From the NCBI RefSeq assembly GCF_017834145.1, contig NZ_JAFIDA010000001.1, positions 2,356,001 to 2,420,000 on the forward strand: a DNA stretch of 64,000 nucleotides. The letters are read 5' to 3'. Within the stretch, counting starts at the first letter, position 1. Every line of letters begins with the position of its first letter. Source of the stretch: Leucobacter exalbidus. GTDB lineage: Bacteria > Actinomycetota > Actinomycetes > Actinomycetales > Microbacteriaceae. Below are positions 1 through 64,000 of this stretch, piece by piece. Position numbers and translations under genes: made by a program. Under the pieces are notes generated by a model. The model had not been told where the DNA came from and ran no database searches. It was given only the letters and a program-made list of their open reading frames with translations.

Positions 1-1
1 G

Positions 2-1051
2 GTGGCGCCGTCAAAAACGCACGCCTCTGCTGGCAGCTTTGTCGAGACGATCGAGGGTGAGCCGCTGACGGTGCACCGCTGGGCGAGCTGGCGCTGGTAC
101 CCGCACGATTGGCTGCGATTCGTGATGCCGTGGCGTGCCAGGCCGCAGGCGCGCAAGCTGCTCGATCGGGTGCGCCCCGATGTGATTCACATCCAGTCGC
201 ACGTCATCATTGGTCGCGCACTCGCGATCGAGGGTCGCAAGCGCGGTATTTGCATCGTCGCCACGAACCACGTGATGCCCGAGAACGTGCTCGATTTCAC
301 GCTGCTGCCCGAGCGTGCCAAGCGCGTCTTCGTGCGCTGGGGCTGGCGCGGCGCCGATCGCATCTTGAAGCTGGCCTCGGCAGTCACGACGCCCACCCGT
401 CGCGCCGCCGATTTCCTCGAGCGCAACACTCACCGCCGCGGCGTACTGCCGGTGAGCTGCGGTCTGCGCGCCTCAGACTATGAGGCCGTGGTCGGCCCCC
501 GCGACGAACACAAGATCGTGTTTGTTGGCCGGGTCACCCTCGAAAAAGAGATTGATGTGATTCTGCGGGCCATTCCCCGTCTCGATCACGCACTCAACGC
601 CAGCTTCACCATTGTGGGCGACGGCGACCAGCGCAAGAACCTTGAAAAGCTCGCGGGCGAACTCGGCATTAAAGACCGCGTCACCTTCACCGGCCGGGTC
701 ACCGATGCCGAACTGCGCGCGCACCTGACCGGGGCGAGCGTGTTCGTGATCGCCTCGATTGCTGAGCTGCAGTCGATCGCGACGATGGAGGCGATGGCGT
801 CGGGGCTGCCGATTGTGGCCGCCAACGCGATGGCGCTGCCGCACCTCGTTCACGAGGGCGAGAACGGCTTCCTGTTCCAGCCCGGTAACGACCGCGAGCT
901 GGCCGACCGCCTCGGGCAGGTGCTCACGTTCTCGCCCGCAGAGTACGAGCAGATGCAGCGTGCCTCGCTCGAAGCCGTGAAGGTGCACGACATTGATCGC
1001 ACACTCGACACCTTCGAGGCGCTGTACCGCGGCGAAAAGCTCAGCCGCTAA
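2..1051 (+). CDS. GT4 family glycosyltransferase (5' partial)
   Basis: Retaining GT-B glycosyltransferase of family 4; it should transfer a sugar from a nucleotide or lipid donor to a cell-envelope acceptor at the cytoplasmic face. The C-terminal donor domain is clear: KIVFVGRVTLEKEID followed by FTIVGDGDQRKNLE and the EAMASGLPIVAANA block that binds the donor phosphates in this family. The usual N-terminal opening (a beta strand ending in a Gly-rich loop) is missing; the reading frame runs in from before base 1, so the GTG at base 2 is only the first possible codon and perhaps 40-60 residues lie outside. Its TAA overlaps the ATG of the next glycosyltransferase (TAATG), so the two are translationally coupled. 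Donor and acceptor cannot be named; a mannosyl-lipid or glycolipid role is a guess. Confidence 0.85.
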   Translation: MAPSKTHASAGSFVETIEGEPLTVHRWASWRWYPHDWLRFVMPWRARPQARKLLDRVRPDVIHIQSHVIIGRALAIEGRKRGICIVATNHVMPENVLDFTLLPERAKRVFVRWGWRGADRILKLASAVTTPTRRAADFLERNTHRRGVLPVSCGLRASDYEAVVGPRDEHKIVFVGRVTLEKEIDVILRAIPRLDHALNASFTIVGDGDQRKNLEKLAGELGIKDRVTFTGRVTDAELRAHLTGASVFVIASIAELQSIATMEAMASGLPIVAANAMALPHLVHEGENGFLFQPGNDRELADRLGQVLTFSPAEYEQMQRASLEAVKVHDIDRTLDTFEALYRGEKLSR

Positions 1052-2340
1052 TGCACGTACTGATCGTCACCGACCAACACCCCGACTCACTGGGCGGGGT
1101 GCAGGTGGCGATCCGGCTGCAGCGCAAGTACCTCGAGCGGCTTGGGCACCGGGTGACCATCGTCGCCCCCGCGCTGCACCGGGCGGGCTACGAACCGCTC
1201 GCTGCCGACCGCGACGCCTACATCGATCTCCCGTCGCGGCCCATCACCGCCGATCGTGAATACGGTATCTCGTGGCCGGGCGCCCGCACCGACCGGGCGC
1301 TGTCGCGCGCGCTTGCAGCGCTGCCCCGCGTCGATGTGGTGCACGTGCAGGGCGACTTTTGGGGCGCCCTGATTGGGCTGCGTGCCGCTCGCGGGCTGCG
1401 CGTTCCCGTCGTGCACACGATGCACAACCACGTTGAAGAGGGCACGCGCGCCGTCACCCCGTTTCGGTGGGTGGCGCAGGTGGCATTCACTGGCCTGCGC
1501 GCCTGGCGGGGGCTCGTGCTGGGTCGCGCGCGCGGCGCGGTTGACCCGGCATCGCGGGGCGCCTGGCGTTATCTGGCCGAGCTCGCCGCCGAAGCCGCGG
1601 TGGTCACCGCGCCCTCGCGGCACTTTGCCGAACTGCTTGAGGCCCGCGGAGTGAGCGCACACGTGCTCGTCACCCCCGGCGGCGTCGACGACGAGGCCAT
1701 CACCGCGCAGCTCGCGGCGCCCAGAACGCCCAGGTCGCGCCCCGCACTCGTGTGGCTCGGGCGCATGAGCCAAGAAAAGCGTGTGCTCGAATTTATTGAC
1801 GCGATCGCCGAATCGGGCATCGACGCCGACGTCACCCTGCACGGCGCGGGCCTGCTGCTGCCCAAGGTGCGCGAGCGCATCGCCGAGCTGAAGCTGTCAG
1901 ACCGCGTGCACCTCGCGGGGCCGGTGCCCTACGCAGACGCGCTCGCGGCGATGCGCAACGCAGATGCACTGGTGCAAACCTCGATTGGTTTCGAAACGCA
2001 GGGGCTCACCCCGTTTGAGGCTGCCGTGCTGGGCACCCCCACGATCTTCAGTGACCCCGAAGTGGCCGCCGATGTGGCCGTCGACCCGGTATGGGTGGCC
2101 GCGGGCCCCACGGTGGCCGATCTGGCCGCGGCGCTGCGTGCCGCGGTCGCTGAACTCGCCGCCTCGGGGCTCGGTGCTGCTGGGCTTGGTGCTGCTGAGC
2201 TCGGCGCTGAGCCGGCAACGGCCGCTGTTCGATCCGGATCACGCGACGTGCGCGTCGCCGCCGACGCTGGTGCCGCGTTTCTGCAGTCGCAGCGCATGCA
2301 GGCGCTGGTGGACGCGTACGAGCGCGCGCTCGCCCACTAA
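1051..2340 (+). CDS. GT4 family glycosyltransferase
   Basis: Second GT4 enzyme, 429 residues, complete. The N-terminus MHVLIVTDQHPDSLGGVQ is the standard Gly-rich opening of the acceptor domain. The donor domain begins near residue 225 (ALVWLGRMSQEKRVLEFIDA) and includes GFETQGLTPFEAAVLGTP, the E-x7-E type motif. Close to the C-terminus (about residues 365-400) there is a low-complexity Ala/Gly/Leu insertion (SGLGAAGLGAAELGAEP) with a repetitive coding sequence, probably a recent slippage expansion on the protein surface. The gene overlaps the previous one and is followed within 10 bases by a strong inverted-repeat terminator, so the pair ends the transcript. The two enzymes probably act in succession on one glycan or glycolipid; substrate unknown. 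Confidence 0.88.
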   Translation: MHVLIVTDQHPDSLGGVQVAIRLQRKYLERLGHRVTIVAPALHRAGYEPLAADRDAYIDLPSRPITADREYGISWPGARTDRALSRALAALPRVDVVHVQGDFWGALIGLRAARGLRVPVVHTMHNHVEEGTRAVTPFRWVAQVAFTGLRAWRGLVLGRARGAVDPASRGAWRYLAELAAEAAVVTAPSRHFAELLEARGVSAHVLVTPGGVDDEAITAQLAAPRTPRSRPALVWLGRMSQEKRVLEFIDAIAESGIDADVTLHGAGLLLPKVRERIAELKLSDRVHLAGPVPYADALAAMRNADALVQTSIGFETQGLTPFEAAVLGTPTIFSDPEVAADVAVDPVWVAAGPTVADLAAALRAAVAELAASGLGAAGLGAAELGAEPATAAVRSGSRDVRVAADAGAAFLQSQRMQALVDAYERALAH

Positions 2341-2350
2341 TACACAAACG

Positions 2351-2390
2351 CGAGGGCCTGAGCTCGATAGGAATCGAGCTCAGGCCCTCG
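2351..2390. terminator. Bidirectional intrinsic terminator
   Basis: Perfect 17-bp inverted repeat (arms 2351-2367 and 2374-2390) around a 6-base loop. It lies between the + strand glycosyltransferase pair and the convergent CHAP-like gene, so it can serve both. No long T run follows, as is common in GC-rich actinobacteria. Confidence 0.85.
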
Positions 2391-2429
2391 CGGTGTCACG
2401 CTGCGGTGCAGCGGTGAAGTGTGTGGGGC

Positions 2430-3062
2430 TTAGAAGCGCCAGACAGCTGCTTCGAAGCCTGCGGGGGACTGGGGTACCCAGTTCTCTTCTTGCGAGACGA
2501 GGCCCGAGCCGCCGGGGCTGTTCGACTGAATGATGGTGAAGGTGCCATCGTCGTTCACGCCCGTGATCATCACGGTGTGCACGCCGGTGACCCAAGAGGT
2601 GGGGGAGCTCATGAACTCGTACTGGATGATGTCGCCGGGGGCTGCCGTGGCGAGTGTCATGCGAGTTGCGTTGTTGTAGTTCGATACGGGGTCGCCGCCG
2701 CCGGTCCAAGCGCCGCCGCCGGCTACGATCCAGCGCTGCGCCGACATGATGCATTCACCGGGCTGGCTCCAGCCGGTGGGACGGCTCGTACCGATTTCTT
2801 CTTCAGCGAGCGCAATCGCAGCCTTCACGTCAAAACCGTGGGGCACGTTGGCGACCTCTTCCATCGCGAGGATGGAATCAATGGCGACGCCAGCGAGCGG
2901 ATCGCCGGTGGTGGCGAGTGACTGCGTGACGCCGGTGGTGGGCTGCAGGGCTGCTGATGAGAAATCCGTAACGGGAGTTTCTGCGAATGATGGGGCTGCA
3001 CCGAACGCGAAAGTTACGGAAGACACCAAGCCCACAATCAATACCTTGGCAGGAAATCTCAC
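2430..3062 (-). CDS. Secreted CHAP/NlpC-P60-like peptidoglycan hydrolase
   Basis: 210-residue exported protein. The N-terminus (MRFPAKVLIVGLVSSVTFAFG) is a signal peptide, probably cleaved after PSFAET or just before it. The C-terminal half resembles a CHAP amidase: GECIMSAQRW carries the candidate nucleophile Cys, GVHTVMITG the catalytic His about 60 residues later, and IIQSNSPGG the third polar residue. PGDIIQYEF preceding the His is also typical of the fold. It would cleave peptide or amide bonds in peptidoglycan outside the membrane. No separate wall-binding domain (LysM, SH3, PG-binding) is present, so targeting must rely on the linker or on diffusion. The GTG start is preceded by a good GAGG site (GAGGAGTTAAGTAC). 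Monocistronic; convergent to the glycosyltransferases. Confidence 0.72.
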   Translation of the reverse strand: MRFPAKVLIVGLVSSVTFAFGAAPSFAETPVTDFSSAALQPTTGVTQSLATTGDPLAGVAIDSILAMEEVANVPHGFDVKAAIALAEEEIGTSRPTGWSQPGECIMSAQRWIVAGGGAWTGGGDPVSNYNNATRMTLATAAPGDIIQYEFMSSPTSWVTGVHTVMITGVNDDGTFTIIQSNSPGGSGLVSQEENWVPQSPAGFEAAVWRF

Positions 3063-3288
3063 GTACTTAACTCCTCTAGTTCAAACAAATTGGCGCCTAG
3101 CCGAGGCCGGGGCGCCTCAATAAGTATGCGTTACCATTCCGTTACTTTCAAGTCGAGGGTCGAAAACTCTCAGGAAAGCGACGCTCGGTCGACCGGCGTG
3201 CGGGGGTGCATAGCGGGTGAATACGGGTGTCGATTCGGAGCTGTGGCGAGAAACCGGTAGACTTCCAAGCGCTGGCTTTTGCCAGTGA

Positions 3289-3373
3289 GGAGGATTCGCC
3301 TAGCGGCCTATGGCGCACGCCTGGAACGCGTGTTGGGTTAACGCCCTCAGGGGTTCAAATCCCCTATCCTCCG
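3289..3373 (+). tRNA. tRNA-Ser(GGA)
   Basis: Class II tRNA of 85 bases. The acceptor stem pairs GGAGGAT (3289-3295) with ATCCTCC (3366-3372), with discriminator G at 3373. The anticodon loop in CACGCCTGGAACGCGTG shows the GGA anticodon; a long variable arm and a T arm (GGGGTTCAAATCCCC) follow. CCA is not encoded. An inverted-repeat terminator follows immediately. Confidence 0.95.
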
Positions 3374-3377
3374 CAGT

Positions 3378-3426
3378 AAAATAGCCTCTGACCTGGTGTT
3401 TTGACACCAGCGTCGGGGGCTATTTT
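3378..3426 (+). terminator. Terminator of tRNA-Ser
   Basis: Compound hairpin: outer arms AAAATAGCC / GGCTATTTT (3378-3386, 3418-3426) and inner arms CTGGTGT / ACACCAG around a TTTG loop, ending in TTTTGTTT. It starts five bases after the tRNA. The rest of the stretch up to the next gene at 3617 shows nothing recognisable beyond a likely promoter. Confidence 0.8.
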
Positions 3427-3616
3427 GTTTCCCAGGCGAAGCCGGGGGCTGGCCCAGGCCCAGCGGGCTCAGCCGCAGCAGCTCAACCGGGTGTGGCCCA
3501 CGCGGGGTGGCAACGGCGGTAGGCGCTCTGGTAGCGTCGCTTGAGGGTGTCCAACTGATACGTGTTGGTTAAGCGGGCGCTCGTTCGAAGCACACCGAGC
3601 GAAGGAACTCACAGAC

Positions 3617-4207
3617 ATGACCGAAGGAACTCCCCAGAAGCCTGCAGCAGGCTGGTACCCGGATCCGAGCGGCTCGGGCCAGATGCGGGAGTGGGACGGC
3701 GAGCAGTGGACGCAGCAGACGCGCGCCGCTGAACCCGTGGGCGTGACCGCATCCACCGCCAACCTGGGTGCTGGCTACGGCGCAACGCAGCAGCCGTTCC
3801 AGCAGTCATTCCAGCAGCAGCAGGCTCCGGCTCACTCGGGGCAGGCTGGCTTCTTCCGCAGCCTGTTCGACCTCAGCTTTGCCGCTGAGCGCTCGGTGAC
3901 GACCGGCTTCGTGAAGGTCATCTACCTGATCTTCGTGATTCTGCTCGGGCTGGGTTGGATCGGCACCGTCGTGATGATGTTCATCTTGGGTGGCATCGCC
4001 AGCGCCGCGAGCAGCGCGTTCGGTGGCGGCGGCGAACCCGCCTACATGATGTTTGGGGTGCTCTGGCTCGTCTTCGGCTGGATCCCCGGCTTCATCAGCG
4101 TCATCTTCGTGCGCATCGGCCTCGAGCTCGTCACCGCGCAGATTCGCACCTCGCAGCACACCGCTGAGCTCGTGCGTCTCGGCCGCGAAGCCGCAACGCA
4201 GCGCTAA
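3617..4207 (+). CDS. DUF2510-DUF4282 membrane protein
   Basis: 196-residue protein of unknown function. Residues about 8-35 form a DUF2510 module (AAGWYPDPSGSGQMREWDGEQWT), the short WYPDP / WDG-x-WT motif found at the cytosolic N-terminus of many actinobacterial membrane proteins. A Gln-rich linker (QQPFQQSFQQQQ) leads to a DUF4282-like region starting FFRSLFDLSF, with two hydrophobic segments: about residues 97-128 (VIYLIFVILLGLGWIG) and 143-165. The C-terminal tail is amphipathic and charged. ATG start with a GAAGGA site. Monocistronic, with a strong terminator downstream. Confidence 0.8.
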   Translation: MTEGTPQKPAAGWYPDPSGSGQMREWDGEQWTQQTRAAEPVGVTASTANLGAGYGATQQPFQQSFQQQQAPAHSGQAGFFRSLFDLSFAAERSVTTGFVKVIYLIFVILLGLGWIGTVVMMFILGGIASAASSAFGGGGEPAYMMFGVLWLVFGWIPGFISVIFVRIGLELVTAQIRTSQHTAELVRLGREAATQR

Positions 4208-4224
4208 CACCGCAGCACTAACAC

Positions 4225-4259
4225 CGCTGGCCCGGGCACTTTTTGTGCTCGGGCCAGCG
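4225..4259. terminator. Bidirectional intrinsic terminator
   Basis: 15-bp stem with one G-T wobble (arms 4225-4239 and 4245-4259) around a TTTTT loop, between the DUF4282 gene and the convergent aminotransferase. Confidence 0.85.
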
Positions 4260-4303
4260 GCGTTTCAGGCCTGAATGGGGCTGCGGGGCCGGCGGGATCC
4301 GGA

Positions 4304-5545
4304 TCAGTCGTTGACGAGAGCGGCGAGGCGTGCGAGCGCCGTATGGATGACGGCCTCGTCCTTCACGAACGTGAAGCGCACCCAGTTGGCGAGGGCGTGC
4401 GCGGTGGGGGAGCCGTCGCGGCAGAACGCCGACACAGGCACGCAGGCTACTCCTGCGACGAGGGGGAGCGCGCGGGCAAAGGCCGCGCCGTCGATGACCG
4501 GGGTGCCCGTTTTCGCCGCGACCGCCGCGAACAGCGGGGAGGCGTCGGCGCACACGAAGTAGGTGCCACCCGGGCGCACCGGGTCGAGGCCAACATCACG
4601 CAGCCCCTGCAGCAGCAGTTCCATGCGGGCCCCGAGGCTCTCGCGCAGCTCAGCCACATCGGCCGCCCCGTCATCGAGGGCGCGCGCAATCGCGGGCTGA
4701 AACGGGGCACCGCCCGAGTACGTCAGAAACTGCTTCACCGTTGCGACGGCGTCGATGAGCGCCCGGGGCCCGGTCACCCAGCCGATCTTCCATCCCGTGA
4801 GGGAGAAGGTTTTGCCGGCCGATGAAATCGTGAGCGTGCGCTCGGGCATGCCGGGCAGCGTGGCGATGGGGGTGTGCTCGGCACCGAACGTGAGGTGCTC
4901 GTACACCTCGTCAGTGATGACGATGGCGTTGACGCGCTGGGCCGCGTGCGCGATCGCGGCCAGCTCTGCGCCCGTGAGCACCGTGCCGGTGGGGTTGTGC
5001 GGTGAATTCACCAAGATGATGCGGGTGCGCTCACCCACCGCCTGCTCAAGCGCTGCGAGATCGAGCGCAAAGTTCGCGGGTGCCGCGGCCGGGGTGAGCG
5101 GCACGGTGACGTGCATGGCACCGGCCAGCGCGATCGCTGCCGCGTGCGCGTCGTAGAACGGTTCGATCGTGACGACCTCGTCATCCGGGCCCGCCAGCGC
5201 CGTAATCGCGGCGGCCAGTGCCTCAGTGGCGCCGGCGGTGACAAGCACCTCATGATCGGGGTCGACGGTAATGCCGTAGTGGCGCTGCTGATGCGCCGCG
5301 ATCGCCTGCCGCAGCTCGGCAACGCCGCGCCCCGGCGGGTACTGGTTCGCGCCGGCCCGAATCGCCTCAACCGCGGCCTCCCTCACCCAAGCGGGGCCAT
5401 CAGCATCAGGAAAACCCTGGCCCAGGTTCGCGGAGTCAGTGCGCATCGCGAGCGCGGTCATCTCAGCAAAAATGGTGGGCTGGGGGACACCCTGGGCGTT
5501 CAAAAGCCCGGTTGCCGCCGCTACGTTACGCCATCGTTCATTCAC
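4304..5545 (-). CDS. Class I/II PLP-dependent aminotransferase (KAT/YbdL-like)
   Basis: 413-residue fold-type I aminotransferase, moving an amino group between an L-amino acid and a 2-oxo acid in the cytosol. The Schiff-base lysine is in SSAGKTFSLTGWKIGW (about Lys245); the NSPHNPTG block and the DEVYEHLTFG motif that hold the PLP ring and phosphate are present. The opening ANLGQGFPDADGP and the TGWKIGW sequence match the kynurenine/glutamine-phenylpyruvate/methionine aminotransferase branch. The DapC branch is the alternative. It stands alone, 31 bases upstream of the RimB-like gene on the same strand, and no pathway neighbours help to fix the substrate. Confidence 0.85.
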   Translation of the reverse strand: MNERWRNVAAATGLLNAQGVPQPTIFAEMTALAMRTDSANLGQGFPDADGPAWVREAAVEAIRAGANQYPPGRGVAELRQAIAAHQQRHYGITVDPDHEVLVTAGATEALAAAITALAGPDDEVVTIEPFYDAHAAAIALAGAMHVTVPLTPAAAPANFALDLAALEQAVGERTRIILVNSPHNPTGTVLTGAELAAIAHAAQRVNAIVITDEVYEHLTFGAEHTPIATLPGMPERTLTISSAGKTFSLTGWKIGWVTGPRALIDAVATVKQFLTYSGGAPFQPAIARALDDGAADVAELRESLGARMELLLQGLRDVGLDPVRPGGTYFVCADASPLFAAVAAKTGTPVIDGAAFARALPLVAGVACVPVSAFCRDGSPTAHALANWVRFTFVKDEAVIHTALARLAALVND

Positions 5546-5576
5546 GAAATCAGCCTAGCGAACGGCGTGCGCCATG

Positions 5577-6056
5577 TTACGCCCGGCCGCGATTGCGGCG
5601 ACGCACCTCTCGGGGCGGTCGGCCGCCGACAAATGATGCACCGGGATCAACGACGAACCCCTGCTGCAGGGCTTCGCGGCCGATCAGCATGCGAAACACC
5701 ATCTCTTCACGGTCGGTGAGCGTGAGCTCAACATCGACCTCGCGGCCGACCAACCCGAGAGTCACGAGCACGACCGGTCGTGACTCGGTATGCCCAGAAG
5801 AGCTGCGTACGAGGCGCCTGTCGTGCACGGGCAACTCGACATCGACGGCGTCAGCTTCGCTGGTTTGCCAGGGCTGCACGGTGAACTTCACCCACGGCGC
5901 GCCGTCTCGCTCAAACTCGGTGATGTCGGTGGCATGCAACGCAGAGGTTTGTGCGCCGGTATCAACCTTTGCCTTTACCCACGATACGCCGATGCCGTCG
6001 AGGCGCACCCATTCACGCCACCCCGTAAGAGTGCTTGAATAGGAGAGTCCGCTCAC
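5577..6056 (-). CDS. RimB/ATP-dependent zinc protease-like retropepsin protein
   Basis: Member of the family annotated as ATP-dependent zinc protease (RimB-like), which adopts a retropepsin-type aspartic protease fold. The signature is KVDTGAQTSALHA with the DTG triad at Asp32-Gly34; MLIGREALQQGFVVDP near the C-terminus is the other conserved block. I chose the GTG at 6056 (MSGLSYSSTLTGW, 159 residues) because the upstream extension to 6161 reads into the oppositely oriented rimK gene and is not family-like. The two genes are divergent with about 24 bases between starts. In Pseudomonas, RimB is linked with RimK in removing or tuning glutamate tails on ribosomal protein S6; the same partnership is inferred here. 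Confidence 0.8.
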   Translation of the reverse strand: MSGLSYSSTLTGWREWVRLDGIGVSWVKAKVDTGAQTSALHATDITEFERDGAPWVKFTVQPWQTSEADAVDVELPVHDRRLVRSSSGHTESRPVVLVTLGLVGREVDVELTLTDREEMVFRMLIGREALQQGFVVDPGASFVGGRPPREVRRRNRGRA

Positions 6057-6080
6057 ACTTCTATCTTGGCAGGTATCACG

Positions 6081-7274
6081 GTGAAACTGGCGATTCTCTC
6101 GCGCGCCCCTCAGGCGTACTCGACGCAACGGCTCTTGGCCGCTGCCGAACAGCGCGGTCACAAGGTGCGAGTGTTAAACACTTTGCGCTTCTCAATCGAC
6201 CTCGCGGGCGAAGAACCCGACTTGCTGTACCGGGGTAAACGGTTGAGCGACTACGACGCGATCCTGCCCCGCATTGGTAGCTCGATCACCTATTTCGGCA
6301 CCGCCGTGGTGCGCCAGTTCGAGCAGATGGACGTCTACACGCCCAACACCGCGAACGGTATTTCGAACGCGCGCGACAAACTGCGCGCGACGCAGATCCT
6401 GTCAAAGCACAACATTGATATGCCGGCCACCGCATTCGTGCGCAACCGAGCCGATGTGCGCCCCGCCATTGAAAGCGTGGGCGGCGCACCGGTAGTCATC
6501 AAGTTGCTCGAGGGCACCCAGGGCATTGGCGTGATTTTGGCGCCGCAGGTGAAGGTCGCTGAGGCGATCATCGAGACGCTGCACTCCACCCGGCAGAACG
6601 TGCTGATTCAGCGCTTCGTATCTGAGAGCCGCGGGCGTGACGTGCGCGCGCTCGTCGTGGGTGACCGCGTGGTGGCCGCCATGCGTCGCACCGCCGCCGG
6701 CGATGAATTTCGTTCGAACGTGCACCGCGGTGGCACCGTCGAAGCAGTCACGCTTGAACCCGCGTATGAGCAGGCAGCGGTGCGGGCCGCCCAGATCATG
6801 GGCCTGCGCGTTGCCGGCGTCGACATGCTCGAGGGCGATGAGGGCCCGCTCGTGATGGAGGTGAACTCGTCACCCGGGTTGCAGGGCATCGAAGCCGCCA
6901 CCGGCCTCGACGTGGCCGGCGCGATCATCGACTACATTTCAGGCCAGGTTAACTTTCCCGAAATTGACGTGCGCCAGCGGCTCTCGGTATCGACGGGGTA
7001 CGGCGTCGCCGAGCTCACGATGCACGGTTCAGAGCACGTCGGCAAAACTCTCGGTGACCTGGGTCTGTGGGACCGCGACGTCACCGTGTTGACGCTGCAC
7101 CGCGGTGTGCAGGTGGTGCCGAACCCGCGCAAGCACGTGGTGCTTGAGGCCGAGGATCGGCTACTGTGCTTCGGCAAGCTCGAAGAGATGCGCGGCATGA
7201 TCCCCGAGAAGAAGCGCCGCCGTGCGCGGGTGCGCAAGCTGCCGCCCGAGGCTCAGGATCTCGCTGACGGCTAA
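6081..7274 (+). CDS. rimK: RimK-type alpha-L-glutamate ligase with C-terminal RCK_C (TrkA-C) domain
   Basis: ATP-grasp ligase that adds glutamate residues to a protein C-terminus, classically ribosomal protein S6. The start is set at the GTG at 6081 (MKLAILSRAPQAYSTQRL), which matches the family opening; the TTG at 6066 adds only five residues. ATP-grasp features include VVIKLLEGTQGIGV (about residues 140-155), RALVVGDRVVAAM, and MEVNSSPGLQGIE with the metal-binding E/N pair. E. coli RimK is about 300 residues; this one is 397. The extra region (about residues 305-375) reads as an RCK_C/TrkA-C domain: AELTMHGSEHVGKTLGDLGL, then VTVLTLHRG, VVPNPRKHVVLEAEDRLLCFG. The basic tail KKRRRARVRK follows. 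RCK_C domains bind small ligands such as nucleotides, so activity may be ligand-gated (inference). Confidence 0.87.
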   Translation: MKLAILSRAPQAYSTQRLLAAAEQRGHKVRVLNTLRFSIDLAGEEPDLLYRGKRLSDYDAILPRIGSSITYFGTAVVRQFEQMDVYTPNTANGISNARDKLRATQILSKHNIDMPATAFVRNRADVRPAIESVGGAPVVIKLLEGTQGIGVILAPQVKVAEAIIETLHSTRQNVLIQRFVSESRGRDVRALVVGDRVVAAMRRTAAGDEFRSNVHRGGTVEAVTLEPAYEQAAVRAAQIMGLRVAGVDMLEGDEGPLVMEVNSSPGLQGIEAATGLDVAGAIIDYISGQVNFPEIDVRQRLSVSTGYGVAELTMHGSEHVGKTLGDLGLWDRDVTVLTLHRGVQVVPNPRKHVVLEAEDRLLCFGKLEEMRGMIPEKKRRRARVRKLPPEAQDLADG

Positions 7275-7303
7275 GGCCTGATGGCTGCCGTCACCCCTGG
7301 GGT

Positions 7304-7777
7304 TTAGCTCGCGCGGTCGAGGGTGCCAATTTCGTCACCCTTGTTGTTGAACACCTGCAGCACATCGCCGTCAAGTGCGACCTCACTCGCGCCCTTCAGC
7401 CAGTCATCGACGCCCTGGCATGCCATTTTGGTGGAGGCAAACGGTGCCAGCACGGCGCGTTCACCGTTGAACGTAAACGTTGAAGAGATGCGGTTGCAGC
7501 CGTCGGTGCCGGTGACCGCGCCCTCATTCGCGAAGACGGGCGTGGGCTCACCCTTCGCGTCTGACGACCAGGTGCCCAAGAGCTCGGCGGGCGGTGCCAC
7601 AGTGTCAGCGGGATCGGTGGTCTGTCCCTGGTTTTGTCCCTGACCCTGGATCTTGGGCGCCGATGGATCGCCCGATGCGCTCGAGGCGCATGCCGACAGC
7701 GTCACCGCCAAAAACGAGACACCAACGAGGCTTATGAGTGCAGACCGTGAACGGTTCTTGTTTGCTTTTCTAGTCAT
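7304..7777 (-). CDS. META domain lipoprotein
   Basis: 157-residue secreted lipoprotein. A basic N-terminus (MTRKANKNRSR) and hydrophobic stretch end in the lipobox LSAC, so the protein is acylated on Cys about residue 29 and anchored outside the membrane. After a Gln/Gly-rich linker, residues about 65-155 form a META/HslJ-type domain: ELLGTWSSD, GTDGCNRISSTFTFNG, APFASTKMACQG, and a C-terminal VFNNKGDEIGTL. Both conserved Cys of the domain are present and may form a disulfide. Function in actinobacteria is unknown; HslJ relates to stress and novobiocin resistance in E. coli. Convergent to rimK. Confidence 0.85.
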   Translation of the reverse strand: MTRKANKNRSRSALISLVGVSFLAVTLSACASSASGDPSAPKIQGQGQNQGQTTDPADTVAPPAELLGTWSSDAKGEPTPVFANEGAVTGTDGCNRISSTFTFNGERAVLAPFASTKMACQGVDDWLKGASEVALDGDVLQVFNNKGDEIGTLDRAS

Positions 7778-7942
7778 AGCGACAGGCTAACCGCCTATTT
7801 TGCGTGTGCAATGACAATTTTTTAAGTTGATTTGTGACCGGGAATTTTACGTATTCACGGGCAATTCAGGGAACACGTGTTGGTTGTGAATTTGAACATG
7901 TCGGGTTACTTTTGCTGCGGCCACTGGTGGCTTCCCAGATTT

Positions 7943-7965
7943 AACACATCAGACTCTGATGTGTT
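7943..7965. repeat. 10-bp inverted repeat in an AT-rich intergenic region
   Basis: Perfect inverted repeat AACACATCAG-ACT-CTGATGTGTT. It lies in the 240-base stretch 7778-8017 between the META gene and the truncated protease, just before the in-frame stop that begins the protease remnant. It could be a terminator or a scar near a deletion junction. Nothing else is seen in this stretch. Confidence 0.6.
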
Positions 7966-8017
7966 CTCTGGGGCAGCACTTCGCTAGTGGTCAGCTTATG
8001 CACGCACACACCACCAT

Positions 8018-9670
8018 TTGGGGGACCACTTCGGGTTCTCGCAGTTCGGCGGACCGGGCAACAGCGTTGGTGCTGAAAACGATCCGACCTCGACCGATAT
8101 CTCGATCATCAAGGTCACGAACCCCGATCTGAAGCTGCACCCCGAGGTCACCGACTGGACCACGGCCGCGAGCGACGACCTTGCCGCGAGCACCACAAAG
8201 ATCACCGGCATTGCCGAGCCCGTCTCGGGCACCGTGACGAAATCGGGTCGCACAACCGGCATCACCACGGGTAGCACCTCGCTCAACCTGCTCTACACCG
8301 ACGGTAACGTCTACCCCACTGAGATCCTTGACGGCTACATGCAGATCAGTGATCGCTGGGTGCACGGCTTCATGGGCGGCGCGCTGACCGAGTCGGGTGA
8401 CTCGGGCGGAGCCGTCTTCCAGGGCACGAACGCCGTGGGCGTTGTCAGCGGCGGCCCCAGCGAAGCACCTGCACAGGGCGATGACTGGGCCTGGTACACG
8501 CGTCTGGTCGACGCAATGGAACAGGTTCAGGGTGATTACGAGCTCGCGATCTACCTCGACAAGCCCGTACTTGAGTCTCCCGCAAACAACTCGACTGTGG
8601 CGCCCGGTTCAGAGATCATCATCTCTGTACCCGCACCCGCTGACGAGCTTTCGATCAGCAACCGCCCCAACTCGGGTGAGGTTGTACCGGTAGTCGACGG
8701 CCAGGTTTCGATGCTCGCTCCTGCTGAAGAGGGCACCTACAACTACACGGCAGCAGCAAAGAAGGGCGCGAGCTCTTCTGAGAAGCTGGAGTTCACGATC
8801 ACGGTCGAGCAGACCACGGCCGCTCCCACGATCGAGTCACAGGATCTTGTCGCAGACGCGGGCGAGAATGCCGCTACGACCGATCTCAAGGGCACCGGTA
8901 TCGCTGGCGCCGAGATCGAGATCAACGAGACCTGGAAGACCACCGTTGAGGCAGACGGCACGTGGACGTTCGCAGACGCCAACTTCGGTATCGGTCAGAA
9001 CACTGTGACGGCAACTCAGACGGTAGACGGCGAAACGTCAACCAAGGCTGAGGGCATGATCTCTGTATCGCCTGCAGCTCCCGTGATCATTTCGATCTCG
9101 CCTGATCAGGAATTCGCAAACGCTGATGCACCGTCACAGGTCATCGGTTCGGGTCTGGCAGAGGCAGAGGTTGAAGTAACGCTTGATGGCAAGCCGGTTA
9201 CCGAAGCTCAGGCAGCTGCAGCAGTCGCTCAGAGTGCTGTGAACGAAGACGGTATGTGGGGCGCTGAATTTGGTGAAAAGGTAGCCGCTGGCTCGCACAC
9301 CATCACCGCGAAGCAGACCTACAACGGTGTCGCATCGGCTGAAGCGACGGTGGACTTCACGGTCGCCGCAGCGCCTGTTGACCCGGTAGATCCCGTTGAC
9401 CCGGTTGACCCCGTGGACCCGACTGATCCCGTGGATCCCACGGACCCCGTCGATCCGGTAACCCCGGTTGATCCGACCACCCCGGTAGCACCTGAGGAGC
9501 CCACCACTCCGGTGACTCCCGCTCCCGAGGCTCCCACCACCGGTCAGCTTCCCCTCACCGGCGGTAGCGACCTGCTGATGCCTTTCGCACTGACGGCCCT
9601 GGGCCTGCTCGTGCTGGGTGGCGGCGCAACGGTGCTCGCGGCTCGTAAGCTGAAGGCAACCGAGGGCTAA
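8018..9670 (+). pseudogene. 5'-truncated S1-type surface serine protease with LPXTG anchor
   Basis: Remnant of a large wall-anchored chymotrypsin-fold protease. What remains shows a candidate catalytic Asp in STDISIIKV, the nucleophile in ESGDSGGAV, Ig-like repeats (about residues 180-450), a VDP-rich stalk and a sortase signal LPLTG followed by a hydrophobic segment and ARKLK tail. There is no signal peptide, and the catalytic His region expected about 40-60 residues before the Asp is absent. The frame opens only after a TAG at 7985 and its first possible start is a TTG without a ribosome binding site. A sortase substrate without a signal peptide cannot reach the wall, so I read this as a 5' deletion. 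Downstream coding quality is still good, implying a recent loss. The alternative is a start supplied by a missed frameshift. Confidence 0.7.
9377..9480 (+). repeat. Imperfect 9-bp coding repeat (Val-Asp-Pro stalk)
   Basis: About ten copies of a 9-base unit close to GTTGACCCG, encoding VDP with T/V variation, forming the Pro-rich wall-spanning stalk of the truncated protease. The unit length keeps frame, so copy number can vary by slippage without breaking the protein. Confidence 0.8.
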
Positions 9671-9702
9671 CCTCCTCAAAGGGGTGAAACACCCTGAACA
9701 CC

Positions 9703-9736
9703 AACGAACCCCCGACCAATTGGTCGGGGGTTCGTT
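9703..9736. terminator. Bidirectional intrinsic terminator
   Basis: Perfect 34-bp palindrome (arms 9703-9719 and 9720-9736) between the protease remnant and the convergent yceI-like gene. Confidence 0.85.
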
Positions 9737-9846
9737 GCGTTCAGCTGCGGGTCGGCTCAATGCCAGGTGAGCCGCAGAGGTGGGAACCGGGCCAAGGGCT
9801 GCCCAGCAAGATGCCGAGCACTGGCGCTGTAGCCCTGGGGTAGTTT

Positions 9847-10608
9847 TTACGGCTTTGCGGCGGTGAGCTGAAACTCTACGGCTCCTGTGGGGGCGACCGA
9901 GACGAAACCGAGGCGGGGCGCCTCAACACCAAAATCGGCGAACGTGATGGGAATCGAGCCTGCGATCTCGGCGGTGGTGCCGTCGCTACGTAACTCGATC
10001 TGTGCGGTCACTGGCTGGCTCTTCCCTGCAATGGTGAGCTCACCCTTTGCTTCGGTCGACACGATGTCGCCCGCAAGGGGCGCGCTCTCGAGCGTGACGG
10101 GGTCGGTGAGGGTGAATGTCGCCGTCGGAAACTCTGAGGTGCGCAGCGCCTGGCTACGGAAGTAGTTGTCGCGGCTGTCGTTGTCGGTGATGATCGATGC
10201 GACGTCGACCGTGAGCTCGGCCGAGTCGAGGGTTAACCCCGTATCGGCGATAGCGAAGGTGCCGGTGACCTGGTTCGTGCGGCCGGTCACCGTGATCTCG
10301 GTGCCGTTGAGCACTTCGTCAACACGGTAACCGGCCTCAGAACCATCAGCGACCTGCCACTCGCCCGCCAGCGCGGCCGCGTCTAAGACACTGCCCGATG
10401 TTGCCGAATCGGTGCCCCCAGTGCTGGGGGCCACCGCGGGCTCCTTGGCCGCACCGAGCACCGACTGATCTGCCGACAGTGTGGGGGCCTGCACCGGGGG
10501 TGCCGCTATGAAGTCGCGATAGATGACCGGGCCAGCCAGCGCCGCAGTGACGCCCACGGCGAGCACCCCAACGGTGACGCCAACGAGCAACTTACGAGAC
10601 TTCTGCAC
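9847..10608 (-). CDS. YceI family protein
   Basis: 253 residues. A single N-terminal hydrophobic segment (about residues 8-30, LLVGVTVGVLAVGVTAALAG) acts as signal anchor. After a flexible linker, residues about 80-250 form a YceI lipocalin-like barrel: AGEWQVADGSEAGYRVDEVL, then TGTFAIADTGLTLDSAELTVDV, DNYFRSQALRTSEFPTATF, and GELTIAGKSQPVTAQIEL. The RxxxLxxSEFP-type block and the TIAGKSQPV block are the family hallmarks. YceI proteins bind long-chain amphiphiles such as polyisoprenoids in the periplasm or at the outer face. In actinobacteria the ligand is unknown. It stands alone between a terminator and the divergently placed spacer before the lipid kinase gene. Confidence 0.9.
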   Translation of the reverse strand: MQKSRKLLVGVTVGVLAVGVTAALAGPVIYRDFIAAPPVQAPTLSADQSVLGAAKEPAVAPSTGGTDSATSGSVLDAAALAGEWQVADGSEAGYRVDEVLNGTEITVTGRTNQVTGTFAIADTGLTLDSAELTVDVASIITDNDSRDNYFRSQALRTSEFPTATFTLTDPVTLESAPLAGDIVSTEAKGELTIAGKSQPVTAQIELRSDGTTAEIAGSIPITFADFGVEAPRLGFVSVAPTGAVEFQLTAAKP

Positions 10609-10741
10609 GGGGACTCCTGGGGTGCGGTGATCAATGGAATTCCATGATGACAGCGCAGCCCATGAGAACCCTTGATGCTGCTCGTGAGGAGGCTGGGAGA
10701 GTGGCGACTACCCAGGTAACCCGGTCTGCTAGGGGGTCGCG

Positions 10742-11707
10742 CTACTCGGCTGCCACCCGCACCTGCAGGGCACCCGCCAGCACGGTCACGTCGAACGAGG
10801 TGACCTCGCCCACCTCATCGCCATCGACTTCGAACTCGAGCGCCGTGGGCAGCTCCACCCGCACACGCGTGGCCCGCCCGTGTTCGGCAGAGTCAGAGCT
10901 TTCGGCCGAGGTAGCGCGCGTAAGCAGCCGCTTCAGCCCGTTGTCCCACATCATATTGCGCATGGTGTCGAGCCAGGCCGTCACCCCGTCGGCGCTGAGC
11001 AGCAGCAGATCGAGCTCACCGTCATCGGGCTGCGCATCGGGCAGCAGCGTAATGCCACCCTGCAGCGTGCCGCAGTTCGCCACGAGCAGGGTGTGCGCCT
11101 GCATCGTGACGGGGTCACCATCATCGCGGGTGAGCGTGAGATCAACCAGATCGGTGCCCGAGACGGCCCGGCCGAGCGACTCGACATAGGCGAGCCAACC
11201 GGCCTTCGCCTTCAGATCGTCATCGGTCTCGACAATCATCTGGGCATCGATGCCAAACCCGGTCATCACGACAAACCCTTCTGCATGCTCAGACTGGTCG
11301 GCCGACACATACCGCACCTGGCCCAAATCAATGGGGGCGGTCTTACCCGCGAGTGCGAGGGCAAACGCCGCCTGCGGGTCGCCGAGGGGAATAGAGAGGT
11401 TGCGGGCCAACAGGTTGCCGGTGCCCAGCGGCACGATTCCGAGGGTGGCCCGCGGCGTGCCGGTCTCACCGAGCGCCGACGCGACGGCGCGCACCGTCCC
11501 GTCACCGCCCGCGGCGATGACGAGGTCGCATCCGGCCGCCAGCGCCTCCTCGGTGGCCCCGCGACCCGGATCATCAACCGTGGTTTCGATCCAGTGCACC
11601 GCGGCCTCGCCCGTACTGTGCTCAGCGCTCGCCGCAGTAAACGCGGCGCGCAGCTCATCCTCCTCAACCTTTGAAGGGTTCCAAACGATTGCGATCTGCT
11701 GGGTCAT
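10742..11707 (-). CDS. Diacylglycerol/lipid kinase family protein
   Basis: 321-residue soluble lipid kinase of the DAGK catalytic family (DgkB/YegS type). It phosphorylates a lipid alcohol such as diacylglycerol using ATP. The N-terminus IAIVWNPSKVEEDEL is the usual first strand with the NP motif; DLVIAAGGDGTVRAVASAL is the nucleotide-binding GGDGT loop, and LGIVPLGTGNLLARN the second conserved loop. GFGIDAQMI and VDGDEVG near the C-terminus belong to the lipid-binding beta domain. ATG start with an AAGGAGAGGCAC site. Just downstream of the SRPBCC-like gene on the same strand (about 57 bases), so the two may be cotranscribed. Confidence 0.88.
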   Translation of the reverse strand: MTQQIAIVWNPSKVEEDELRAAFTAASAEHSTGEAAVHWIETTVDDPGRGATEEALAAGCDLVIAAGGDGTVRAVASALGETGTPRATLGIVPLGTGNLLARNLSIPLGDPQAAFALALAGKTAPIDLGQVRYVSADQSEHAEGFVVMTGFGIDAQMIVETDDDLKAKAGWLAYVESLGRAVSGTDLVDLTLTRDDGDPVTMQAHTLLVANCGTLQGGITLLPDAQPDDGELDLLLLSADGVTAWLDTMRNMMWDNGLKRLLTRATSAESSDSAEHGRATRVRVELPTALEFEVDGDEVGEVTSFDVTVLAGALQVRVAAE

Positions 11708-11764
11708 GTGCCTCTCCTTATATGGGGGTGAGCGCCCGGCCCGGGGTATGGGCCAGGCGCCCGG

Positions 11765-12346
11765 TTACAACTGTGCGAGCAGGGCCTTCCAATGCGCTCG
11801 CCAACCCTCGATGGCCTCGCCCGTGGGCAGGCCGTCGTGACTGACGGCAAGCGTGACCTTGTCATCTCCCTTTGGTGTTGCTGAGACTTCGACACGACCG
11901 CCGTTTTCAAGGTCGAAACGCCAAAACGAACGCTTGTCGGTGCGCGACTGCCGGGGGTTGAGTACGGCGTGATCCAACTGCTGAGCGGCGGCTCCGTGCG
12001 CGGCCACCCACGCGGCGATCGCGGCATCACGATCGAGGGGCAGCGTGCGACTCGCACTCACGCGAAACAGCCCGTCAGATCCCTGCCCGGGCACCCGCAG
12101 CCCCGAGTGCTGCTCGAACGCGATGGCCACGGCCTGCGCCCACCAATCGGGGTTCTGCACCGAATCGGGCAGCGCGGCCCGTGCAATGCGCGCGATCTGG
12201 GTGTGCCCGGCCGTCAGCGCTTCAGCGGCCGCAAACAGTTCTAACCAGCTCGCCCAGTCACGGCCCGACATGCGCTCGATCGCGGGAATGCTCTCTGCGC
12301 GAGTGCCGGTGGAAGCTGCGGAACGTGCGGGGGTGCTGGCGGTCAT
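11765..12346 (-). CDS. Hypothetical protein, DUF4287/SRPBCC-like
   Basis: 193 residues with the ATG at 12346, chosen because a good AGGAG site precedes it and the upstream extension overlaps the divergent dGTPase promoter. The middle (QNPDWWAQAVAIAFEQHSGLRVPGQG) resembles the DUF4287-type segment often attached to AHSA1/SRPBCC domains. The C-terminal half (DGLFRVSASRTLPLDRDAA, SFWRFDLENGGRVEV, DDKVTLAVSHDGLPTGEA, WRAHWKALLAQL) reads as an SRPBCC hydrophobic-pocket fold. No catalytic residues can be named. Divergent from the dGTPase gene with about 87 bases between starts. Confidence 0.7.
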   Translation of the reverse strand: MTASTPARSAASTGTRAESIPAIERMSGRDWASWLELFAAAEALTAGHTQIARIARAALPDSVQNPDWWAQAVAIAFEQHSGLRVPGQGSDGLFRVSASRTLPLDRDAAIAAWVAAHGAAAQQLDHAVLNPRQSRTDKRSFWRFDLENGGRVEVSATPKGDDKVTLAVSHDGLPTGEAIEGWRAHWKALLAQL

Positions 12347-12433
12347 CGCGGGTCTCCTAGCGTTTGTGCCCGCAATCATAACGCCCCAAGGTGGGGTGCG
12401 CTTGACTATCGCGCGACATGCTTGAATGGAGAT

Positions 12434-14125
12434 ATGCTGACGCAGGATCCCGCGGTGGAGCGGAACGATGGCCATGATCCGGATCACCCCAGTGCCCCCG
12501 GAATCTCACCCGAGCCCGCTCGCGAGGCGCGCCGCTATGTCGAGGTCGAGGCTTCGCAGCACCGCCCGCCAGTGGGGGCGTTGCGGGAGCCCGGTGAGAC
12601 CGGGGTCGCAACGGGCCGCCGGGATCCGCTGGAGTACCGCATCGATCTCGAGCGCATTCGCTTCTCGTCGTACTTTGCCCGGCTTTCAGACGTGACGCAG
12701 GTGATGCCGCAGTCGGGGGTGGGCCCCGTGATGCACAACCGGCTGACGCACTCACTGAAGGTGAGCGCGGTGGCCCGCGTGATCGCTTCGAACCTCGCCG
12801 GCCACGAAGCCGCCCACCTCGCCTATGAGCGCGGCGACGCCCCCGTTGACGACGACACCGGCGCCATCATTGCGCGCCTGGGCGGCTGCGACACGATCGT
12901 CGCGCAGGCCGCCGCGCACGCCCACGACCTCGGCCACCCGCCCTTCGGGCACCTGGGGGAGCGCGTGCTCGACCGGGTCGCCCGCGAACGCCTCGGCCTC
13001 GCCGAAGGCTTCGAGGGGAACGCGCAGAGCTTTCGCGTTCTCACCAAGCTCGACACCCTCGGTAGGCAGTTTCCGGGTCTGAACCTCACCGCCGCGAGCC
13101 GCGCGGCAACGCTGAAATACCCGTGGACGCGCGGCGAATGGGCCGGCGCCGAAGTCGGCGCCGAAGTGCCCGCGTCTGACCGGCCCCGCGGGGTCGGCAG
13201 CGACGCCGATAACGGTGCCGAAAAGTTCTCGGCCTACGCGCTCGAAGCCGACGAAATGGACGCCTCGCTCGCGGCGTTCCCCGCCATCGCCCGGGGCATG
13301 CAAACCGTCGAGTGCGCCGTCATGGACCTCGCCGACGACATTGCCTACGCCGTGCACGACCTCGACGACTTCACTCGGGCCGGGGTACTGCAGCAAGCCT
13401 CAGTGGTGGGCGAGCTGCGCGCCTGGCACTCGGGCTCAGCGGCGCTCGCCGCCGTGCACCGCGGCGAACTTGCCGCGAGCTGGCGCACCCCAGGCCACGC
13501 GCTCGAGCTGCTGTGGCGGCGCCTCAGTGAGAAGGACGGCTGGATCGCCGACCACGACGCGTTCACCGCCGCCGTGCTGCGGGTGCGCGATGAACTGGGC
13601 GAGGGGCTGCTTGCGGTGCCCTACGACGGCGGTATCGACTCTGAGCGGGCGGTCTCGGGCTTCACGCGAAGGTGGATCGAACACCTGCGCACCTCGATCG
13701 TGGTCGAAGAGCACCCGCACGTGCGCAGCGGCCCCGTGCGGCTCAACCGACAGGCCTGGCATGAAGTGGCCGTGCTGAAGTTCGTGCACGCGCACTTCGT
13801 GCTCGAACGCCCCGAGCTGGCGCAGCCGCAGCGCGGCATGGGTCGCATCGTTGAGCAGCTCACCCTCGGCTTTGATGACTGGTTGGGTGACCCCGATGAT
13901 GCGGGGCGTGCCCCGCGCAAACTGCTCGAGTGGGTCACCGAATCCACCGAAGCCACGTTTGCGCTGCGTGACACCCGGCCCGAGCTGCTGCTGGGTGACA
14001 CGAGTGACGCCGGGCTGTGGCGGCAGGGGCGTGCGCGCGCCATTCTCGACTATGTGGCGTCGCTCAGCGATCAGCAGGCCGTCGCCGCGCACCGCAGCAT
14101 GATCGGCGGCGACGTCATCGGCTAA
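12434..14125 (+). CDS. dgt: Deoxyguanosinetriphosphate triphosphohydrolase-like HD protein
   Basis: 563-residue HD-domain hydrolase. It cleaves dNTPs to the nucleoside and triphosphate, controlling dNTP pools. The metal ligands are visible: the first His in HNRLTHSLKVS, HAHDLGHPPFGHLGE (the HD pair plus the conserved GHPPFGH), and a later Asp in MDLADDIAYAVHDLDD. EGFEGNAQSFRVLTKL is the expected post-HD block. The start is set at the ATG at 12434, which follows TGGAGAT, rather than the TTG at 12422. The N-terminal 65 residues are polar and poorly conserved. A typical actinobacterial Dgt is 420-430 residues, so this one is long, partly through an insertion around residues 240-270. Confidence 0.9.
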   Translation: MLTQDPAVERNDGHDPDHPSAPGISPEPAREARRYVEVEASQHRPPVGALREPGETGVATGRRDPLEYRIDLERIRFSSYFARLSDVTQVMPQSGVGPVMHNRLTHSLKVSAVARVIASNLAGHEAAHLAYERGDAPVDDDTGAIIARLGGCDTIVAQAAAHAHDLGHPPFGHLGERVLDRVARERLGLAEGFEGNAQSFRVLTKLDTLGRQFPGLNLTAASRAATLKYPWTRGEWAGAEVGAEVPASDRPRGVGSDADNGAEKFSAYALEADEMDASLAAFPAIARGMQTVECAVMDLADDIAYAVHDLDDFTRAGVLQQASVVGELRAWHSGSAALAAVHRGELAASWRTPGHALELLWRRLSEKDGWIADHDAFTAAVLRVRDELGEGLLAVPYDGGIDSERAVSGFTRRWIEHLRTSIVVEEHPHVRSGPVRLNRQAWHEVAVLKFVHAHFVLERPELAQPQRGMGRIVEQLTLGFDDWLGDPDDAGRAPRKLLEWVTESTEATFALRDTRPELLLGDTSDAGLWRQGRARAILDYVASLSDQQAVAAHRSMIGGDVIG

Positions 14126-14190
14126 GGCGCAGGTCGGCTGCGGCCCTTGCGCGGCACGGTTGCCCGGTTCGCTGGGGTACCGTAGAAACC

Positions 14191-14826
14191 GTGAGCGAAG
14201 AACTAACTGCAGCCGACCTGATCGCACAACTGATTGAGGTGGGCCGCGATGCGGTGGGCCGCGGTCTCGTACTCGCGAGCGCAGGCAATCTGTCAGCGCG
14301 CGTGAGTGACACCGAGTTCGTCGTCTCGGGTAGCGGCACCTGGCTTGATCGGTTGCAGCCCAGCGATTTTGCGACGCTGGCGCTCGACCCGGCAGAGACG
14401 GGCGCCGCCCGCGACGGCGAGATCAAGCCGTCAAGCGAGTGGAAGCTGCACCACCGCGCCTACCTCGCACGCCCCGACATCACCTGCGTGCTGCACCTGC
14501 ACCCCCGCACCGCGGTCGTGATGGCGAGCCTGAATAAGCCCGTGCGCATGCTGACCCTCGACCACGCCTACTACCTGGGATCGATCGGGGTCACCCCGTT
14601 CTTCCACAACGGCACCGAAGAGCTGGCCAACACCGCGGCCGATGCGCTGCGCGAGCACAACTGCGTCATCATGCAGCACCACGGCTGCTCGGTCGTCGCC
14701 GACTCGGTCGACATGGCATACCGTCGCGCGCTCAACCTCGAGGATGCGGCGCAGGCCTCAGCCCTTGCTTTGCAGCTCGGCGACACCGATACGGTGTTCC
14801 CCGATACGGGCGCGGCGCACGCGTAA
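14191..14826 (+). CDS. Class II aldolase/adducin family protein
   Basis: 211-residue zinc-dependent aldolase fold (FucA/AraD/MtnB superfamily). The fold hallmarks are AGNLSARVSDTEFVVSGSG (phosphate loop), the metal-binding HLHPRT and the later QHHGCSV His pair. EIKPSSEWKLHHRAYL carries the conserved Ser-Ser-Glu used in substrate binding. It could be a sugar-phosphate aldolase or methylthioribulose-1-phosphate dehydratase; neighbours do not decide. I place the start at the GTG at 14191 (VSEELTAADLIAQL), since the region further upstream overlaps the end of the dGTPase gene in another frame and is not family-like. Its stop codon sits inside a 14-bp tandem repeat. Confidence 0.85.
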   Translation: MSEELTAADLIAQLIEVGRDAVGRGLVLASAGNLSARVSDTEFVVSGSGTWLDRLQPSDFATLALDPAETGAARDGEIKPSSEWKLHHRAYLARPDITCVLHLHPRTAVVMASLNKPVRMLTLDHAYYLGSIGVTPFFHNGTEELANTAADALREHNCVIMQHHGCSVVADSVDMAYRRALNLEDAAQASALALQLGDTDTVFPDTGAAHA

Positions 14827-14884
14827 CGGCGCACGCGTAACGGCGCACGCGTAACGGCGCACGCGTAACGGCGCACGCGTAACG
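14821..14884. repeat. 14-bp tandem repeat (about 4.6 copies)
   Basis: Four exact copies of GCGTAACGGCGCAC (from 14821) plus a final GCGTAACG, with a partial copy upstream. The first copy supplies the TAA stop of the aldolase gene. Each junction creates ACGCGT. The unit is not a multiple of three, so change in copy number is buffered only because the array starts at the stop codon. Confidence 0.95.
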
Positions 14885-14918
14885 ACGCTGCCGTCGCGTC
14901 AGGCGCGCGGCGAACCGA

Positions 14919-15614
14919 TTACGGTTCGACCGGAATCTCGTGTGAGGTGTCCCACGGCGACGCCCACCCGAGCTCGTCGAACAGGTTTGACAGCAGCACC
15001 CCGGTGAACCCCCACACGGTGTGACCGCCGAGCCTCGGCGCGAGCTCGAACGCGGCACCCCGGTATGACCTGGGGCCTCGGCTGAGCACCGAGGTGCCGC
15101 GTGCCGCGGGGTCGAGAAGCTCGGCCACCGGTGCGCGAAACACGTCGACCGACTCGGTGTGGTCTGCGGTGATCTCGCTGGGGGAGTGCCACCAGCCGAG
15201 CACCGGGGTGACCAGATTATTGCTGATGGGCAGTGGAATCTCGGGCAGCCCACCCAAGATTTCAACGCCCGCGGGGTCGAGCCCGGTCTCTTCGTGAGCC
15301 TCGCGCAGCGCGGCGGCGCGGGCATCGTGATCTTCGGGGTCGATGCCGCCGCCAGGAAAGGCGATTTGGCCGGCGTGATGGCGCATGCGGCTCGCGCGAC
15401 GCGTCAGCAACACATCAAGCTCGGGCGCGATGCGAGGTGACGCCGGGAGCTCGGCGGGCGCGCGATCGAGCGCACCAAACAGAATCAGCACCGCCGAGCG
15501 GCGCACCGGGCGATCGCTAAACGGGCCCTGGGGCGGAAACTTGATGGCCACGCCACGATCAACAAACACGCGCAGATCGCGCAGCGCATCATCAGCGGTG
15601 AGGCTCTGCATCAT
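14919..15614 (-). CDS. CoA pyrophosphatase, Nudix family
   Basis: 231-residue Nudix hydrolase of the NUDT7/8 (CoAse) branch. It splits CoA or acyl-CoA into 3',5'-ADP and phosphopantetheine. The UPF0035-type CoA motif LLTRRASRMRHHAGQIAFPG precedes a full Nudix box: GGGIDPEDHDARAAALREAHEETGL. The start may be the ATG at 15614 or the adjacent ATG at 15611. Convergent with the class II aldolase; separated from accE by a strong terminator. Confidence 0.9.
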   Translation of the reverse strand: MMQSLTADDALRDLRVFVDRGVAIKFPPQGPFSDRPVRRSAVLILFGALDRAPAELPASPRIAPELDVLLTRRASRMRHHAGQIAFPGGGIDPEDHDARAAALREAHEETGLDPAGVEILGGLPEIPLPISNNLVTPVLGWWHSPSEITADHTESVDVFRAPVAELLDPAARGTSVLSRGPRSYRGAAFELAPRLGGHTVWGFTGVLLSNLFDELGWASPWDTSHEIPVEP

Positions 15615-15645
15615 GGCCTCAGCCTAGCGTGTTGGCAGATTACGC

Positions 15646-15685
15646 GACGGAGCCCGGGCCAGAAGAATCTGGCCCGGGCTCCGTC
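15646..15685 (-). terminator. Terminator of the accD-accE operon
   Basis: 18-bp perfect inverted repeat around an AGAA loop, directly after accE and before the Nudix gene on the same strand. Confidence 0.88.
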
Positions 15686-15701
15686 ACATGCGTGCAGCGT
15701 G

Positions 15702-16022
15702 TTACCCGTCGATCAGCAAATCGCTGATGCGCTCGGGCACCCGCTGTGAACGAGCCCAGGGCTCGCGCTCGCGGCGTTCGACGCGCTTCACGCGCGCAGT
15801 TTCTTCCGCGCGCATCTGCGTCAGCACCGCGATCACCGCGGCGCGTTCGGTGTCAGAAACCTGCTTCGTCACAAAGCGAATGTCTTCGCCCAGCAACACA
15901 TCAGTCACCTCGGCCATCTCGCCCCGGCGGGCCGCATCGCGTGCGGCAGCGTCGGGGGGAAGCAGATCGGCGGGGGCTTGATCCGGGGCCGCGTTGAAGG
16001 CAGCGTTCATCTCGTCAGTCAT
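15702..16022 (-). CDS. accE: Acyl-CoA carboxylase epsilon subunit
   Basis: 106-residue small subunit found only in actinobacterial acyl-CoA carboxylase complexes. The C-terminal part (GEDIRFVTKQVSDTERAAVI... RREREPWARSQR) shows the family pattern: a helix with TxEExAAV-like spacing and the terminal W-x-xS region that docks to the beta subunit. The N-terminal 40 residues are disordered and Ala/Asp-rich. It starts 15 bases after the accD stop, so it is cotranscribed, and a terminator follows. Its presence implies the partner carboxylase acts on acetyl- or propionyl-CoA. Confidence 0.85.
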   Translation of the reverse strand: MTDEMNAAFNAAPDQAPADLLPPDAAARDAARRGEMAEVTDVLLGEDIRFVTKQVSDTERAAVIAVLTQMRAEETARVKRVERREREPWARSQRVPERISDLLIDG

Positions 16023-16037
16023 CGTGATCGCTCCCGC

Positions 16038-17630
16038 TTACAGCGGAATGTTGCCGTGCTTCTTGGTGGGCAGCTCGACGCGCTTGCCGCGCAGACCGCG
16101 CAGCGCCTTGACCACCGCGAGGCGGGTGCCTGCGGGCTCAAGCACGTTGTCGATCTCGCCGCGCTCAGCCGCGAGGAACGGGCTCGTGACGTCAGCGGTG
16201 TACTTCGCGGTGAGCTCGGCACGCAGCGCCTCAACATCCTGCCCAGCCTCGGCCGCGGCCTTCAGCTCCTTGCGATACAAGATGTTGACGGCGCCAGAGC
16301 CGCCCATGACGGCGATCTCGGCGGTGGGCCACGCGATGTTGACGTCGGCGCCCATCTGCTTCGAACCCATCACAATGTAGGCTCCGCCGTACGCCTTGCG
16401 CGTGATGATCGTGACGAGCGGCACGGTCGCCTCGGCGTAGGCGTAGAGCAGCTTCGCGCCGCGGCGAATGACGCCCTGCAGCTCTTGATCGGTGCCGGGC
16501 AGGTAGCCGGGCACGTCAACGAGCGTGATGATCGGAATCGAGAACGCGTCGCAGAAGCGCACGAAACGTGCCGCCTTCTCGCTCGCGTCGATGTTCAGGG
16601 TGCCCGCCATCTGGTTGGGCTGGTTCGCGACGATACCGACCGAGCGGCCCTCGACGCGGCCGAAACCGATGAGCATATTGGGGGCGAACAGCGGCTGCAC
16701 CTCGAGGAAGTCGCCGCCGTCGAGGATGGCCTCGACCACGGTCTTCATGTCGTAGGGCTGGTTCGCGCTGTCGGGAATCAGGGTGTTGAGCTTGCGGTCG
16801 AGATCGGTGATCTCAAGCGCGGTCTCAGAGTCGTAGACGGGGCTTTCTGCCAGGTTGTTGTCGGGCAGGTAGCTGACGAGGGTGCGTGCGTAATCGAGCG
16901 CATCGTGCTCGTCGCTCGCGAGGTAGTGCGAGACGCCGCTCTTCTGGTTGTGCGTCAGCGCGCCGCCGAGCTCTTCAAAGCCGACGTCTTCGCCGGTGAC
17001 GGTCTTGATGACGTCGGGGCCGGTGACGAACATGTGGCTCGTCTTGTCGACCATGATGACGAAGTCGGTGAGGGCGGGTGAGTACACCGCGCCGCCAGCC
17101 GACGGGCCCATGATGAGTGAGATCTGCGGGATAACACCCGAGCACATCGTGTTGAGCTTGAAGATGCTGGCGTACTTCGAGAGCGCAACGACGCCCTCTT
17201 GAATGCGAGCTCCGCCCGAATCGAGGATGCCGAGGATCGGTGCACCGGTCTTCAGCGCGAACTGCATCGCCTTCACGATCTTCTCGCCGGCAACCTCGCC
17301 GAGCGAGCCGCCAAACGTGGTGAAGTCTTGCGAGTACACGACGACCTGACGGCCGTGGATCGTGCCCGCGCCAATCACGACGGCGTCGCCCACGGGGCGC
17401 GAGTTTTCCATGCCGAAGCCGTGGGTGCGGTGCTTCACATACTTGTCGAGTTCGACGAATGAACCCGGATCAAGCAGGGCGGCGATGCGCTCGCGGGCGG
17501 TCAGCTTGCCGCGCGCGTGCTGCTTTTCGGCAGCGGCAGCGTCGCGGTCGCCCACAGCCTCCTGATACTTCTGGCGGTGGTCGGCAATACGACCTGCGGT
17601 CGTAGCGAGGTCGATGTTGTCTCCAGTCAC
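16038..17630 (-). CDS. accD: Acyl-CoA/propionyl-CoA carboxylase beta subunit
   Basis: 530-residue carboxyltransferase subunit. It transfers CO2 from carboxybiotin to acetyl- or propionyl-CoA, giving malonyl- or methylmalonyl-CoA for fatty acid synthesis. Crotonase-fold carboxyltransferase hallmarks: [31 protein letters not shown] (N-terminal oxyanion hole), [16 protein letters not shown], and [13 protein letters not shown] in the C-terminal half. Length matches the family. Operon with accE downstream; divergent from the biotin ligase gene with a 296-base gap, so the carboxylase and the enzyme that biotinylates its alpha subunit are neighbours. The biotinylated alpha subunit itself is not in the window. 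Confidence 0.95.
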
Positions 17631-17926
17631 GCATGCCAGCCTAGCGCGGGGTACATGCCTGTGGCTTCAGATAATCGACAATGGAACTGGGAATCCTTAG
17701 TCGAAACCCTACGGGTCTTGCGAATTGGGGCGGCAGCCGCCGCGTGAACAAGCCCGTGCTGGGGCGCGAAATGGCGTGCTGGTGACCCGAAACTGGGCTG
17801 CTGTGGCCGCCGCAAACCGCCGTACGCACACAACGCCACGCACAAGGGGTGCGACGTAACTGTTGGTTCTGCACCACTGAAGCCGAAATACGAGCCCTGG
17901 CCCACGAAGCGGAGTAGCCTCGAAGC
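17631..17926. other. Divergent intergenic region accD/birA
   Basis: A stretch of 296 bases holding the two divergent promoters. No convincing gene, repeat or riboswitch is seen; the open frames crossing it have no family resemblance. Confidence 0.5.
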
Positions 17927-18853
17927 GTGGAACTGAAGCGAACGCGCGAACTGCTGCCTGAGGTGTTCTGGCGTGAGGAAGCGACCTCAACCAATGCCGA
18001 ACTGCGAGAGCTGGCGCAGGAGCGCGCCCGCGAGGGCACCCCGCTGCCGCACGGCACCGTGCTGGCGACGGCGAACCAGACCGCGGGGCGCGGTCGGCTC
18101 GACCGGCAATGGCTCACCCCGCCCGGCACCGCGATCGCCATGTCGGTGTTCGTGCGCGGGTTCGGTGCGAAGTCGGGCAGCGCGCAGTCGACCGGTTGGG
18201 GCGAGCTCGGGCCCGCCTGGCTGCCCCTCATCGTGGGCTCTGCTGTGCAGGCCGCGCTGCAGCCCCTCTTTACCGCCGTGTGCGATGGCGAATCTGACGG
18301 CCAGGGCGAAGACCTGCTGGGGTTTGAACAGCGCGAGGTGTTGCGCGTGGGCGTGAAATGGCCCAACGATGTGCACGTGCGCAATGAAGACGACGCGATG
18401 GAGGGCCGCCCCGGTAAAAAGCTGTGCGGCATTCTGTGCGAGCTGCTGCCCGACGGCACCGCCATCGTGGGCGCGGGCGTCAACCTGCTGATTCCCGAGT
18501 GGGAGCTGCCAACCGACCGTGCGACGTCGCTGCTCGCCGCGGGGGCGGCCGTGACAGACGCCGAGTCCTTTGACGACCCCGCGGGCGCCGAGCTCGCCGA
18601 CCGTGTGTTGGCTGGCATCGCGGGGGAGCTGCTGAAACTCACTGAGCTCGCTGCGGTGCACCCGGAGGCCGTGCGCAACCGGGTACTGCGCAACTCGCTC
18701 ACCATCGGCACCGAGGTGCGGGTGCACCTGCCCGGCGGTCAGCTCATCGACGGCCGGGCACGCTCGCTCGCCGAAGATGGTTCGCTGATTGTCGATCTGC
18801 CCACGGGCGGCGAACTCACGGTGTCTGCCGGCGACGTGGAGCACCTGCGGTAA
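17927..18853 (+). CDS. birA: Biotin-[acetyl-CoA-carboxylase] ligase
   Basis: 308-residue biotin protein ligase. It makes biotinyl-AMP and attaches biotin to the carboxylase biotin-carrier domain. The catalytic domain starts at once (VFWREEATSTNAELREL), so the protein lacks the N-terminal winged helix of E. coli BirA and should not be a repressor. The adenylate loop is QTAGRGRLDRQWLTPPG; KWPNDV and KLCGILCEL are the next conserved blocks, and GAGVNLL follows. The C-terminal SH3-like domain is present (EVRVHLPGGQLIDGRA... DGSLIVDL). An insertion around residues 80-140 is longer than usual. Divergent from accD. GTG start. Confidence 0.93.
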   Translation: MELKRTRELLPEVFWREEATSTNAELRELAQERAREGTPLPHGTVLATANQTAGRGRLDRQWLTPPGTAIAMSVFVRGFGAKSGSAQSTGWGELGPAWLPLIVGSAVQAALQPLFTAVCDGESDGQGEDLLGFEQREVLRVGVKWPNDVHVRNEDDAMEGRPGKKLCGILCELLPDGTAIVGAGVNLLIPEWELPTDRATSLLAAGAAVTDAESFDDPAGAELADRVLAGIAGELLKLTELAAVHPEAVRNRVLRNSLTIGTEVRVHLPGGQLIDGRARSLAEDGSLIVDLPTGGELTVSAGDVEHLR

Positions 18854-18868
18854 CGAGTCAAACGTTAC

Positions 18869-18911
18869 GTCCTGTCTGAGTGCTTCTTTCGTGAGGGCAC
18901 CCAGACAGGAC
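18869..18911. terminator. Bidirectional intrinsic terminator
   Basis: 10-bp perfect arms GTCCTGTCTG / CAGACAGGAC (18869-18878, 18902-18911), plus inner GTGC/GCAC pairing, between birA and the convergent SDR gene. It marks the left edge of the catabolic island. Confidence 0.8.
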
Positions 18912-18916
18912 AGTAT

Positions 18917-19555
18917 CTAAACGTGCAGAATATGCTTCCCGGCAACGCGAGACACCGGGGCTGCGAGCGTATCTGCGACAAGTCTGGCGAATGAAGCCTC
19001 TCGGCCACTGAGTGAATCCGTGATGATGATGCTGGCGCCCCCGGGGTCGTCCGCGGTGCGAAGGGCCGGATCAAGCGCGAGCGTCCACGCCTCTGAAGCG
19101 GCCTTAACCGCCGCGTAGTTGGCACTGCTGGGGGTGGGGCGCCGCGCGATCGGTGAGCTCACCGTAATAACACGTGGCGAAGCCGTCTTGAGTAGCCCAT
19201 CATGAAACTCTCGCGAGACGTTACGTAGCGAATGGAAAGAAGCTGCGAGTAGATCGTATTTCTCATCGCTCTGGCCTGTGATGCCCTTGCCGCCTGCCCA
19301 GCCACCGACGAGATGTACCAATCCAATTACCTCGAGACCGAGTCGCGCGATATCAGCGCTCAGCTGCGTGACTTCCTTGCCGTCGGTGAGATCGGCAGAG
19401 AAGTGCGTCGCGGTCAACGCATTGACTGAAACTGGAGCAGCGCTCGCTGCGGACTGGCTGACGATGACGACGGCAATGCCGCGGCCAAGGAGCTCCTCGG
19501 CCACGGCAACACCGGCAGCGCTCATCCCTCCGGTGAGAAGAATGACTGGTGTCAT
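18917..19555 (-). CDS. SDR family oxidoreductase
   Basis: 212-residue short-chain dehydrogenase/reductase. The Rossmann opening is ILLTGGMSAAGVAVAEELL (TGxxxAxG pattern), and the catalytic stretch VITVSSPIARRPTPSSANYAAVKAA gives the Ser and the YxxxK pair. It would oxidise or reduce a hydroxy/keto compound with NAD(P). At 212 residues it is at the short end for classical SDRs (about 250); the C-terminal substrate-binding loop is reduced. Its ATG overlaps the TAA of the acyl-CoA-dehydrogenase-like gene upstream (TAATG), so the two are translated together and probably act on consecutive intermediates. Confidence 0.82.
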   Translation of the reverse strand: MTPVILLTGGMSAAGVAVAEELLGRGIAVVIVSQSAASAAPVSVNALTATHFSADLTDGKEVTQLSADIARLGLEVIGLVHLVGGWAGGKGITGQSDEKYDLLAASFHSLRNVSREFHDGLLKTASPRVITVSSPIARRPTPSSANYAAVKAASEAWTLALDPALRTADDPGGASIIITDSLSGREASFARLVADTLAAPVSRVAGKHILHV

Positions 19556-20793
19556 TACGCGGCAGGCTTTTCGTATAGGTGACGATTCTGCGGGTGCGGC
19601 GGGCGCACGTAGCCAAACTCGACGTCAAGCTGAGGACCTTCCTCGAGATCCTTCGAAAGCCAGTACTGACCAGCGCGGTCAAATGAAGCCTCCACAACAA
19701 TTGCGTGCTGTGAAGCGGTCATCATGTCGCGGAAGATTCGCTCAATACGAAGACCTCTGACGGTGCCGACTGCACCGACCTCCTTGAAGATCATCTCGAC
19801 GACCTGGCGCGATTCAGCCACCACATGAACATTTACCTCGTGCATGAGTACTCGTAGTTCGTAATCAATGTGCACGTTCGTTTTTGCGGACTCGTAGGCC
19901 TTGCCGATGATGTCACGCATGAAGAGTCGCGCTGAGCGAATCTTGGCGTCTGCCTTGCCGACGGCGATGGCGTTGCTTTGCTCTTTACCCAGGCGTGCTT
20001 GGCGAAAGGAGCCAGGACGGGCGCGCATGCGGGTGGACTTCTTGAATTCTTCGAGCGCAGCGACCGCGAGGCCGAGCGCGTGGGCTGCGTGCGCCGAGAG
20101 GTTGAAGTTCGCGCGCATCAGCGGGGAGTCATAGTTATGCGTCCAGATGCCAGTTTCATTGACCATCTCGGTAGGTACGAAGACTTCTTCGATGGTGATG
20201 TTGCCACTACCAGTACCGCGCAGGCCGAGGCCATCCCAGTCGTTGTGTACCTGGACGTCTTTAGCAGGTACATACCCCGAGATGTAGTAGGGCAGGCCGT
20301 CACGGGGGCTGATCATCGGTTCGCCATTTTCATCGTGCAGCACGGAACGGCCGTACAGGAATGTGGCTTCGGGGGAACCAGAGCAGAAGGGCCATTTGCC
20401 CTTGATCATGTAACCGCCGTCGACTTTGCGTGCAATACCGCTTGCGCGACCGACGTTGCCTGCGGTGATCCAACGCTCGGTCTTGAGAATTTCCTTCATG
20501 GCTTCGGGTTTGGCCCAGGTTGAGCCAGTGTGCAGCATGCAGAGCCAACCAACTGAGCCATTCATGCGCGAGATCTCTTCGACGGCCTCGAGCCATTCGT
20601 TGGGGTGTACATCGAGCCCGCCGAGTTCCTTGGGTAGGAACGCGCGATACATGCCGCAGTCATAGAGAGCGTCGGTGATCTCGGTGGGTACTCGTCGTTC
20701 GTTCTCAATGATCGTCTCAGCGTCGAGGATCATCTGTTCGTACTGCTGCACCACCTGTGCGAGGCGGGGTTGAGTGGCCGAAGTTTCGGTCAT
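19555..20793 (-). CDS. Acyl-CoA dehydrogenase-fold flavin monooxygenase (group D)
   Basis: 412 residues with the acyl-CoA dehydrogenase fold, but closest in pattern to two-component flavin hydroxylases (HsaA, DszC, p-hydroxyphenylacetate hydroxylase C2 type). These take reduced flavin from a partner reductase and hydroxylate an aromatic ring or oxidise N/S. Visible blocks: ELGGLDVHPNEWLEAVEEISRMNGSVGWL at the N-terminus, GGYMIKGKWPFCSGSPEA (middle beta domain), and GAVGTVRGLRIERIFRDMMTASQHA (the C-terminal type 2 region with the conserved R-x-x-RD-x-xT-x-x-H). The general-base Glu of true acyl-CoA dehydrogenases is not evident. First gene of a unit with the SDR; a flavin reductase is encoded at 37790. 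An acyl-CoA dehydrogenase role is less likely. Confidence 0.82.
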   Translation of the reverse strand: MTETSATQPRLAQVVQQYEQMILDAETIIENERRVPTEITDALYDCGMYRAFLPKELGGLDVHPNEWLEAVEEISRMNGSVGWLCMLHTGSTWAKPEAMKEILKTERWITAGNVGRASGIARKVDGGYMIKGKWPFCSGSPEATFLYGRSVLHDENGEPMISPRDGLPYYISGYVPAKDVQVHNDWDGLGLRGTGSGNITIEEVFVPTEMVNETGIWTHNYDSPLMRANFNLSAHAAHALGLAVAALEEFKKSTRMRARPGSFRQARLGKEQSNAIAVGKADAKIRSARLFMRDIIGKAYESAKTNVHIDYELRVLMHEVNVHVVAESRQVVEMIFKEVGAVGTVRGLRIERIFRDMMTASQHAIVVEASFDRAGQYWLSKDLEEGPQLDVEFGYVRPPHPQNRHLYEKPAA

Positions 20794-20907
20794 GGGACTT
20801 CCAATCCGTACTATATTGATACTCGCATGCCATTATGCGAATCTTTATTATTCAGAGTATAGACACGAAGTGAATCATAAAGCCAGAATTCTGCGCAAAA
20901 TTATTCA

Positions 20908-20923
20908 ATTGAATATAGTTATT
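20908..20923. promoter_or_regulatory. Candidate island operator, site 1
   Basis: ATTGAATATAGTTATT, matching the site at 27856 in 13 of 16 positions. It lies in the AT-rich divergent gap 20794-21001 between the flavin monooxygenase and the first S10 peptidase, beside the palindrome ATTCAATTGAAT (20903-20914). A weaker ATATTGA copy is at 20812-20818, next to the monooxygenase start. Confidence 0.55.
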
Positions 20924-21001
20924 ATGATTAAGGCATCTCACCTCGTGAGGTGCGGCTCGTGCGCGAGCGCCCCAAGATCAATGCGGATCGGAAGAAGAGT
21001 T

Positions 21002-22480
21002 ATGGAACAGGCGACGGCAGCAGGGCCCACCGGCATCGATGTCGAGGGCAACCTGGTTGAAACTGAAACGCGTGTGCGCCAGACGCATCGCGCTGGTGAC
21101 CCTTTTGAATATGACGCCACGGCGGGAACTCTGGTTGTGCGTGAGAACGATGGCGCTCCCATCGCGAGTATGTTTTACACCGCATATGAGGTCCCAGCCG
21201 AGGGTTCAGATCGCCCTGTCACCTTCCTTTTCAATGGCGGCCCCGGCTCGGCGAGTCTGTGGTTGAACATCGGCGGCTTTGGCCCGCGGCGCGCACCGAC
21301 TCAGACGCCCGCTGCTACCCCGCCGGCGCCATACGTCTGGGGCGATAACCCCCACACGTTGCTGCCCGAGTCTGATCTGGTTTTTATCGATGCGGTGGGC
21401 ACGGGTTTCTCGCGCTTCGCGCCTGGTGTTGACCCGGCACGGGGCTGGGGCGTTGATGAAGATATTGACCTTTTCGCGCGCGCAGTAACCCGTTATCTAT
21501 CCAAGACCGGATCGTGGAACCGCCCGCGGTTTCTTTTCGGGGAGTCTTACGGCACAACTCGTGCCGCTGGGCTCGTGCAACGGCTGCAGAATCAGGGCAT
21601 CGACTTCAATGGCGTTGTGCTGCTGTCGACCGTGCTCAACCGCAGCACTGCATTCGATGCGGGCGATCACTTCTATGTCAATCTGCTGCCCAGCTACGCT
21701 GCCACTGCGCGCTTCCATGGAAAAGCGCAGTTCGCGGACCTCGATGACGAAGCATTCCTCGCTGAAGCCCGCACGTATGCGCTTGGCGCATACAGCTCGG
21801 CACTGCTAGCCGGCGATCGGCTCTCGAGCGATGAGATGCAAGAACACGCGCAGCGGCTCTCAAGCTTCATTGGCATCGATGCCGATGAGCTTGCGCGCCA
21901 GCGGCTGCGGCCCGAGATGGAGTGGTTCCGCGAAGCGTTGTTGCGTGACGAGGAACGTAAGGTTGGCCGCTTCGATGCCCGTTTCTCGGCAGATAACGGT
22001 TACATTATTGGCACGGGTCAGCATGATCCTGCGACCGATGATGCGGCCACGGCTGCGGTAAACAGTGCACACCTCGCTGCCTATCGCGAACACCTTGCGA
22101 AAGATATTGGCTTTAATCCCGAGCTGCCGTACTTGCCCCTGAATAATATGCAGGTAAGTGGTGCCTGGAACTGGGCGCACAAGGCCCCGGGTATTAACGC
22201 CCCGCTGTTGGTGCCGGATCTTGGGTATGACCTTGCCTCCGCAATGCGCCGAAATGAAGCGTTGCAGGTGCTCGTAATGGGTGGCATATACGATCTAGCT
22301 ACCCCGTTCTTCCATGCGGAGAATGACGTTGCGCGGATGTTCTTGACGCCCAGCGTGCGCGCTAATATCTCGTTCTCGTGGCATGAATCAGGTCACATGA
22401 CCTTCGTAGATGAGCTAGCCATCACCAAGATGCGCGGCGAGCTCACTGAGTTCTATCGCAGCGCGGTGCAAGGTAAGTAG
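21002..22480 (+). CDS. S10 family serine carboxypeptidase-like protein (copy 1)
   Basis: 492-residue alpha/beta hydrolase of peptidase family S10, removing C-terminal residues from peptides or hydrolysing acyl esters. Hallmarks: VTFLFNGGPGSASLWLNIGG (oxyanion hole), ESDLVFIDAVGTGFSRF, the nucleophile in LFGESYGTTRA (Ser182), a catalytic Asp in VMGGIYDLATPF and His in SWHESGHMTF near the C-terminus. There is no signal peptide or membrane segment, so it is probably cytosolic, unlike vacuolar S10 enzymes. I set the start at the ATG at 21002 after GGAAGAAGAG; a longer frame to 20774 runs through the promoter. A paralogue of the same length is at 25174. Substrates probably enter by the peptide importer at 31183-36483. 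Confidence 0.88.
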   Translation: MEQATAAGPTGIDVEGNLVETETRVRQTHRAGDPFEYDATAGTLVVRENDGAPIASMFYTAYEVPAEGSDRPVTFLFNGGPGSASLWLNIGGFGPRRAPTQTPAATPPAPYVWGDNPHTLLPESDLVFIDAVGTGFSRFAPGVDPARGWGVDEDIDLFARAVTRYLSKTGSWNRPRFLFGESYGTTRAAGLVQRLQNQGIDFNGVVLLSTVLNRSTAFDAGDHFYVNLLPSYAATARFHGKAQFADLDDEAFLAEARTYALGAYSSALLAGDRLSSDEMQEHAQRLSSFIGIDADELARQRLRPEMEWFREALLRDEERKVGRFDARFSADNGYIIGTGQHDPATDDAATAAVNSAHLAAYREHLAKDIGFNPELPYLPLNNMQVSGAWNWAHKAPGINAPLLVPDLGYDLASAMRRNEALQVLVMGGIYDLATPFFHAENDVARMFLTPSVRANISFSWHESGHMTFVDELAITKMRGELTEFYRSAVQGK

Positions 22481-22516
22481 TAAGGCGCCAATAACACAGC
22501 CAATGCAATGATTCCA

Positions 22517-22546
22517 GGTACCGACATGGCTCGGCATCGGGTACCT
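22517..22546 (+). terminator. Probable terminator after S10 copy 1
   Basis: Inverted repeat GGTACCGA / TCGGGTACC with one bulge, followed by TTAAA, in the 99-base gap before the regulator genes. Confidence 0.55.
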
Positions 22547-22579
22547 TAAAGTTCTAATGGTTATACAGGATTCGAAAGA

Positions 22580-23302
22580 GTGGCGATAGACATCGTGAGT
22601 AAGTTCGCATCGGGCAGCGGGGTTCCCGCCTCGCGCGCGCTCGCAGATACCCTGGTTGATGTGCTCGAACAAGAGATTCGAGAGGGTGACCTGCAGCCCG
22701 GCTATTTTGTGGGTACCAAGCGTGAATTGCTGGACCGATTCAATGTCGCGCCGGCCACACTGGGCGAAGCAATTCGGGTTTTGCGTAACCGCGGTGTTAT
22801 TTCTGTGAAGCCCGGCCCGGGCGGCGGTATTTTCCTCGCCGAGCAGTCACCCATTATGCGGCTCGGACACGAGCTGATTCAACTGCGCGCTGAGGACTCC
22901 ACCGTTGATGAATGTCTGCGCATTACTGACTCCTTGGACCAGGTGATTCTGTCTGACGCAGTTATCCACCGCACGGCGAAAGACGTCAAAGATCTGGAAA
23001 AGCTCATCGCAGAGCTTGAGCGGGTGTGGGAAGACTCTGACCTTGCGCAGCCGTTGAATTGGCAGCTGCACAAACGTATTGCCCAGATCTCACCCAACAA
23101 GATTCTCAGCATGGTGTACACGAACGTCGTTGACTTTATTCTGACGAACCTTGATGGTCTGCCTAAAGCTGAAGGGTTTTCGGCAACCTCTGAAGAGAGA
23201 CTGGCAGTGCATCGTCAGTTGGTTGATGCCATTGTGAACCGAGACCTGGATGCCGCGCTCGCTGCAGTGCGCGATCACCAGACGGTGCTTTCGAGCAAGT
23301 GA
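22580..23302 (+). CDS. GntR family transcriptional regulator (FCD/FadR type)
   Basis: 240-residue regulator. Residues about 14-80 form the GntR winged helix: ALADTLVDVLEQEIREGDLQPG, then GTKRELLDRFNVAPATLGEAIRVLRNRGVISVKPGPGGGIF. The C-terminal helical domain (DECLRITDSLDQVIL, ELERVWEDSDLAQPLNWQLHKRIA) fits the FCD effector domain, which usually binds a carboxylate via a metal site. FCD regulators commonly bind TGGT-type palindromes; TGGTTATA occurs at 22558-22565, within this gene's own promoter, and matches a half of the island operator (25138). Autoregulation plus control of the neighbouring units is inferred. Start GTG at 22580 after GAAAGAG. Its TGA overlaps the GTG of the IclR gene. Confidence 0.88.
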   Translation: MAIDIVSKFASGSGVPASRALADTLVDVLEQEIREGDLQPGYFVGTKRELLDRFNVAPATLGEAIRVLRNRGVISVKPGPGGGIFLAEQSPIMRLGHELIQLRAEDSTVDECLRITDSLDQVILSDAVIHRTAKDVKDLEKLIAELERVWEDSDLAQPLNWQLHKRIAQISPNKILSMVYTNVVDFILTNLDGLPKAEGFSATSEERLAVHRQLVDAIVNRDLDAALAAVRDHQTVLSSK

Positions 23303-23976
23303 TTACCGCGGCTGAGCAACGCTCGACGACAGTGTCTCGTGCGATTGACCTGTTGTATCTGCTCGCTGAGCATGAGGCCGGCATGTCGATTACTGAACTA
23401 GCTCGAGAGCTCAGCACGCAGCGGCCACCGTTGTACCGCATCGTCGGCAGTTTGATGGAGCGAGGGCTGGTTCACCGCACGTCTACGGGGAAATATGTGT
23501 TGGGGGCTGGGCTGATTGAACTCGCTCGCCCACTAGAGCGCACCCTTGACGAGCTCGTTGCGGGCCCGCTGCAACGCGCTGCTAATGCCTCGGGTGCAGG
23601 TGCGGTGCTCGTGCTCGACACTGCCGACGGTCTTGTCGCAGCGGTGAGTAAGTCACCTGAAACCGTGCAAATGCATCTCGTCACCCCTGTGGGTCACCGT
23701 TTCAGTGAGGGGCCGATCGCACCTCGGCTTGCTATTGACAGCGTGAATCACCCTGAACGGGCAGAGCTTGCGGAGATTCGGGACCGCGGATACGCGACGA
23801 GCTCTGGACAAGCGTTTGCAGGCTCGTGGGCTGCGGCTTTCTCGGTGACGCTGCCCGACCAATACGGGGTCGCCTGCGTAATGCTTGCGACGATGCATCC
23901 CGAAGACGAAGACCGGTTAATCACCGTGGGCAATGCTGCCGTCGCTGAGATTGCAAAGTTCTGCGGGCGAGCTTAA
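23299..23976 (+). CDS. IclR family transcriptional regulator
   Basis: 225 residues. The N-terminal winged helix is clear: RAIDLLYLLAEHEAGMSITELARELSTQRPPLYRIVGSLMERGLVHRT, followed by KYVLGAGLIELAR. The effector domain (VLVLDTADGLVAAVSKSPETV, DRGYATSSGQAFAGSWAAAF) is GAF-like. IclR proteins usually sense aromatic or small acid intermediates and control catabolic operons. The GTG start overlaps the GntR stop (GTGA), so the two regulators are made from one mRNA in a fixed ratio. That pairing suggests the island responds to two signals. Only 27 bases separate it from the convergent aminotransferase. Confidence 0.88.
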   Translation: MITAAEQRSTTVSRAIDLLYLLAEHEAGMSITELARELSTQRPPLYRIVGSLMERGLVHRTSTGKYVLGAGLIELARPLERTLDELVAGPLQRAANASGAGAVLVLDTADGLVAAVSKSPETVQMHLVTPVGHRFSEGPIAPRLAIDSVNHPERAELAEIRDRGYATSSGQAFAGSWAAAFSVTLPDQYGVACVMLATMHPEDEDRLITVGNAAVAEIAKFCGRA

Positions 23977-24003
23977 CTCGGCCCGCAGAACTTGCATGGC
24001 AAG

Positions 24004-25080
24004 CTAGTTACGCTGCAGTGACTTGGCGAACGCGATGAGGCGATCGTTTGCTTCCGTTTCGGCGATGGTGGCCCGGAGTCCTTCGCCGGGGAACGGCCGT
24101 ACGATGAGCCCTGCCTGCTCGAGCAATGTAGCGGCTTCTGGCGTAGCTTCTCCGAGGGGCAGCCAGACAAAGTTTGCCTGCGTTTCAGGGTGCGAAACGC
24201 CAGCCAACGCGAGGGCCTCAACGACGCGCTCGCGTTCGGCGATGAGCGCGTCAACGCGTACCTGCAGCTCATCCTCTACCTCGAGCGAGAGCACTGCGGC
24301 TGCTTGGGCGAAGGCGGTTACGCCGAAGGGAATAGCGACCGCGCGCATGGCTCGGGCGAGTGGCGCAGGGGCGATGGCGTAGCCCACGCGCAGGCCAGCG
24401 AGGCCGTATGCCTTTGAGAAGGTGTGTGCCACCGCGATGTTAGAACGCCGCTTGAAGATCTCGACGCCAACAGGGGCATCTTCCTGGCGGTTGAAATGCT
24501 GGTAGGCCTCATCGATGACGACGGTAATGTTCTCGGGCACCTGCTCCAAGAAGCGTTCGAGGGCTTCGGCACTCACCGTGGTGCCTGTCGGGTTGTTGGG
24601 GTTGCAAACGAGAATGAGACGCGTACGGTCAGTTATCGCCGCGAGCATTGCGTCTAAGTCGTGGCATAGGTCGGCATCGAGGGGCACCATGACAGGCTCG
24701 GCTCCACCGGCACGCACCAGCATGGGGTAGGCCTCGAATGAGCGCCAGGCAAACAGGACCTCGTCACCGGGGCCGGCGGTGGCGCGGATGAGTTGAGACA
24801 TGATTTCAATGGAGCCGCTGCCCAGCACGATATTTTCGGTGGCTACGCCATGCTGCTCAGAGAGCGCACCAACGAGAGCTGCCCCTGAGGAGTCGGGGTA
24901 ACGGTTCACGGTCCCTGCAAGCTCAGCGATGAGCGTCTGCACTGAAGGCAGCGGCGTGTACGGGTTTTCATTAGACGAGATCTTATAGGTCTCGAGGTCG
25001 GAGAGATCTGCTGAGGCTGATTTGCCCTGACGGTACTCGGGGATGGCTGCGAGATCTTCGCGAATGCTGAGGCCAGTCAT
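24004..25080 (-). CDS. HisC/Pat-like PLP aminotransferase
   Basis: 358-residue fold-type I aminotransferase of the histidinol-phosphate/aromatic aminotransferase branch. Lys223 in HTFSKAYGLAGLRVGYA is the Schiff-base residue; SSNENPYTPLP, NPNNPTGTTVS and VIDEAYQHFN are the other PLP blocks. The start is the ATG at 25080 after AAAAGGAGTTACGC; the longer frame to 25152 runs through the divergent promoter. In mycobacteria relatives of HisC serve as phenylalanine/aromatic aminotransferases (Pat), and no histidine genes are near, so an aromatic amino acid or aryl-pyruvate substrate is more likely than histidinol phosphate. Inference: it makes the 2-oxo acid used by the ThDP enzyme at 27958. Confidence 0.85.
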   Translation of the reverse strand: MTGLSIREDLAAIPEYRQGKSASADLSDLETYKISSNENPYTPLPSVQTLIAELAGTVNRYPDSSGAALVGALSEQHGVATENIVLGSGSIEIMSQLIRATAGPGDEVLFAWRSFEAYPMLVRAGGAEPVMVPLDADLCHDLDAMLAAITDRTRLILVCNPNNPTGTTVSAEALERFLEQVPENITVVIDEAYQHFNRQEDAPVGVEIFKRRSNIAVAHTFSKAYGLAGLRVGYAIAPAPLARAMRAVAIPFGVTAFAQAAAVLSLEVEDELQVRVDALIAERERVVEALALAGVSHPETQANFVWLPLGEATPEAATLLEQAGLIVRPFPGEGLRATIAETEANDRLIAFAKSLQRN

Positions 25081-25137
25081 GCGTAACTCCTTTTGGATTT
25101 GCTGAATGGGGTCGCGCACGCGCCCCGGATTGGATAA

Positions 25138-25153
25138 ATTGATTATAACCAAT
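25138..25153. promoter_or_regulatory. Candidate island operator, site 2
   Basis: ATTGATTATAACCAAT, a near-perfect 16-bp palindrome matching the site at 27856 in 14 of 16 positions. It sits in the 93-base divergent gap between the aminotransferase and the second S10 peptidase and is followed by tandem AATTG copies (to 25165). Confidence 0.65.
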
Positions 25154-25173
25154 TGAATTGAATTGAGGCGAAG

Positions 25174-26652
25174 TTGAACGACTGGAAATCAAGTGCACAG
25201 GAATTCCAAGCTGGTTTAGCGGCCAACGGTGGTGCAGGGCGCACATTCGTTGGCCATGTTGAACGGTTCACGGTGCGTGGCCCCGGTGGGCAGCCGCTCG
25301 GCACTGCCCATACAACTGCGTACGTGATTGAGCCGCGCGAGGACGAGGCCAAGCGGCCCGTCGCCTTTGTGTTTAATGGCGGGCCGGGCGTCTCCTCGGT
25401 GTGGCTGCACATCGGTGGTGTGGGGCCGTTCCGCGTCGCAGTGCCCGAAGACCTGACGCAGGGCATGCTCCCGCCGTATGAACTTGAGGAGAATGGTGGC
25501 AGTCTTTTGCGGGCTGCCGATCTGGTGTTCATTGATCCAATCCGTACGGGCTATGGGCGCATTGATCCGGATCAAAACCCCGCTCTTGCCTCGGAGCTCA
25601 CCAGCGGCGTCGAAGGTGACGTCGACCATTTCGCCGAGATTATCAGTGACTGGCTACTGCGCCATGATCGCCTCGGTGACGCCGTGTATCTCGTCGGAGA
25701 AAGCTATGGCACCATTCGTGCGTCATTGCTGGCCACCCGCCTGCAGCTGCTCGACAACGCGATTGCGATCTCTGGCATTGCTCTCATTGGGCAGGCCGTG
25801 AATGCACAGGAAACCACACAGCGCCCCGGTAACCCCGTGGGTTACCTTGCCGCAGTGCCGTATCTTGCGGTTACCGCGCGTTACCACGGTCTTGGTGCAT
25901 ACACCTCGATGGGGGTTGATGAGCTGGCCGAGAAGGCTCATGAGTGGTCACTGGGACGGTACGCCGCAGCTCTTTTGCAGGGCGACGCGCTTGCCGCTGA
26001 TCAGGCGCGCGAAATCGCGCAAGAGCTCTCGGATTTTTGCGGACTGCCGGTGGAGACGCTGCTTTCATTGCAGCTGAGAGTGAATAAAGAAGACTTTAGG
26101 CGCGCGCTCATTCCGGGTCAGGTTATTGGGTTGACCGATGGGCGCTACACGCTCCCGAAAGCTCAAAACGGATTCCCCGAACTCGAATTTGAGCCCACGG
26201 GAGCGCATCTCGATGCAGCGTACACCGCGCTTATCCATCGTCACTTTACGCACGGGCTCGGTGTCGAAAGCGATGTGCCGTACCTGCTTGCCGACGCGGG
26301 CACGCATGAGCGGTGGGATTACCAGGAGAGCCGTGCCGCGGGTGCGTTTGGGGGAAGCCCGATGCCTTCACCATTCGCTACGTTCGACTATGCCGCAAAT
26401 CTGCGGGCGTGGATGCGCGCGAATCGCGCCGCGCGACTGTTCGTGGGTACCGGGCACTATGACTCGCTGACCACGGTGGGGGCCGCTCAGAATATGTTGA
26501 GCCAGAACGCCCTACCGCGCGACCGGGTCACTTTCTGTACGTATGAGGGTGGGCACATGATGTACACCGACCGGGCTTCAGCGCACAAACTGGGCGCTGA
26601 CTTGCGCGCATTCATCGCAGGGACCGCACCCGCTCAGGAGGGCAACGCATGA
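25174..26652 (+). CDS. S10 family serine carboxypeptidase-like protein (copy 2)
   Basis: 492-residue S10 peptidase, distant paralogue of the one at 21002. Shared features: VAFVFNGGPGVSSVWLHIGG, AADLVFIDPIRTGYGRI, nucleophile in LVGESYGTIRASLL (Ser177), late Asp in VGTGHYDSLTT and His in YEGGHMMYTD. No signal peptide. The TTG start follows GAGGCGAAG. The stop overlaps the ATG of the amidohydrolase (ATGA), so hydrolysis by this enzyme and by the amidohydrolase is coupled at translation. Sequence divergence between the two S10 copies is considerable outside the motifs, so different substrates are likely. Confidence 0.88.
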   Translation: MNDWKSSAQEFQAGLAANGGAGRTFVGHVERFTVRGPGGQPLGTAHTTAYVIEPREDEAKRPVAFVFNGGPGVSSVWLHIGGVGPFRVAVPEDLTQGMLPPYELEENGGSLLRAADLVFIDPIRTGYGRIDPDQNPALASELTSGVEGDVDHFAEIISDWLLRHDRLGDAVYLVGESYGTIRASLLATRLQLLDNAIAISGIALIGQAVNAQETTQRPGNPVGYLAAVPYLAVTARYHGLGAYTSMGVDELAEKAHEWSLGRYAAALLQGDALAADQAREIAQELSDFCGLPVETLLSLQLRVNKEDFRRALIPGQVIGLTDGRYTLPKAQNGFPELEFEPTGAHLDAAYTALIHRHFTHGLGVESDVPYLLADAGTHERWDYQESRAAGAFGGSPMPSPFATFDYAANLRAWMRANRAARLFVGTGHYDSLTTVGAAQNMLSQNALPRDRVTFCTYEGGHMMYTDRASAHKLGADLRAFIAGTAPAQEGNA

Positions 26653-27842
26653 GCGAATCAGAGTTTATTATCGTCGGCGCACGTACCCTGACCGGTGCGG
26701 GCGAGGTGTTCGAGGCGGGCGCCGTTCATGTGAATGATGGCCGCATAGTGTGGGTCGGTGAGGAAGCCGACCTCGTTGGACTGCCCTCCGATGTGCCGCG
26801 CGTCGACGCGACCGGAAGCTGGCTGACGCCTGGCTTGATCGACGCCCACAGCCATATTGGTGCCCACGAAGACGGCAATGGGTGGGCCGGCGCTGATGCC
26901 TCTGAGCTGGCCCGCCCAAACACCGCTGGGGTGCGCATTATTGACGCCGTCAACACCGAGGATGTCGCCTTTGCGGACGCCATCGGTGGTGGCGTCACTA
27001 CGGTGGTTATCAAGCCGGGCTCAGGTAACCCCATTGGTGGCCGCACCGTGGCGATCAAAACGGCAGGTTCGCGTATTATCGACGACCGAGTGGTGCGGGC
27101 CGACGTGAGCGTGAAATCGGCACTGGGTGAGAATCCAAAGCGCACGTATGAGAGTCGGTCGCAGTCTCCCATGACCCGGTTGGGTACGGCGCACGTGATT
27201 CGGCAAGCAATGAGCGATGCGCAGGATTATGCAAGGCGTCGAGCTTCCGCCGAAGTTACGGGCGATCAGCTGAAGGTTGATCTTGATCTTGAAGCGCTCG
27301 CCGCGGTGCTGTCGGGGGAGCTGTTGTGGGATCTGCACGTGCACCGGCACGATGACATCGCCACAGCGCTGCGCATTGCTGATGAGTTCGGTCTCAACGT
27401 GGTGCTGAATCACGGTACCGAGGCGCACAAGCTTGCCGAAGTGCTTGCTCGACGTGACGTACCGGTGATTTTTGGGCCGATTCTCACCACCCGCGGCAAA
27501 GTGGAGTGTGCTGAAGCTGATCCGGCAAATCTGGCTAGGCTCTCGGAAGCTGGCGTGCGCATCGCGTTGACAACGGACCATCCGGTCGTGCCCCAGCAGT
27601 ACTTGGCGTTGCAAGGCAGCATCGCCATACGCGCAGGGTTGTCTTGGGAAGCCGCGATGGCCGCGGTTACGGCATCGCCGGCCCAGATCGCACGAATCGA
27701 TGACCGGGTGGGGACGCTGGCCCCGGGGCTCGATGCTGACCTCGTGCTGTGGTCGGGTGACCCCTTCGACGCGGCCAGCGTTGTACGAGCAGTGTTTATC
27801 GAAGGTCAGCGGGTGGCCGGAGTTGGCGAAGGTCTCGAATAA
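26649..27842 (+). CDS. Metal-dependent amidohydrolase (imidazolonepropionase-like)
   Basis: 397-residue TIM-barrel amidohydrolase. The mononuclear/binuclear metal motif is LTPGLIDAHSHIG (HxH); later His appear in DLHVHRHDDIATALRIAD and VLNHGTEAHKL, and the catalytic Asp in RIALTTDHPVVPQQY. The N- and C-terminal strands form the usual beta sandwich (VGARTLTGAGEVFEAGAV ... ADLVLWSGDPFD). Such enzymes cleave cyclic amides or C-terminal amide bonds of dipeptides (prolidase/Xaa-Pro-like relatives). Coupled to S10 copy 2 by a 4-base overlap. Operator site 3 lies immediately downstream. Confidence 0.88.
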   Translation: MSESEFIIVGARTLTGAGEVFEAGAVHVNDGRIVWVGEEADLVGLPSDVPRVDATGSWLTPGLIDAHSHIGAHEDGNGWAGADASELARPNTAGVRIIDAVNTEDVAFADAIGGGVTTVVIKPGSGNPIGGRTVAIKTAGSRIIDDRVVRADVSVKSALGENPKRTYESRSQSPMTRLGTAHVIRQAMSDAQDYARRRASAEVTGDQLKVDLDLEALAAVLSGELLWDLHVHRHDDIATALRIADEFGLNVVLNHGTEAHKLAEVLARRDVPVIFGPILTTRGKVECAEADPANLARLSEAGVRIALTTDHPVVPQQYLALQGSIAIRAGLSWEAAMAAVTASPAQIARIDDRVGTLAPGLDADLVLWSGDPFDAASVVRAVFIEGQRVAGVGEGLE

Positions 27843-27855
27843 ATATTTGCCTTAA

Positions 27856-27871
27856 TTGAATATAATCAATA
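27856..27871. promoter_or_regulatory. Candidate island operator, site 3
   Basis: ATTGAATATAATCAAT, imperfect palindrome, 87 bases before the start of the ThDP enzyme gene. A further AATATTGAT follows at 27872-27880. Best matching of the set and used here as reference. Confidence 0.65.
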
Positions 27872-27957
27872 ATATTGATCGAGATCGGGTGCCGACACCG
27901 ATGTTGATGCGTGTACGATCGCGCAGTGCCCAACGCAATGGAGCAAAAGAGGACACG

Positions 27958-29628
27958 ATGACTGAGATGACTGGTGGCGAACTTCTCGCCGAATCGCTGA
28001 TCGCCCAGGGGGTCACCAAGATTTTTGGGATCCCTGGTGTGCAGCTCGATGGTGCGACTGATGCACTCTACGATCGCAAAGACCAGATCGAATTCGTCTG
28101 CGCCCGTAACGAGCAAGCCACAACCTACATGGCTGACGGGTACGCGCGCAGCACCGGCGACGTTGGCGTCGCGATGGTTGTTCCCGGCCCAGGCGTATTA
28201 AACGCTCTCGCTGGCGTCGCGACCGGCTATGCGACAAACTCGCGTCTGCTGCTGATTGCTGGCCAGATCAACTCGCAGGCCATCGGCAAGGGTCTGGGAG
28301 CGCTGCACGAGATTCCTGATCAGACTGGCATCCTTGAACGCATCACAAAGTGGAACGGTATTGCACGTACCGCGGCCGAAGTGCCCGATCTCGTTGCTGA
28401 GGCGTTTCGTCAGCTGCGCTCAGGGCGCCCGCGCCCCGTCGCCCTCGAAGTGCCGCCCGATGTGCTTGCCGCATTCGCCCAGGCCGAGATTCCCTCATAC
28501 ATCGAGCCGCAGCGTCTCCCCGCTGCCACCGACCAGATCGCGGCGGCAGCCGAGTTGCTCGCTACCGCGAAGCACCCGCTCATTGTGGCCGGAGGTGGAG
28601 TCGGGGCGTCTGACGCGGGGAGAGCTCTACTCGAACTTGCAGAGCGCCTCGAGGCTCCAGTGCTCGTTACGGAAGGCGGTCGAGGTTCTGTAGACGCGCG
28701 CCACCGCCTCGTGTTCGATTCGTTGGCATTGCGAGAACTGCGTGAGCGTGCCGATGTTGTGCTTTCGGTCGGCAGCCGGTTCGTGAGTACTTTCGGTACG
28801 CAGGTGAACGTTGCCGATGCTCAGGTCATTCTGTTGAATGCTGAGGAAGCTGACATGCAGGATCCCCGCGAGGCTGCTGTGCGCGTTCATGCCGACGCTG
28901 CGGCGGGCGTGGAAGCGCTGCTCGCGGCTCTGCCGCAATCAGAACGCCCGAGCCGTGACGCTGAACTCGCGATTACTCGCAGCTGGCTCGAGGGGCACCT
29001 CAGCCAGCTTGCACCGCAGCGCGAATACCTCTCTGCGATTCGGCAAGCCCTGCCCGAAGACGGCGTCTTTGTTAGCGAGTTCACCCAAGTGGGTTACGCG
29101 GCGAGTGCCTGCTATCCAGGCTATGGTCCGCGCACTTATATCGGCCCCGGCTACCAGGGCACCTTGGGATATGGCTTCGCGACGGCACTTGGGGTAAAGG
29201 CTGCTGATCCGCAGCGTGCGGTGGTCTCGGTGAACGGCGATGGTGGGTTCTCGTGGACGCTCCAGGAGCTGTCAACGATGAAGCGGTACAACTTGGGTCT
29301 GATCGCGATCGTGTTCACGGACGGTTTCTACGGCAACGTACGACGCATTCAGAAGAACAACTACGACGCTCGTTATTTCTCGAGTGATCTGACGAACCCT
29401 GACTATCAGCAGCTTGCCGCGGCCTTTGGCATTCGATCGGCGAAGGCGTACACGCCTGACGAGCTTGCTGCTGTGCTTGCTGAGGCCATTCCTGCCAACG
29501 AGCCATTGCTCATCGAAGTGCCTGTGGGCGAGTTTCCCTCTCCGTGGCATCTCATCCACGAGGGCCTCAAGGCTCCTGCGCCGCTCGCGCACGGTGCACA
29601 TCTGATCCCTGAGGCAGAGCGCCAATGA
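27958..29628 (+). CDS. Thiamine diphosphate-dependent decarboxylase/acetolactate synthase-like enzyme
   Basis: 556 residues with three ThDP-enzyme domains: PYR (residues about 1-170, catalytic Glu in FVCARNEQATTYMADGYAR), central (about 190-320) and PP domain with the ThDP motif VVSVNGDGGFSWTLQELSTM ending in DGFYGN. The ATG at 27958 follows GAGGACACG. It decarboxylates a 2-oxo acid, giving an aldehyde or a carboligation product. No small regulatory subunit gene is near, so branched-chain acetolactate synthesis is unlikely. It lies directly before an aldehyde dehydrogenase, overlapping it (ATGA), which argues for decarboxylation of a 2-oxo acid to the aldehyde; a benzoylformate- or arylpyruvate-type substrate is inferred from the context. 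Confidence 0.85.
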   Translation: MTEMTGGELLAESLIAQGVTKIFGIPGVQLDGATDALYDRKDQIEFVCARNEQATTYMADGYARSTGDVGVAMVVPGPGVLNALAGVATGYATNSRLLLIAGQINSQAIGKGLGALHEIPDQTGILERITKWNGIARTAAEVPDLVAEAFRQLRSGRPRPVALEVPPDVLAAFAQAEIPSYIEPQRLPAATDQIAAAAELLATAKHPLIVAGGGVGASDAGRALLELAERLEAPVLVTEGGRGSVDARHRLVFDSLALRELRERADVVLSVGSRFVSTFGTQVNVADAQVILLNAEEADMQDPREAAVRVHADAAAGVEALLAALPQSERPSRDAELAITRSWLEGHLSQLAPQREYLSAIRQALPEDGVFVSEFTQVGYAASACYPGYGPRTYIGPGYQGTLGYGFATALGVKAADPQRAVVSVNGDGGFSWTLQELSTMKRYNLGLIAIVFTDGFYGNVRRIQKNNYDARYFSSDLTNPDYQQLAAAFGIRSAKAYTPDELAAVLAEAIPANEPLLIEVPVGEFPSPWHLIHEGLKAPAPLAHGAHLIPEAERQ

Positions 29629-31073
29629 CTACCGAGGCAGTGCACTACATCTCAGGTAACTGGGTGGAATCGGCCGATCGTGAATGGACTGACGTAGTTA
29701 ACCCCGCCACGGGGGAGACCGTGGGTCGTTCCATGAGGGGCACCCCCGGTGACGTTGATCGTGCGGTTTTGGCTGCACGTCAGGCCCTGCCAGCATGGTC
29801 GGCGGTGCCCATGGCAGACCGCATTGACGTTGTCGAGCGGCTTGCCGAAGGCATTGCCGCAGCGCGAAGCCGACTCGCTGATGCCCTGGTGCTTGAAGTG
29901 GGGGTGCCGGTCAGTTTCGGTCGGGCTGCCCAAGTGGGTGTGGCTTTGGGGGATCTTGCCGCGCTTGTCGCTGCGGCTCGTGATCATGTGGAGCGCACCG
30001 CGGTATCGAACTCGCTCGTGGTTTCGGTGCCGGTGGGAGTCGTGGCAGCTATTACGCCGTGGAACTTTCCACTTCATCAAATCGTTTTGAAGGTGGGCGC
30101 TGCACTCCTTGCAGGCTGCACGGTAGTGCTCAAGCCAAGCGAGGTCTCACCTCTGAACGCCGCAATTCTTGCCGAGATCATAAATGATTTGCGGCTCCCC
30201 GCAGGCGTGGTCAATGTGGTGTTTGGTGATGGAACCGGTGTGGGTGAGCCGCTGAGCGCGCATACCGACGTTGATTTGGTGTCGTTCACCGGGTCGAGGA
30301 TGGTTGGTGAGCGCATCATGGCGAACGCGGCGCGCAATATCACCAAGGTCTCACTCGAGCTTGGGGGCAAATCAGCCGCCATTATTCTCGACGATGCGCC
30401 AATCGAGGAATCAGCTGCTCAGGTGCTGGGATCTTGCTTCGCGAACACGGGGCAGACTTGTGCCGCACTCACTCGGGTGCTTGTGCCGAGGGAGCTTGCT
30501 CCCGCGTGGGAGGAAGCAGCTCTCGTGGCGGCGGCGCATTGGGTGCCGGGGGATCCAGCGCAGGAGTCAACCGTGATGGGCCCCGCAGCCTCAGCGCTGC
30601 AGGCAGATCGAATTCGCGGTCACGTGCGTGCCGCGATTGCCGATGGCGCTCGTCTCGTGGTGGGAGGACCAGCTTCACCCGACGACCTCGTGGGTGATGC
30701 CTGGGTGCAGCCGACCATCTTTGCCGACGTTACGCCCCAGATGAGAATCTTCCGCGAGGAGGTGTTTGGTCCGGTGCTGGCGATAAGTGTCTATGACACG
30801 GCAGAGGAAGCGATCGCGCTGGCAAACGATAGCGATTATGGGTTGGCCGGTGGCGTTTGGTCGGCGAATCCGCAGCGTGCGCTCGATGTGGCGCTGCGCA
30901 TTCAAACAGGCACGATCGGCATCAACGGCGCAGGCCTTGACGTCGGGGCTCCGTTTGGCGGCGTGAAGCAGTCGGGCATCGGTCGGGAATGCGGCGTGCA
31001 CGGATTCGAGGAATTTCTTGAAACGAAATCCATCATGGGAGCGACCGCATTACTTGGCCCTACGCGGCCATAA
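29625..31073 (+). CDS. NAD(P)-dependent aldehyde dehydrogenase
   Basis: 482-residue aldehyde dehydrogenase, oxidising an aldehyde to the carboxylic acid. The key residues are seen: ITPWNFPLHQIVLKVGAAL and KPSEVSPLNA (cofactor binding), VSFTGSRMVGERI, general-base Glu in SLELGGKSA (about residue 245), and the nucleophile Cys279 in FANTGQTCAALTR. The C-terminus FGGVKQSGIGRECG is standard. It overlaps the ThDP enzyme gene by 4 bases, so aldehyde production and removal are tightly linked. Substrate probably the aldehyde made by that enzyme. Confidence 0.92.
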   Translation: MTTEAVHYISGNWVESADREWTDVVNPATGETVGRSMRGTPGDVDRAVLAARQALPAWSAVPMADRIDVVERLAEGIAAARSRLADALVLEVGVPVSFGRAAQVGVALGDLAALVAAARDHVERTAVSNSLVVSVPVGVVAAITPWNFPLHQIVLKVGAALLAGCTVVLKPSEVSPLNAAILAEIINDLRLPAGVVNVVFGDGTGVGEPLSAHTDVDLVSFTGSRMVGERIMANAARNITKVSLELGGKSAAIILDDAPIEESAAQVLGSCFANTGQTCAALTRVLVPRELAPAWEEAALVAAAHWVPGDPAQESTVMGPAASALQADRIRGHVRAAIADGARLVVGGPASPDDLVGDAWVQPTIFADVTPQMRIFREEVFGPVLAISVYDTAEEAIALANDSDYGLAGGVWSANPQRALDVALRIQTGTIGINGAGLDVGAPFGGVKQSGIGRECGVHGFEEFLETKSIMGATALLGPTRP

Positions 31074-31120
31074 CGCATATGCCAAGCCGTGATGTTTCAG
31101 GGATGTTAAGAAAAACCAAT

Positions 31121-31136
31121 ATTCATACAAATGAAT
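31121..31136. promoter_or_regulatory. Inverted repeat in the importer promoter
   Basis: ATTCAT-ACAA-ATGAAT, perfect 6-4-6 inverted repeat in the AT-rich 109-base gap before the solute-binding protein gene. It is distinct from the 16-bp operators and could be a site for the IclR regulator, or simply promoter sequence. Confidence 0.4.
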
Positions 31137-31182
31137 TAGTGTTATCTTGCAGTGAGGCAAGATCTCAACGAGAGGAAATGCA

Positions 31183-32766
31183 ATGAAGCGAAACACCGCC
31201 GCAGTTGTCGGTGCTCTAGGAATTATTGCGCTCGCAGTCACCGGATGCAGTGCATCGTCAGGTGCCGGCGGGGGAGAAGCTGCCCCCGTCGACGGCGCAA
31301 AGATCAAGGTCGCAGTCAGCAAGGATCCGGGAGCGATTAACCCGATTCTCAACGCCACGGGTGCGGGCACAGATATCGCTGCCTACGGCTATGATTCCCT
31401 GCTGTCATTCGCGGCGGGCAAACCTGCTTCAGGCGTGCTTGCAGAATCCTGGGAAGAGTCCCCGACCGAAGCCACGTTCACGCTCAAAGAAGGCATCCTG
31501 TGCCAGGACGGCACTGAGCTGACCGCCAGCGACGTGAAGGCTACCTTCGAGTACGCCAACGAAAACGGTTCACCCTACATTGGAGTGTATTTCGACCCCG
31601 AGGTCGCCATCGACGCAGATGACGCCGCACGCACGGTCAAGTTCACCAACCCCGCCCCCGATAGTTTCTTGGCACAGAGCGTGGGCGCCCTGCCCATCGT
31701 GTGCGCCTCAGGCCTCGAAGATCCCGCCAAACTTGACACCGAACAGTTTGGTACTGGTGCCTACAAGCTGGTGGATGTCGCCCCCGGGCAGAACTACACC
31801 TTTGAGCTGCGCGACGACTACACCTGGGGCCCCGACGGGGTTACTAGCGACACCGAGGGTTTGCCTGCAACGGTAGAAGTTTCGGTGGTTGAAAGTGATG
31901 CCACTCGTGCAAATATGATGCAGTCGGGTGAGCTTGATATTGCCACGGTCACGGGCACCGAGCGTGATCGTCTGCAGAGTGAAGACTTTGCGCAGGTACT
32001 TGAACTTCCTCTGCGCCCGGGTCTCGTGTTCTTTAACCAGAACGAAGGTCGCGCCACCAACGACCTCGCGGTACGCACGGCCATAGCAAACGCGCTCGAC
32101 CGTGATGAGATCGGCAACGTCTCTTCATCGGGCCGCGGCGCGCAGCTCGTCACTCTCGTGCCTGAGATCGGCGCAGCCTGCACCGCAATGGATAGTTCTG
32201 CTGCCCTGCCTGCGTTTGACACTGCGGCTTCTGAGAAGGGTCTCGACGCAGCCGGCTGGAAGGTCGGGTCGGATGGAATCCGCGAGAAGGATGGCAAGAA
32301 GCTCAGCATCAAGCTGCTCTACCCTGTCAACGAAAGCGCCAGCGTCACCGCAGCAATTGAGCTGATGCAGGTCAAGCTGAAGGTAGTGGGCATCGACGGT
32401 GTTCCCACGCCGACTCCCGCTTACACCGACGTTATTTTCAGCGGTGGCGACTGGGATCTCGTCTGGGCTCCGATCTTTACGAGCCTCCCCAGTAACTGGG
32501 CTGGCATCCTGGGCGGAGACTTCCCGCCCAACGGTGGCAACTGGACGTACAACACCAACGAAGAATACTTCGATCTCGTAGCTGAGGCCAGCAAGCTTGC
32601 TGGCGAAGACAGCTGCGGAGCGTGGGAAAAGGCGCAGGACTCACTCTTCTCTAACCTAGAGATTCTGCCCTTCTACTCAGGCACCGAAACCGCGTATGGA
32701 ACAAATGCCGAGTTTGCTTACTCGAAAGAGTCGCTCTCGCCGATTTCCATCCGAGTCGTGAAGTAA
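31183..32766 (+). CDS. ABC transporter substrate-binding lipoprotein, family 5 (peptide)
   Basis: 527-residue solute-binding protein of the DppA/OppA family. The signal ends in the lipobox VTGCSAS, so it is a lipoprotein facing outside. Family 5 features: an early QDGTELTASDVKATFEYA block (the usual DG-x-x-x-TA-x-DV pattern), AVRTAIANALDRDEIGN, and a late domain returning to lobe 1. It captures di- or oligopeptides or similar compounds for the permeases that follow. RBS GAGAGGAAATGCA before the ATG. First gene of a five-gene unit with permease, permease-ATPase fusion and M20 hydrolase. Confidence 0.93.
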   Translation: MKRNTAAVVGALGIIALAVTGCSASSGAGGGEAAPVDGAKIKVAVSKDPGAINPILNATGAGTDIAAYGYDSLLSFAAGKPASGVLAESWEESPTEATFTLKEGILCQDGTELTASDVKATFEYANENGSPYIGVYFDPEVAIDADDAARTVKFTNPAPDSFLAQSVGALPIVCASGLEDPAKLDTEQFGTGAYKLVDVAPGQNYTFELRDDYTWGPDGVTSDTEGLPATVEVSVVESDATRANMMQSGELDIATVTGTERDRLQSEDFAQVLELPLRPGLVFFNQNEGRATNDLAVRTAIANALDRDEIGNVSSSGRGAQLVTLVPEIGAACTAMDSSAALPAFDTAASEKGLDAAGWKVGSDGIREKDGKKLSIKLLYPVNESASVTAAIELMQVKLKVVGIDGVPTPTPAYTDVIFSGGDWDLVWAPIFTSLPSNWAGILGGDFPPNGGNWTYNTNEEYFDLVAEASKLAGEDSCGAWEKAQDSLFSNLEILPFYSGTETAYGTNAEFAYSKESLSPISIRVVK

Positions 32767-32782
32767 CTACAGAAACCCGCAT

Positions 32783-33805
32783 ATGACGACGCAGCCACTC
32801 ACTCTGCAGTCGAGCGGCAACGCTGCGGCCCTGGGAACTCCCCGGGGCCGCAGCGGTAACCGCTGGCTGAAATTCCTCCTTCGACGCATGGTGCGCATGG
32901 TGGTGTCACTTTTTGTGATCGTCACTGCGGCATTTATGGTGCTCCGTCTCGCAGGCGGTGACCCGGTGCGCTCAGCGCTCGGGCCCACCGTCGATGAGGC
33001 AGTCGTACAAGCAAAGCGAGATGCACTGGGCCTTAATGACCCCATCCTCGTGCAATTCTGGAACTATCTCGTCGGGCTCCTTCACGGAGACCTCGGCGCC
33101 TCTCTCATCACGGGCCGTTCCGTGACAGAGCTCGTTGAGTTTCGGCTGCCCGCAACACTGCAGCTGGCAGGCCTCGCATTCGTGCTCGTGCTCATCGTGG
33201 CGGTGCCGCTCGGGCTCTCGATTGCCTTGCTTACCCAGGGCGGTAAGCGACGCGGCACCGAGCTCACCTTCACCAGCGTGACCGGTGTGCTCGCCGCAGT
33301 ACCCGAGTACCTTCTGGCGGTGTTCATGGTGCTGATCTTCTCGGTCACGTTGAAGCTGTTGCCTGTCGCGGGTAACTCAGAGCCACAGTCATACATCTTG
33401 CCGGTGCTCGCACTGGCGCTCGGATCTTCGGCGTCACTGTCTCGTATTGCTCGTATCGAAGCGCTGAACACGCTGTCTGAGGACTACATCCGTACGGCCC
33501 GTTCAAAGCGCCTACCCGCGTGGATGGTTAATTTTCGGCACGCGCTTCCCAACATGCTTACCGCCACGCTCACGCTGGGAGGCTCGTTGCTGGCTTCCAT
33601 GATTGTGGGCAGTGTGCTCGTCGAGCAGGTCTTTAACTGGCCTGGTCTGGGATCCGCCTTCGTGCAGGCCATCGTGACCAAGGATTACGGCATCGTGCAA
33701 GGTCTTGCAATTGTGTATGCCTCCATTATTTTGGTCGTCAACTTCGTCGTCGATATCGTGCTTTCGCTCATCGACCGACGCACTACTCTTCTGGAGACGG
33801 CATGA
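32783..33805 (+). CDS. ABC transporter permease, DppB type
   Basis: 340-residue inner-membrane permease of the peptide/nickel ABC family. After a 30-residue cytosolic tail the first segment is MVRMVVSLFVIVTAAFMVLRLAGGDP, with the RLAGGDPVR motif of DppB proteins. About six membrane segments. The EAA-like cytosolic loop that contacts the ATPase is EDYIRTARSKRLPAWMVNFRH. Stop overlaps the start of the next gene by 4 bases (ATGA). Confidence 0.92.
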   Translation: MTTQPLTLQSSGNAAALGTPRGRSGNRWLKFLLRRMVRMVVSLFVIVTAAFMVLRLAGGDPVRSALGPTVDEAVVQAKRDALGLNDPILVQFWNYLVGLLHGDLGASLITGRSVTELVEFRLPATLQLAGLAFVLVLIVAVPLGLSIALLTQGGKRRGTELTFTSVTGVLAAVPEYLLAVFMVLIFSVTLKLLPVAGNSEPQSYILPVLALALGSSASLSRIARIEALNTLSEDYIRTARSKRLPAWMVNFRHALPNMLTATLTLGGSLLASMIVGSVLVEQVFNWPGLGSAFVQAIVTKDYGIVQGLAIVYASIILVVNFVVDIVLSLIDRRTTLLETA

Positions 33806-36483
33806 CATCCCGACGCAGTTCATTCTGGCGCTCGCCAATGGCGGCCCTTTCAGGGGGCATCGTCACGCTGCTGGCTTTGCTCGCCATTTTCGCCCCCATT
33901 TTTTGGGGCGAAGCCGCCGCGACTCCGGATCCGACTGCGCTGCTGCAGTCCCCGAGCGCAGCGCATCCGCTCGGCACCGATAGTCTCGGTCGCGATCTGC
34001 TGTTGCGCACATTGGTCGCGACCCGCACCTCACTCGTCATGGCACTCATCGCCACCGCATGCGGTGCCGTAGCCGGGCTTATTCTGGGTGCGTTGCCCGC
34101 TGTGCTGGGCGTGCGTGCGCAGCGTGCTTTCAGCGCGGTCATCAATACCTGGCTCGCATTCCCTGTGCTGCTTGTCGCCATGCTCACCGTGATTCTGCTC
34201 GGGGCGGGTCCTGCAACCTCAGTGATCGCACTCGCGCTCACGATGACACCGTCCTTTGCGCGACTCGCTCAAACGCTGTCTTCTCGTGTGGGCGGTTCTG
34301 AGTATCTCGCCGCCGCAAAAATGTTGGGTGTCTCTAAGCCCCGCCAGTATCTCAAGTACGTGCTGCCGAATATTGGTGAGCCGGTCATCGTCAATGTGAC
34401 CATCTCTATTGGTGGCGGTTTGCTCGCGCTCTCGAGCCTGAGTTTCTTGGGCGTCGGTATTCAGCCGCCCGAGTATGACTGGGGTCGCATGCTCAACGAG
34501 GGCTTTGCGCAGGTCTACAGTCAGCCTTCGGCGGTGGTGGGCCCTGGTGTGCTCGTCGTCCTCGCCGGTTTGTCGTTTGGCATGTTGGGCGAGGCGCTCG
34601 CCTCACACATGCGGCAGCAGGGCCGAGGCCGTATGCTCTCGGCACGTAAACTCGGCCCCGCGCCGAGCGCGAAGGCCGATGCGATCGAAGGCAATCCGGT
34701 GCTCAGCGTGCCTGGCAGCGCCTCAGGGCACAACGCCGGCAGCGAAGTGCAGCCCCTGCTCGAGGTCGAAGGCCTCGCGGTCTCATTCCCTGGCGAAGAA
34801 GGGTGGATTCGCCCCGTGAGCAACGTGTCCTTCTCCATCATGCCCGGTGAACTCGTCGGGGTGGTGGGTGAATCGGGCAGCGGTAAGAGCGTCACCATGA
34901 TGTCTGTGGCTCAACTTGCGCCAGCCAACGCCGCAGTAACCGCCACCAAGCTGAAGTTCAACGGGCAGGAGCTTTCCCACCTCTCGGCCGTCGAAGCAGG
35001 GCAGGTGCTCGGAACTCAGGTTGGCGTCATCTTCCAGGATTCATTGACCGCGCTGAACCCGGCATTGCGGGTAGGTACCCAGCTCGCTGAGGTGCCTCGC
35101 GTGCACGAACACGTGAGTCGTAAAGTTGCCCATGCGCGGGCCGTCGCAGCTCTGGACGAAGTGCGCATCCCAGAGCCCGAGCGTCGGGCTATGCAATTTC
35201 CGCACGAGTTCTCGGGCGGCATGCGGCAGCGCTCCCTCATTGCGATGGCGCAGATTGGCAGCCCGTCTCTCATCATCGCCGACGAGCCCACTACCGCGCT
35301 AGATGTCACCGTTCAGCAGCGAGTGCTGGCCCTGCTCCGCGCTAAGTGCGAGGAAACTGGCGCCGCTGCCATTGTGATCTCCCACGACATTGCGGTGCTC
35401 GCTGAGCTCTGCTCACGCATCCTCGTGATGTACAAGGGCGAGATCGTTGAAAATATTGACGTACGAGATCTGCCGCATCCTGAGCGACTGCAACACCCGT
35501 ATTCGCGAGCGCTCGTCGAATGCATGCCTGATTTGACGACGGACCGGTCGCTGCCCCTGGCAACCATCCCCGAGGATCCTCAGTACCTCACGGAGTCGGT
35601 TGATGATGAACACCCCACATGGGAACGTAAGCCAACACAGCTCATCAGCGTGGTGGAAGACGGTGCTGCTGCGCGTCGAGGCGCAGACCTGGTGGTTGAT
35701 GATCTCGTCGTGACGTTTGGGCATGGAGCTAAGGCTTTCAACGCGGTCGACGGCGTATCATTCGAGCTCGCAAGCGGTTCTGTCCTCGGGTTGGTGGGCG
35801 AATCCGGATCGGGGAAATCCACGGTGGCGCGTACCATCGCAGGCCTGCAGCCTGCGACTGCTGGCCGCGTGAGTATCGGAGGCGATGATCTCTTGCGCAC
35901 CGCAGGGGTGAACCGGCTCGAGCGGGCACGTGATGTCCAAATGATTTTCCAGGATCCGTATTCATCGCTCAACCCGCGCATGAACGTGCGCGAGGTACTC
36001 GATGAGGTGCTGATGACCCATGGCATGACGAACGCGCGTGAACGACGCACCCAAGTGTCTGAGCTGCTCGACCTTGTACGGCTGCGTGCCAATACAGCTG
36101 ACCTCTACCCCGGTCAGATGTCGGGCGGTATGCGCCAGCGTGTGGCGATCGCTCGATGCCTCGCAGCTAAACCACGGCTCATCATCGCCGACGAAATTAC
36201 TTCGGCGCTCGATGCTTCAGTACAGGGTGCAGTGCTGAACCTGATTCGTGAATTGCAGCGCGAACTCGATATCTCGATGCTGTTCATCACGCACAACCTG
36301 GCAGCGGTGCGATATATCGCAGACCGCACCGCCGTCATGCAGCACGGCCGCATTGTCGAGATTGCTGATCCAGACAAGCTCGTGCGTGCGCCTGAACACC
36401 CCTACACCCAGACCCTGGTCGACGCGATTCCCCGCATCGACAACGCGGGCACTGATGCGCTACTGAGGAGTCTCAGAACATGA
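33802..36483 (+). CDS. Fused ABC permease (DppC) - ATPase (DppD) - ATPase (DppF)
   Basis: 893-residue three-part fusion. Residues about 1-285 are a DppC-type permease (HPLGTDSLGRDLLLRTLVATR, and EYLAAAKMLGVSKPRQYLKY as coupling loop). Residues about 315-590 form the first ATPase: Walker A GESGSGKSVTM (near 358), Q loop VIFQDSLTALNP, signature FSGGMRQRSL, Walker B LIIADEPTTALD. After a linker with the TIPEDPQYL element, residues about 630-885 form the second ATPase: GESGSGKSTVART (near 668), IFQDPYSSLNP, MSGGMRQRVAIARC, LIIADEITSALDAS. In the second Walker B region the usual DEPTS is DEITS; the catalytic Glu is kept. Permease-plus-one-ATPase fusions are known in actinobacteria; having both ATPases in the chain fixes a 1:1:1 ratio. 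No frameshift was seen at the junctions. Confidence 0.93.
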   Translation: MTSRRSSFWRSPMAALSGGIVTLLALLAIFAPIFWGEAAATPDPTALLQSPSAAHPLGTDSLGRDLLLRTLVATRTSLVMALIATACGAVAGLILGALPAVLGVRAQRAFSAVINTWLAFPVLLVAMLTVILLGAGPATSVIALALTMTPSFARLAQTLSSRVGGSEYLAAAKMLGVSKPRQYLKYVLPNIGEPVIVNVTISIGGGLLALSSLSFLGVGIQPPEYDWGRMLNEGFAQVYSQPSAVVGPGVLVVLAGLSFGMLGEALASHMRQQGRGRMLSARKLGPAPSAKADAIEGNPVLSVPGSASGHNAGSEVQPLLEVEGLAVSFPGEEGWIRPVSNVSFSIMPGELVGVVGESGSGKSVTMMSVAQLAPANAAVTATKLKFNGQELSHLSAVEAGQVLGTQVGVIFQDSLTALNPALRVGTQLAEVPRVHEHVSRKVAHARAVAALDEVRIPEPERRAMQFPHEFSGGMRQRSLIAMAQIGSPSLIIADEPTTALDVTVQQRVLALLRAKCEETGAAAIVISHDIAVLAELCSRILVMYKGEIVENIDVRDLPHPERLQHPYSRALVECMPDLTTDRSLPLATIPEDPQYLTESVDDEHPTWERKPTQLISVVEDGAAARRGADLVVDDLVVTFGHGAKAFNAVDGVSFELASGSVLGLVGESGSGKSTVARTIAGLQPATAGRVSIGGDDLLRTAGVNRLERARDVQMIFQDPYSSLNPRMNVREVLDEVLMTHGMTNARERRTQVSELLDLVRLRANTADLYPGQMSGGMRQRVAIARCLAAKPRLIIADEITSALDASVQGAVLNLIRELQRELDISMLFITHNLAAVRYIADRTAVMQHGRIVEIADPDKLVRAPEHPYTQTLVDAIPRIDNAGTDALLRSLRT

Positions 36484-37682
36484 ACGCCGACACCACCTTG
36501 CTGACCGCGTTGAGGGCAGGCGCCGAGGCTATGCTCCCCGAGTTAGTTGCGCTCAGGCGCGAGATTCACCGTGATCCGGAGCTGGGGTTGGCGTTACCGC
36601 GCACGCAACAGCGCGTGCTCGAGGCCCTCGATATCGAGGGTGTCGAGCTCTTGAAGGGGCAGCAGATCGGTTCAGTAATTGGCATTGTGCGCGGTGCGCT
36701 GCCCGGTGAAACAGTCATCTTGCGCGGCGACATGGATGCTTTGCCGATGCGTGAACGCACGGGGCTTGATTACGCGGCCGAGGGCGACGCGATGCATGCC
36801 TGCGGTCATGACCTGCATGTCGCGGGGCTTGTCGGTGCCGGTCGACTGCTCGCTGCCCACCGTGACCAGCTCGCAGGTACCGTCGTGCTCATGTTCCAGC
36901 CGGGCGAAGAGGTCGGCGATGGCGCGCGGTTGATGCTTGAAGAAGGCTTGCTGAGCGTGGTAGACCCTGCGCCAAGCTCGGCATACGCGATTCACGTAGT
37001 ACCCGGGGAATACGGGTACTTCTCGACGAAGCCGGGGCCGATAATGGCCGGATCACTGGAATTCGGTATCACCGTGAAGGGCCGTGGCGGCCATGCCTCC
37101 GCACCCCATCTGGCGATTGATCCGGTGCCGGTGGCCGCCGATATTGTGGGCGCGCTGCAGGCATTTGTGACGCGCACGTTTAGCGTGTTTGACCCGGTGG
37201 TGCTGTCGGTGACGCAGCTGTCGACTGGGGGCAGCGCGCGCAACGTGATTCCTGATGCGGTTGAGATGGGCGGCACCATTCGGGTGCTCTCGGCCGAGAC
37301 CCAGCGGACGGTCGAAGAACAGCTGCCCGCGCTGGTCGAGGGGCTTTGTGCGGCCCGAGGATGCGAAGGCGAAATTGAACTGAATCTACTGTGCCCCAGC
37401 ACTGTCAACGACGTCGAACGCACCGAGCACGCGCGGGCTGCGCTGGGGGCGGCGTTCGGAGAAGACCGAGTGTGGGAATCACCGGCTCCAGTGATGGGGT
37501 CAGAAGATTTCGCCTACGTATTACGCGAGGTGCCGGGCACCTTGCTGTTCTTGCGTGCAACACCTGCCGATATAGATCTTGCACAAGCCGCCCCGAATCA
37601 TTCGCCCGAGGTGGTGTTCGATGACGCCATACTGGCTGATCAGGCGATCGCGCTGGCCGCTCTCGCGCTGGTGAAAGCATAA
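36480..37682 (+). CDS. M20 family amidohydrolase (copy 1)
   Basis: 400-residue zinc amidohydrolase of the hippurate/IAA-amino acid hydrolase group, which release an acyl group or acid from an amino acid. Metal-site motifs: RGDMDALPMRERTG, HACGHDLHVAGLVGA, MFQPGEEVGDGA, and VMGSEDFAYVLREVPG with GRGGHASAPH for the dimerisation domain. The start overlaps the fusion-transporter stop by 4 bases, so it is the last gene of the import unit and probably acts first on the imported substrate. A paralogue lies at 39856. Confidence 0.92.
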   Translation: MNADTTLLTALRAGAEAMLPELVALRREIHRDPELGLALPRTQQRVLEALDIEGVELLKGQQIGSVIGIVRGALPGETVILRGDMDALPMRERTGLDYAAEGDAMHACGHDLHVAGLVGAGRLLAAHRDQLAGTVVLMFQPGEEVGDGARLMLEEGLLSVVDPAPSSAYAIHVVPGEYGYFSTKPGPIMAGSLEFGITVKGRGGHASAPHLAIDPVPVAADIVGALQAFVTRTFSVFDPVVLSVTQLSTGGSARNVIPDAVEMGGTIRVLSAETQRTVEEQLPALVEGLCAARGCEGEIELNLLCPSTVNDVERTEHARAALGAAFGEDRVWESPAPVMGSEDFAYVLREVPGTLLFLRATPADIDLAQAAPNHSPEVVFDDAILADQAIALAALALVKA

Positions 37683-37705
37683 ACGGCGCCAGTACCGCAT
37701 TGCGC

Positions 37706-37745
37706 CCTTCGATGTAATCCATTATATTGAATTACATCGAAGGGG
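37706..37745. promoter_or_regulatory. Candidate island operator, site 4, within a 14-bp inverted repeat
   Basis: Perfect 14-bp arms (37706-37719 and 37732-37745) enclose a 12-base centre. The centre and edges (37718-37733) match the reverse of the site at 27856 in 13 of 16 positions. A second, 7-bp inverted repeat with GGATCC arms follows at 37745-37762. It may act both as terminator for the import unit and as operator for the flavin reductase gene. Confidence 0.55.
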
Positions 37746-37789
37746 ATCCAATGGTGGATCCTCCGTAAATACACGGAAGTGGGGCGCGC

Positions 37790-38332
37790 ATGAGTCCGAA
37801 GCGCAATGACATCGGTGAATTTCAAGAGGGCTCGAAGCTCTATCACCCGCCGCAGCATCACTTCCGTGGCAGCTTGGGTCGCTTCGCCACAGGGGTGGCC
37901 GTGGTGACGTTTATTGGTCCCGAGGGTGAGCGGCGTGGCATCACGATCAATTCATTCACTTCGATATCAATGGATCCGCCTCTTGTTCTTGCGTCGATCG
38001 GTACGCAGGCTCGGTCGCATGAAGATCTCAAGGGCCGCCCCTTCACCGTGAACATCCTTGGTGCTCAGCAGCAGGCCCTCGCGAGCGAATTTGCGGGCCG
38101 CCCTGGATCAGCTGAGCCCACCTGGATAGAGGGGGAGCACGCACCCCGACTGGGCGGCACGATTAGCTGGTTCGAGTGCACCCCGTGGGCTGAATACCCG
38201 GGCGGTGACCACACCATGTTTTTGGGTGAAGTGCAGAACTACGACTACAGCAGAGGCGATGCCCTGGGGTTTGTGGGCGGTCAGTTCACGACCATTTCAG
38301 AGCTCGCCGGCGGTCAAGAAGAACTGTTCTAA
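37790..38332 (+). CDS. Flavin reductase (HpaC-like)
   Basis: 180-residue FMN-binding split-barrel reductase. It supplies FADH2 or FMNH2 to two-component monooxygenases. Pattern: FRGSLGRFATGVAVVTF at the N-terminus, GITINSFTSISMDPPLVLASIG (the ITxNSFTSVSxxPPL flavin-binding block), GRPFTVNILGAQQQALA, and HTMFLGEVQNY with the conserved H/G near the isoalloxazine. ATG start 57 bases after the operator. The oxygenase gene follows after about 70 bases, and the other monooxygenase (19555-20793) may also depend on it. Confidence 0.9.
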   Translation: MSPKRNDIGEFQEGSKLYHPPQHHFRGSLGRFATGVAVVTFIGPEGERRGITINSFTSISMDPPLVLASIGTQARSHEDLKGRPFTVNILGAQQQALASEFAGRPGSAEPTWIEGEHAPRLGGTISWFECTPWAEYPGGDHTMFLGEVQNYDYSRGDALGFVGGQFTTISELAGGQEELF

Positions 38333-38404
38333 ACACCGCGCACTGTGGGCACAGGCCCGCGTTTCTTCCTCAATGACGACAGAATCTCAGAAACGGAGCG
38401 TGTG

Positions 38405-39859
38405 ATGAGCATTCGCACTGGCCAGCAGTACCTCGACCGACTTAACGAGCGGACGGGGCAGATTTATCTCGACGGAGAGCTGATCTCCACCAACATTGCT
38501 GAGCACCCGAAGCTTGCGCCGGGGGCTCGCGCTTTCGCCAAGCTCTATGACATGCAACACGACCCCGCACACCGTGACGTGCTGACATTTGAGTCGCCGA
38601 CGAGTGGTGAACGCGTCAGCACGTCGTTCCTGGTGCCGCGCACCGAAGCTGATTTGGTGCAGCGCCGAGAAGCAATGGCATTGGTTGCTCGCTCATCGCA
38701 TGGCTTCTTAGGGCGCACAGGTGACTACATGAACAGCGCGCTCGCGGCGCTGTCAAGCGCCAAAACTTTCTTCGAGCAGGCAGACCCCGTGTTTGGCGAG
38801 CGCATTGAACGCTACACCGAGTATGTCCGTGAAAATGATCTCCTCACCGCCCACGCACTCATCACCCCGCAGGCAAACCGCGCCGAAACCGGTAGCCAGC
38901 CGATGGGTGACTCCCGCATTGCCGCGCGCATCGTCGAAGAACGTGAGGACGGCATCGTTGTGCGGGGCGCCCGCATGCTGGCCACTAATGCCCCGATCGC
39001 AGACGAGCTGCTCGTGTTCCCCTCAACCGTGTTGCGTGGAGCCCCGCAAGACGCACCCTACTCGTATGCGTTTGCCGTGCCGAGCGATGCCCCCGGCCTG
39101 AAGTATTACTGCCGCGCTCCGCTGCACGCCGGGGCTGGCAGCCTCGACGAGCCTCTGGCGAGTCGATTTGAGGAGCTTGACGCCTTTGTGGTGTTCGATG
39201 ACGTGTTCGTACCGAACGACCGTATCTTCATGTTGGGGAATCCACGGCTGCGCAATGAGTGGTACTCGGCCACGGGAGCTGGCGCGCTGATGACGCACCA
39301 GGTGGTGTGCCGCACACTCGCGAAAACAGAGTTCTATCTTGGTCTTGCCGCTGAACTCGCCGATGCAATTGGCATTGAAGATTTCCAGCACATTCAAGAA
39401 GATCTCGGTGAGCTCATCACATATGTCGAGCTTGAGCGTGCGCTGTTGCGTGCCTCCGAAACTGAAGGTGAAGTAAGTGCAGACGGCGTCTACCTGCCCA
39501 AATGGAGCACGCTGAACGCCGCCCGCAACTGGTATCCCAAGAGTGTCTCGCAGCGGTTGCCCGAGATCATACGTAAGTTCTCAGCATCGGGTCTTATGGC
39601 CTTGCCGAGCGAAGCCGACCTCGATAACCCTGACGAGCGAGCAGATCTTGACCGGTACCTACAGGGTGCACGGGTTGACGCTCAAAGTCGCATTCGCCTG
39701 TTCAAACTTGCACTGGACGCCTCAGTTTCGGGTTTCGCTGGTCGTGAAAGCCTGTACGAGTATTACTTCTTCGGTGACCCTGTGCGAATGAAAACAGCAC
39801 TTGTGAAGGGCTACGATTTTGGCGTCGTGCGTGAACGTGTACGCGAACTGTTGGTGTGA
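38405..39859 (+). CDS. 4-hydroxyphenylacetate 3-hydroxylase (HpaB) family oxygenase
   Basis: 484-residue FADH2-using phenol hydroxylase of the HpaB family, giving an ortho-hydroxylated (catechol-type) product. MSIRTGQQYLDRLNERTGQIYLDGE is the standard N-terminus; GFLGRTGDYMNSALAAL is the conserved block preceding the flavin domain, and YFFGDPVRMKTALVKGYD the C-terminal one. The ATG at 38405 is preceded by ACGGAGCG. The substrate may be 4-hydroxyphenylacetate, tyrosine or a related phenol. No ring-cleavage genes are in the window, so if it feeds catabolism the lower pathway is elsewhere. It overlaps the M20 copy 2 gene. Confidence 0.88.
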   Translation: MSIRTGQQYLDRLNERTGQIYLDGELISTNIAEHPKLAPGARAFAKLYDMQHDPAHRDVLTFESPTSGERVSTSFLVPRTEADLVQRREAMALVARSSHGFLGRTGDYMNSALAALSSAKTFFEQADPVFGERIERYTEYVRENDLLTAHALITPQANRAETGSQPMGDSRIAARIVEEREDGIVVRGARMLATNAPIADELLVFPSTVLRGAPQDAPYSYAFAVPSDAPGLKYYCRAPLHAGAGSLDEPLASRFEELDAFVVFDDVFVPNDRIFMLGNPRLRNEWYSATGAGALMTHQVVCRTLAKTEFYLGLAAELADAIGIEDFQHIQEDLGELITYVELERALLRASETEGEVSADGVYLPKWSTLNAARNWYPKSVSQRLPEIIRKFSASGLMALPSEADLDNPDERADLDRYLQGARVDAQSRIRLFKLALDASVSGFAGRESLYEYYFFGDPVRMKTALVKGYDFGVVRERVRELLV

Positions 39860-41067
39860 GCGGCATGACGATTGAAGTTCATGTTCGTGAAGCCCTGCGC
39901 ATTCGTGCTGCCTCATTGCAGCCCGAGCTCGTGGAACTACGTCGCGCACTGCACCGCATTCCAGAGCCTGGGTTTGAGGTGCCGCTGACTCAGCAAGCGG
40001 TGCTCGAGGCGCTGGCTGGGCTGCCGCTTCAGATCACCACCGGTGCTTCGCTCGGATCGGTGACGGCGGTGCTCACGGGTGCGCGCCCGGGGCCGAGCGT
40101 GCTGTTGCGCGGGGACATGGACGCCCTGCCCATTGCCGAGGAAACGGGCCTTCCATATGCCGCGACGAATGGCGCCATGCATGCGTGCGGGCATGATCTG
40201 CACGTGGCAGGCCTCGTAGGAGCGGCGAAGTTGCTGTGTGAAATGCAGGCTGATCTTGCCGGGTCGGTCGTTTTCATGTTTCAACCTGGTGAGGAAGCTG
40301 GGGGCGGTGCACCGCGCATGATTACGGAGGGCGTACTTGAAGCGGCGGGTAGCCGGGTCGAGGCCGCCTACGGCATTCACGTGCTGCCAGGGGTGCGCGG
40401 TACTTTTCAAACCAAACCAGGCCCGCTGATGGGCGGCGCTAATTTGTTCACCGTGACGGTGCACGGCAAGGGCGGCCACGGGTCGCGGCCGCACGAAGCG
40501 ATTGATCCGGTGCCGGTGCTGGCCGAGATGATCCTCGCGCTGCAGAGCTACGCCACACGCCGGCTGTCGCCCAATGACCCTGCGATCATCTCGGTGACCA
40601 AGCTGTCAGGGAGCAGCGCGGTGAATATTATTGCCGACGAGGCTTCCTTCTCGGCGACAGTGCGTACGTTGTCTCGTGATGTGCTCGAACAGCTGCGAGT
40701 CGGCCTGCCTCGCATGGTCGCTCTGATCGCCGAGGCTCACGGCTGCACGGTCGATGCAAATTTCACGGTCGTTTATCCGGTCACAGTGAATGATCATGCG
40801 GCGACCAGCGGCGCCATCGACGCGCTCACAGAAACATTTGGTGCAGAGCGAGTGGAGACGCTCACCGCTCCGATTATGGCATCTGAGGATTTCTCATTTG
40901 TGCTCGACGAAGTGCCAGGAACGTTTCTGTTCTTGGGTGCTACGCCGCCAGAGATCGACCCTGCAGATGCTGAAATGAACCACTCGCCGCGTGCGCAATT
41001 TGATGATGCGGTGCTGGGGGATCAAGCTGTGGCGCTCGCGGTACTCGCGCTGCAGCATCTAAGCTGA
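39856..41067 (+). CDS. M20 family amidohydrolase (copy 2)
   Basis: 403-residue paralogue of the enzyme at 36480. Motifs: RGDMDALPIAEETG, HACGHDLHVAGLVGAAKL, MFQPGEEAGGGA, GKGGHGSRPHEAIDP and MASEDFSFVLDEVPG. The GTG at 39856 overlaps the HpaB-like stop (GTGA); the ATG at 39865 is an alternative. In this position it could release the substrate of the hydroxylase from an amino acid conjugate. It ends the island; a 126-base gap with a strong terminator follows. Confidence 0.9.
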   Translation: MSGMTIEVHVREALRIRAASLQPELVELRRALHRIPEPGFEVPLTQQAVLEALAGLPLQITTGASLGSVTAVLTGARPGPSVLLRGDMDALPIAEETGLPYAATNGAMHACGHDLHVAGLVGAAKLLCEMQADLAGSVVFMFQPGEEAGGGAPRMITEGVLEAAGSRVEAAYGIHVLPGVRGTFQTKPGPLMGGANLFTVTVHGKGGHGSRPHEAIDPVPVLAEMILALQSYATRRLSPNDPAIISVTKLSGSSAVNIIADEASFSATVRTLSRDVLEQLRVGLPRMVALIAEAHGCTVDANFTVVYPVTVNDHAATSGAIDALTETFGAERVETLTAPIMASEDFSFVLDEVPGTFLFLGATPPEIDPADAEMNHSPRAQFDDAVLGDQAVALAVLALQHLS

Positions 41068-41130
41068 CAGGACAAGGCTCATGCCGCATCTGCGGCAAAG
41101 TGAAGCGCTTTGACGTGCTCATATAAAACG

Positions 41131-41176
41131 CGCGGCGGTGCGCTGTTCTGAATGTTTAGAACAGTGCACCGCCGCG
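41131..41176. terminator. Bidirectional intrinsic terminator
   Basis: 19-bp stem with one wobble (arms 41131-41149 and 41158-41176) between the island and the convergent permease gene. Confidence 0.88.
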
Positions 41177-41193
41177 TATCGCTGCGCGAGAAC

Positions 41194-42612
41194 CTACCCG
41201 CGGTCGCCGTGCAGCGGGTACTCCTCGCCGAGCTGATCGATCTGCTCGGTGGTGGGGTCACTCTCTGAGAAGTCCATCATGGGCACGGGGCGCTTGAAGC
41301 CGCCCGTGACGATCGCGATGATGACGACGCCGACGGCGACCCAGATGCCGCCCACGAGCCAGGTAGTCGCCTCGAGTGACGTCCACAGCCAGATGGTGAG
41401 GGCGAAGCCGATGAGCGGGGCGACGCCGTGCACCAGAATCGAGCGGGCGGTGAGGGGCTGCCTGCGGCCGCCGCGGGGAAACAGGTAGGTGCGAATCACC
41501 GACAGGTTGACCATTGCGAACGCGGCGAGTGCACCGAAGCTGATCATAAAGGCGACAACGTCGAGCGACAGGAACAGCGCCGACAGCGCAAACACCGAGA
41601 CGACGACCGCGGCGACCACCGGGGTGCCGAAGCGGCGGTGCAGGCGCGAGAGCGGGCGGGGCAGCATGCCGTCGCGGCCCATGGCGTACAGAATGCGAGA
41701 CACCGACACCTGGCCGGTCATGCCCGAGCCGAATGCGCCGACGACGTAGACGGCCACGAAGAATGCGGTGAAGGCCTGGCCGCCGATGTTGTCCATCACG
41801 GTGACGCCGGCCGCGTCAACCTCAGCGGTGGTGAGCGCCGCCCAATCGGGGGCGTAGGCAATAGCGCCAGCCCACGAGACGAGAATAAACATGAATCCGC
41901 CGACCAGCGTCGACAGCACGATGGCGCGCGGAATATCCTTGCGCGGGTTCTTGGCTTCCTCAGACAGCGTCGATACGGCGTCAAAGCCCAAGAACGAGAG
42001 TGCGAGGATGGCGGCGCCCGAGGCCACCGCACCGATGCCGCCCTCACCGAAGGTGAAAGGTTCGAGCAGGCCGATCTCAGTGTTGCCGCCGATCGCGTGC
42101 TTAAACGCGAGCACCACGAACACGATCACCAAAATGACCGACAGCGCGATGATCGCGATATTGAGCTTATTGACGAGCGTGATGCCCAGCACGTTGAACA
42201 GCAGCACGAGCAGCAGCGCCGCGAGCGTGAACGCCCACGCGGGAATCGAGGAAAACTGCGTGTTGAGATAAATGCCAATGAGCATGAAGTTGATCATCGG
42301 AATGAAGAGGTAATCGAGCAGCATCACCCAGCCGGTGAGAAAGCCCGCAGCGCCGCCAAACGACTGCTGTGTGTAGGTGTAGGCCGATCCGGCGACGGGG
42401 TACCGGCGCACCATGGCGCCGTAGCTGGCCGCGGTGAAGAGCATCGCGACGACCGCGACGACGTATGACGCGGGCAGGTGGCCGTCAGTTTCTTGGTTGA
42501 CGATGCCGTAGGTGGTGAAGACCGTGATCACGGTCATGTAGGTGACGCCGAACAGGGTGAGTCCGACGAGGCCCAGGGAACGTTTGAGTTTTGGGCTCTG
42601 AGAATCGCTCAC
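41194..42612 (-). CDS. APC family amino acid permease
   Basis: 472-residue secondary transporter with about 12 membrane segments. N-terminal block LGLVGLTLFGVTYMTVITVFTTYGIV and the later VRRYPVAGSAYTYTQQSFGG are the APC hallmarks (TM1 and the TM2-TM3 region); GFDAVSTLSEEAKNPRKDIPRAI is the conserved TM6-loop. The start is the GTG at 42612 after AAAGGAG, not the upstream ATG. The C-terminal 35 residues are acidic and cytosolic. It probably imports an amino acid or amine. A candidate operator shared with the neighbouring amidohydrolase lies upstream. Confidence 0.9.
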   Translation of the reverse strand: MSDSQSPKLKRSLGLVGLTLFGVTYMTVITVFTTYGIVNQETDGHLPASYVVAVVAMLFTAASYGAMVRRYPVAGSAYTYTQQSFGGAAGFLTGWVMLLDYLFIPMINFMLIGIYLNTQFSSIPAWAFTLAALLLVLLFNVLGITLVNKLNIAIIALSVILVIVFVVLAFKHAIGGNTEIGLLEPFTFGEGGIGAVASGAAILALSFLGFDAVSTLSEEAKNPRKDIPRAIVLSTLVGGFMFILVSWAGAIAYAPDWAALTTAEVDAAGVTVMDNIGGQAFTAFFVAVYVVGAFGSGMTGQVSVSRILYAMGRDGMLPRPLSRLHRRFGTPVVAAVVVSVFALSALFLSLDVVAFMISFGALAAFAMVNLSVIRTYLFPRGGRRQPLTARSILVHGVAPLIGFALTIWLWTSLEATTWLVGGIWVAVGVVIIAIVTGGFKRPVPMMDFSESDPTTEQIDQLGEEYPLHGDRG

Positions 42613-42690
42613 AGTATCTCCTTTGATAGTGCACATGCGCGGGTCGCAAGATGACCCAGTGGCTCAAGTTTAGCGCGGATTCCTCAAAAA

Positions 42691-42703
42691 TGAACAGTGT
42701 TCT
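42691..42703. promoter_or_regulatory. Candidate TetR half-operator near the permease promoter
   Basis: TGAAC-AGT-GTTCT, matching TGAAC-GTC-GTTCT inside the operator at 44564-44588. On the minus strand it overlaps a possible promoter (TTCATT, 17 bases, TAAACT) about 80 bases before the permease start. Confidence 0.5.
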
Positions 42704-42740
42704 CTGGGTGCTGGGAACGCGAATTTTGATCCGGATCCCG

Positions 42741-42821
42741 CCGCATACGCCGCAACGGCGCTTGCTCCGTATCGAATCGAGGATTCGAGGGAGCAATCGC
42801 CGTTGCTGGGCGTACTGCGGA
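42741..42821. repeat. Long compound hairpin (about 80 bases)
   Basis: Nested inverted repeats: CCGCATACGCC / GGCGTACTGCGG (outer), GCAACGGCG / CGCCGTTGC, TTGCTCC / GGAGCAA and CGAAT / ATTCG. It occupies most of the gap between the amidohydrolase stop (42849) and the permease promoter. It probably ends amidohydrolase transcription, but is longer than the other terminators here. Confidence 0.65.
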
Positions 42822-42848
42822 GCGCGCTGCCGGTCGCGAGTTGCCGCG

Positions 42849-44474
42849 CTAGTTCTTGGCGTAGGTTACATCGCCCGCAAGCCAGGTGCCGCGTACTTCA
42901 AGCTCGGGCACCAGCTCGGGGGCCACCTCGAGTGGGTTCGCCGAGAGCCACACGAGGTCAGCGACCCGCCCCACCTCGAGGGATCCGCGATCGTGCGCGA
43001 GTGCCTGGCGCGCAATGCCCTCGGTGTATGCCGCGTAGGCGGTGGCGGGCGAAATGCACTCGTCGGGCAGCCACGTGGGGTCTTCAGGGTTCGTGACATC
43101 GCGGCGCGTGACGGCGGTCGCGAACGCCGGGCGCCAATCCTTCGTGGTGACGGGCCAATCGCTGCCAAACGACACCGTCGCACCCGAGCGCGCAATCGAG
43201 CCGATCAGGTACTGCCACGAGTCGCGGTCGTGCCCAATATGGGGGATCGTGAGCGACTGCATCACCGCGTCGCACTGCGCCCAGTAGGGCTCAAAGTTGG
43301 CGATCACGCCGAGCTGCGCAAACCGCTCAACATCGGCGGGGGCGAGCATCGCGACGTGCGCGACGACGTGGTGGCGGTCGCGCCCGGGGTCGACGTCGCG
43401 CGCCGCCTCGAGCGCGTCGAGGGCGATGCGCACCGCGCGATCACCGATCGCGTGCAGGTGCAGCTGGAAGCCCGCGGCATCGAGCGCGGCCACGGCCGCG
43501 GTCAGATCGTCTTCGCTCCAGTTCGCCAGCCCGCGATCACCCGGGGTGTCTGCGTAGTCATCGGTGAGGGCGGCGGTGTGGTTCTCGATGACGCCGTCAA
43601 CAAAGAACTTGATGGTCTCGGCGCTCAAGCGCGGGTGTGCGAGCGCGCGAATCTCCTTGCGCACCGCGATGAACTCGGCGATCTGCTCGCGCCAGTTCGC
43701 GGGGTCGGCGCGCAACGCCAGGTTGACGCGCGTGTGTAGCCGGTCGGTGCGGGCGGCGACGCGGTAGGTGTCAAGATCTGCGGGATCAACCCACGCATCT
43801 TGCACCCACGTCGTGCCCTGCTCGGCGTACGCCAGCGTCGCGGCCTCGAGGGCGCTCACGCGCGTCTCGAGGGCAAAGGCGGGCACCACGTTCGCGAGCA
43901 AATCGTTCGCCGCGGCCTCCTGCAAGGTGCCCAGCGGGGCGCCGTTCTTGCGGCGCAAAATGCGACCGAGCTCGGGGTCAGGGGTGTCTGCCGTGATGCC
44001 CGCGGCCTTGAGGGCCGCCGTGTTTACCCACACCGTGTGGTAATCCCACGACCGCAGCACGGTGGGCGTATCGCCCGTCACCTCGTCGAGCCAGCGGGCA
44101 TCAAACCGGCCGCCAGGCGCAAACGTCGCGTCGTAACTGGCGCCCACGATCCACTCGGCGCTGGGGTTCTGCTGCTTCCACGTCTTCACAGCATCGAGGA
44201 TCCCCGCGAGATCCTTCGCCTCGCGCACCGCGGGGCCCTGGGCCTCGAGGCCGCCGAGCACGGGGTGCGCGTGGCCCTCACCCACGGCAGGGGCAAGCGT
44301 GCCGCCCGCAAGATCGATGGTCTGTGCGCCATCTTGCGAGGCGAGATCGAGGGCCGCGCACCCGTGGGCCACCACGCGCCCGGCCTCGATGGCCAATGCC
44401 TCGGTGAGCTCAGTACTGCCATCGGCTCGCGCTGCCACCACAATGGTGCCGCCGGTAAACACGGTGAGGGTCAT
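42849..44474 (-). CDS. YtcJ-type amidohydrolase (amidohydrolase_3)
   Basis: 541-residue metal-dependent hydrolase. Blocks: VGEGHAHPVLGG (HxH metal ligands), ATFAPGGRFDARWLDEV, HLHAIGDRAVRIALDALE and VSFGSDWPVTTKDWRPAFATAV (the S-DWP Asp). The C-terminal strand GSLEVGRVADLVWLSANPLE closes the beta sandwich. Relatives hydrolyse N-formyl or N-acyl compounds and amides. ATG start after TTAAGGACC. Divergent from the TetR gene, whose candidate operator lies between them; the permease downstream on the same strand may bring in the substrate. Confidence 0.88.
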   Translation of the reverse strand: MTLTVFTGGTIVVAARADGSTELTEALAIEAGRVVAHGCAALDLASQDGAQTIDLAGGTLAPAVGEGHAHPVLGGLEAQGPAVREAKDLAGILDAVKTWKQQNPSAEWIVGASYDATFAPGGRFDARWLDEVTGDTPTVLRSWDYHTVWVNTAALKAAGITADTPDPELGRILRRKNGAPLGTLQEAAANDLLANVVPAFALETRVSALEAATLAYAEQGTTWVQDAWVDPADLDTYRVAARTDRLHTRVNLALRADPANWREQIAEFIAVRKEIRALAHPRLSAETIKFFVDGVIENHTAALTDDYADTPGDRGLANWSEDDLTAAVAALDAAGFQLHLHAIGDRAVRIALDALEAARDVDPGRDRHHVVAHVAMLAPADVERFAQLGVIANFEPYWAQCDAVMQSLTIPHIGHDRDSWQYLIGSIARSGATVSFGSDWPVTTKDWRPAFATAVTRRDVTNPEDPTWLPDECISPATAYAAYTEGIARQALAHDRGSLEVGRVADLVWLSANPLEVAPELVPELEVRGTWLAGDVTYAKN

Positions 44475-44563
44475 ATCGGGGTCCTTAAGCGTTTGGAGCT
44501 GGGGTGCGTGCGGGCGCGGGTTGCAGCGGCAAATGCAGCTGCGGTGACGCGGCGCAAAAACTT

Positions 44564-44588
44564 GTTAAATGAACGTCGTTCTTTTAAC
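44564..44588. promoter_or_regulatory. Candidate TetR operator
   Basis: 25-bp inverted repeat, GTTAAATGAACG / CGTTCTTTTAAC with a single central T, 11 of 12 arm positions pairing. It lies in the 241-base gap between the divergent amidohydrolase and tetR genes, about 90 bases from the amidohydrolase start. The core TGAAC-N3-GTTCT recurs at 42691-42703. Confidence 0.7.
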
Positions 44589-44715
44589 CTCGAGTTGACC
44601 CTAGTCGAATCTTAGGCGCCGCGCAATCAGTTGTCAGTCGCGCAATCTGCCCGGCCAGACGCGCGCACCCGGGGCCGCACGCACGGGATACAGTGGCAGC
44701 AACGATAGGAGCAAC

Positions 44716-45405
44716 GTGGCACACCTAGAACGCACCGAGCCTGGCGCCGACACCGCGAAACGCAGCGTGGGCAGGCCGAAGCAGAGCGTTCTGTCATCGC
44801 GCCTCATCATGGAAACCGGGCTGCAACTCATCGACGAGAACGGCGCCGAGGGGGCCGGTATGCGCGCCATCGCGAAGCGCCTCGGCGTGCGCCCGTCAGC
44901 CCTGTACAACCACATCAGCGGCCAGGCAGAACTGGTCGCGGGGGTGCGCGAACTCATCTGCGAACGCATCTCAACCGAAGCTTTTGACCGCCTGCCGTGG
45001 GACGAAGGGCTCGAGGAGTGGGCGCGGCACTACCGCGCGGCCTTCGCCTCGCACCCCGCAACGATCGCGCTGCTCGCCGTGACCCCCCTGATGGGCGCGG
45101 GCTCAACGACCCACATGTACGACCGCGTCGTCGAAGCGCTCGTGCGCGGCGGATGGGCTGAAGACCGCGTGCTCGTGATGATCGTGGCGCTCGAGTCGTT
45201 TATCTTGGGGTCGGCCCTCGACCTCGCCGCGGCCGACGACATGCTCGATCCGGGGCCCGAAAGCGACGCCGAATCATTCGGGCGCGCGTATCGAGCGCGC
45301 GCCGATTCCCTCGCCAGTCATGCCGTGCGCCCGGCAGACGCCTCGTTCGAGGTCGGCCTGCGCGCCCTCATCGCGGGCTTTCGGGCCGAGCTCGCTGGCG
45401 TGTAA
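44716..45405 (+). CDS. TetR family transcriptional regulator
   Basis: 229-residue repressor. The HTH is in residues about 25-75: SSRLIMETGLQLIDENGAEGAGMRAIAKRLGVRPSALYNHISGQAELV, with ALYNHI as the recognition-helix end. The C-terminal helical ligand domain (ATIALLAVTPLMGAGSTTHMYDRV) resembles TetR_C. The start is the GTG at 44716 after ATAGGAGCAAC. Divergence from the amidohydrolase gene and the palindrome between them point to local control. A terminator follows at once. Confidence 0.9.
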   Translation: MAHLERTEPGADTAKRSVGRPKQSVLSSRLIMETGLQLIDENGAEGAGMRAIAKRLGVRPSALYNHISGQAELVAGVRELICERISTEAFDRLPWDEGLEEWARHYRAAFASHPATIALLAVTPLMGAGSTTHMYDRVVEALVRGGWAEDRVLVMIVALESFILGSALDLAAADDMLDPGPESDAESFGRAYRARADSLASHAVRPADASFEVGLRALIAGFRAELAGV

Positions 45406-45415
45406 TGACACAAAA

Positions 45416-45447
45416 CAGGCCCCGGATCACTGATGATCCGGAGCCTG
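45416..45447. terminator. Bidirectional intrinsic terminator
   Basis: 14-bp arms CAGGCCCCGGATCA / TGATCCGGAGCCTG with one mismatch around CTGA, between tetR and the convergent purU gene. Confidence 0.82.
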
Positions 45448-45496
45448 CTGCGCATGAATTTCGTGCGATTGCCTGGTGCTATGCGGTTGCCCGGTG

Positions 45497-46381
45497 CTAG
45501 CGGAAGATAATCGTGCGCTCACCGTCGGCGAGCACGCGGTTCTCGGCAAACCACTTAACTGCGTTGCGCAGCGCGCGCGACTCGATGTCTTGGCCGAGCA
45601 GCGTGAGCTCGCGCACCGAATACGAGTGATCCACGCGCACGGTGTCTTGCTCGATGATCGGGCCCTCGTCGAGATCTGAGGTCACGAAGTGCGCGGTGGC
45701 ACCGATGAGCTTCACGCCGCGCTGGTGCGCCTGCTTGTAGGGGTTGGCACCCTTGAATCCGGGCAAGAACGAGTGGTGAATGTTGATGGCCTTACCCGCG
45801 AGCGCTTCGCACAGCTCGGGGGAGAGGATCTGCATGTAGCGGGCGAGCACGACGAGCTCGATGTTCTGCTCTTCAACGACCTCGAGCACGCGGGCCTCGA
45901 ACGCGGCCTTGTCTTCTTTGCCTGCGATGGCGCGGTGCTCGAAGGGCACGTTGTAGAACTCGGCGATGTCGCGCACGGCCTCGTGGTTCGAGAGCACCAG
46001 GGGCACCTCGATCGACAGCTGACCGCCGCGCTGACGGTACAGCAGGTCGTTGACGCAGTGAGTGGCCGTCGACGCGAGCAGCAGGGTGCGCACTGGGCGA
46101 CCGGCGCGGTCGAGGCGCCAGGTCATGTGGTACCGCTCGGTCACGGGCGCGAGGGCCGATGCGAAGCGGGCATCGAAGGTGTCGGGCTGGGCGACGGCCT
46201 CAACCTGCAGGCGCATGAAGAAACGACCGGTGTCTGCAGAAGCGAACTGCTGGCTCTCGGCGATGTTGCCGCCCGCCGCGACGATCGCACCGCTGATCGC
46301 GTGCACGATGCCCGGGCCGTCGATGCAAGAAAGGGTCAATACCCACTGAGAGTTAGCGTTGGTTGCTTCAAGAGAGGTCAC
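45497..46381 (-). CDS. purU: Formyltetrahydrofolate deformylase
   Basis: 294 residues. It hydrolyses 10-formyl-THF to THF and formate, balancing one-carbon pools and supplying formate. Residues about 10-85 form an ACT domain (WVLTLSCIDGPGIVHAISGAIV), which senses glycine/methionine in E. coli PurU. The hydrolase domain carries the N-H-D triad: INIHHSFLPGFKGANPY and TSDLDEGPIIEQD. The GTG at 46381 (VTSLEATNANSQWVL) is the likely start since the longer frame to 46447 has an unlike N-terminus. Divergent from glyA, another enzyme of the same pool, across a 318-base gap that holds the ZTP riboswitch. Confidence 0.9.
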   Translation of the reverse strand: MTSLEATNANSQWVLTLSCIDGPGIVHAISGAIVAAGGNIAESQQFASADTGRFFMRLQVEAVAQPDTFDARFASALAPVTERYHMTWRLDRAGRPVRTLLLASTATHCVNDLLYRQRGGQLSIEVPLVLSNHEAVRDIAEFYNVPFEHRAIAGKEDKAAFEARVLEVVEEQNIELVVLARYMQILSPELCEALAGKAINIHHSFLPGFKGANPYKQAHQRGVKLIGATAHFVTSDLDEGPIIEQDTVRVDHSYSVRELTLLGQDIESRALRNAVKWFAENRVLADGERTIIFR

Positions 46382-46604
46382 GGTATTCAAGGTTATCCGA
46401 TTGTGCTGAAAGGGTTGGTGTGGGGCTGGTGACGTGCACGGGCGCATCGAACGACGTCAGCCAGGACGTCAGCCAGAGAGTCGCGACGTCAGCCTGCGAG
46501 CACTTCGGATCGTGACCGGGGAAGCGCGCCCGGGAAGTAACGCCAGATGACGCAATATCAGATAGTCGCGCCCACTCTAAAGGCGAGAGTTGCTAAGCTA
46601 TGAA

Positions 46605-46678
46605 GCGTCGTGACTGGCGTGCAGATGGGCCACCATCGGGGAACGACATCTTTAGTCAAGGCCGCTCGCCTGGGTCGC
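46605..46678 (+). promoter_or_regulatory. ZTP (pfl) riboswitch upstream of glyA
   Basis: The conserved pfl elements are present in order: GTCGTGACTGGCG (46607-46619), a variable hairpin (GATGGGCCACCATC), GGGGAACGAC (46638-46647), whose CGAC closes on GTCG, then GCCGCTCGCCTGGGTC (46661-46676), the pseudoknotted 3' domain. It ends about ten bases before the glyA ribosome binding site (ATGGAGGAAG), so ZTP/ZMP binding should free translation. ZTP signals 10-formyl-THF shortage and glyA and folD are known targets of this class. The rest of the gap, 46382-46604, shows only promoter-like sequence. Confidence 0.87.
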
Positions 46679-46699
46679 AAAATTCATGGAGGAAGATCT

Positions 46700-47983
46700 A
46701 TGTCAACCCAGTCAGAATTCTTTAACGAGCCGCTCGAAACTGTCGATCCTGAGATCGCAGCAGTTCTCAAGAACGAGCTTGGCCGTCAGCGCAACACGCT
46801 CGAGATGATTGCGAGCGAGAACTTCGTACCGCGCGCGATCCTCGAAGCGCAGGGCTCGGTGCTCACCAACAAGTACGCCGAGGGCTACCCCGGCCGCCGC
46901 TACTACGGTGGCTGCGAATTCGTCGACGTTGCAGAGGATCTCGCACGCGACCGCGCAAAGTCGCTCTTCGGCGCCGCATACGCCAACGTGCAGCCCCACT
47001 CGGGCGCCTCGGCCAACGCCGCAGTGCTCTCGGCAATCGCTGAGCCCGGCGACACCATCCTCGGCCTCGAGCTGTCACACGGTGGCCACCTCACCCACGG
47101 CATGAAGCTGAACTTCTCGGGCAAGCTCTACAACGTCGCCTCGTACGGCGTTGACCCCGAGACGTTCCTCGTCGACATGGACGTTGTGCGCCAGAAGGCA
47201 CTCGAGACCAAGCCCAAGGTCATCATCGCTGGCTGGTCGGCATACCCCCGCACGCTCGACTTCGCCGCATTCCGCGCGATTGCCGACGAAGTGGGCGCCA
47301 CCCTGTGGGTAGACATGGCTCACTTCGCTGGCCTCGTTGCCGCGGGCCTGTACCCCAACCCGGTGCCCCACGCACACGTTGTTTCGTCGACCGTGCACAA
47401 GACCATCGGCGGCCCCCGCTCGGGCTTCATCCTCACGAACGACCTTGAGCTCTACAAGAAGATCAACTCGAACGTGTTCCCCGGCCAGCAGGGCGGCCCG
47501 CTAATGCATGTCATCGCTGCCAAGGCAACCGCGTTCAAGCTCGCCGCCACCGACGAGTTCAAGGATCGCCAGGTGCGCACCCTCTCAGGCTCGAAGCTGC
47601 TCGCTGCCGCGCTCACGACCGAGGCCTCGAAGGCTGCCGGCGTTGACGTGCTCACCGGCGGCACCGACGTGCACCTCGTGCTCGCCGATCTGCGCCACTC
47701 GTCACTCGACGGCCAGCAGGCCGAAGACGCGCTGCACAACGTGGGCATCACGGTGAACCGCAACTCGGTTCCCTTCGACCCCCGCCCGCCGATGGTTACC
47801 AGCGGCCTGCGCATCGGTACCCCCGCACTCGCGACCCGTGGCTTCGGCGACGTAGAGTTCGCTGAGGTTGCCGACATCATCGCGCTCACGCTGCAGCAGA
47901 CGGGCGACCTTGAGGCGCTGAAGGCTCGCGTTACCGCGCTTGCCGACGCATTCCCCCTCTACCCCGGCCTGGAGCAGTGGTAA
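46700..47983 (+). CDS. glyA: Serine hydroxymethyltransferase
   Basis: 427-residue PLP enzyme converting serine and THF to glycine and 5,10-methylene-THF. [41 protein letters not shown] and the Schiff-base stretch [15 protein letters not shown] are diagnostic. The ATG at 46700 sits after GGAGGAAG; the longer frame upstream reads through the riboswitch. It heads a glyA-folD unit. Confidence 0.97.
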
Positions 47984-47988
47984 CCCAC

Positions 47989-48885
47989 GTGACTGATTCT
48001 CAGCAGACCGCTCAGAAGCTTGATGGCACCGCCGCTGCGGCCGCCATCAAAGCTGAGCTCACCGAGCGTGTAGCCGCGCTCGCCGCGCAGGGCGTTGTGC
48101 CCGGGCTCGCCACTGTGCTCGTGGGCGCAGACCCCGGGTCGCAGTGGTACGTCGCGGGCAAGCACCGCGACTGCGCCGAGGTGGGTATTTCGTCGCTCAA
48201 GCGCGAGCTGCCCGAGACGGTCACCCAGGAGGAACTTGAGGTCGTCATTGCCGAGCTCAACGCGAACCCCGAGTGCACCGGTTACATCGTGCAGCTACCG
48301 CTGCCCAAACACATCGACACCGATCGCATTCTCGAGTGCATCGATCCCAATAAGGATGCCGATGGGCTGCACCCGACTAACCTCGGGCGCCTCGTGCTCA
48401 ACGCCAACACCGAGATCACCTCGCCGCTGCCGTGCACGCCGCGCGGTGTGATCGAGCTCGTTGAGCGCAACGGTCTGTCGTGGGCTGGCAAGCACGTGGT
48501 CGTGGTGGGTCGCGGGGTAACCGTGGGCCGTCCGATCGGGCCGCTGCTCACGCGCCGCGAGTACAACGCAACCGTGACGCTCACCCACACGGGCACGAAG
48601 GATCTCGGCGCTGAACTGCGTCGGGCCGACGTGATCGTGGCCGCCGCTGGTGTCGAAGGCATCGTGCGGGCAGAAGACGTGAAGCCGGGCGCGATCGTGC
48701 TCGACGTGGGCGTCTCGCGCAAAACTGATCCCGAGACCGGCAAGAGCCGCGTCGTGGGTGACGTCGATCCCGCCGTCGCAAACGTCGCATCGTGGATCTC
48801 ACCCAATCCGGGTGGGGTCGGTCCGATGACCCGCGCACTGCTGCTCAAGAACGTGGTTGAGATGGCTGAGCGCGCTCAGGCGTAA
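47989..48885 (+). CDS. folD: Methylenetetrahydrofolate dehydrogenase/cyclohydrolase
   Basis: 298-residue bifunctional enzyme making 10-formyl-THF from 5,10-methylene-THF with NADP. Seen: the catalytic Tyr/Lys stretch [25 protein letters not shown], the [14 protein letters not shown] block, [14 protein letters not shown] (NADP site; the usual SxxVGxP is VTVGRP) and [11 protein letters not shown]. The GTG at 47989 is chosen, five bases after the glyA stop; the GTG at 47977 overlapping glyA is the alternative. Served by the same riboswitch transcript. Confidence 0.95.
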
Positions 48886-48918
48886 CGAAGCAACTGGCTC
48901 CGGATCACCCGGTGCCGC

Positions 48919-48966
48919 ACACAGGCCCCTGGTCATCACTTCTGAGTGGTGGCCAGGGGCCTGTGT
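48919..48966. terminator. Terminator of glyA-folD
   Basis: 22-bp stem with two wobbles (arms 48919-48940 and 48945-48966) around TCTG. Confidence 0.88.
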
Positions 48967-49131
48967 GGTTTTGGCTGCGGTGGTCGGTGGGCAGAGATGA
49001 ATGGCGCGGCGTTGAGTGGTGGCGGGGTCAGCTTGCTCCCACCGGTGGGAAGTCATAGCCTAGCCAGAGGAAGCCTCCCGCCAATCAATAGCGTGCGTGA
49101 GGCGTGGGCCATCACAAATGATCGGAAGATT

Positions 49132-49920
49132 ATGCGAAACCTGCGGCAGCAACGAAGCCGAGTAATGTTCAGTCTGTTACTGGTCGCAGGGTGCGCAGTG
49201 ACAACGGTGGGTTGCGGCGCGAGCTCGCAGTCGGAAAAACCCGTCGCGGTTGAAGCGCCGGCCGAGAAATCGTCGAGCGATGTGCAGCGCAAAGCTGAGG
49301 TCGACGAGCTGACCCGCATGCAAGCGGCTGAGATTGAGCGGGCCGAGGCTGCCGCGCAGCAAGAGGCCGAAGATGCCGCGAAGACCGCGACCGCAAAAGC
49401 GGAGAAGGAAGCCGCGGCTGCTCAGAAAGCGGCTGATGCACGAGCAGCCGAAGCCGCTGCTGCCACCGCGGGGCTGGGCAGCTGCGAAGAGCTGTTGCCG
49501 ATCGACCAGGCCCGCGCAGAGCTGGAGGTCGATACCGTTCAGTTCTCCGAACAGTCCAACGATGCCGCGCGAGTGATCACCCATGGCGCCTATGGCCCCG
49601 CGGCGACTGCCGCCTTCTCTGCCGCAACTGACGCGCGTAGTTGTGTGTGGGTGATTCCCCAGTCAGACGGCTTTTTGTACTTCACCGTGGCCACGATCCC
49701 AGACGAAGCCCGCGAACAGTTCTTGGCAGCGTTGCGTGCTTCGGACTATGTCGAGTCAGCGGAACACGGCGTGCCTTCGTTCGAGCTCATGGTAGACGGC
49801 GTGGGGTGGGGCGGCGGCGAAGGCCCCGTACGATTCGCGTTTGTCGGGCCGCACGTCTACACCTCAGCGGCGTTCACCGGGCAGACGCTGATGGGGCGAG
49901 TCATACCTGCGCTCAGATAG
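49132..49920 (+). CDS. Hypothetical coiled-coil lipoprotein
   Basis: 262 residues, function unknown. A basic start (MRNLRQQRSR), hydrophobic core and the lipobox VGCGAS mark a lipoprotein. Residues about 45-115 are a long Ala/Glu/Lys helix (AAEIERAEAAAQQEAEDAAK and on), probably a coiled coil lifting the domain off the membrane. The C-terminal domain (about 120-262) contains two Cys (GSCEELL and RSCVWV) likely bridged, and resembles no family I recognise. The ATG at 49132 follows GGAAG; the longer frame to 48946 covers the terminator. Confidence 0.75.
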   Translation: MRNLRQQRSRVMFSLLLVAGCAVTTVGCGASSQSEKPVAVEAPAEKSSSDVQRKAEVDELTRMQAAEIERAEAAAQQEAEDAAKTATAKAEKEAAAAQKAADARAAEAAAATAGLGSCEELLPIDQARAELEVDTVQFSEQSNDAARVITHGAYGPAATAAFSAATDARSCVWVIPQSDGFLYFTVATIPDEAREQFLAALRASDYVESAEHGVPSFELMVDGVGWGGGEGPVRFAFVGPHVYTSAAFTGQTLMGRVIPALR

Positions 49921-50013
49921 GGCGTGCCCGTACGTAGCATCACAGGCAGCGGCGGTCGCGGGCAGCTGCGAGTTCTCGCCCCGTTCGCAGATGCCCGCTG
50001 GTAACGTGAACTC

Positions 50014-50724
50014 GTGACTGCATACGCTGTGATTTCTGCGCTCCCCGCCCTGCTCGGTATCGACTGGCTCGACCCCGAAACGCTGTTGAGGGCCGGTGGC
50101 TGGGCCGCACTGATCCTCGCGTGCGCGTTCGTGTTCCTTGAAACCGGCGTGCTCGTGCTCGCGTTCTTGCCCGGTGACTCCCTGCTGTTCACGGTGGGCC
50201 TGTTTACCGCGACCGGCATCATTGACGTGCCGATCTGGATCACCTGCGTGCTGCTGTTCTGCTTCGCCTTTGCCGGTGATCAGCTGGGCTTCACGATCGG
50301 GCGCAAGCTCGGCCCGGCCATCTTCAAAAAAGAGAAGAGCAAGTTCTTCAACCCCGAGAACGTTGAGCGCACGCACGTTTTCTTTGAAAAGCACGGCCCC
50401 AAGGCGATCATCATCGCCCGCTTCCTGCCCGTGTTTCGTGCCTTTGTGCCGGCCGCAGCCGGCATCGGCAACATGAGCCGCCGCCACTTTGCCGCTTACA
50501 ACGCGATCGGTGCCCTGCTGTGGGCGGTCGGTGTCACCCTGCTGGGCTTCTTCCTCGGGCAGATCGAGTTTGTGCGCGAGTACAGCGAGATCTTCATTAT
50601 CGTGCTCGTGCTGATCCCCGGTGTGCCGATCCTCTTCGAGCTGTGGCGTGCATTCCTCAGCTGGCGCGCGAAGCGCAAGGCCGAAGCTGCAGGCATGGCT
50701 GGAGACGTGGCCGACGCCGAATAA
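50014..50724 (+). CDS. DedA family membrane protein
   Basis: 236-residue polytopic protein with the VTT/DedA domain. Family signs: ETGVLVLAFLPGDSLLFTVG, GDQLGFTIGRKLG, FFEKHGPKAIIIARFLPVFRAFVPAAAG and LLWAVGVTLLGFFLG. The Arg and Pro of ARFLP-x-FR and the early Glu are the functional positions in DedA proteins. Members scramble or flip lipid carriers such as undecaprenyl phosphate. GTG start. Confidence 0.92.
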   Translation: MTAYAVISALPALLGIDWLDPETLLRAGGWAALILACAFVFLETGVLVLAFLPGDSLLFTVGLFTATGIIDVPIWITCVLLFCFAFAGDQLGFTIGRKLGPAIFKKEKSKFFNPENVERTHVFFEKHGPKAIIIARFLPVFRAFVPAAAGIGNMSRRHFAAYNAIGALLWAVGVTLLGFFLGQIEFVREYSEIFIIVLVLIPGVPILFELWRAFLSWRAKRKAEAAGMAGDVADAE

Positions 50725-50772
50725 CGTGCTGAAGGGGTGGCGTGCTGACGAGAGGTCGGCGCGCCACCCTTT

Positions 50773-52677
50773 TCATACGACCGTGATGAAGCGGCTGAGC
50801 GTGTCAAAGAGCAGGCTCGCGAGGCCGGTTTCCCGCTGCATCTCGGTGCGCGCCTGCAGCCCGAGATCGGGGCGATCTGAGACGATGCCGTCGCTGTCGC
50901 GGCGCAGATGTTCGCGAATACCCGGTTCGTCGTTGACCGTCCACGCCATGAACCCGAGGCCGGCATCCCACGCCTCATCCTGCAACTCTTGAGTGGCCGT
51001 CCACTGCTCAACCACGATGAAGTCGGCTGGGGTATTCGGAATACCTCCGCCCGCCACGGGCATGGTGTAGCCCACCGACAGGTTGGGGCGCAGCGTCTTT
51101 AACCTAGCGACGCTGGCAGGGTCAAGCGAGTGATAGATATTTGATTCGAGAGCGCCCAGCGATTCGAGCTCAGTGACGAGCCGGTCGACATGGTCGGGGG
51201 TCTCTGCGCCGCTGAGCTTGATCTCGATGAGCAGTGGCATCTCGATTTCGAGCGCCCGGGTGACGTAGTCGGCGAAACTGGGAATGGGTGCCTGGTGGCC
51301 ATGCATATCGTGCACGGTGATGCCGGTGAGCTCATCAAGGGTGAGATCTTTCACCGCATCGCTGCGATCAGCGAGCCGGTCAAGCGTTGCATCGTGCATC
51401 GCGACAAACTCACCATCCCGCGTCTGCATGACGTCCATTTCCACCAGGTCGGCGCCCGCCGTGGCCGCGGCTTCGAGACCCGCAATCGTGTTCTCGACGC
51501 CGCCCTCACTGAACCCGCGATGCCCGAGCACGAGGGTGCTGGGCTGCTCTGTGAGCTGAGCAAGGGTGCCCATACTCGCCGACCCCAAGATGAGCGCCAT
51601 GACGATGGCTCCCGCCGCCACACCCCAGTTGATCGCCCGGCTGCCAGCCGGTGACGGTGAGGTGGCGCGCGCAGGGGGAGGGGAGAGCGCTGCTGCGGGT
51701 GCGTCTCGGGGTGCTTCGTGCCCCAGCGGCTGGGGCTCACGCGTCGCCAACGTCACCCCGGTGGGCAGCTGGGCGGCCGAACGTGCCACGCGGGCCATCA
51801 AAATTGCCGCGATGAATGCGGTCACCAATCCGGTCAGCAGGAAACCTGCGACCTGCGCGACCCCGAGGGAGTACGCGGCGACCACGTGCGACATTGCCGG
51901 CGCGACCGCATCAGTGAGCGCGGTGGGCAGCACCGCCACAAATATGAGGGCCGTCGCGGCCACGGCGGCCACCGCGAGCACGGTCACCACCGCGCACACG
52001 AGTGAAGCCTGGGTGCGCAGCCCACGGGTCAACCGCCAACTTGACCTGGCCGAGCGGCCGCCAGAGGTGAGCACGAAGATGGGAACAGTGAGCGCCCAAC
52101 GAATATTAAGCACCACCAGTGTGAGGGAGAACACCGCGAGCACGACGATGCCGGTGGAGCTCTTGGTGAGCTCTGCACCGAACGACGGCGGCAGCGCGAT
52201 GCCCTGCGTGAACGCCGAGACAAACCCAAAACCGGTGAAGGGTACGAGTAAGAAGAGGTACAGCACGAGTGACGCCGAGCGCGGCCGCAGCAGTTCGCGA
52301 GCCACCCGACCCAGCTCGCCAGCAAACTCACGCAGGGTGAGGTGGGGCCAGCGCAGCAACACCACGACCGACGTGAACTGCATGGACAGCAGCCAAAATG
52401 CGACGATCACAATGACGGCGATCAACGCGAGCGTGAAGGGGATGCCGGTGGCCGAACTGAAACTGCTCATGTCGAGCCCGTGCATGCCACCGGCGCGCAG
52501 CGCCTCACGAAACAGCCACGAGATGACCGGCAGCGCAACAACCAAGATCAGGGCCTGCGAGACCAAGATCAGCCCGGCGAGACGCGCCCCGCCCGCGCGC
52601 ACCATGCCCCAACCCTGAGATAGGAGAGCACGATACTCGCGCCAGACGCCCGGCCGATCCATCGTTTGGGGGTTCAT
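50773..52677 (-). CDS. Membrane-anchored glycerophosphodiester phosphodiesterase
   Basis: 634 residues. The N-terminal 375 residues hold about seven to eight membrane segments of the GPDPase membrane domain type. The C-terminal part (about 385-630) is a GDPD domain: TLVLGHRGFSEGGVENTIAGLEAA (HR and E-N catalytic/metal residues), GADLVEMDVMQTRDGEFVAMHDATLDRL (E-x-D and the second catalytic His) and LLIEIKLSG. It cleaves glycerophosphodiesters to glycerol-3-phosphate and an alcohol, possibly from lipid or teichoic acid turnover. Its ATG overlaps the DUF2236 stop by 4 bases. Confidence 0.9.
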   Translation of the reverse strand: MNPQTMDRPGVWREYRALLSQGWGMVRAGGARLAGLILVSQALILVVALPVISWLFREALRAGGMHGLDMSSFSSATGIPFTLALIAVIVIVAFWLLSMQFTSVVVLLRWPHLTLREFAGELGRVARELLRPRSASLVLYLFLLVPFTGFGFVSAFTQGIALPPSFGAELTKSSTGIVVLAVFSLTLVVLNIRWALTVPIFVLTSGGRSARSSWRLTRGLRTQASLVCAVVTVLAVAAVAATALIFVAVLPTALTDAVAPAMSHVVAAYSLGVAQVAGFLLTGLVTAFIAAILMARVARSAAQLPTGVTLATREPQPLGHEAPRDAPAAALSPPPARATSPSPAGSRAINWGVAAGAIVMALILGSASMGTLAQLTEQPSTLVLGHRGFSEGGVENTIAGLEAAATAGADLVEMDVMQTRDGEFVAMHDATLDRLADRSDAVKDLTLDELTGITVHDMHGHQAPIPSFADYVTRALEIEMPLLIEIKLSGAETPDHVDRLVTELESLGALESNIYHSLDPASVARLKTLRPNLSVGYTMPVAGGGIPNTPADFIVVEQWTATQELQDEAWDAGLGFMAWTVNDEPGIREHLRRDSDGIVSDRPDLGLQARTEMQRETGLASLLFDTLSRFITVV

Positions 52678-53696
52678 CGCTTGCGGCGCAGCTTGCTATA
52701 CGGGTGCGTCTGCACCCGCTCGGTGACCTCGGTAATGAGGTCCTGCGATGTCTTGCCCGTGCGCGAGGCAGCGATGAAGCGGCGGGTGACCTTTGCCGCG
52801 GCGCGCAGGTTCATGGGGCGACCATCGATCCCAAACAGCAGCAGCGCCCAGTCGGGCAGCAGTGAAAGAATGCCGTCTTGAATGTTGACGCCGACCCACA
52901 CTTTGACGGGGTTGCCCGATAGTGCGGGTTTGCGCAGATTGCGTGAGATCTCCGCCGCGGGCAGTGTCAGTGCCATCCACTGTTTGTTGTCATCGATGTA
53001 CGCGTCGAGCCTCGCACGGTCACCCGGCAGAAACGACGGTTCGGTGATGCCCACGAGCCGGGCCGCCGTGTGCTGCTCAACGATGAACCTGTTTTGCTCG
53101 GCGAGGGTGAGCAACGGGCCAAAAGCGTCGGCCGCGCGCAGCACGCCATAAACGATGCAGTTGTGGGTCCATGCGAGCCACTCTTGGTTATCGGCGCGCA
53201 GCTCTTCGCCGGTGCGGGGATCCACCCAGGTGCTCGCGGCGTGCAGTCGCTGCACGGCCTCGCCCGCAGCATCGGCGTGGGCGCGATCACCAAACACGGT
53301 GGTGTCGATGTATCGGCCGGTGCGCTCGCCGCGACCCTCAACGTCAGTGGCGTAACTGCTGCTGCCCTCAAATACGCGCATCATCATGGGGTTCAGCGAC
53401 TGTAACAACAGCGCCGCCACCCCTCCCAGTTTTGAGGCGGGGTCTGAGAATAAGCGCCAGCTGATGCTGTCGGGCCCGAAATAGCCGACATCAACGCCGG
53501 CATCAGCGCGGGAAGCGTCGCTTGATCCGGAGCCCATGGAAGTTGAGCCCGCAGCAGTAGCGCCCGCGCCCGAAATGGCAGCTGGCCCTGCAGCTGGCCC
53601 TGACCCGCTGTGAGTCACGGGGCATCCCGCGGCGAGCGTGCTGGCGGCACCCCCAGCCGCTGAAGCGTGAGTGTGCGGTCCGTCGGCAGTAGCCAT
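52674..53696 (-). CDS. DUF2236 (MpaB/rubber oxygenase-like) protein
   Basis: 340 residues. The first 65 are Ala/Gly/Ser-rich and probably disordered. The rest matches the DUF2236 family related to latex-clearing protein and MpaB: SWRLFSDPASKLGGVAALLLQSLNPMM, RTGRYIDTTVFGD, HAASTWVDPRTGEELRADNQEWLAWTHNCIVYG. Family members bind heme b through a His of the W-x-H type stretch and cleave or oxidise lipophilic substrates; here WLAWTHNC supplies that His. Coupled with the membrane GDPD; the substrate is unknown. Confidence 0.83.
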   Translation of the reverse strand: MATADGPHTHASAAGGAASTLAAGCPVTHSGSGPAAGPAAISGAGATAAGSTSMGSGSSDASRADAGVDVGYFGPDSISWRLFSDPASKLGGVAALLLQSLNPMMMRVFEGSSSYATDVEGRGERTGRYIDTTVFGDRAHADAAGEAVQRLHAASTWVDPRTGEELRADNQEWLAWTHNCIVYGVLRAADAFGPLLTLAEQNRFIVEQHTAARLVGITEPSFLPGDRARLDAYIDDNKQWMALTLPAAEISRNLRKPALSGNPVKVWVGVNIQDGILSLLPDWALLLFGIDGRPMNLRAAAKVTRRFIAASRTGKTSQDLITEVTERVQTHPYSKLRRKR

Positions 53697-53809
53697 CGCA
53701 AGTCCCCCTTGATCATGCGAGCCCGGCTCGGATGATCACGGCGCCAGGCAAGTTTGGATGTTGCCCAATAATAGCCTGAAGCGTGAAATCTGGGGTGGCG
53801 GGTGCCCGG

Positions 53810-55051
53810 CTACTCGTGCACTGACGGGGTATACGGTTGCCCGGCCGGGGCCTCGGGTGCCGCGGCCTGTGATGTGCCGCGCGAGCGCCCCACCAGAGCG
53901 AGCATCGGCAGCAGCATGACGGTGAGCATCGCCGCCCCGACCATCGCGGCGGCGAGGGTCTCATCGAGAATGCCGTGATCGGTGCCAATCGCGGTCACCG
54001 CGATGACGAGGGGGAGTGTGGTCGCCGAAAAGAGTGCGACGGTGCGACGGTCGCTCGCATTGGTGCCCTTCGCGGCCACAAACCAGCCAGGCACCCCGCG
54101 CACCACCAGCATCAGCGCCGCCATGAGGGGCAGCAAGATGAGCGTTTCAGGCTCGCCCAGCAGTGCGGTGAGCGGAAAGGTGATGCCCGTAGAAACAAAG
54201 AAAATGGGCACCAAGAACCCAAAGACCACCGAATCGAGCTTCGCCTCGATCACCCGCATCTCCTCGGGGTCTCCGCCCTGCAGCACCGCGCGCGCCAGCA
54301 TGCCGGCGGTGAAGGCGCCGAGCAAGAAATCCACTCCGAGGGCGATCGCGAGCGAAACGAGCGCGGCCAACAAAAGCAGCACGAACCGCACCGCAAACTG
54401 CCCACTCGTGTGCAGCGTCAGCGACACCATGCGCTTCAGCCAATGGTGCGGGCCGCGGCGCGCGGCCCAGAACGCCACCGCAGCGAGGGCGAGAAAGATC
54501 ACGAGCACGAGCGTGCCCGCGAGGGGCTGCCTGCCGCTGAGAAACACCGAGATGGCAACGAGCGGGGCGAATTCACCGATCGCTCCGGTGACGCTGATGA
54601 CCTGGCCCAGCGGCGTGCGGGTTAGGCCCGCATCGCGCAGCATCGGCATGATGGTGCCGAGCGCGGTGCCCGTGAGCGCGACCGCGATGATGATGGCGGC
54701 CTCGGTGTCTTCGCCCAGCCTGCCGGCGATGGCGAACCCGGCGGCCAGCGCGAGCACCGCAGAAACGCCCCACCAGCCCAGGGCCTTACCCGCCGCGCGG
54801 CCACGCAAGATGCCGGGGTCAATCTCGTTGCCAGCCATGAAGAACAGCGCGGCAAGGCCAAACTGTGACAACACATCGAGGGTGGCGCTGTCAGATACCC
54901 AGCCCAGCCCCGAGGGGCCGATGGCCATGCCGAGCGCGATCTCGAAGACCACGAGCGGAATCACCAGCACCCGGCTGATGAGCGCGGCAAGGATCGGTGC
55001 GATGACAGCCGCCAGTGGCACCAGCAGGGTCGTGAGCTCGGTGTTGTTCAC
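53810..55051 (-). CDS. Cation:proton antiporter (CPA2-like)
   Basis: 413-residue transporter with about 12 membrane segments. Seen: VIPLVVFEIALGMAIGPSGLG, LFFMAGNEIDPGILRGR (the family Glu/Asp helix), VALTGTALGTIMPML, DFLLGAFTAGMLARAVLQGGD and FLVPIFFVSTGITF. It exchanges Na+ or K+ for H+. No RCK/TrkA domain or partner gene is attached. ATG start, 213 bases from the divergent ccsB. Confidence 0.87.
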   Translation of the reverse strand: MNNTELTTLLVPLAAVIAPILAALISRVLVIPLVVFEIALGMAIGPSGLGWVSDSATLDVLSQFGLAALFFMAGNEIDPGILRGRAAGKALGWWGVSAVLALAAGFAIAGRLGEDTEAAIIIAVALTGTALGTIMPMLRDAGLTRTPLGQVISVTGAIGEFAPLVAISVFLSGRQPLAGTLVLVIFLALAAVAFWAARRGPHHWLKRMVSLTLHTSGQFAVRFVLLLLAALVSLAIALGVDFLLGAFTAGMLARAVLQGGDPEEMRVIEAKLDSVVFGFLVPIFFVSTGITFPLTALLGEPETLILLPLMAALMLVVRGVPGWFVAAKGTNASDRRTVALFSATTLPLVIAVTAIGTDHGILDETLAAAMVGAAMLTVMLLPMLALVGRSRGTSQAAAPEAPAGQPYTPSVHE

Positions 55052-55264
55052 GCGGTCCTCTCGGGTTGATAATGCTCATCGTACTGACACCCGGGGCCCG
55101 CTGGTGCGGAGTCTGCGGTGTGTGCGACGCCGGAGGTTGCCGTGTCGACGAACTGGGTATGGGGGTTGCTGGCGTAACGGTGGCGCCAAACGCGGGGGTG
55201 CGGGCTGCGGTCGTTGCCCCTGTTCCCAGGCAGTTTCTGGCGGGGAAGGCTATTCTGGGGAATT

Positions 55265-56257
55265 GTGCTGACCGAGTTAGAACAGTTCTCAACGATCGCC
55301 CTGTATTCGGCGATGATCGTGTATTCCATTGCCTTCGTGTTCTACGTTGTAGACCTCGCAAACCGCAGCGGTGACGTTGCGCTGCGCGAGAATGCTGCCC
55401 CCGCGGCCGCGAAGCTTGCTGCTGCCGGCAACGGCGGAGGTACGACGGCGACGCTTGAGCGTGCCGCTGCGGCGCCTGCCGCCCCGGTGAAGAAGCGCCG
55501 TTCGCGTGCGATCCGGATCGGGTTCTCCCTCACGGTGCTCGGCTTCCTCTTCCACCTCGCCGCCACGGTGCTGCGCGGTATCGGCGCCGAGCGTGTGCCC
55601 TGGGCCAACATGTACGAGTTCGCGCTGACCGCGACGTGCGCGGTGGTGCTGGTCTTCTTGGTCGTGCAGTTCGTCGTAGACCTGCGCTTCTTGGGCGCCC
55701 TCGTCACGGGCATGACGATCTTGTTCCTCGGTGTTACGAAGCTCAACTTCTACGTGGCCATTGTGCCGCTGCCGCCGGCCTTGGATTCGTACTGGCTGGT
55801 CATCCACATTCTCGTGGCGGTGCTGGCGGTGGCGTTCTTGACGCTGTCGTTCGGGCTGTCGATCGTGCAGCTGATACAGGCCAAGCGCGAAGCCCGCATC
55901 GCGAGCGGCGAGCCCGGTGCCGCGAACTACATGGCGAGCCTGCCCAACGCGGTGCGCCTCGAAGACCTGTCGTACCGCATCGCCATTATTGGCTTTGTGT
56001 TCTGGACATTCACCCTCATCGCCGGATCCATCTGGGCCGAGGCCGCATGGAGCCGCTACTGGGGCTGGGACACGAAGGAAGTTTGGACCTTCGTGATCTG
56101 GGTGCTGTACGCCGGGTTTATTCACGCGCGTGCGACCCGTGGCTGGCGCGGCACGCGTTCGGCCTGGCTGTCGATCATCGCCTACGCCGCGATCATCTTC
56201 AACTACGCAATCGTCAACGTATTCTTCAAGGGACTGCACGCCTACTCAGGCCTGTAA
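55265..56257 (+). CDS. ccsB: Cytochrome c biogenesis protein CcsB
   Basis: 330-residue membrane protein of system II cytochrome c maturation, which carries heme across the membrane and with ResB attaches it to apocytochromes. The WWD-type motif is WSRYWGWDTKEVWTFVIW near the C-terminus, and conserved His are in YWLVIHILVA and GFIHARATRGW. Start at the GTG 55265 (VLTELEQFSTI) after GGGGAATT. Usually the last gene of ccdA-resB-ccsB; neither partner is next to it here, as the upstream neighbour is a divergent antiporter. Confidence 0.9.
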   Translation: MLTELEQFSTIALYSAMIVYSIAFVFYVVDLANRSGDVALRENAAPAAAKLAAAGNGGGTTATLERAAAAPAAPVKKRRSRAIRIGFSLTVLGFLFHLAATVLRGIGAERVPWANMYEFALTATCAVVLVFLVVQFVVDLRFLGALVTGMTILFLGVTKLNFYVAIVPLPPALDSYWLVIHILVAVLAVAFLTLSFGLSIVQLIQAKREARIASGEPGAANYMASLPNAVRLEDLSYRIAIIGFVFWTFTLIAGSIWAEAAWSRYWGWDTKEVWTFVIWVLYAGFIHARATRGWRGTRSAWLSIIAYAAIIFNYAIVNVFFKGLHAYSGL

Positions 56258-56270
56258 ACAGCTGCCCTGC

Positions 56271-56315
56271 CCAACGCCCCGCATGCTCGGATATTCCGAG
56301 CATGCGGGGCGTTGG
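56271..56315. terminator. Bidirectional intrinsic terminator
   Basis: Perfect 21-bp stem with a TAT loop between ccsB and the convergent HemQ-like gene. Confidence 0.92.
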
Positions 56316-56366
56316 TGTTGCCCCAGGTGAACGGGGCGCGCCTCTGGTGTGCGGGGAGTGCGCCCG

Positions 56367-56903
56367 CTACTGCAGCACCTCGATGATCTCGACGAGTTCG
56401 ATGAACCGGCCAATGCGCGGGGCGACGGGCAGCTCGGCGGTGGGAGACGCGAGATCGGCAACCTCATCGGCCTCAAAGATCGCGAGATCAAGGGGCGCGC
56501 GCTGCGCAACCGCGATCCACTGGTAGGGCTGCTCATCGAGGGCGAGGGGAGCCTCGCCGTCGGCGTGCACCCCCAGCGAGCTCGACACCCGAATCAGCGG
56601 GCTCAGCAGATTGCTGCGGCGCAGCTCGCGTAGGCCCCACTGCAACCCCTCGGCGGTGTCGCCGTGCAGCCAAACCAGCAGGTCTGCGTCGTGGTGCAAG
56701 CCACTGACGTCATACCAGCCGCGCACCGTGACGTGCTCATTGTCGAGTAGCTCGGTGACGTCTTCGAGTTCTTGCACGAGTCCCTGCACGTCGCGGCCGT
56801 CGACGACCAGCGGATGCGTGGAGCTCACCCGAAACGTTGCGACCATCGAGTAGATCGAAGTCGATTCGGTGGCGGTGTCGTAGTCCTCATTGATTTCGCT
56901 CAT
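56367..56903 (-). CDS. HemQ/chlorite dismutase-like protein lacking the heme-binding segment
   Basis: 178 residues against about 220-250 for HemQ, the coproheme decarboxylase of Gram-positives. The N-terminal half is typical: YSMVATFRVS, VTVRGWYDVSGLHHDADLLVWLHGDTAEGLQWGLRELRRSNLL. The C-terminal end LAIFEADEVADL also matches. Between PYQWIAVAQR and PLDLAIFEADE about 45-50 residues are absent; in HemQ this region holds the P-F-x-R/K-x-x-WY block and the helix with the proximal heme His. The open frame is clean, so the deletion is not a frameshift. It may be a heme-free paralogue with a regulatory or scaffold role; a real HemQ would then be elsewhere. Convergent to ccsB, another heme-handling gene. 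Confidence 0.62.
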   Translation of the reverse strand: MSEINEDYDTATESTSIYSMVATFRVSSTHPLVVDGRDVQGLVQELEDVTELLDNEHVTVRGWYDVSGLHHDADLLVWLHGDTAEGLQWGLRELRRSNLLSPLIRVSSSLGVHADGEAPLALDEQPYQWIAVAQRAPLDLAIFEADEVADLASPTAELPVAPRIGRFIELVEIIEVLQ

Positions 56904-56995
56904 GCTTCATGGTGGCCCTCGCCAAGCAATGGCGCAAGAGGCGGGAAGCATTGTTCGCGCACATATCATCTGGGGTGCGGTGCCCAAGCACACGA

Positions 56996-57029
56996 ATGCC
57001 CCCGAACCGCGTGAGCGGCCCGAGGGCAT
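56996..57029 (-). terminator. Probable terminator after LCP
   Basis: 15-bp stem with three mismatches or wobbles around GTGA, in the 209-base gap between LCP and the HemQ-like gene. Confidence 0.55.
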
Positions 57030-57112
57030 CGTGTAACGGGCTGCTGGGGCGCTAAGGCACCAGCTGTAGCCCACGGCCGGGTTCGTGCGTCACAGCCCCG
57101 GCTGGCGCGTGA

Positions 57113-58171
57113 TTAGCCCTGCGGCACTTCGGCGCCGGGCTGCACGTTCACCACGTACTCATCGAGGGTGCCCGTGGCGAAGGCCTCCTGCACCAGTGCG
57201 AGCTCATCCCAGTTGGGCAGCACGATCGACTGGCCGTCGGGTGAGGTACCGGTGCCCAGCGTGGGGCTGGTGAAGAAGGTGATGTCGTCACCGCGCACGT
57301 TACGTGACTGCAGGCCGAGGCTCACGAGCGTGGGGGTGTCGAAGCCGTCGTCGAGCACGAGGTACGGCTTCAGCGCGTCAAACGTCGACACGATCTTGCC
57401 GGGGCTGGTGAGCGTATCGGCGCTCAAGATGCCGCGGGTGAGGCCCTTGAGGTAGGTCTGCTGGTTGCGGGCGCGCTGGTAGTCACCGTCTGAGAAGGCG
57501 TAGCGTTCGCGCACGAAGCCGAGGGCCTGCTCGCCCGAGAGCGTGATGTCGCCCGGCTCGAAGGTGAACTGCCCGTCGCTCGTGGTGAACGCCTGGTCGT
57601 TGGTGACCGTGACGCCGCCGAGGGCATCAGTGAGACCCTTAAACGATTCGAAGTCGACCATGGCGACGTGGTCGATGCGTGCACCGATGAAGTTCTCGAC
57701 CGTGTTCACCGCGAGGGGTAGACCGCCCAGCGACATTGCCGCGTTGATCTTGGCCTCGCCGTGGCCCTGAATCTCGACCCAGTTGTCACGCATAATCGAC
57801 ATCACCGTGACGCTGCCGCCGTTGGGGGCGATCTGGGCGACCATGATCGAGTCGCTGCGGTTGCCCGTGAGGTCAGAACCTTCCAAGCTCACATCGGTGG
57901 CCTCGGTCGCGTCTGAGCCGAGCAGCAAAATGTTCGTGCCGATCGATGACGTGGGGCGCTTCAGCGACGGATCTTGCTCGAGGCTGACGCGCTTAATGTC
58001 GCCGAACGAGCTCGCAATGAGCGCGAATACCACGCCCGCGATGATCGCGAGCACCGCGATGATGCTGGCGAGTACGATGAGGAATCTGCGTAGCCCGCGG
58101 CGTCGTTTCGGCGCGGGTTCCTCACCGGGAATGATGGGCAACTCTTGGGTATTGGTGTGAATGTCGGACAC
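57113..58171 (-). CDS. LytR-CpsA-Psr (LCP) family protein
   Basis: 352 residues. A cytosolic basic patch (KRRRGLRRF) precedes one membrane segment (about 32-55), so the enzyme faces out. LCP features: ILLLGSDA, NRSDSIMVAQI, MSIMRDNWVEI, KINAAMSLGG, and FVRERYAFSDGDYQRARNQQ. The Arg/Asp residues bind the metal-pyrophosphate of a polyprenyl-linked glycan, which LCP enzymes transfer to peptidoglycan. The usual SIPRDS is SIMRDN here. A weak inverted repeat downstream (56996-57029) may end transcription. Confidence 0.92.
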   Translation of the reverse strand: MSDIHTNTQELPIIPGEEPAPKRRRGLRRFLIVLASIIAVLAIIAGVVFALIASSFGDIKRVSLEQDPSLKRPTSSIGTNILLLGSDATEATDVSLEGSDLTGNRSDSIMVAQIAPNGGSVTVMSIMRDNWVEIQGHGEAKINAAMSLGGLPLAVNTVENFIGARIDHVAMVDFESFKGLTDALGGVTVTNDQAFTTSDGQFTFEPGDITLSGEQALGFVRERYAFSDGDYQRARNQQTYLKGLTRGILSADTLTSPGKIVSTFDALKPYLVLDDGFDTPTLVSLGLQSRNVRGDDITFFTSPTLGTGTSPDGQSIVLPNWDELALVQEAFATGTLDEYVVNVQPGAEVPQG

Positions 58172-58180
58172 ACCGGGATG

Positions 58181-58618
58181 CTAGCGCATAAGTCGTGCGA
58201 TCGCCTGCGAGGCCTCGTGGAGCTTCTCGGCGGCCTCAGCACCGCCGTCGGCCGCGGCCGAGGCGACGCAGTGCCGCAAATGATCGTCAAGCAGCGCGAG
58301 GGCGACCCGCTCGAGGGCCTTCGTCGCGGCAGAAACCTGGGTCAAAATATCGATGCAGTAGGCATCTTCATCGACCATCCGGTGCACGCCGCGCACCTGC
58401 CCCTCGGCACGCCGCAGCCGCTTCAGCAGATCCTCTTTGTGTTCGATATAGCCGTGGGTCTGGTGGGTGCCGCTCGATTCCTTCGACCCGGATCCCTGGG
58501 CCGCTGCCGTTTCGACGGTCGCTGCGTCTGTTGCTGACGTCGCCGTGACCGCAGGCTGCGCTGCGGCAGGTGCCGCGCCGCCGCAGCAGGACCCGGCTCC
58601 CGGTGTTACTTCGCTCAT
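58181..58618 (-). CDS. CsoR/RcnR family metal-sensing repressor
   Basis: 145 residues with the ATG at 58618. Residues 55-145 are the CsoR helical bundle: KEDLLKRLRRAEGQVRGVHRMVDEDAYCIDILTQ with Cys88, and DDHLRHCV with His113 and Cys117. The C-x24-H-x3-C spacing is that of the Cu(I) sites in CsoR. About 50 extra N-terminal residues, polar and Ala/Thr-rich, include GSCCGGA, a possible extra metal-binding pair. No copper pump or chaperone gene is adjacent; downstream is LCP, upstream the RarD-like exporter, so the regulated target is elsewhere or unclear. Confidence 0.87.
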   Translation of the reverse strand: MSEVTPGAGSCCGGAAPAAAQPAVTATSATDAATVETAAAQGSGSKESSGTHQTHGYIEHKEDLLKRLRRAEGQVRGVHRMVDEDAYCIDILTQVSAATKALERVALALLDDHLRHCVASAAADGGAEAAEKLHEASQAIARLMR

Positions 58619-58628
58619 GGACAGCACC

Positions 58629-59534
58629 CTACCGTGGCCGGCGGGCGCGCACCATCTGCGAGATCCCGCCGCCCAAAATGGTGAACACTGCCACCCACAC
58701 GGCCAGGTAGATGCCCCACTCCAAGTCGATGATGCGCTCGCCGATGAGCAGTGCCGCGATCATCAGCAGCGCCGGCTCGAGGTAACTGAGCAGCCCAAAC
58801 ACGCTCATGGTGAGCAGGCGTGACGCCATGATGTAGAGCACGAGGGCACCAGCGGCGCAGGCCGAGTACACCGGCACCGACCAGGCGAGCGCCGGGTTGA
58901 CGGCGAGGGCCGTGCCGCTCGAGAGCTCAAACACCAGCAGCACGACGGCGAGGGGAATCAGCACGATGAACTCCCACAGCATGCCGCCGAGGTGGCCGGT
59001 GCCAATGACGCGGCGCAGCGTGAAGTAGATGGGGTAGCCAATGGCGACGAGCAGGGTCTCCCACGAGATCTCGCCCACACGCACAATCTCGAAGGCGACG
59101 CCGGCTGCCGCGACCGCCGCGGCGGCCCACTGCCACCAGGCGAGCTTGTCTTTGAACGCGAACCGGCCCACGAGCACGAGCACGAGGGGCAGCAAGAAGT
59201 AGCCGAGCGCCACCTGCAGCCCCTGGCCGTTGAGCGGTGCCCAGGCGAACACCCACAGCTGCGCGGCAATAATCGCGCCGCACACGAGCACACCCAAAAT
59301 AACCCAGGGTTTGCGGCGCATGAGGCGCGCAACGTCACCAAAGAGGTGCCACTGCCGGGCCATCACCAGCGCGAGCGCGATGATGGGGATCGTGATGATG
59401 TTGCGCACGGCCCAGATCGACTCTGCGGGCGCGGGCGACAGCAGCGGGGTCAGAAAGTAGATGCCGCCGAAGGCGACTGAAGAGCCAATCGATGCGAGCG
59501 TGCCGCGCGCATCTTGACCGAGCGCGCGGGACAT
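58629..59534 (-). CDS. EamA/RarD-like transporter
   Basis: 301-residue drug/metabolite transporter superfamily protein with about ten membrane segments in two repeats. SIGSSVAFGGIYFLTPLLSP, the WAVRNIITIPIIALAL block, WAPLNGQGLQVALGYFLLPLVLVLVGRFAFKDKL and SYLEPALLMIAALLIGE match the RarD branch. Likely exports a small metabolite; substrate unknown. Four bases after the GNAT stop, so cotranscribed with it. Confidence 0.85.
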   Translation of the reverse strand: MSRALGQDARGTLASIGSSVAFGGIYFLTPLLSPAPAESIWAVRNIITIPIIALALVMARQWHLFGDVARLMRRKPWVILGVLVCGAIIAAQLWVFAWAPLNGQGLQVALGYFLLPLVLVLVGRFAFKDKLAWWQWAAAAVAAAGVAFEIVRVGEISWETLLVAIGYPIYFTLRRVIGTGHLGGMLWEFIVLIPLAVVLLVFELSSGTALAVNPALAWSVPVYSACAAGALVLYIMASRLLTMSVFGLLSYLEPALLMIAALLIGERIIDLEWGIYLAVWVAVFTILGGGISQMVRARRPR

Positions 59535-59537
59535 TCC

Positions 59538-59990
59538 CTAGAGCGCGATCGCGCCGATGACCTCGCCGTATGGCGTTTCACCGACGGGCACAAAACCAAT
59601 GTGCAAGAAGAATTCTTCGGGGCCGTCTTCGCCGCGCTCCCAGAGCACGGTGAGGCGCTCAACGCTGCGCTTGCGGGCCTCGTCGATCAGCGCGCTCACT
59701 GCGAACGTGCCCACGCCCTTGCCCTGTGCATCGGCGTCAACGTTGATGCGCCACAGGGCCGCACGAAACTCTTCGTGCGTGGCACCGGGATCAAAGTTGC
59801 CGTGAATGAATCCCACGACTCGATCGTCTGAAAGCACCACGCGCTGCCATGCGGTGTGAGCCGGCGTGACAGCCGCGGCGGCCGCGTATGAAACCGGCGT
59901 GATGAACTGCTCCTGGCCAGGCTTCAGCCCCAGGGTATTGACGGCCACGATGGTGGCAGCGGACAGTTCTTCCAGTCTCAGGGCGCTCAT
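59538..59990 (-). CDS. GNAT family N-acetyltransferase
   Basis: 150 residues. The acetyl-CoA site is seen as LWRINVDADAQGKGVGTFAVSAL (the V-x-x-x-x-Q-G-K-G-x-G-x-x pattern), followed by FFLHIGFVPVGE. The N-terminal part resembles the SpeG/YhhY-like group with VVGFIHGNFDP as the beta-4 strand. Substrate unknown; heads a unit with the RarD-like exporter, so acetylation and export of the same metabolite is possible. Confidence 0.85.
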   Translation of the reverse strand: MSALRLEELSAATIVAVNTLGLKPGQEQFITPVSYAAAAAVTPAHTAWQRVVLSDDRVVGFIHGNFDPGATHEEFRAALWRINVDADAQGKGVGTFAVSALIDEARKRSVERLTVLWERGEDGPEEFFLHIGFVPVGETPYGEVIGAIAL

Positions 59991-60091
59991 GTTCCCAGGC
60001 TAGCGTGCCACGCGATTCCCGCAAGGGGGTACGCGCCGGTATTTGGTTGAAATGACGTGACGTGACGTCTTGAGGTATACATTCGGGCGCA

Positions 60092-60132
60092 AAAACCGGT
60101 CCAATACTGCCAGGGCAGCATCGGACCGGTTC
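60092..60132 (-). terminator. Probable terminator after the ROK gene
   Basis: Compound inverted repeat with outer arms AACCGGTCC / GGACCGGTT and an inner CTGCC/GGCAG, directly downstream of the ROK stop codon. Confidence 0.75.
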
Positions 60133-60140
60133 GGAGACAG

Positions 60141-61049
60141 CTAGCGAATGGCTGCGAGGGCGGCCCCGGTTGCCGCCGCGGGGGAGTCGTTGTCGAGATA
60201 CTGCACCCGGGCCGACAGGCCGAGCGGGGCAAGGAACGGCGACTGCGCAGACCATTCGTCGAGCTGGCGGGCGATCGCGTCGAAGAGCGGGGCGCCGATC
60301 TGACGCAGACCGCCGCCGATGACGATCGTGGTGGGGTCGAGTGTGAGCACGATGAGACGCACGCTGTTGGCCGCGCCGCGCACGAGGTTATCGAATGCGG
60401 CCTGCGCCTCAGCGTCGCCGGCGGCGATTGCGGGCAGCAGGCTGGGGCCGGGGTGCTCGCCGGCGCCCGGCCAGAATCGCTTCAGTGCCGAGCCGCTCGC
60501 CACGGTTTCGAGGCAACCGAACTGGCCGCAGGGGCAGGGGCGCCCCAGGTGGTCAATGGCGAGGTGCCCGATTTCGCCCGCGACGTCTTGTGCGCCGCGC
60601 AGCGGGTGGCCGTCGATGACGAAGCCGGCCGCGAGACCGGTGCCCAGGTTGAGGTAGGCGACCGAACCGTCGAGGCCCATGAGGTGTGCGGCGCCAATCG
60701 CGGCCGCCGTCACGTCGTTATCGACGGTGACGGGAATGCCCACGCGCTCGCTGAGCAGCTGCGCGAGGGGCAGCGATTCAATACCAATGTTGTAGGCGTG
60801 ACGCACGAGGCCCTCGGCGCGGTCGATCTGGCCGGGGATGCCGATGCCGATGGAGGCGAAGTCGCCGGGTGCGCGACCCGTCTGCCGGGCCAGCTCGGCG
60901 ACAATGCCTTCGGCGGTGTTCAAAATGCCGTCGGTGCCGGGCACGGTGACCGTGCGGGTGTGGCCGGCAATATTGCCGTCGTCGTCGAGGGCGATCGCCT
61001 CAACCTTGGTGCCGCCGATATCCATACCGATGCGCATCGTCGCAGTCAT
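60141..61049 (-). CDS. ROK family sugar kinase
   Basis: 302-residue ROK protein without the N-terminal HTH, so a kinase rather than a repressor. IGMDIGGTKVEAIALDDDG is the phosphate loop; VDNDVTAAAIGAAHLMG carries the catalytic Asp; the zinc motif CPCGQFGCLETVASG completes the family set. The start is the ATG at 61049. Substrates in the family are glucose, mannose, fructose, N-acetylglucosamine or ManNAc. The nearby nagB favours an amino sugar; a glucokinase role is the alternative. Confidence 0.88.
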   Translation of the reverse strand: MTATMRIGMDIGGTKVEAIALDDDGNIAGHTRTVTVPGTDGILNTAEGIVAELARQTGRAPGDFASIGIGIPGQIDRAEGLVRHAYNIGIESLPLAQLLSERVGIPVTVDNDVTAAAIGAAHLMGLDGSVAYLNLGTGLAAGFVIDGHPLRGAQDVAGEIGHLAIDHLGRPCPCGQFGCLETVASGSALKRFWPGAGEHPGPSLLPAIAAGDAEAQAAFDNLVRGAANSVRLIVLTLDPTTIVIGGGLRQIGAPLFDAIARQLDEWSAQSPFLAPLGLSARVQYLDNDSPAAATGAALAAIR

Positions 61050-61106
61050 GTTTCTCGTGCCCTCTTGGAAGATGTGGTGTGCGGGGTGCCGCTGGTGCAT
61101 GCCTGT

Positions 61107-61150
61107 GACGGGGGCGGGGCTGGCGCAATGCCTGCGATCCCGCCCCCGTC
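61107..61150 (-). terminator. Intrinsic terminator after the sugar ATPase gene
   Basis: 12-bp perfect arms GACGGGGGCGGG / CCCGCCCCCGTC, between the ATPase gene and the ROK gene on the same strand. Confidence 0.8.
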
Positions 61151-61161
61151 ATCAGCGTGAA

Positions 61162-62241
61162 CTAGCTGATGCGCTGGCCGGTGCCCTTGTCGAAGACGTG
61201 CATGCGGCTGAGCGTGGGGACCAGGGTGACCCGGTCGCCGCCGTGCGGGTGCACGCGGCCGTCAACGCGGGCCACAACCTCGAACGCCTCGGGGCCGGCG
61301 CTGTGGCCGTAGAGGTATCCATCTGCGCCGAGCTCTTCGACGAGGTCAACGATGACCTCGAGGCCAGCCTCACCGTTGGTGGCGAGGGTGAGATCCTCGG
61401 GGCGCACGCCAGCGGTGACGGCGTTCGACGTGGCCTGCACGCGCACACCAGCGTCGACGGGGGCGAGCACCGAACCGAACTGCACGCCCTGCTCTGAGAG
61501 CGTGGCGGGGAACAGGTTCATGGCGGGTGAGCCGATGAAGCCGGCAACGAAGTCGTTGGCGGGGGTTTCGTACAGCTCGCGGGGCGTGCCCACCTGCTGC
61601 AGTTCGCCAGCCTTCAGCACGGCGATGCGGTCACCCATGGTGAGCGCCTCGGTCTGGTCGTGCGTGACGTAGACGGTCGTGACGCCGAGGCGACGCTGCA
61701 GCGACGCGATCTGCGTGCGCGTCTGCACGCGCAGCTTGGCGTCGAGGTTTGAGAGGGGCTCATCCATCAAGAAGGCCTGGGGCGAACGCACGATGGCGCG
61801 GCCCATGGCCACACGCTGACGCTGGCCACCCGAGAGGGCCTTCGGCTTGCGGTCGAGGTACTCCTCGAGGTCGAGCATGCGTGCGGCCTCGAGTACGCGG
61901 GCGGCGCGATCCTGCTTGTTGACGCCAGCGATCTTGAGCGCGAAGCCCATGTTCTCACCAACGGTCATGTGGGGGTAAAGCGCGTAGTTCTGAAACACCA
62001 TCGCGATGTCGCGATCCTTGGGCGGCATGTGGGTGACGTCGCGGTCGCCGATCATGATCTGACCCGAGGTGACCTCTTCGAGGCCGGCCAGCATGCGCAG
62101 CGTCGTTGACTTGCCGCAACCCGAGGGGCCAACGAGTACGAGAAATTCGCCGTCACCGATCTCAAGGTTGACTTCATTTACCGAGGGGCGCTCAGCACCC
62201 GGGTAGACGCACGAAATGTTGTTAAACGAAACAGTAGCCAT
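61162..62241 (-). CDS. Sugar ABC transporter ATPase (UgpC/MsmK type)
   Basis: 359 residues. Walker A GPSGCGKSTTLRMLAG, Q loop VFQNYALYPHMTVGEN, signature LSGGQRQRVAMGRAIVR, Walker B AFLMDEPLSNLDAKLR and switch His in YVTHDQTEA. The C-terminal TOBE domain (about 245-355) matches the MalK/UgpC group. No permease or binding protein genes are adjacent, which fits the MsmK-type ATPases that energise several carbohydrate importers in actinobacteria. ATG at 62241 after GGAGGAAAAG. Confidence 0.92.
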   Translation of the reverse strand: MATVSFNNISCVYPGAERPSVNEVNLEIGDGEFLVLVGPSGCGKSTTLRMLAGLEEVTSGQIMIGDRDVTHMPPKDRDIAMVFQNYALYPHMTVGENMGFALKIAGVNKQDRAARVLEAARMLDLEEYLDRKPKALSGGQRQRVAMGRAIVRSPQAFLMDEPLSNLDAKLRVQTRTQIASLQRRLGVTTVYVTHDQTEALTMGDRIAVLKAGELQQVGTPRELYETPANDFVAGFIGSPAMNLFPATLSEQGVQFGSVLAPVDAGVRVQATSNAVTAGVRPEDLTLATNGEAGLEVIVDLVEELGADGYLYGHSAGPEAFEVVARVDGRVHPHGGDRVTLVPTLSRMHVFDKGTGQRIS

Positions 62242-62502
62242 GTTTCTTTTCCTCCACCGGCAGGTACGTGCCGGACGATCCGTTGTGAAGCCGGCGGCTG
62301 TGACGCCCCCGGTGTCCGTCGTTGGACCCGATTAGCGTAGCATTTCTGGCCCACAAAGTGTGGCCTATCTCGCGATGCGCCAGAACCTGGCTGCATGCGC
62401 CCGGTCAATCGGCACGATCGCGTCGCCTAGGATGGGATTTTCCGAGCTAGACGCGATTCTTGCGAGCTGAAGCTCACAGGGAGTGCGACCACAGGAGGTC
62501 AG

Positions 62503-63282
62503 ATGGAGATCGTCATTGTTGCTGATGGAGCCGCCGTTGCTGCGCGCGCAGCGCAGATCATGGCCTGGGCGATACGTGCGGTGCCGCAGCCGGTGATCGG
62601 CGTCGCCACCGGATCTTCACCCCTGGGGATCTACCGCGAGCTCGCCGCGCAGGTGCGCGCAGGTGAACTCGATGTGTCGAACGTCACCGCTTTCGCGCTT
62701 GACGAATACATCGGGCTCGCCCCCTCGCACCCCGAGAGCTACCATCACGTCATTGACGAAACCGTAACGAAGCAGCTGGGTCTTGACCCGGCGCGCGTGC
62801 ACGTGCCCAACGGGCATATCAGCGACATTCTGACGTCGGGCGATGATTACGAGCGCGCGATCGTGGCCGCGGGCGGCATCGATATTCAGCTGCTGGGCAT
62901 CGGCGCCAACGGCCACATCGGGTTCAACGAGCCCGCCTCGTCGTTCGCGTCACGCACCCGCATGAAGACGCTCGCCCCGCAGACCCGCGAGGATAACGCC
63001 CGCTTCTTCGGCTCGATCGAAGAAGTGCCCGTGCACTGCATCACGCAGGGCCTCGGCACCATTCTTGACGCCGGGCAGCTGCTGCTCGTCGCCCAGGGCG
63101 AGAGCAAGGCCGACGCCGTGGCCGCGATGATCGAGGGCCCGGTCGCGAGCATGTGCCCCGCGAGCGCGCTGCAACTGCACCGCTTCGCCACCGTCGTTAT
63201 CGACGAGGCCGCGGCATCCAAGCTGCAGCTGGGCGACTACTACCGTCACGTGCAGCAGCATCGAGGGGCCATCACGGCGTAG
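62503..63282 (+). CDS. nagB: Glucosamine-6-phosphate deaminase
   Basis: 259 residues. It converts glucosamine-6-phosphate to fructose-6-phosphate and ammonia. GVATGSSPLGIYREL, TAFALDEYIGL (catalytic Asp), LLGIGANGHIGFNEP with the His/Glu relay, and the C-terminal PVASMCPASALQLH agree with the family. Strong site ACAGGAGGTCAG before the ATG. Divergent from the sugar ATPase gene across a 261-base gap that contains an imperfect inverted repeat (62348-62365). Confidence 0.95.
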   Translation: MEIVIVADGAAVAARAAQIMAWAIRAVPQPVIGVATGSSPLGIYRELAAQVRAGELDVSNVTAFALDEYIGLAPSHPESYHHVIDETVTKQLGLDPARVHVPNGHISDILTSGDDYERAIVAAGGIDIQLLGIGANGHIGFNEPASSFASRTRMKTLAPQTREDNARFFGSIEEVPVHCITQGLGTILDAGQLLLVAQGESKADAVAAMIEGPVASMCPASALQLHRFATVVIDEAAASKLQLGDYYRHVQQHRGAITA

Positions 63283-63289
63283 CTTGCTG

Positions 63290-63318
63290 GCGGGGGTGGA
63301 TCCGGATCATACCCCCGC
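63290..63318 (+). terminator. nagB terminator
   Basis: 8-bp arms GCGGGGGT / ACCCCCGC. The loop is largely the palindrome GATCCGGATC (63299-63308), which recurs elsewhere in the window. Confidence 0.75.
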
Positions 63319-63356
63319 AAAAGCCGCTCAGATCGTGACCCACCCGCGCGCCCAGG

Positions 63357-63374
63357 TATCTCGATGTCGAGATA
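63357..63374. promoter_or_regulatory. Candidate operator upstream of icd
   Basis: Perfect inverted repeat TATCTCGA-TG-TCGAGATA, a MarR-type operator shape, about 17 bases before a plausible -10 box (TAGTAT, 63391-63396). It lies 145 bases before the icd start. The regulator is unknown. Confidence 0.55.
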
Positions 63375-63519
63375 TTTCATGGGAGTCGGGTAGTATGGCC
63401 GATGGCCCTTACTCGGGCCATTCTGAGAGCAGTAGCCATGCTGCCGCTCGCAGTGCGCGTGCGGCACGCAACATCGCCGTTCGCCCCCGAGCTCACACGA
63501 TACGACACTGGGAGACGCT

Positions 63520-64000
63520 TTGGCGAAGATTAAGGTTGAAGGAACGGTCGTCGAACTTGACGGCGACGAGATGACTCGCATCATCTGGCAGTTCATCAAG
63601 GACCGCCTCATCCACCCGTACCTCGACTTGACGCTCGAGTACTACGACCTGGGTATGGAACACCGCGACGCGACCGATGACCAGGTCACGATCGACGCAG
63701 CACACGCGATTCAGAAGCACGGCGTTGGCGTCAAGTGCGCAACGATCACGCCCGATGAGGCACGCGTTGAAGAATTCGGCCTGAAGAAGATGTGGCGCAG
63801 CCCCAACGGCACCATCCGCAACATCCTCGGCGGCGTGATCTTCCGCGAGCCGATCATCATCTCGAACATTCCCCGTCTGGTGCCCGGCTGGAACAAGCCG
63901 ATCATCATTGGCCGCCACGCATTCGGCGACCAGTACCGCGCCACCGACTTCCGCTTCGCGGGCGAGGGCACGCTCACGGTTGAGTTCACCCCGAAGGACG
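63520..64000 (+). CDS. icd: NADP-dependent isocitrate dehydrogenase (3' partial)
   Basis: First 160 codons of a homodimeric, eukaryote-like isocitrate dehydrogenase, a TCA-cycle enzyme making 2-oxoglutarate. The opening [19 protein letters not shown] and the block [23 protein letters not shown] are diagnostic, the latter carrying the substrate-binding Ser/Asn/Arg. The start is a TTG at 63520 (MAKIKVEG), seven bases after GGGAGA; no ATG or GTG fits. The gene runs off the window. Confidence 0.93.

What the first reader, a model, noticed from the sequence alone, without database searches (positions are those of the whole stretch)
18917..41067. Undescribed catabolic island for a peptide- or acyl-linked (probably aromatic) amino acid compound
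Seen: one block with an oligopeptide importer, two S10 carboxypeptidases, two M20 amidohydrolases, a metal amidohydrolase, a HisC/Pat-like aminotransferase, a ThDP decarboxylase-like enzyme, an ALDH, two monooxygenases, a flavin reductase, an SDR and two regulators, many translationally coupled. Known: Pat-type transamination, aryl-pyruvate decarboxylation, ALDH and HpaBC hydroxylation form an Ehrlich-like route from Tyr or Phe to (hydroxy)phenylacetates. Inference: the block imports a small peptide or conjugate, trims it, and converts the released residue to a hydroxylated aryl-acid. No ring-cleavage genes are visible, so it may be an upper pathway or a detoxification route. I know of no described cluster with this composition.
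Basis: partly seen in the sequence, partly recalled or inferred. Interest (0 to 1): 0.78.

Follow-up and report, generated by a model that had tools for sequence, protein, structure and literature searches.

The report
Imported tyrosine-peptide degradation gene island
A transferable block of 17 genes, apparently controlled as one unit, probably lets a bacterium import small aromatic peptides or amides and turn the released tyrosine-like residue into a compound that a ring-breaking pathway elsewhere on its chromosome can use.

Summary
It is an insertion. In 3 of 5 relatives examined the genes on either side are direct neighbours, and its GC3 is 0.66 against 0.83 outside. It recurs at other sites in 2 of the 53 other genus genomes searched, and with other oxygenases in another genus (G680).

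(1) Ring-cleavage genes are on the same chromosome: a homoprotocatechuate (3,4-dihydroxyphenylacetate) meta-cleavage locus. In G680 the peptide module lies directly beside such a locus. (2) The only five matches (>=16 bits) to an 18-bp palindrome in the window lie in five island promoters. Such sites also occur in module promoters of three other genera, where GntR is the only island regulator that recurs. (3) Residues fit an aromatic aminotransferase and a 4-hydroxyphenylacetate 3-hydroxylase.

Best reading: import a small Tyr- (or Phe-) containing peptide or amide, hydrolyse it, then transaminate, decarboxylate, oxidise and hydroxylate the residue to homoprotocatechuate. The chemistry is inferred from homology. 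The substrate and the roles of the ACAD-type monooxygenase, SDR and metal amidohydrolase stay open. New variant of a known kind.

The parts
18917..19555 (-). SDR oxidoreductase, 212 aa
   Evidence: Pfam adh_short 63 bits; 54-57% in G001/G032
19555..20793 (-). ACAD-type (group D) flavin monooxygenase
   Evidence: Acyl-CoA_dh_2; best NCBIfam HsaA 140.8 bits, below its 450 cut-off; 81-83% in G001/G032
20907..20924 (.). operator site, divergent ACADmono/S10a promoter
   Evidence: PWM 23.2 bits
21002..22480 (+). S10 serine carboxypeptidase-like hydrolase A, no evident signal peptide
   Evidence: Pfam Peptidase_S10 39.9 bits; GESYG, D and GHM motifs conserved in 3 carriers
22580..23302 (+). GntR/FCD regulator, probable cognate of the operator
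   Evidence: FCD + GntR; only island regulator with homologues in G680, G114, G999
23299..23976 (+). IclR-type regulator
   Evidence: HTH_IclR 42.1 bits; 62-66% in G001/G032, no homologue found in the G680, G114, G999 stretches
24004..25080 (-). aromatic (Pat-type) aminotransferase
   Evidence: PRK03321 484 bits > 374 cut-off; nearest solved chain 4r2n 315 bits; ArAT-type pocket residues
25137..25154 (.). operator site, AT/S10b divergent promoter
   Evidence: PWM 29.5 bits
25174..26652 (+). S10 serine carboxypeptidase-like hydrolase B, no evident signal peptide
   Evidence: Peptidase_S10 38.4 bits; conserved GESYG, GHYDS and GGH/AGH motifs
26649..27842 (+). metal-dependent amidohydrolase
   Evidence: Amidohydro_1 61.8 bits; nearest solved chain 3ooq 319 bits
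27854..27871 (.). operator site, ThDP-ALDH promoter
   Evidence: PWM 29.1 bits
27958..29628 (+). ThDP-dependent enzyme, inferred 2-oxo-acid decarboxylase
   Evidence: three TPP_enzyme domains; PRK08266 684 bits > 571; best solved hits AHAS
29625..31073 (+). aldehyde dehydrogenase
   Evidence: Aldedh 490 bits
31120..31137 (.). operator site, SBP-Opp promoter
   Evidence: PWM 25.1 bits
31183..32766 (+). family-5 solute-binding lipoprotein
   Evidence: SBP_bac_5 168.8 bits; nearest solved chain 6lu2 123.6 bits; lipobox-like N-terminus read
32783..33805 (+). OppB-type permease
   Evidence: BPD_transp_1
33802..36483 (+). OppC-OppD-OppF triple fusion
   Evidence: BPD_transp_1, OppC_N, two ABC_tran stretches and oligo_HPY in 893 aa
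36480..37682 (+). M20 amidohydrolase A
   Evidence: TIGR01891 279.1 bits > 153.75
37716..37733 (.). operator site, FlavR-HpaB-M20b promoter
   Evidence: PWM 27.1 bits
37790..38332 (+). flavin reductase (StyB/HpaC-like)
   Evidence: Flavin_Reduct 111 bits; NCBIfam models all below cut-off
38405..39859 (+). HpaB-type 4-hydroxyphenylacetate 3-monooxygenase
   Evidence: TIGR02309 527 bits > 480.2; Arg100/Tyr104/His142/Ser197/Thr198 equivalents present
39856..41067 (+). M20 amidohydrolase B
   Evidence: TIGR01891 289.7 bits > 153.75

Best explanation
The block is a horizontally acquired, probably GntR-controlled upper pathway. A lipoprotein-dependent ABC importer brings in a small aromatic peptide or N-acyl/amide conjugate. 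S10 and M20 hydrolases inside the cell (plus a metal amidohydrolase) release an aromatic amino acid, most likely tyrosine. The Pat-type transaminase, ThDP enzyme and ALDH turn it into the arylacetic acid. HpaB with the flavin reductase adds the 3-hydroxyl, giving homoprotocatechuate, which the resident HpaD-HpaE-HpaG-HpaI-HpaH-like locus cleaves and passes on to central metabolism. Shown: gene content, conservation, insertion, shared operator, active-site residues of two enzymes, the ring-cleavage locus in the same genome, the physical linkage in G680. Inferred: substrate, order of steps, decarboxylase activity, location of the hydrolases, assignment of the operator to GntR.
For: Block conserved in G001 and G032 and, with other oxygenases, in G680, where an HpaI...HpaG-GntR-HpaE-HpaD run ends about 200 bp before the S10a gene of the module. 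HpaD over cut-off in G000 (428 bits > 321.4) and in 48 of 54 genus genomes. HpaB-1 over cut-off in 3 of 54, exactly the island carriers. HpaB residues R100, Y104, H142, S197, T198 all kept. Aminotransferase pocket Ile/Phe/Ala/Phe against Val/Phe/Leu/Phe in a tested mycobacterial ArAT and Asn/Tyr/Met/Tyr in HspAT. Operator: 5 of 5 window hits at >=16 bits lie in island promoters, 0.17 expected per resampled copy; sites also in G680, G114 and G999 module promoters. A dipeptidase-family M20 (TIGR01887 237 bits > 207.95) belongs to the G114 version.
Against: The ThDP enzyme's best solved relatives are acetohydroxyacid synthases, and the residue before DGxYG, Asn in two homologues, is Thr or His. 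The aminotransferase pocket is not fully conserved: Leu112 is Ala in all six modules, and Val86 is Ser in G999. The binding protein's nearest solved relative is 6lu2, recalled as a hydrazide binder, not a peptide binder. The HPC loci lack the operator, so joint control is not shown. 45 HpaD-positive genus genomes have no HpaB-1 over cut-off, so that pathway has other feeds and its presence is not specific to the island. G114 has the core module but no HpaD match. HpaE- and HpaI-like proteins are just or clearly under their cut-offs and no HpaF was identified. The ACAD monooxygenase, SDR and AmdH have no assigned step.
Confidence: 0.6

Rival explanations
1. The imported compound is not a peptide but an aromatic amide or conjugate (for example an N-acyl amino acid or an aryl amide from plants or pesticides); the hydrolases split the amide, and the acid half is what HpaB and the ACAD enzyme hydroxylate.
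For: Nearest solved relative of the binding protein is 6lu2 (123.6 bits, next 74.1), recalled as the Microbacterium hydrazide-transporter protein of Shimamura et al. 2020, whose title alone was seen, in a reference list. M20 proteins are over the TIGR01891 amidohydrolase cut-off. Three kinds of amide hydrolase in one set of co-regulated genes.
Against: An aminotransferase and a 2-oxo-acid type ThDP enzyme belong to the core kept in G680, G114 and G999, so an amino acid is probably processed. G114 and G999 versions carry a dipeptidase-family M20.
Confidence: 0.22
2. The ThDP enzyme is a carboligase: the 2-oxo acid is joined to another carbonyl compound to give an acyloin product, and the HpaB part is a side reaction.
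For: Best solved relatives are acetohydroxyacid synthases; no ALDH homologue in the G114 and G999 stretches.
Against: An ALDH overlaps it in the window and is adjacent in G001, G032, G680, G098, G619 and G880. The second-best NCBIfam model is a 2-oxo-acid decarboxylase, 347 bits though below its 500 cut-off. Linkage with HPC genes in G680.
Confidence: 0.12
3. Tryptophan/indole route: Trp to indoleacetate, then an IacA-like monooxygenase and SDR destroy indoleacetate.
For: ACAD-type monooxygenase next to an SDR with a flavin reductase in the block, an arrangement recalled from iac clusters; the mycobacterial ArAT accepts Trp.
Against: No Rieske IacC/D-type protein among the 17 island proteins; HpaB keeps the 4-hydroxyphenylacetate-binding residues; G680 links the module to HpaD; no intradiol dioxygenase (PF00775) in G000.
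Confidence: 0.05
4. Detoxification or biosynthesis rather than nutrition: the block inactivates or makes a small bioactive peptide.
For: Three kinds of amide hydrolase, two oxygenases and sporadic distribution (3 of 54 genus genomes).
Against: Importer, FCD-GntR regulator and physical linkage to a ring-cleavage locus in G680. No ligase, NRPS or exporter among the Pfam hits of the 17 proteins.
Confidence: 0.08

Closest known systems
4-hydroxyphenylacetate (homoprotocatechuate) meta pathway, hpaBC-hpaDEFGHI
   Same: HpaB-type hydroxylase and flavin reductase in the island; HpaD, HpaE-like, HpaG-like, HpaH and HpaI-like proteins at G000:C1 2919.5-2926.1 kb
   Different: Upper part split off on a transferred island and fed by an importer, amide hydrolases, transaminase and ThDP enzyme; no HpaF identified
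Ehrlich-type tyrosine/phenylalanine degradation (transaminase, 2-oxo-acid decarboxylase, aldehyde dehydrogenase)
   Same: Order of enzyme classes; Pat-type aminotransferase
   Different: ThDP enzyme is PRK08266/AHAS-like, not PDC/IPDC-like by nearest relatives; coupled to import, amide hydrolysis and a dedicated operator
Arginine transaminase pathway (AruH, AruI ThDP decarboxylase, aldehyde dehydrogenase; recalled)
   Same: Transaminase, ThDP 2-oxo-acid enzyme and ALDH; second-best NCBIfam model of the ThDP enzyme is 5-guanidino-2-oxopentanoate decarboxylase
   Different: Aminotransferase pocket is aromatic-type; HpaB present; different substrate class inferred
iac indoleacetate degradation (recalled)
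   Same: ACAD-type monooxygenase, SDR, flavin reductase
   Different: No Rieske dioxygenase in the block; HpaB present; module linked to HpaD in G680

Membership tests
HpaB, FAD-dependent 4-HPA 3-monooxygenase | Score over TIGR02309 cut-off | tested here: met
   527 bits against 480.2
HpaB, FAD-dependent 4-HPA 3-monooxygenase | Arg100-Tyr104-His142 and Ser197/Thr198 (T. thermophilus numbering) | tested here: met
   Read by hand off the alignment to 2yyg; residue list from passages of PMC10537072
HpaB, FAD-dependent 4-HPA 3-monooxygenase | Hydroxylation of 4-hydroxyphenylacetate | not testable with these tools
   needs assay
Homoprotocatechuate meta pathway | HpaD dioxygenase in the genome | tested here: met
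   428 bits against 321.4
Homoprotocatechuate meta pathway | HpaH hydratase | tested here: met
   354.3 against 351.5
Homoprotocatechuate meta pathway | HpaE, HpaG, HpaI | tested here: inconclusive
   HpaE 635.8 just under 638.35; HpaI 316.8 under 368.8; HpaG place taken by a protein over the generic PRK12764 fumarylacetoacetate-hydrolase-family cut-off, 779.9 > 444. Same six-gene order in G001, G032, G010
Homoprotocatechuate meta pathway | HpaF isomerase | tested here: inconclusive
   not among the 7 proteins scanned at E <= 1e-40; short ORFs and the rest of the genome not searched for it
Aromatic aminotransferase (Pat/ArAT) | Closer to ArAT than to HisC/HspAT | tested here: met
   4r2n 315.5 bits, next HisC 141.2; PRK03321 over cut-off, hisC just under
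Aromatic aminotransferase (Pat/ArAT) | Hydrophobic tetrad Val86/Phe110/Leu112/Phe246 | tested here: met
   Ile/Phe/Ala/Phe in the window, mapped by hand (chain number is paper number plus 1). Over six modules both Phe and the Ala are constant; the first position is Ile, Val or, in G999, Ser. Tetrad from passages of PMC4703992
PDC/IPDC-type arylpyruvate decarboxylase | PDC/IPDC among the nearest solved relatives of the ThDP enzyme | tested here: not met
   best solved hits are AHAS; no pyruvate or indolepyruvate decarboxylase among the 60 shown of 149
iac-type indoleacetate degradation | Rieske IacC/D proteins in the cluster | tested here: not met
   no Rieske domain in the 17 island proteins
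Integrative element (ICE, integrase island) | Integrase or transposase in the block, direct repeats at the ends | tested here: not met
   none among the 17 proteins; longest shared direct string near the ends 9 bp; the one tRNA is at 3289

The most novel reading that the evidence does not exclude
A transferable 'peptide-fed' aromatic amino acid module (Opp importer, S10 and M20 hydrolases, ArAT, ThDP enzyme, GntR and its palindromic operator) occurs in at least two families of the order and takes on exchangeable ring-oxygenation cassettes: HpaB plus ACAD/SDR in this genus, a Rieske oxygenase with its own reductase in G680. The extra oxygenases would let it open modified tyrosine residues, such as O-linked or cross-linked tyrosines of plant or microbial peptides, that ordinary tyrosine catabolism cannot use.
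Probability: 0.12. Interest if true: 0.75.

Novelty: new variant of a known kind. Interest (0 to 1): 0.5.

Why it matters
It connects four things usually treated apart: peptide or amide uptake, S10 carboxypeptidase-like enzymes without a signal peptide (my searches found no described role for them in such a setting), an Ehrlich-type upper pathway, and homoprotocatechuate ring cleavage. The shared operator makes the regulon and its inducer directly testable. The exchange of oxygenase cassettes around one core shows how catabolic range can be extended module by module.

Tried and rejected
Plasmid searches with three proteins found nothing at or above 60% identity. The best S10b hit (43%, Streptomyces sp. 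NBC_01445 plasmid) has two S10, an M20 and an Opp importer in its 31-kb stretch, but no homologue of the island's transaminase, ThDP enzyme or HpaB there.

ACAD monooxygenase as a guide to substrate: in a class sample 34 of 394 genomes matched at E <= 1e-30, but apart from G000 at no more than 141 bits. Closer homologues (in pieces: 49 and 63% in G051, 54-55% in G737, 42 and 60% in G729) and one at 36% in G833 sit in other surroundings, three of the four with an IclR homologue and each with some ABC transporter, so it does not reveal the substrate. Intradiol cleavage as end route: PF00775 is absent from G000 but present in the 4 other genus genomes tested. Integrative element: no integrase, no convincing terminal repeats. 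Partial sets: G098 and G619 have a ThDP-ALDH pair (49-50% and 47-48%), in G098 about 10 kb from HpaG-HpaD; G880 has AT (42%), ThDP (51%) and ALDH (42%) within 7 kb; G603 has a ThDP relative alone (49%). None of these four stretches has the operator, an S10 homologue or the importer.

Literature: searches returned no paper. One search matched 22 papers (15 listed) and one; only these listings were seen, none about such a cluster by title or abstract start. The library holds only openly licensed PMC papers, so absence in print is not established.
Full report
WHAT IS THERE. The window lies at G000:C1:2356001-2420000 of a one-contig 3.18-Mb genome. By eye none of the S10, M20 or AmdH proteins has a signal sequence, while the binding protein has a lipobox-like start (sequences), so hydrolysis after import is the natural reading.

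IT IS AN INSERTION THAT MOVES AS A BLOCK. In G031, the relative with the most similar BirA (78%), the order AccD-BirA-permease-amidohydrolase-(second permease)-TetR-PurU-GlyA-FolD is continuous, with under 50 bp between BirA and the permease. In the window the same two genes, at 18853 and 41194, are parted by 22.3 kb. Of 5 relatives examined, G031, G019 and G003 show BirA and the permease as direct neighbours, G037 has another permease beside BirA, and G052 is rearranged. GC3 is 0.663 over 17 island genes and 0.828 over 20 flanking genes. In G001 the island is 0.784 (17 genes) against 0.94-0.95 for two resident HPC genes; in G032 it is 0.924 (13 of its 15 genes measured) against 0.95-0.96 for three. 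No integrase was found; the longest shared direct string near the ends is 9 bp. A search of 54 genus genomes with the monooxygenase alignment (E <= 1e-60) hit 4: G000, G001, G032 and a more distant copy in G051. G001 keeps all 17 genes in the same order; G032 lacks AmdH and M20b and has reductase-HpaB beside the SDR. In G032 the island (2.36 Mb) and BirA (1.59 Mb) are far apart; in G001 they are on different contigs, so the sites differ.

RING CLEAVAGE IS ELSEWHERE IN THE GENOME. HpaD (TIGR02295) scores 428 bits against a cut-off of 321.4 at G000:C1:2919559-2920446. Beside it lie an HpaE-like protein (635.8, cut-off 638.35), a regulator, an HpaG-like fusion (PRK12764, 779.9 > 444), an HpaI-like protein (316.8, cut-off 368.8) and HpaH (354.3 > 351.5), in the same order in G001, G032 and G010. 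HpaD is over cut-off in 48 of 54 genus genomes. HpaB-1 is over cut-off in 3 of 54, exactly the three island carriers and at the island position; 8 further genomes have only sub-cut-off HpaB relatives (198-337 bits). So the island supplies the only HpaB-1 over cut-off in these genomes. It also follows that most HpaD-bearing species of the genus feed that pathway in some other way. Intradiol dioxygenase (PF00775) was not found in G000.

PHYSICAL LINKAGE IN ANOTHER GENUS. A sample of 398 family genomes searched with the ThDP alignment gave 7 with a hit at E <= 1e-100, G000 included; two others are close. In G680 (another genus) the module (S10a 59%, M20a 64%, OppCD and OppF 70-72%, OppB 76%, SBP 62%, ALDH 66%, ThDP 74%, GntR 47%, M20b 66%, AmdH 64%, S10b 59%, AT 66%) begins about 200 bp after HpaD of an HpaI...HpaG-GntR-HpaE-HpaD run (HpaD ORF ends 8903, S10a ORF starts 9100). 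No homologue of HpaB, its reductase, the ACAD monooxygenase or the SDR was found in that 40-kb stretch. Between AmdH and S10b are instead a Rieske oxygenase (nearest solved chain a putative phthalate 4,5-dioxygenase alpha subunit, 156 bits) and a reductase. G114 (another genus) and G999 (another family; 3 of 317 order genomes hit at E <= 1e-140, G000 included) keep only the core: importer, dipeptidase-like M20, S10, AT, GntR, ThDP. G114 has no HpaD match; G999 was not tested for it. G098 has a ThDP-ALDH pair (50% and 47%) about 10 kb from its HPC genes but no importer, S10 or operator.

ONE OPERATOR. Intergenic regions of the three islands share AT-rich palindromes. A matrix built from 8 sites of G001 and G032 only (seeded with a site seen by eye, which also occurs in the window) has the consensus AATTCATTATAATGAATT. 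In the 64-kb window it has 5 hits at >= 16 bits, at 20907, 25137, 27854, 31120 and 37716 (23.2-29.5 bits), each in an island promoter. Sixty Markov-resampled copies averaged 0.17 hits at that level and had none at >= 23 bits. At a looser 13 bits two more appear, at 7816 (14.3) and 37949 (13.7), with about 1 expected. Sites at >= 16 bits occur in module promoters of G680 (9033, 17249, 20473, 27998), G114 (12940, 18236, 18274, 20021) and G999 (5952, 18915), and not in the three empty-site loci, G024, G098, G619, G603 or G880. The HPC stretches of G001 and G032 have none, and that of G000 only one 16.5-bit match about 6 kb beyond the locus. GntR is the only island regulator with homologues in all three outside modules, so it is the likely cognate protein; binding was not tested.

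ENZYME-LEVEL CHECKS. Aminotransferase: nearest solved chain is the mycobacterial aromatic aminotransferase 4r2n (315 bits, next HisC 141). Positions Val86, Phe110, Leu112 and Phe246 of that enzyme, reported as its hydrophobic pocket (passages of PMC4703992), are Ile, Phe, Ala, Phe here; the HspAT counterpart is Asn, Tyr, Met, Tyr. In the six modules the first position is Ile, Val or (G999) Ser, the others constant. The reported preference of the mycobacterial enzyme is Phe > Tyr > Trp. HpaB: the five substrate-contact residues named in PMC10537072 (passages) are all present in the alignment to the Thermus enzyme. ThDP enzyme: the catalytic Glu motif is present, but the residue before DGxYG, Asn in G999 and G603, is Thr in the window and G001 and His in G032 and G680; its best solved relatives are acetohydroxyacid synthases. 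Binding protein: nearest 6lu2, recalled as the hydrazide-transporter protein; only the paper's title was seen, in a reference list.

READING. The simplest account joining these facts is an inducible, transferable upper pathway from a small aromatic peptide or amide to homoprotocatechuate. Weak points are the unknown substrate, the unassigned ACAD monooxygenase, SDR and AmdH, and the inferred activity of the ThDP enzyme. The order of hydroxylation and side-chain shortening is not fixed by the data. In the searches made (openly licensed PMC only) no description of such a cluster appeared.

Noticed in passing
window 33802-36483: OppC, OppD and OppF are fused in one 893-aa protein here and in G001 and G032, while in G680, G114 and G999 the OppF part is separate from OppCD.
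   Followed up: partly
window 27958-29628: The residue before DGxYG of the ThDP enzyme, Asn in G999 and G603, is Thr (window, G001) or His (G032, G680).
   Followed up: partly
L034:7388-11854: Downstream of the G032 island: HsaB-like reductase, ALDH, luciferase-like monooxygenase and PcaD-like hydrolase in a row, possibly another aromatic cluster.
   Followed up: no
L035:10095-19306 and L036:803-5402: G024 carries a different peptide cluster: Opp importer, three S10 proteins and two proteins with M61 glycyl aminopeptidase matches, without the operator.
   Followed up: partly
L232: Streptomyces sp. NBC_01445 plasmid: two S10, an M20, an Opp importer and, by eye, a class-V-like PLP enzyme in one stretch, unannotated in the collection.
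   Followed up: partly
L260:13814 to L261:695: G880 has AT (42%), a small-molecule ABC transporter, ThDP (51%) and ALDH (42%) in a row without peptide hydrolases, perhaps a free-amino-acid version of the route.
   Followed up: no
G000 whole genome: No intradiol dioxygenase (PF00775) in G000, though the 4 other genus genomes tested have it.
   Followed up: no
L172:8366: A 16.5-bit match to the island operator about 6 kb beyond the HPC locus of G000, upstream of a gene that looks like a sugar-type ABC binding protein; likely chance.
   Followed up: no
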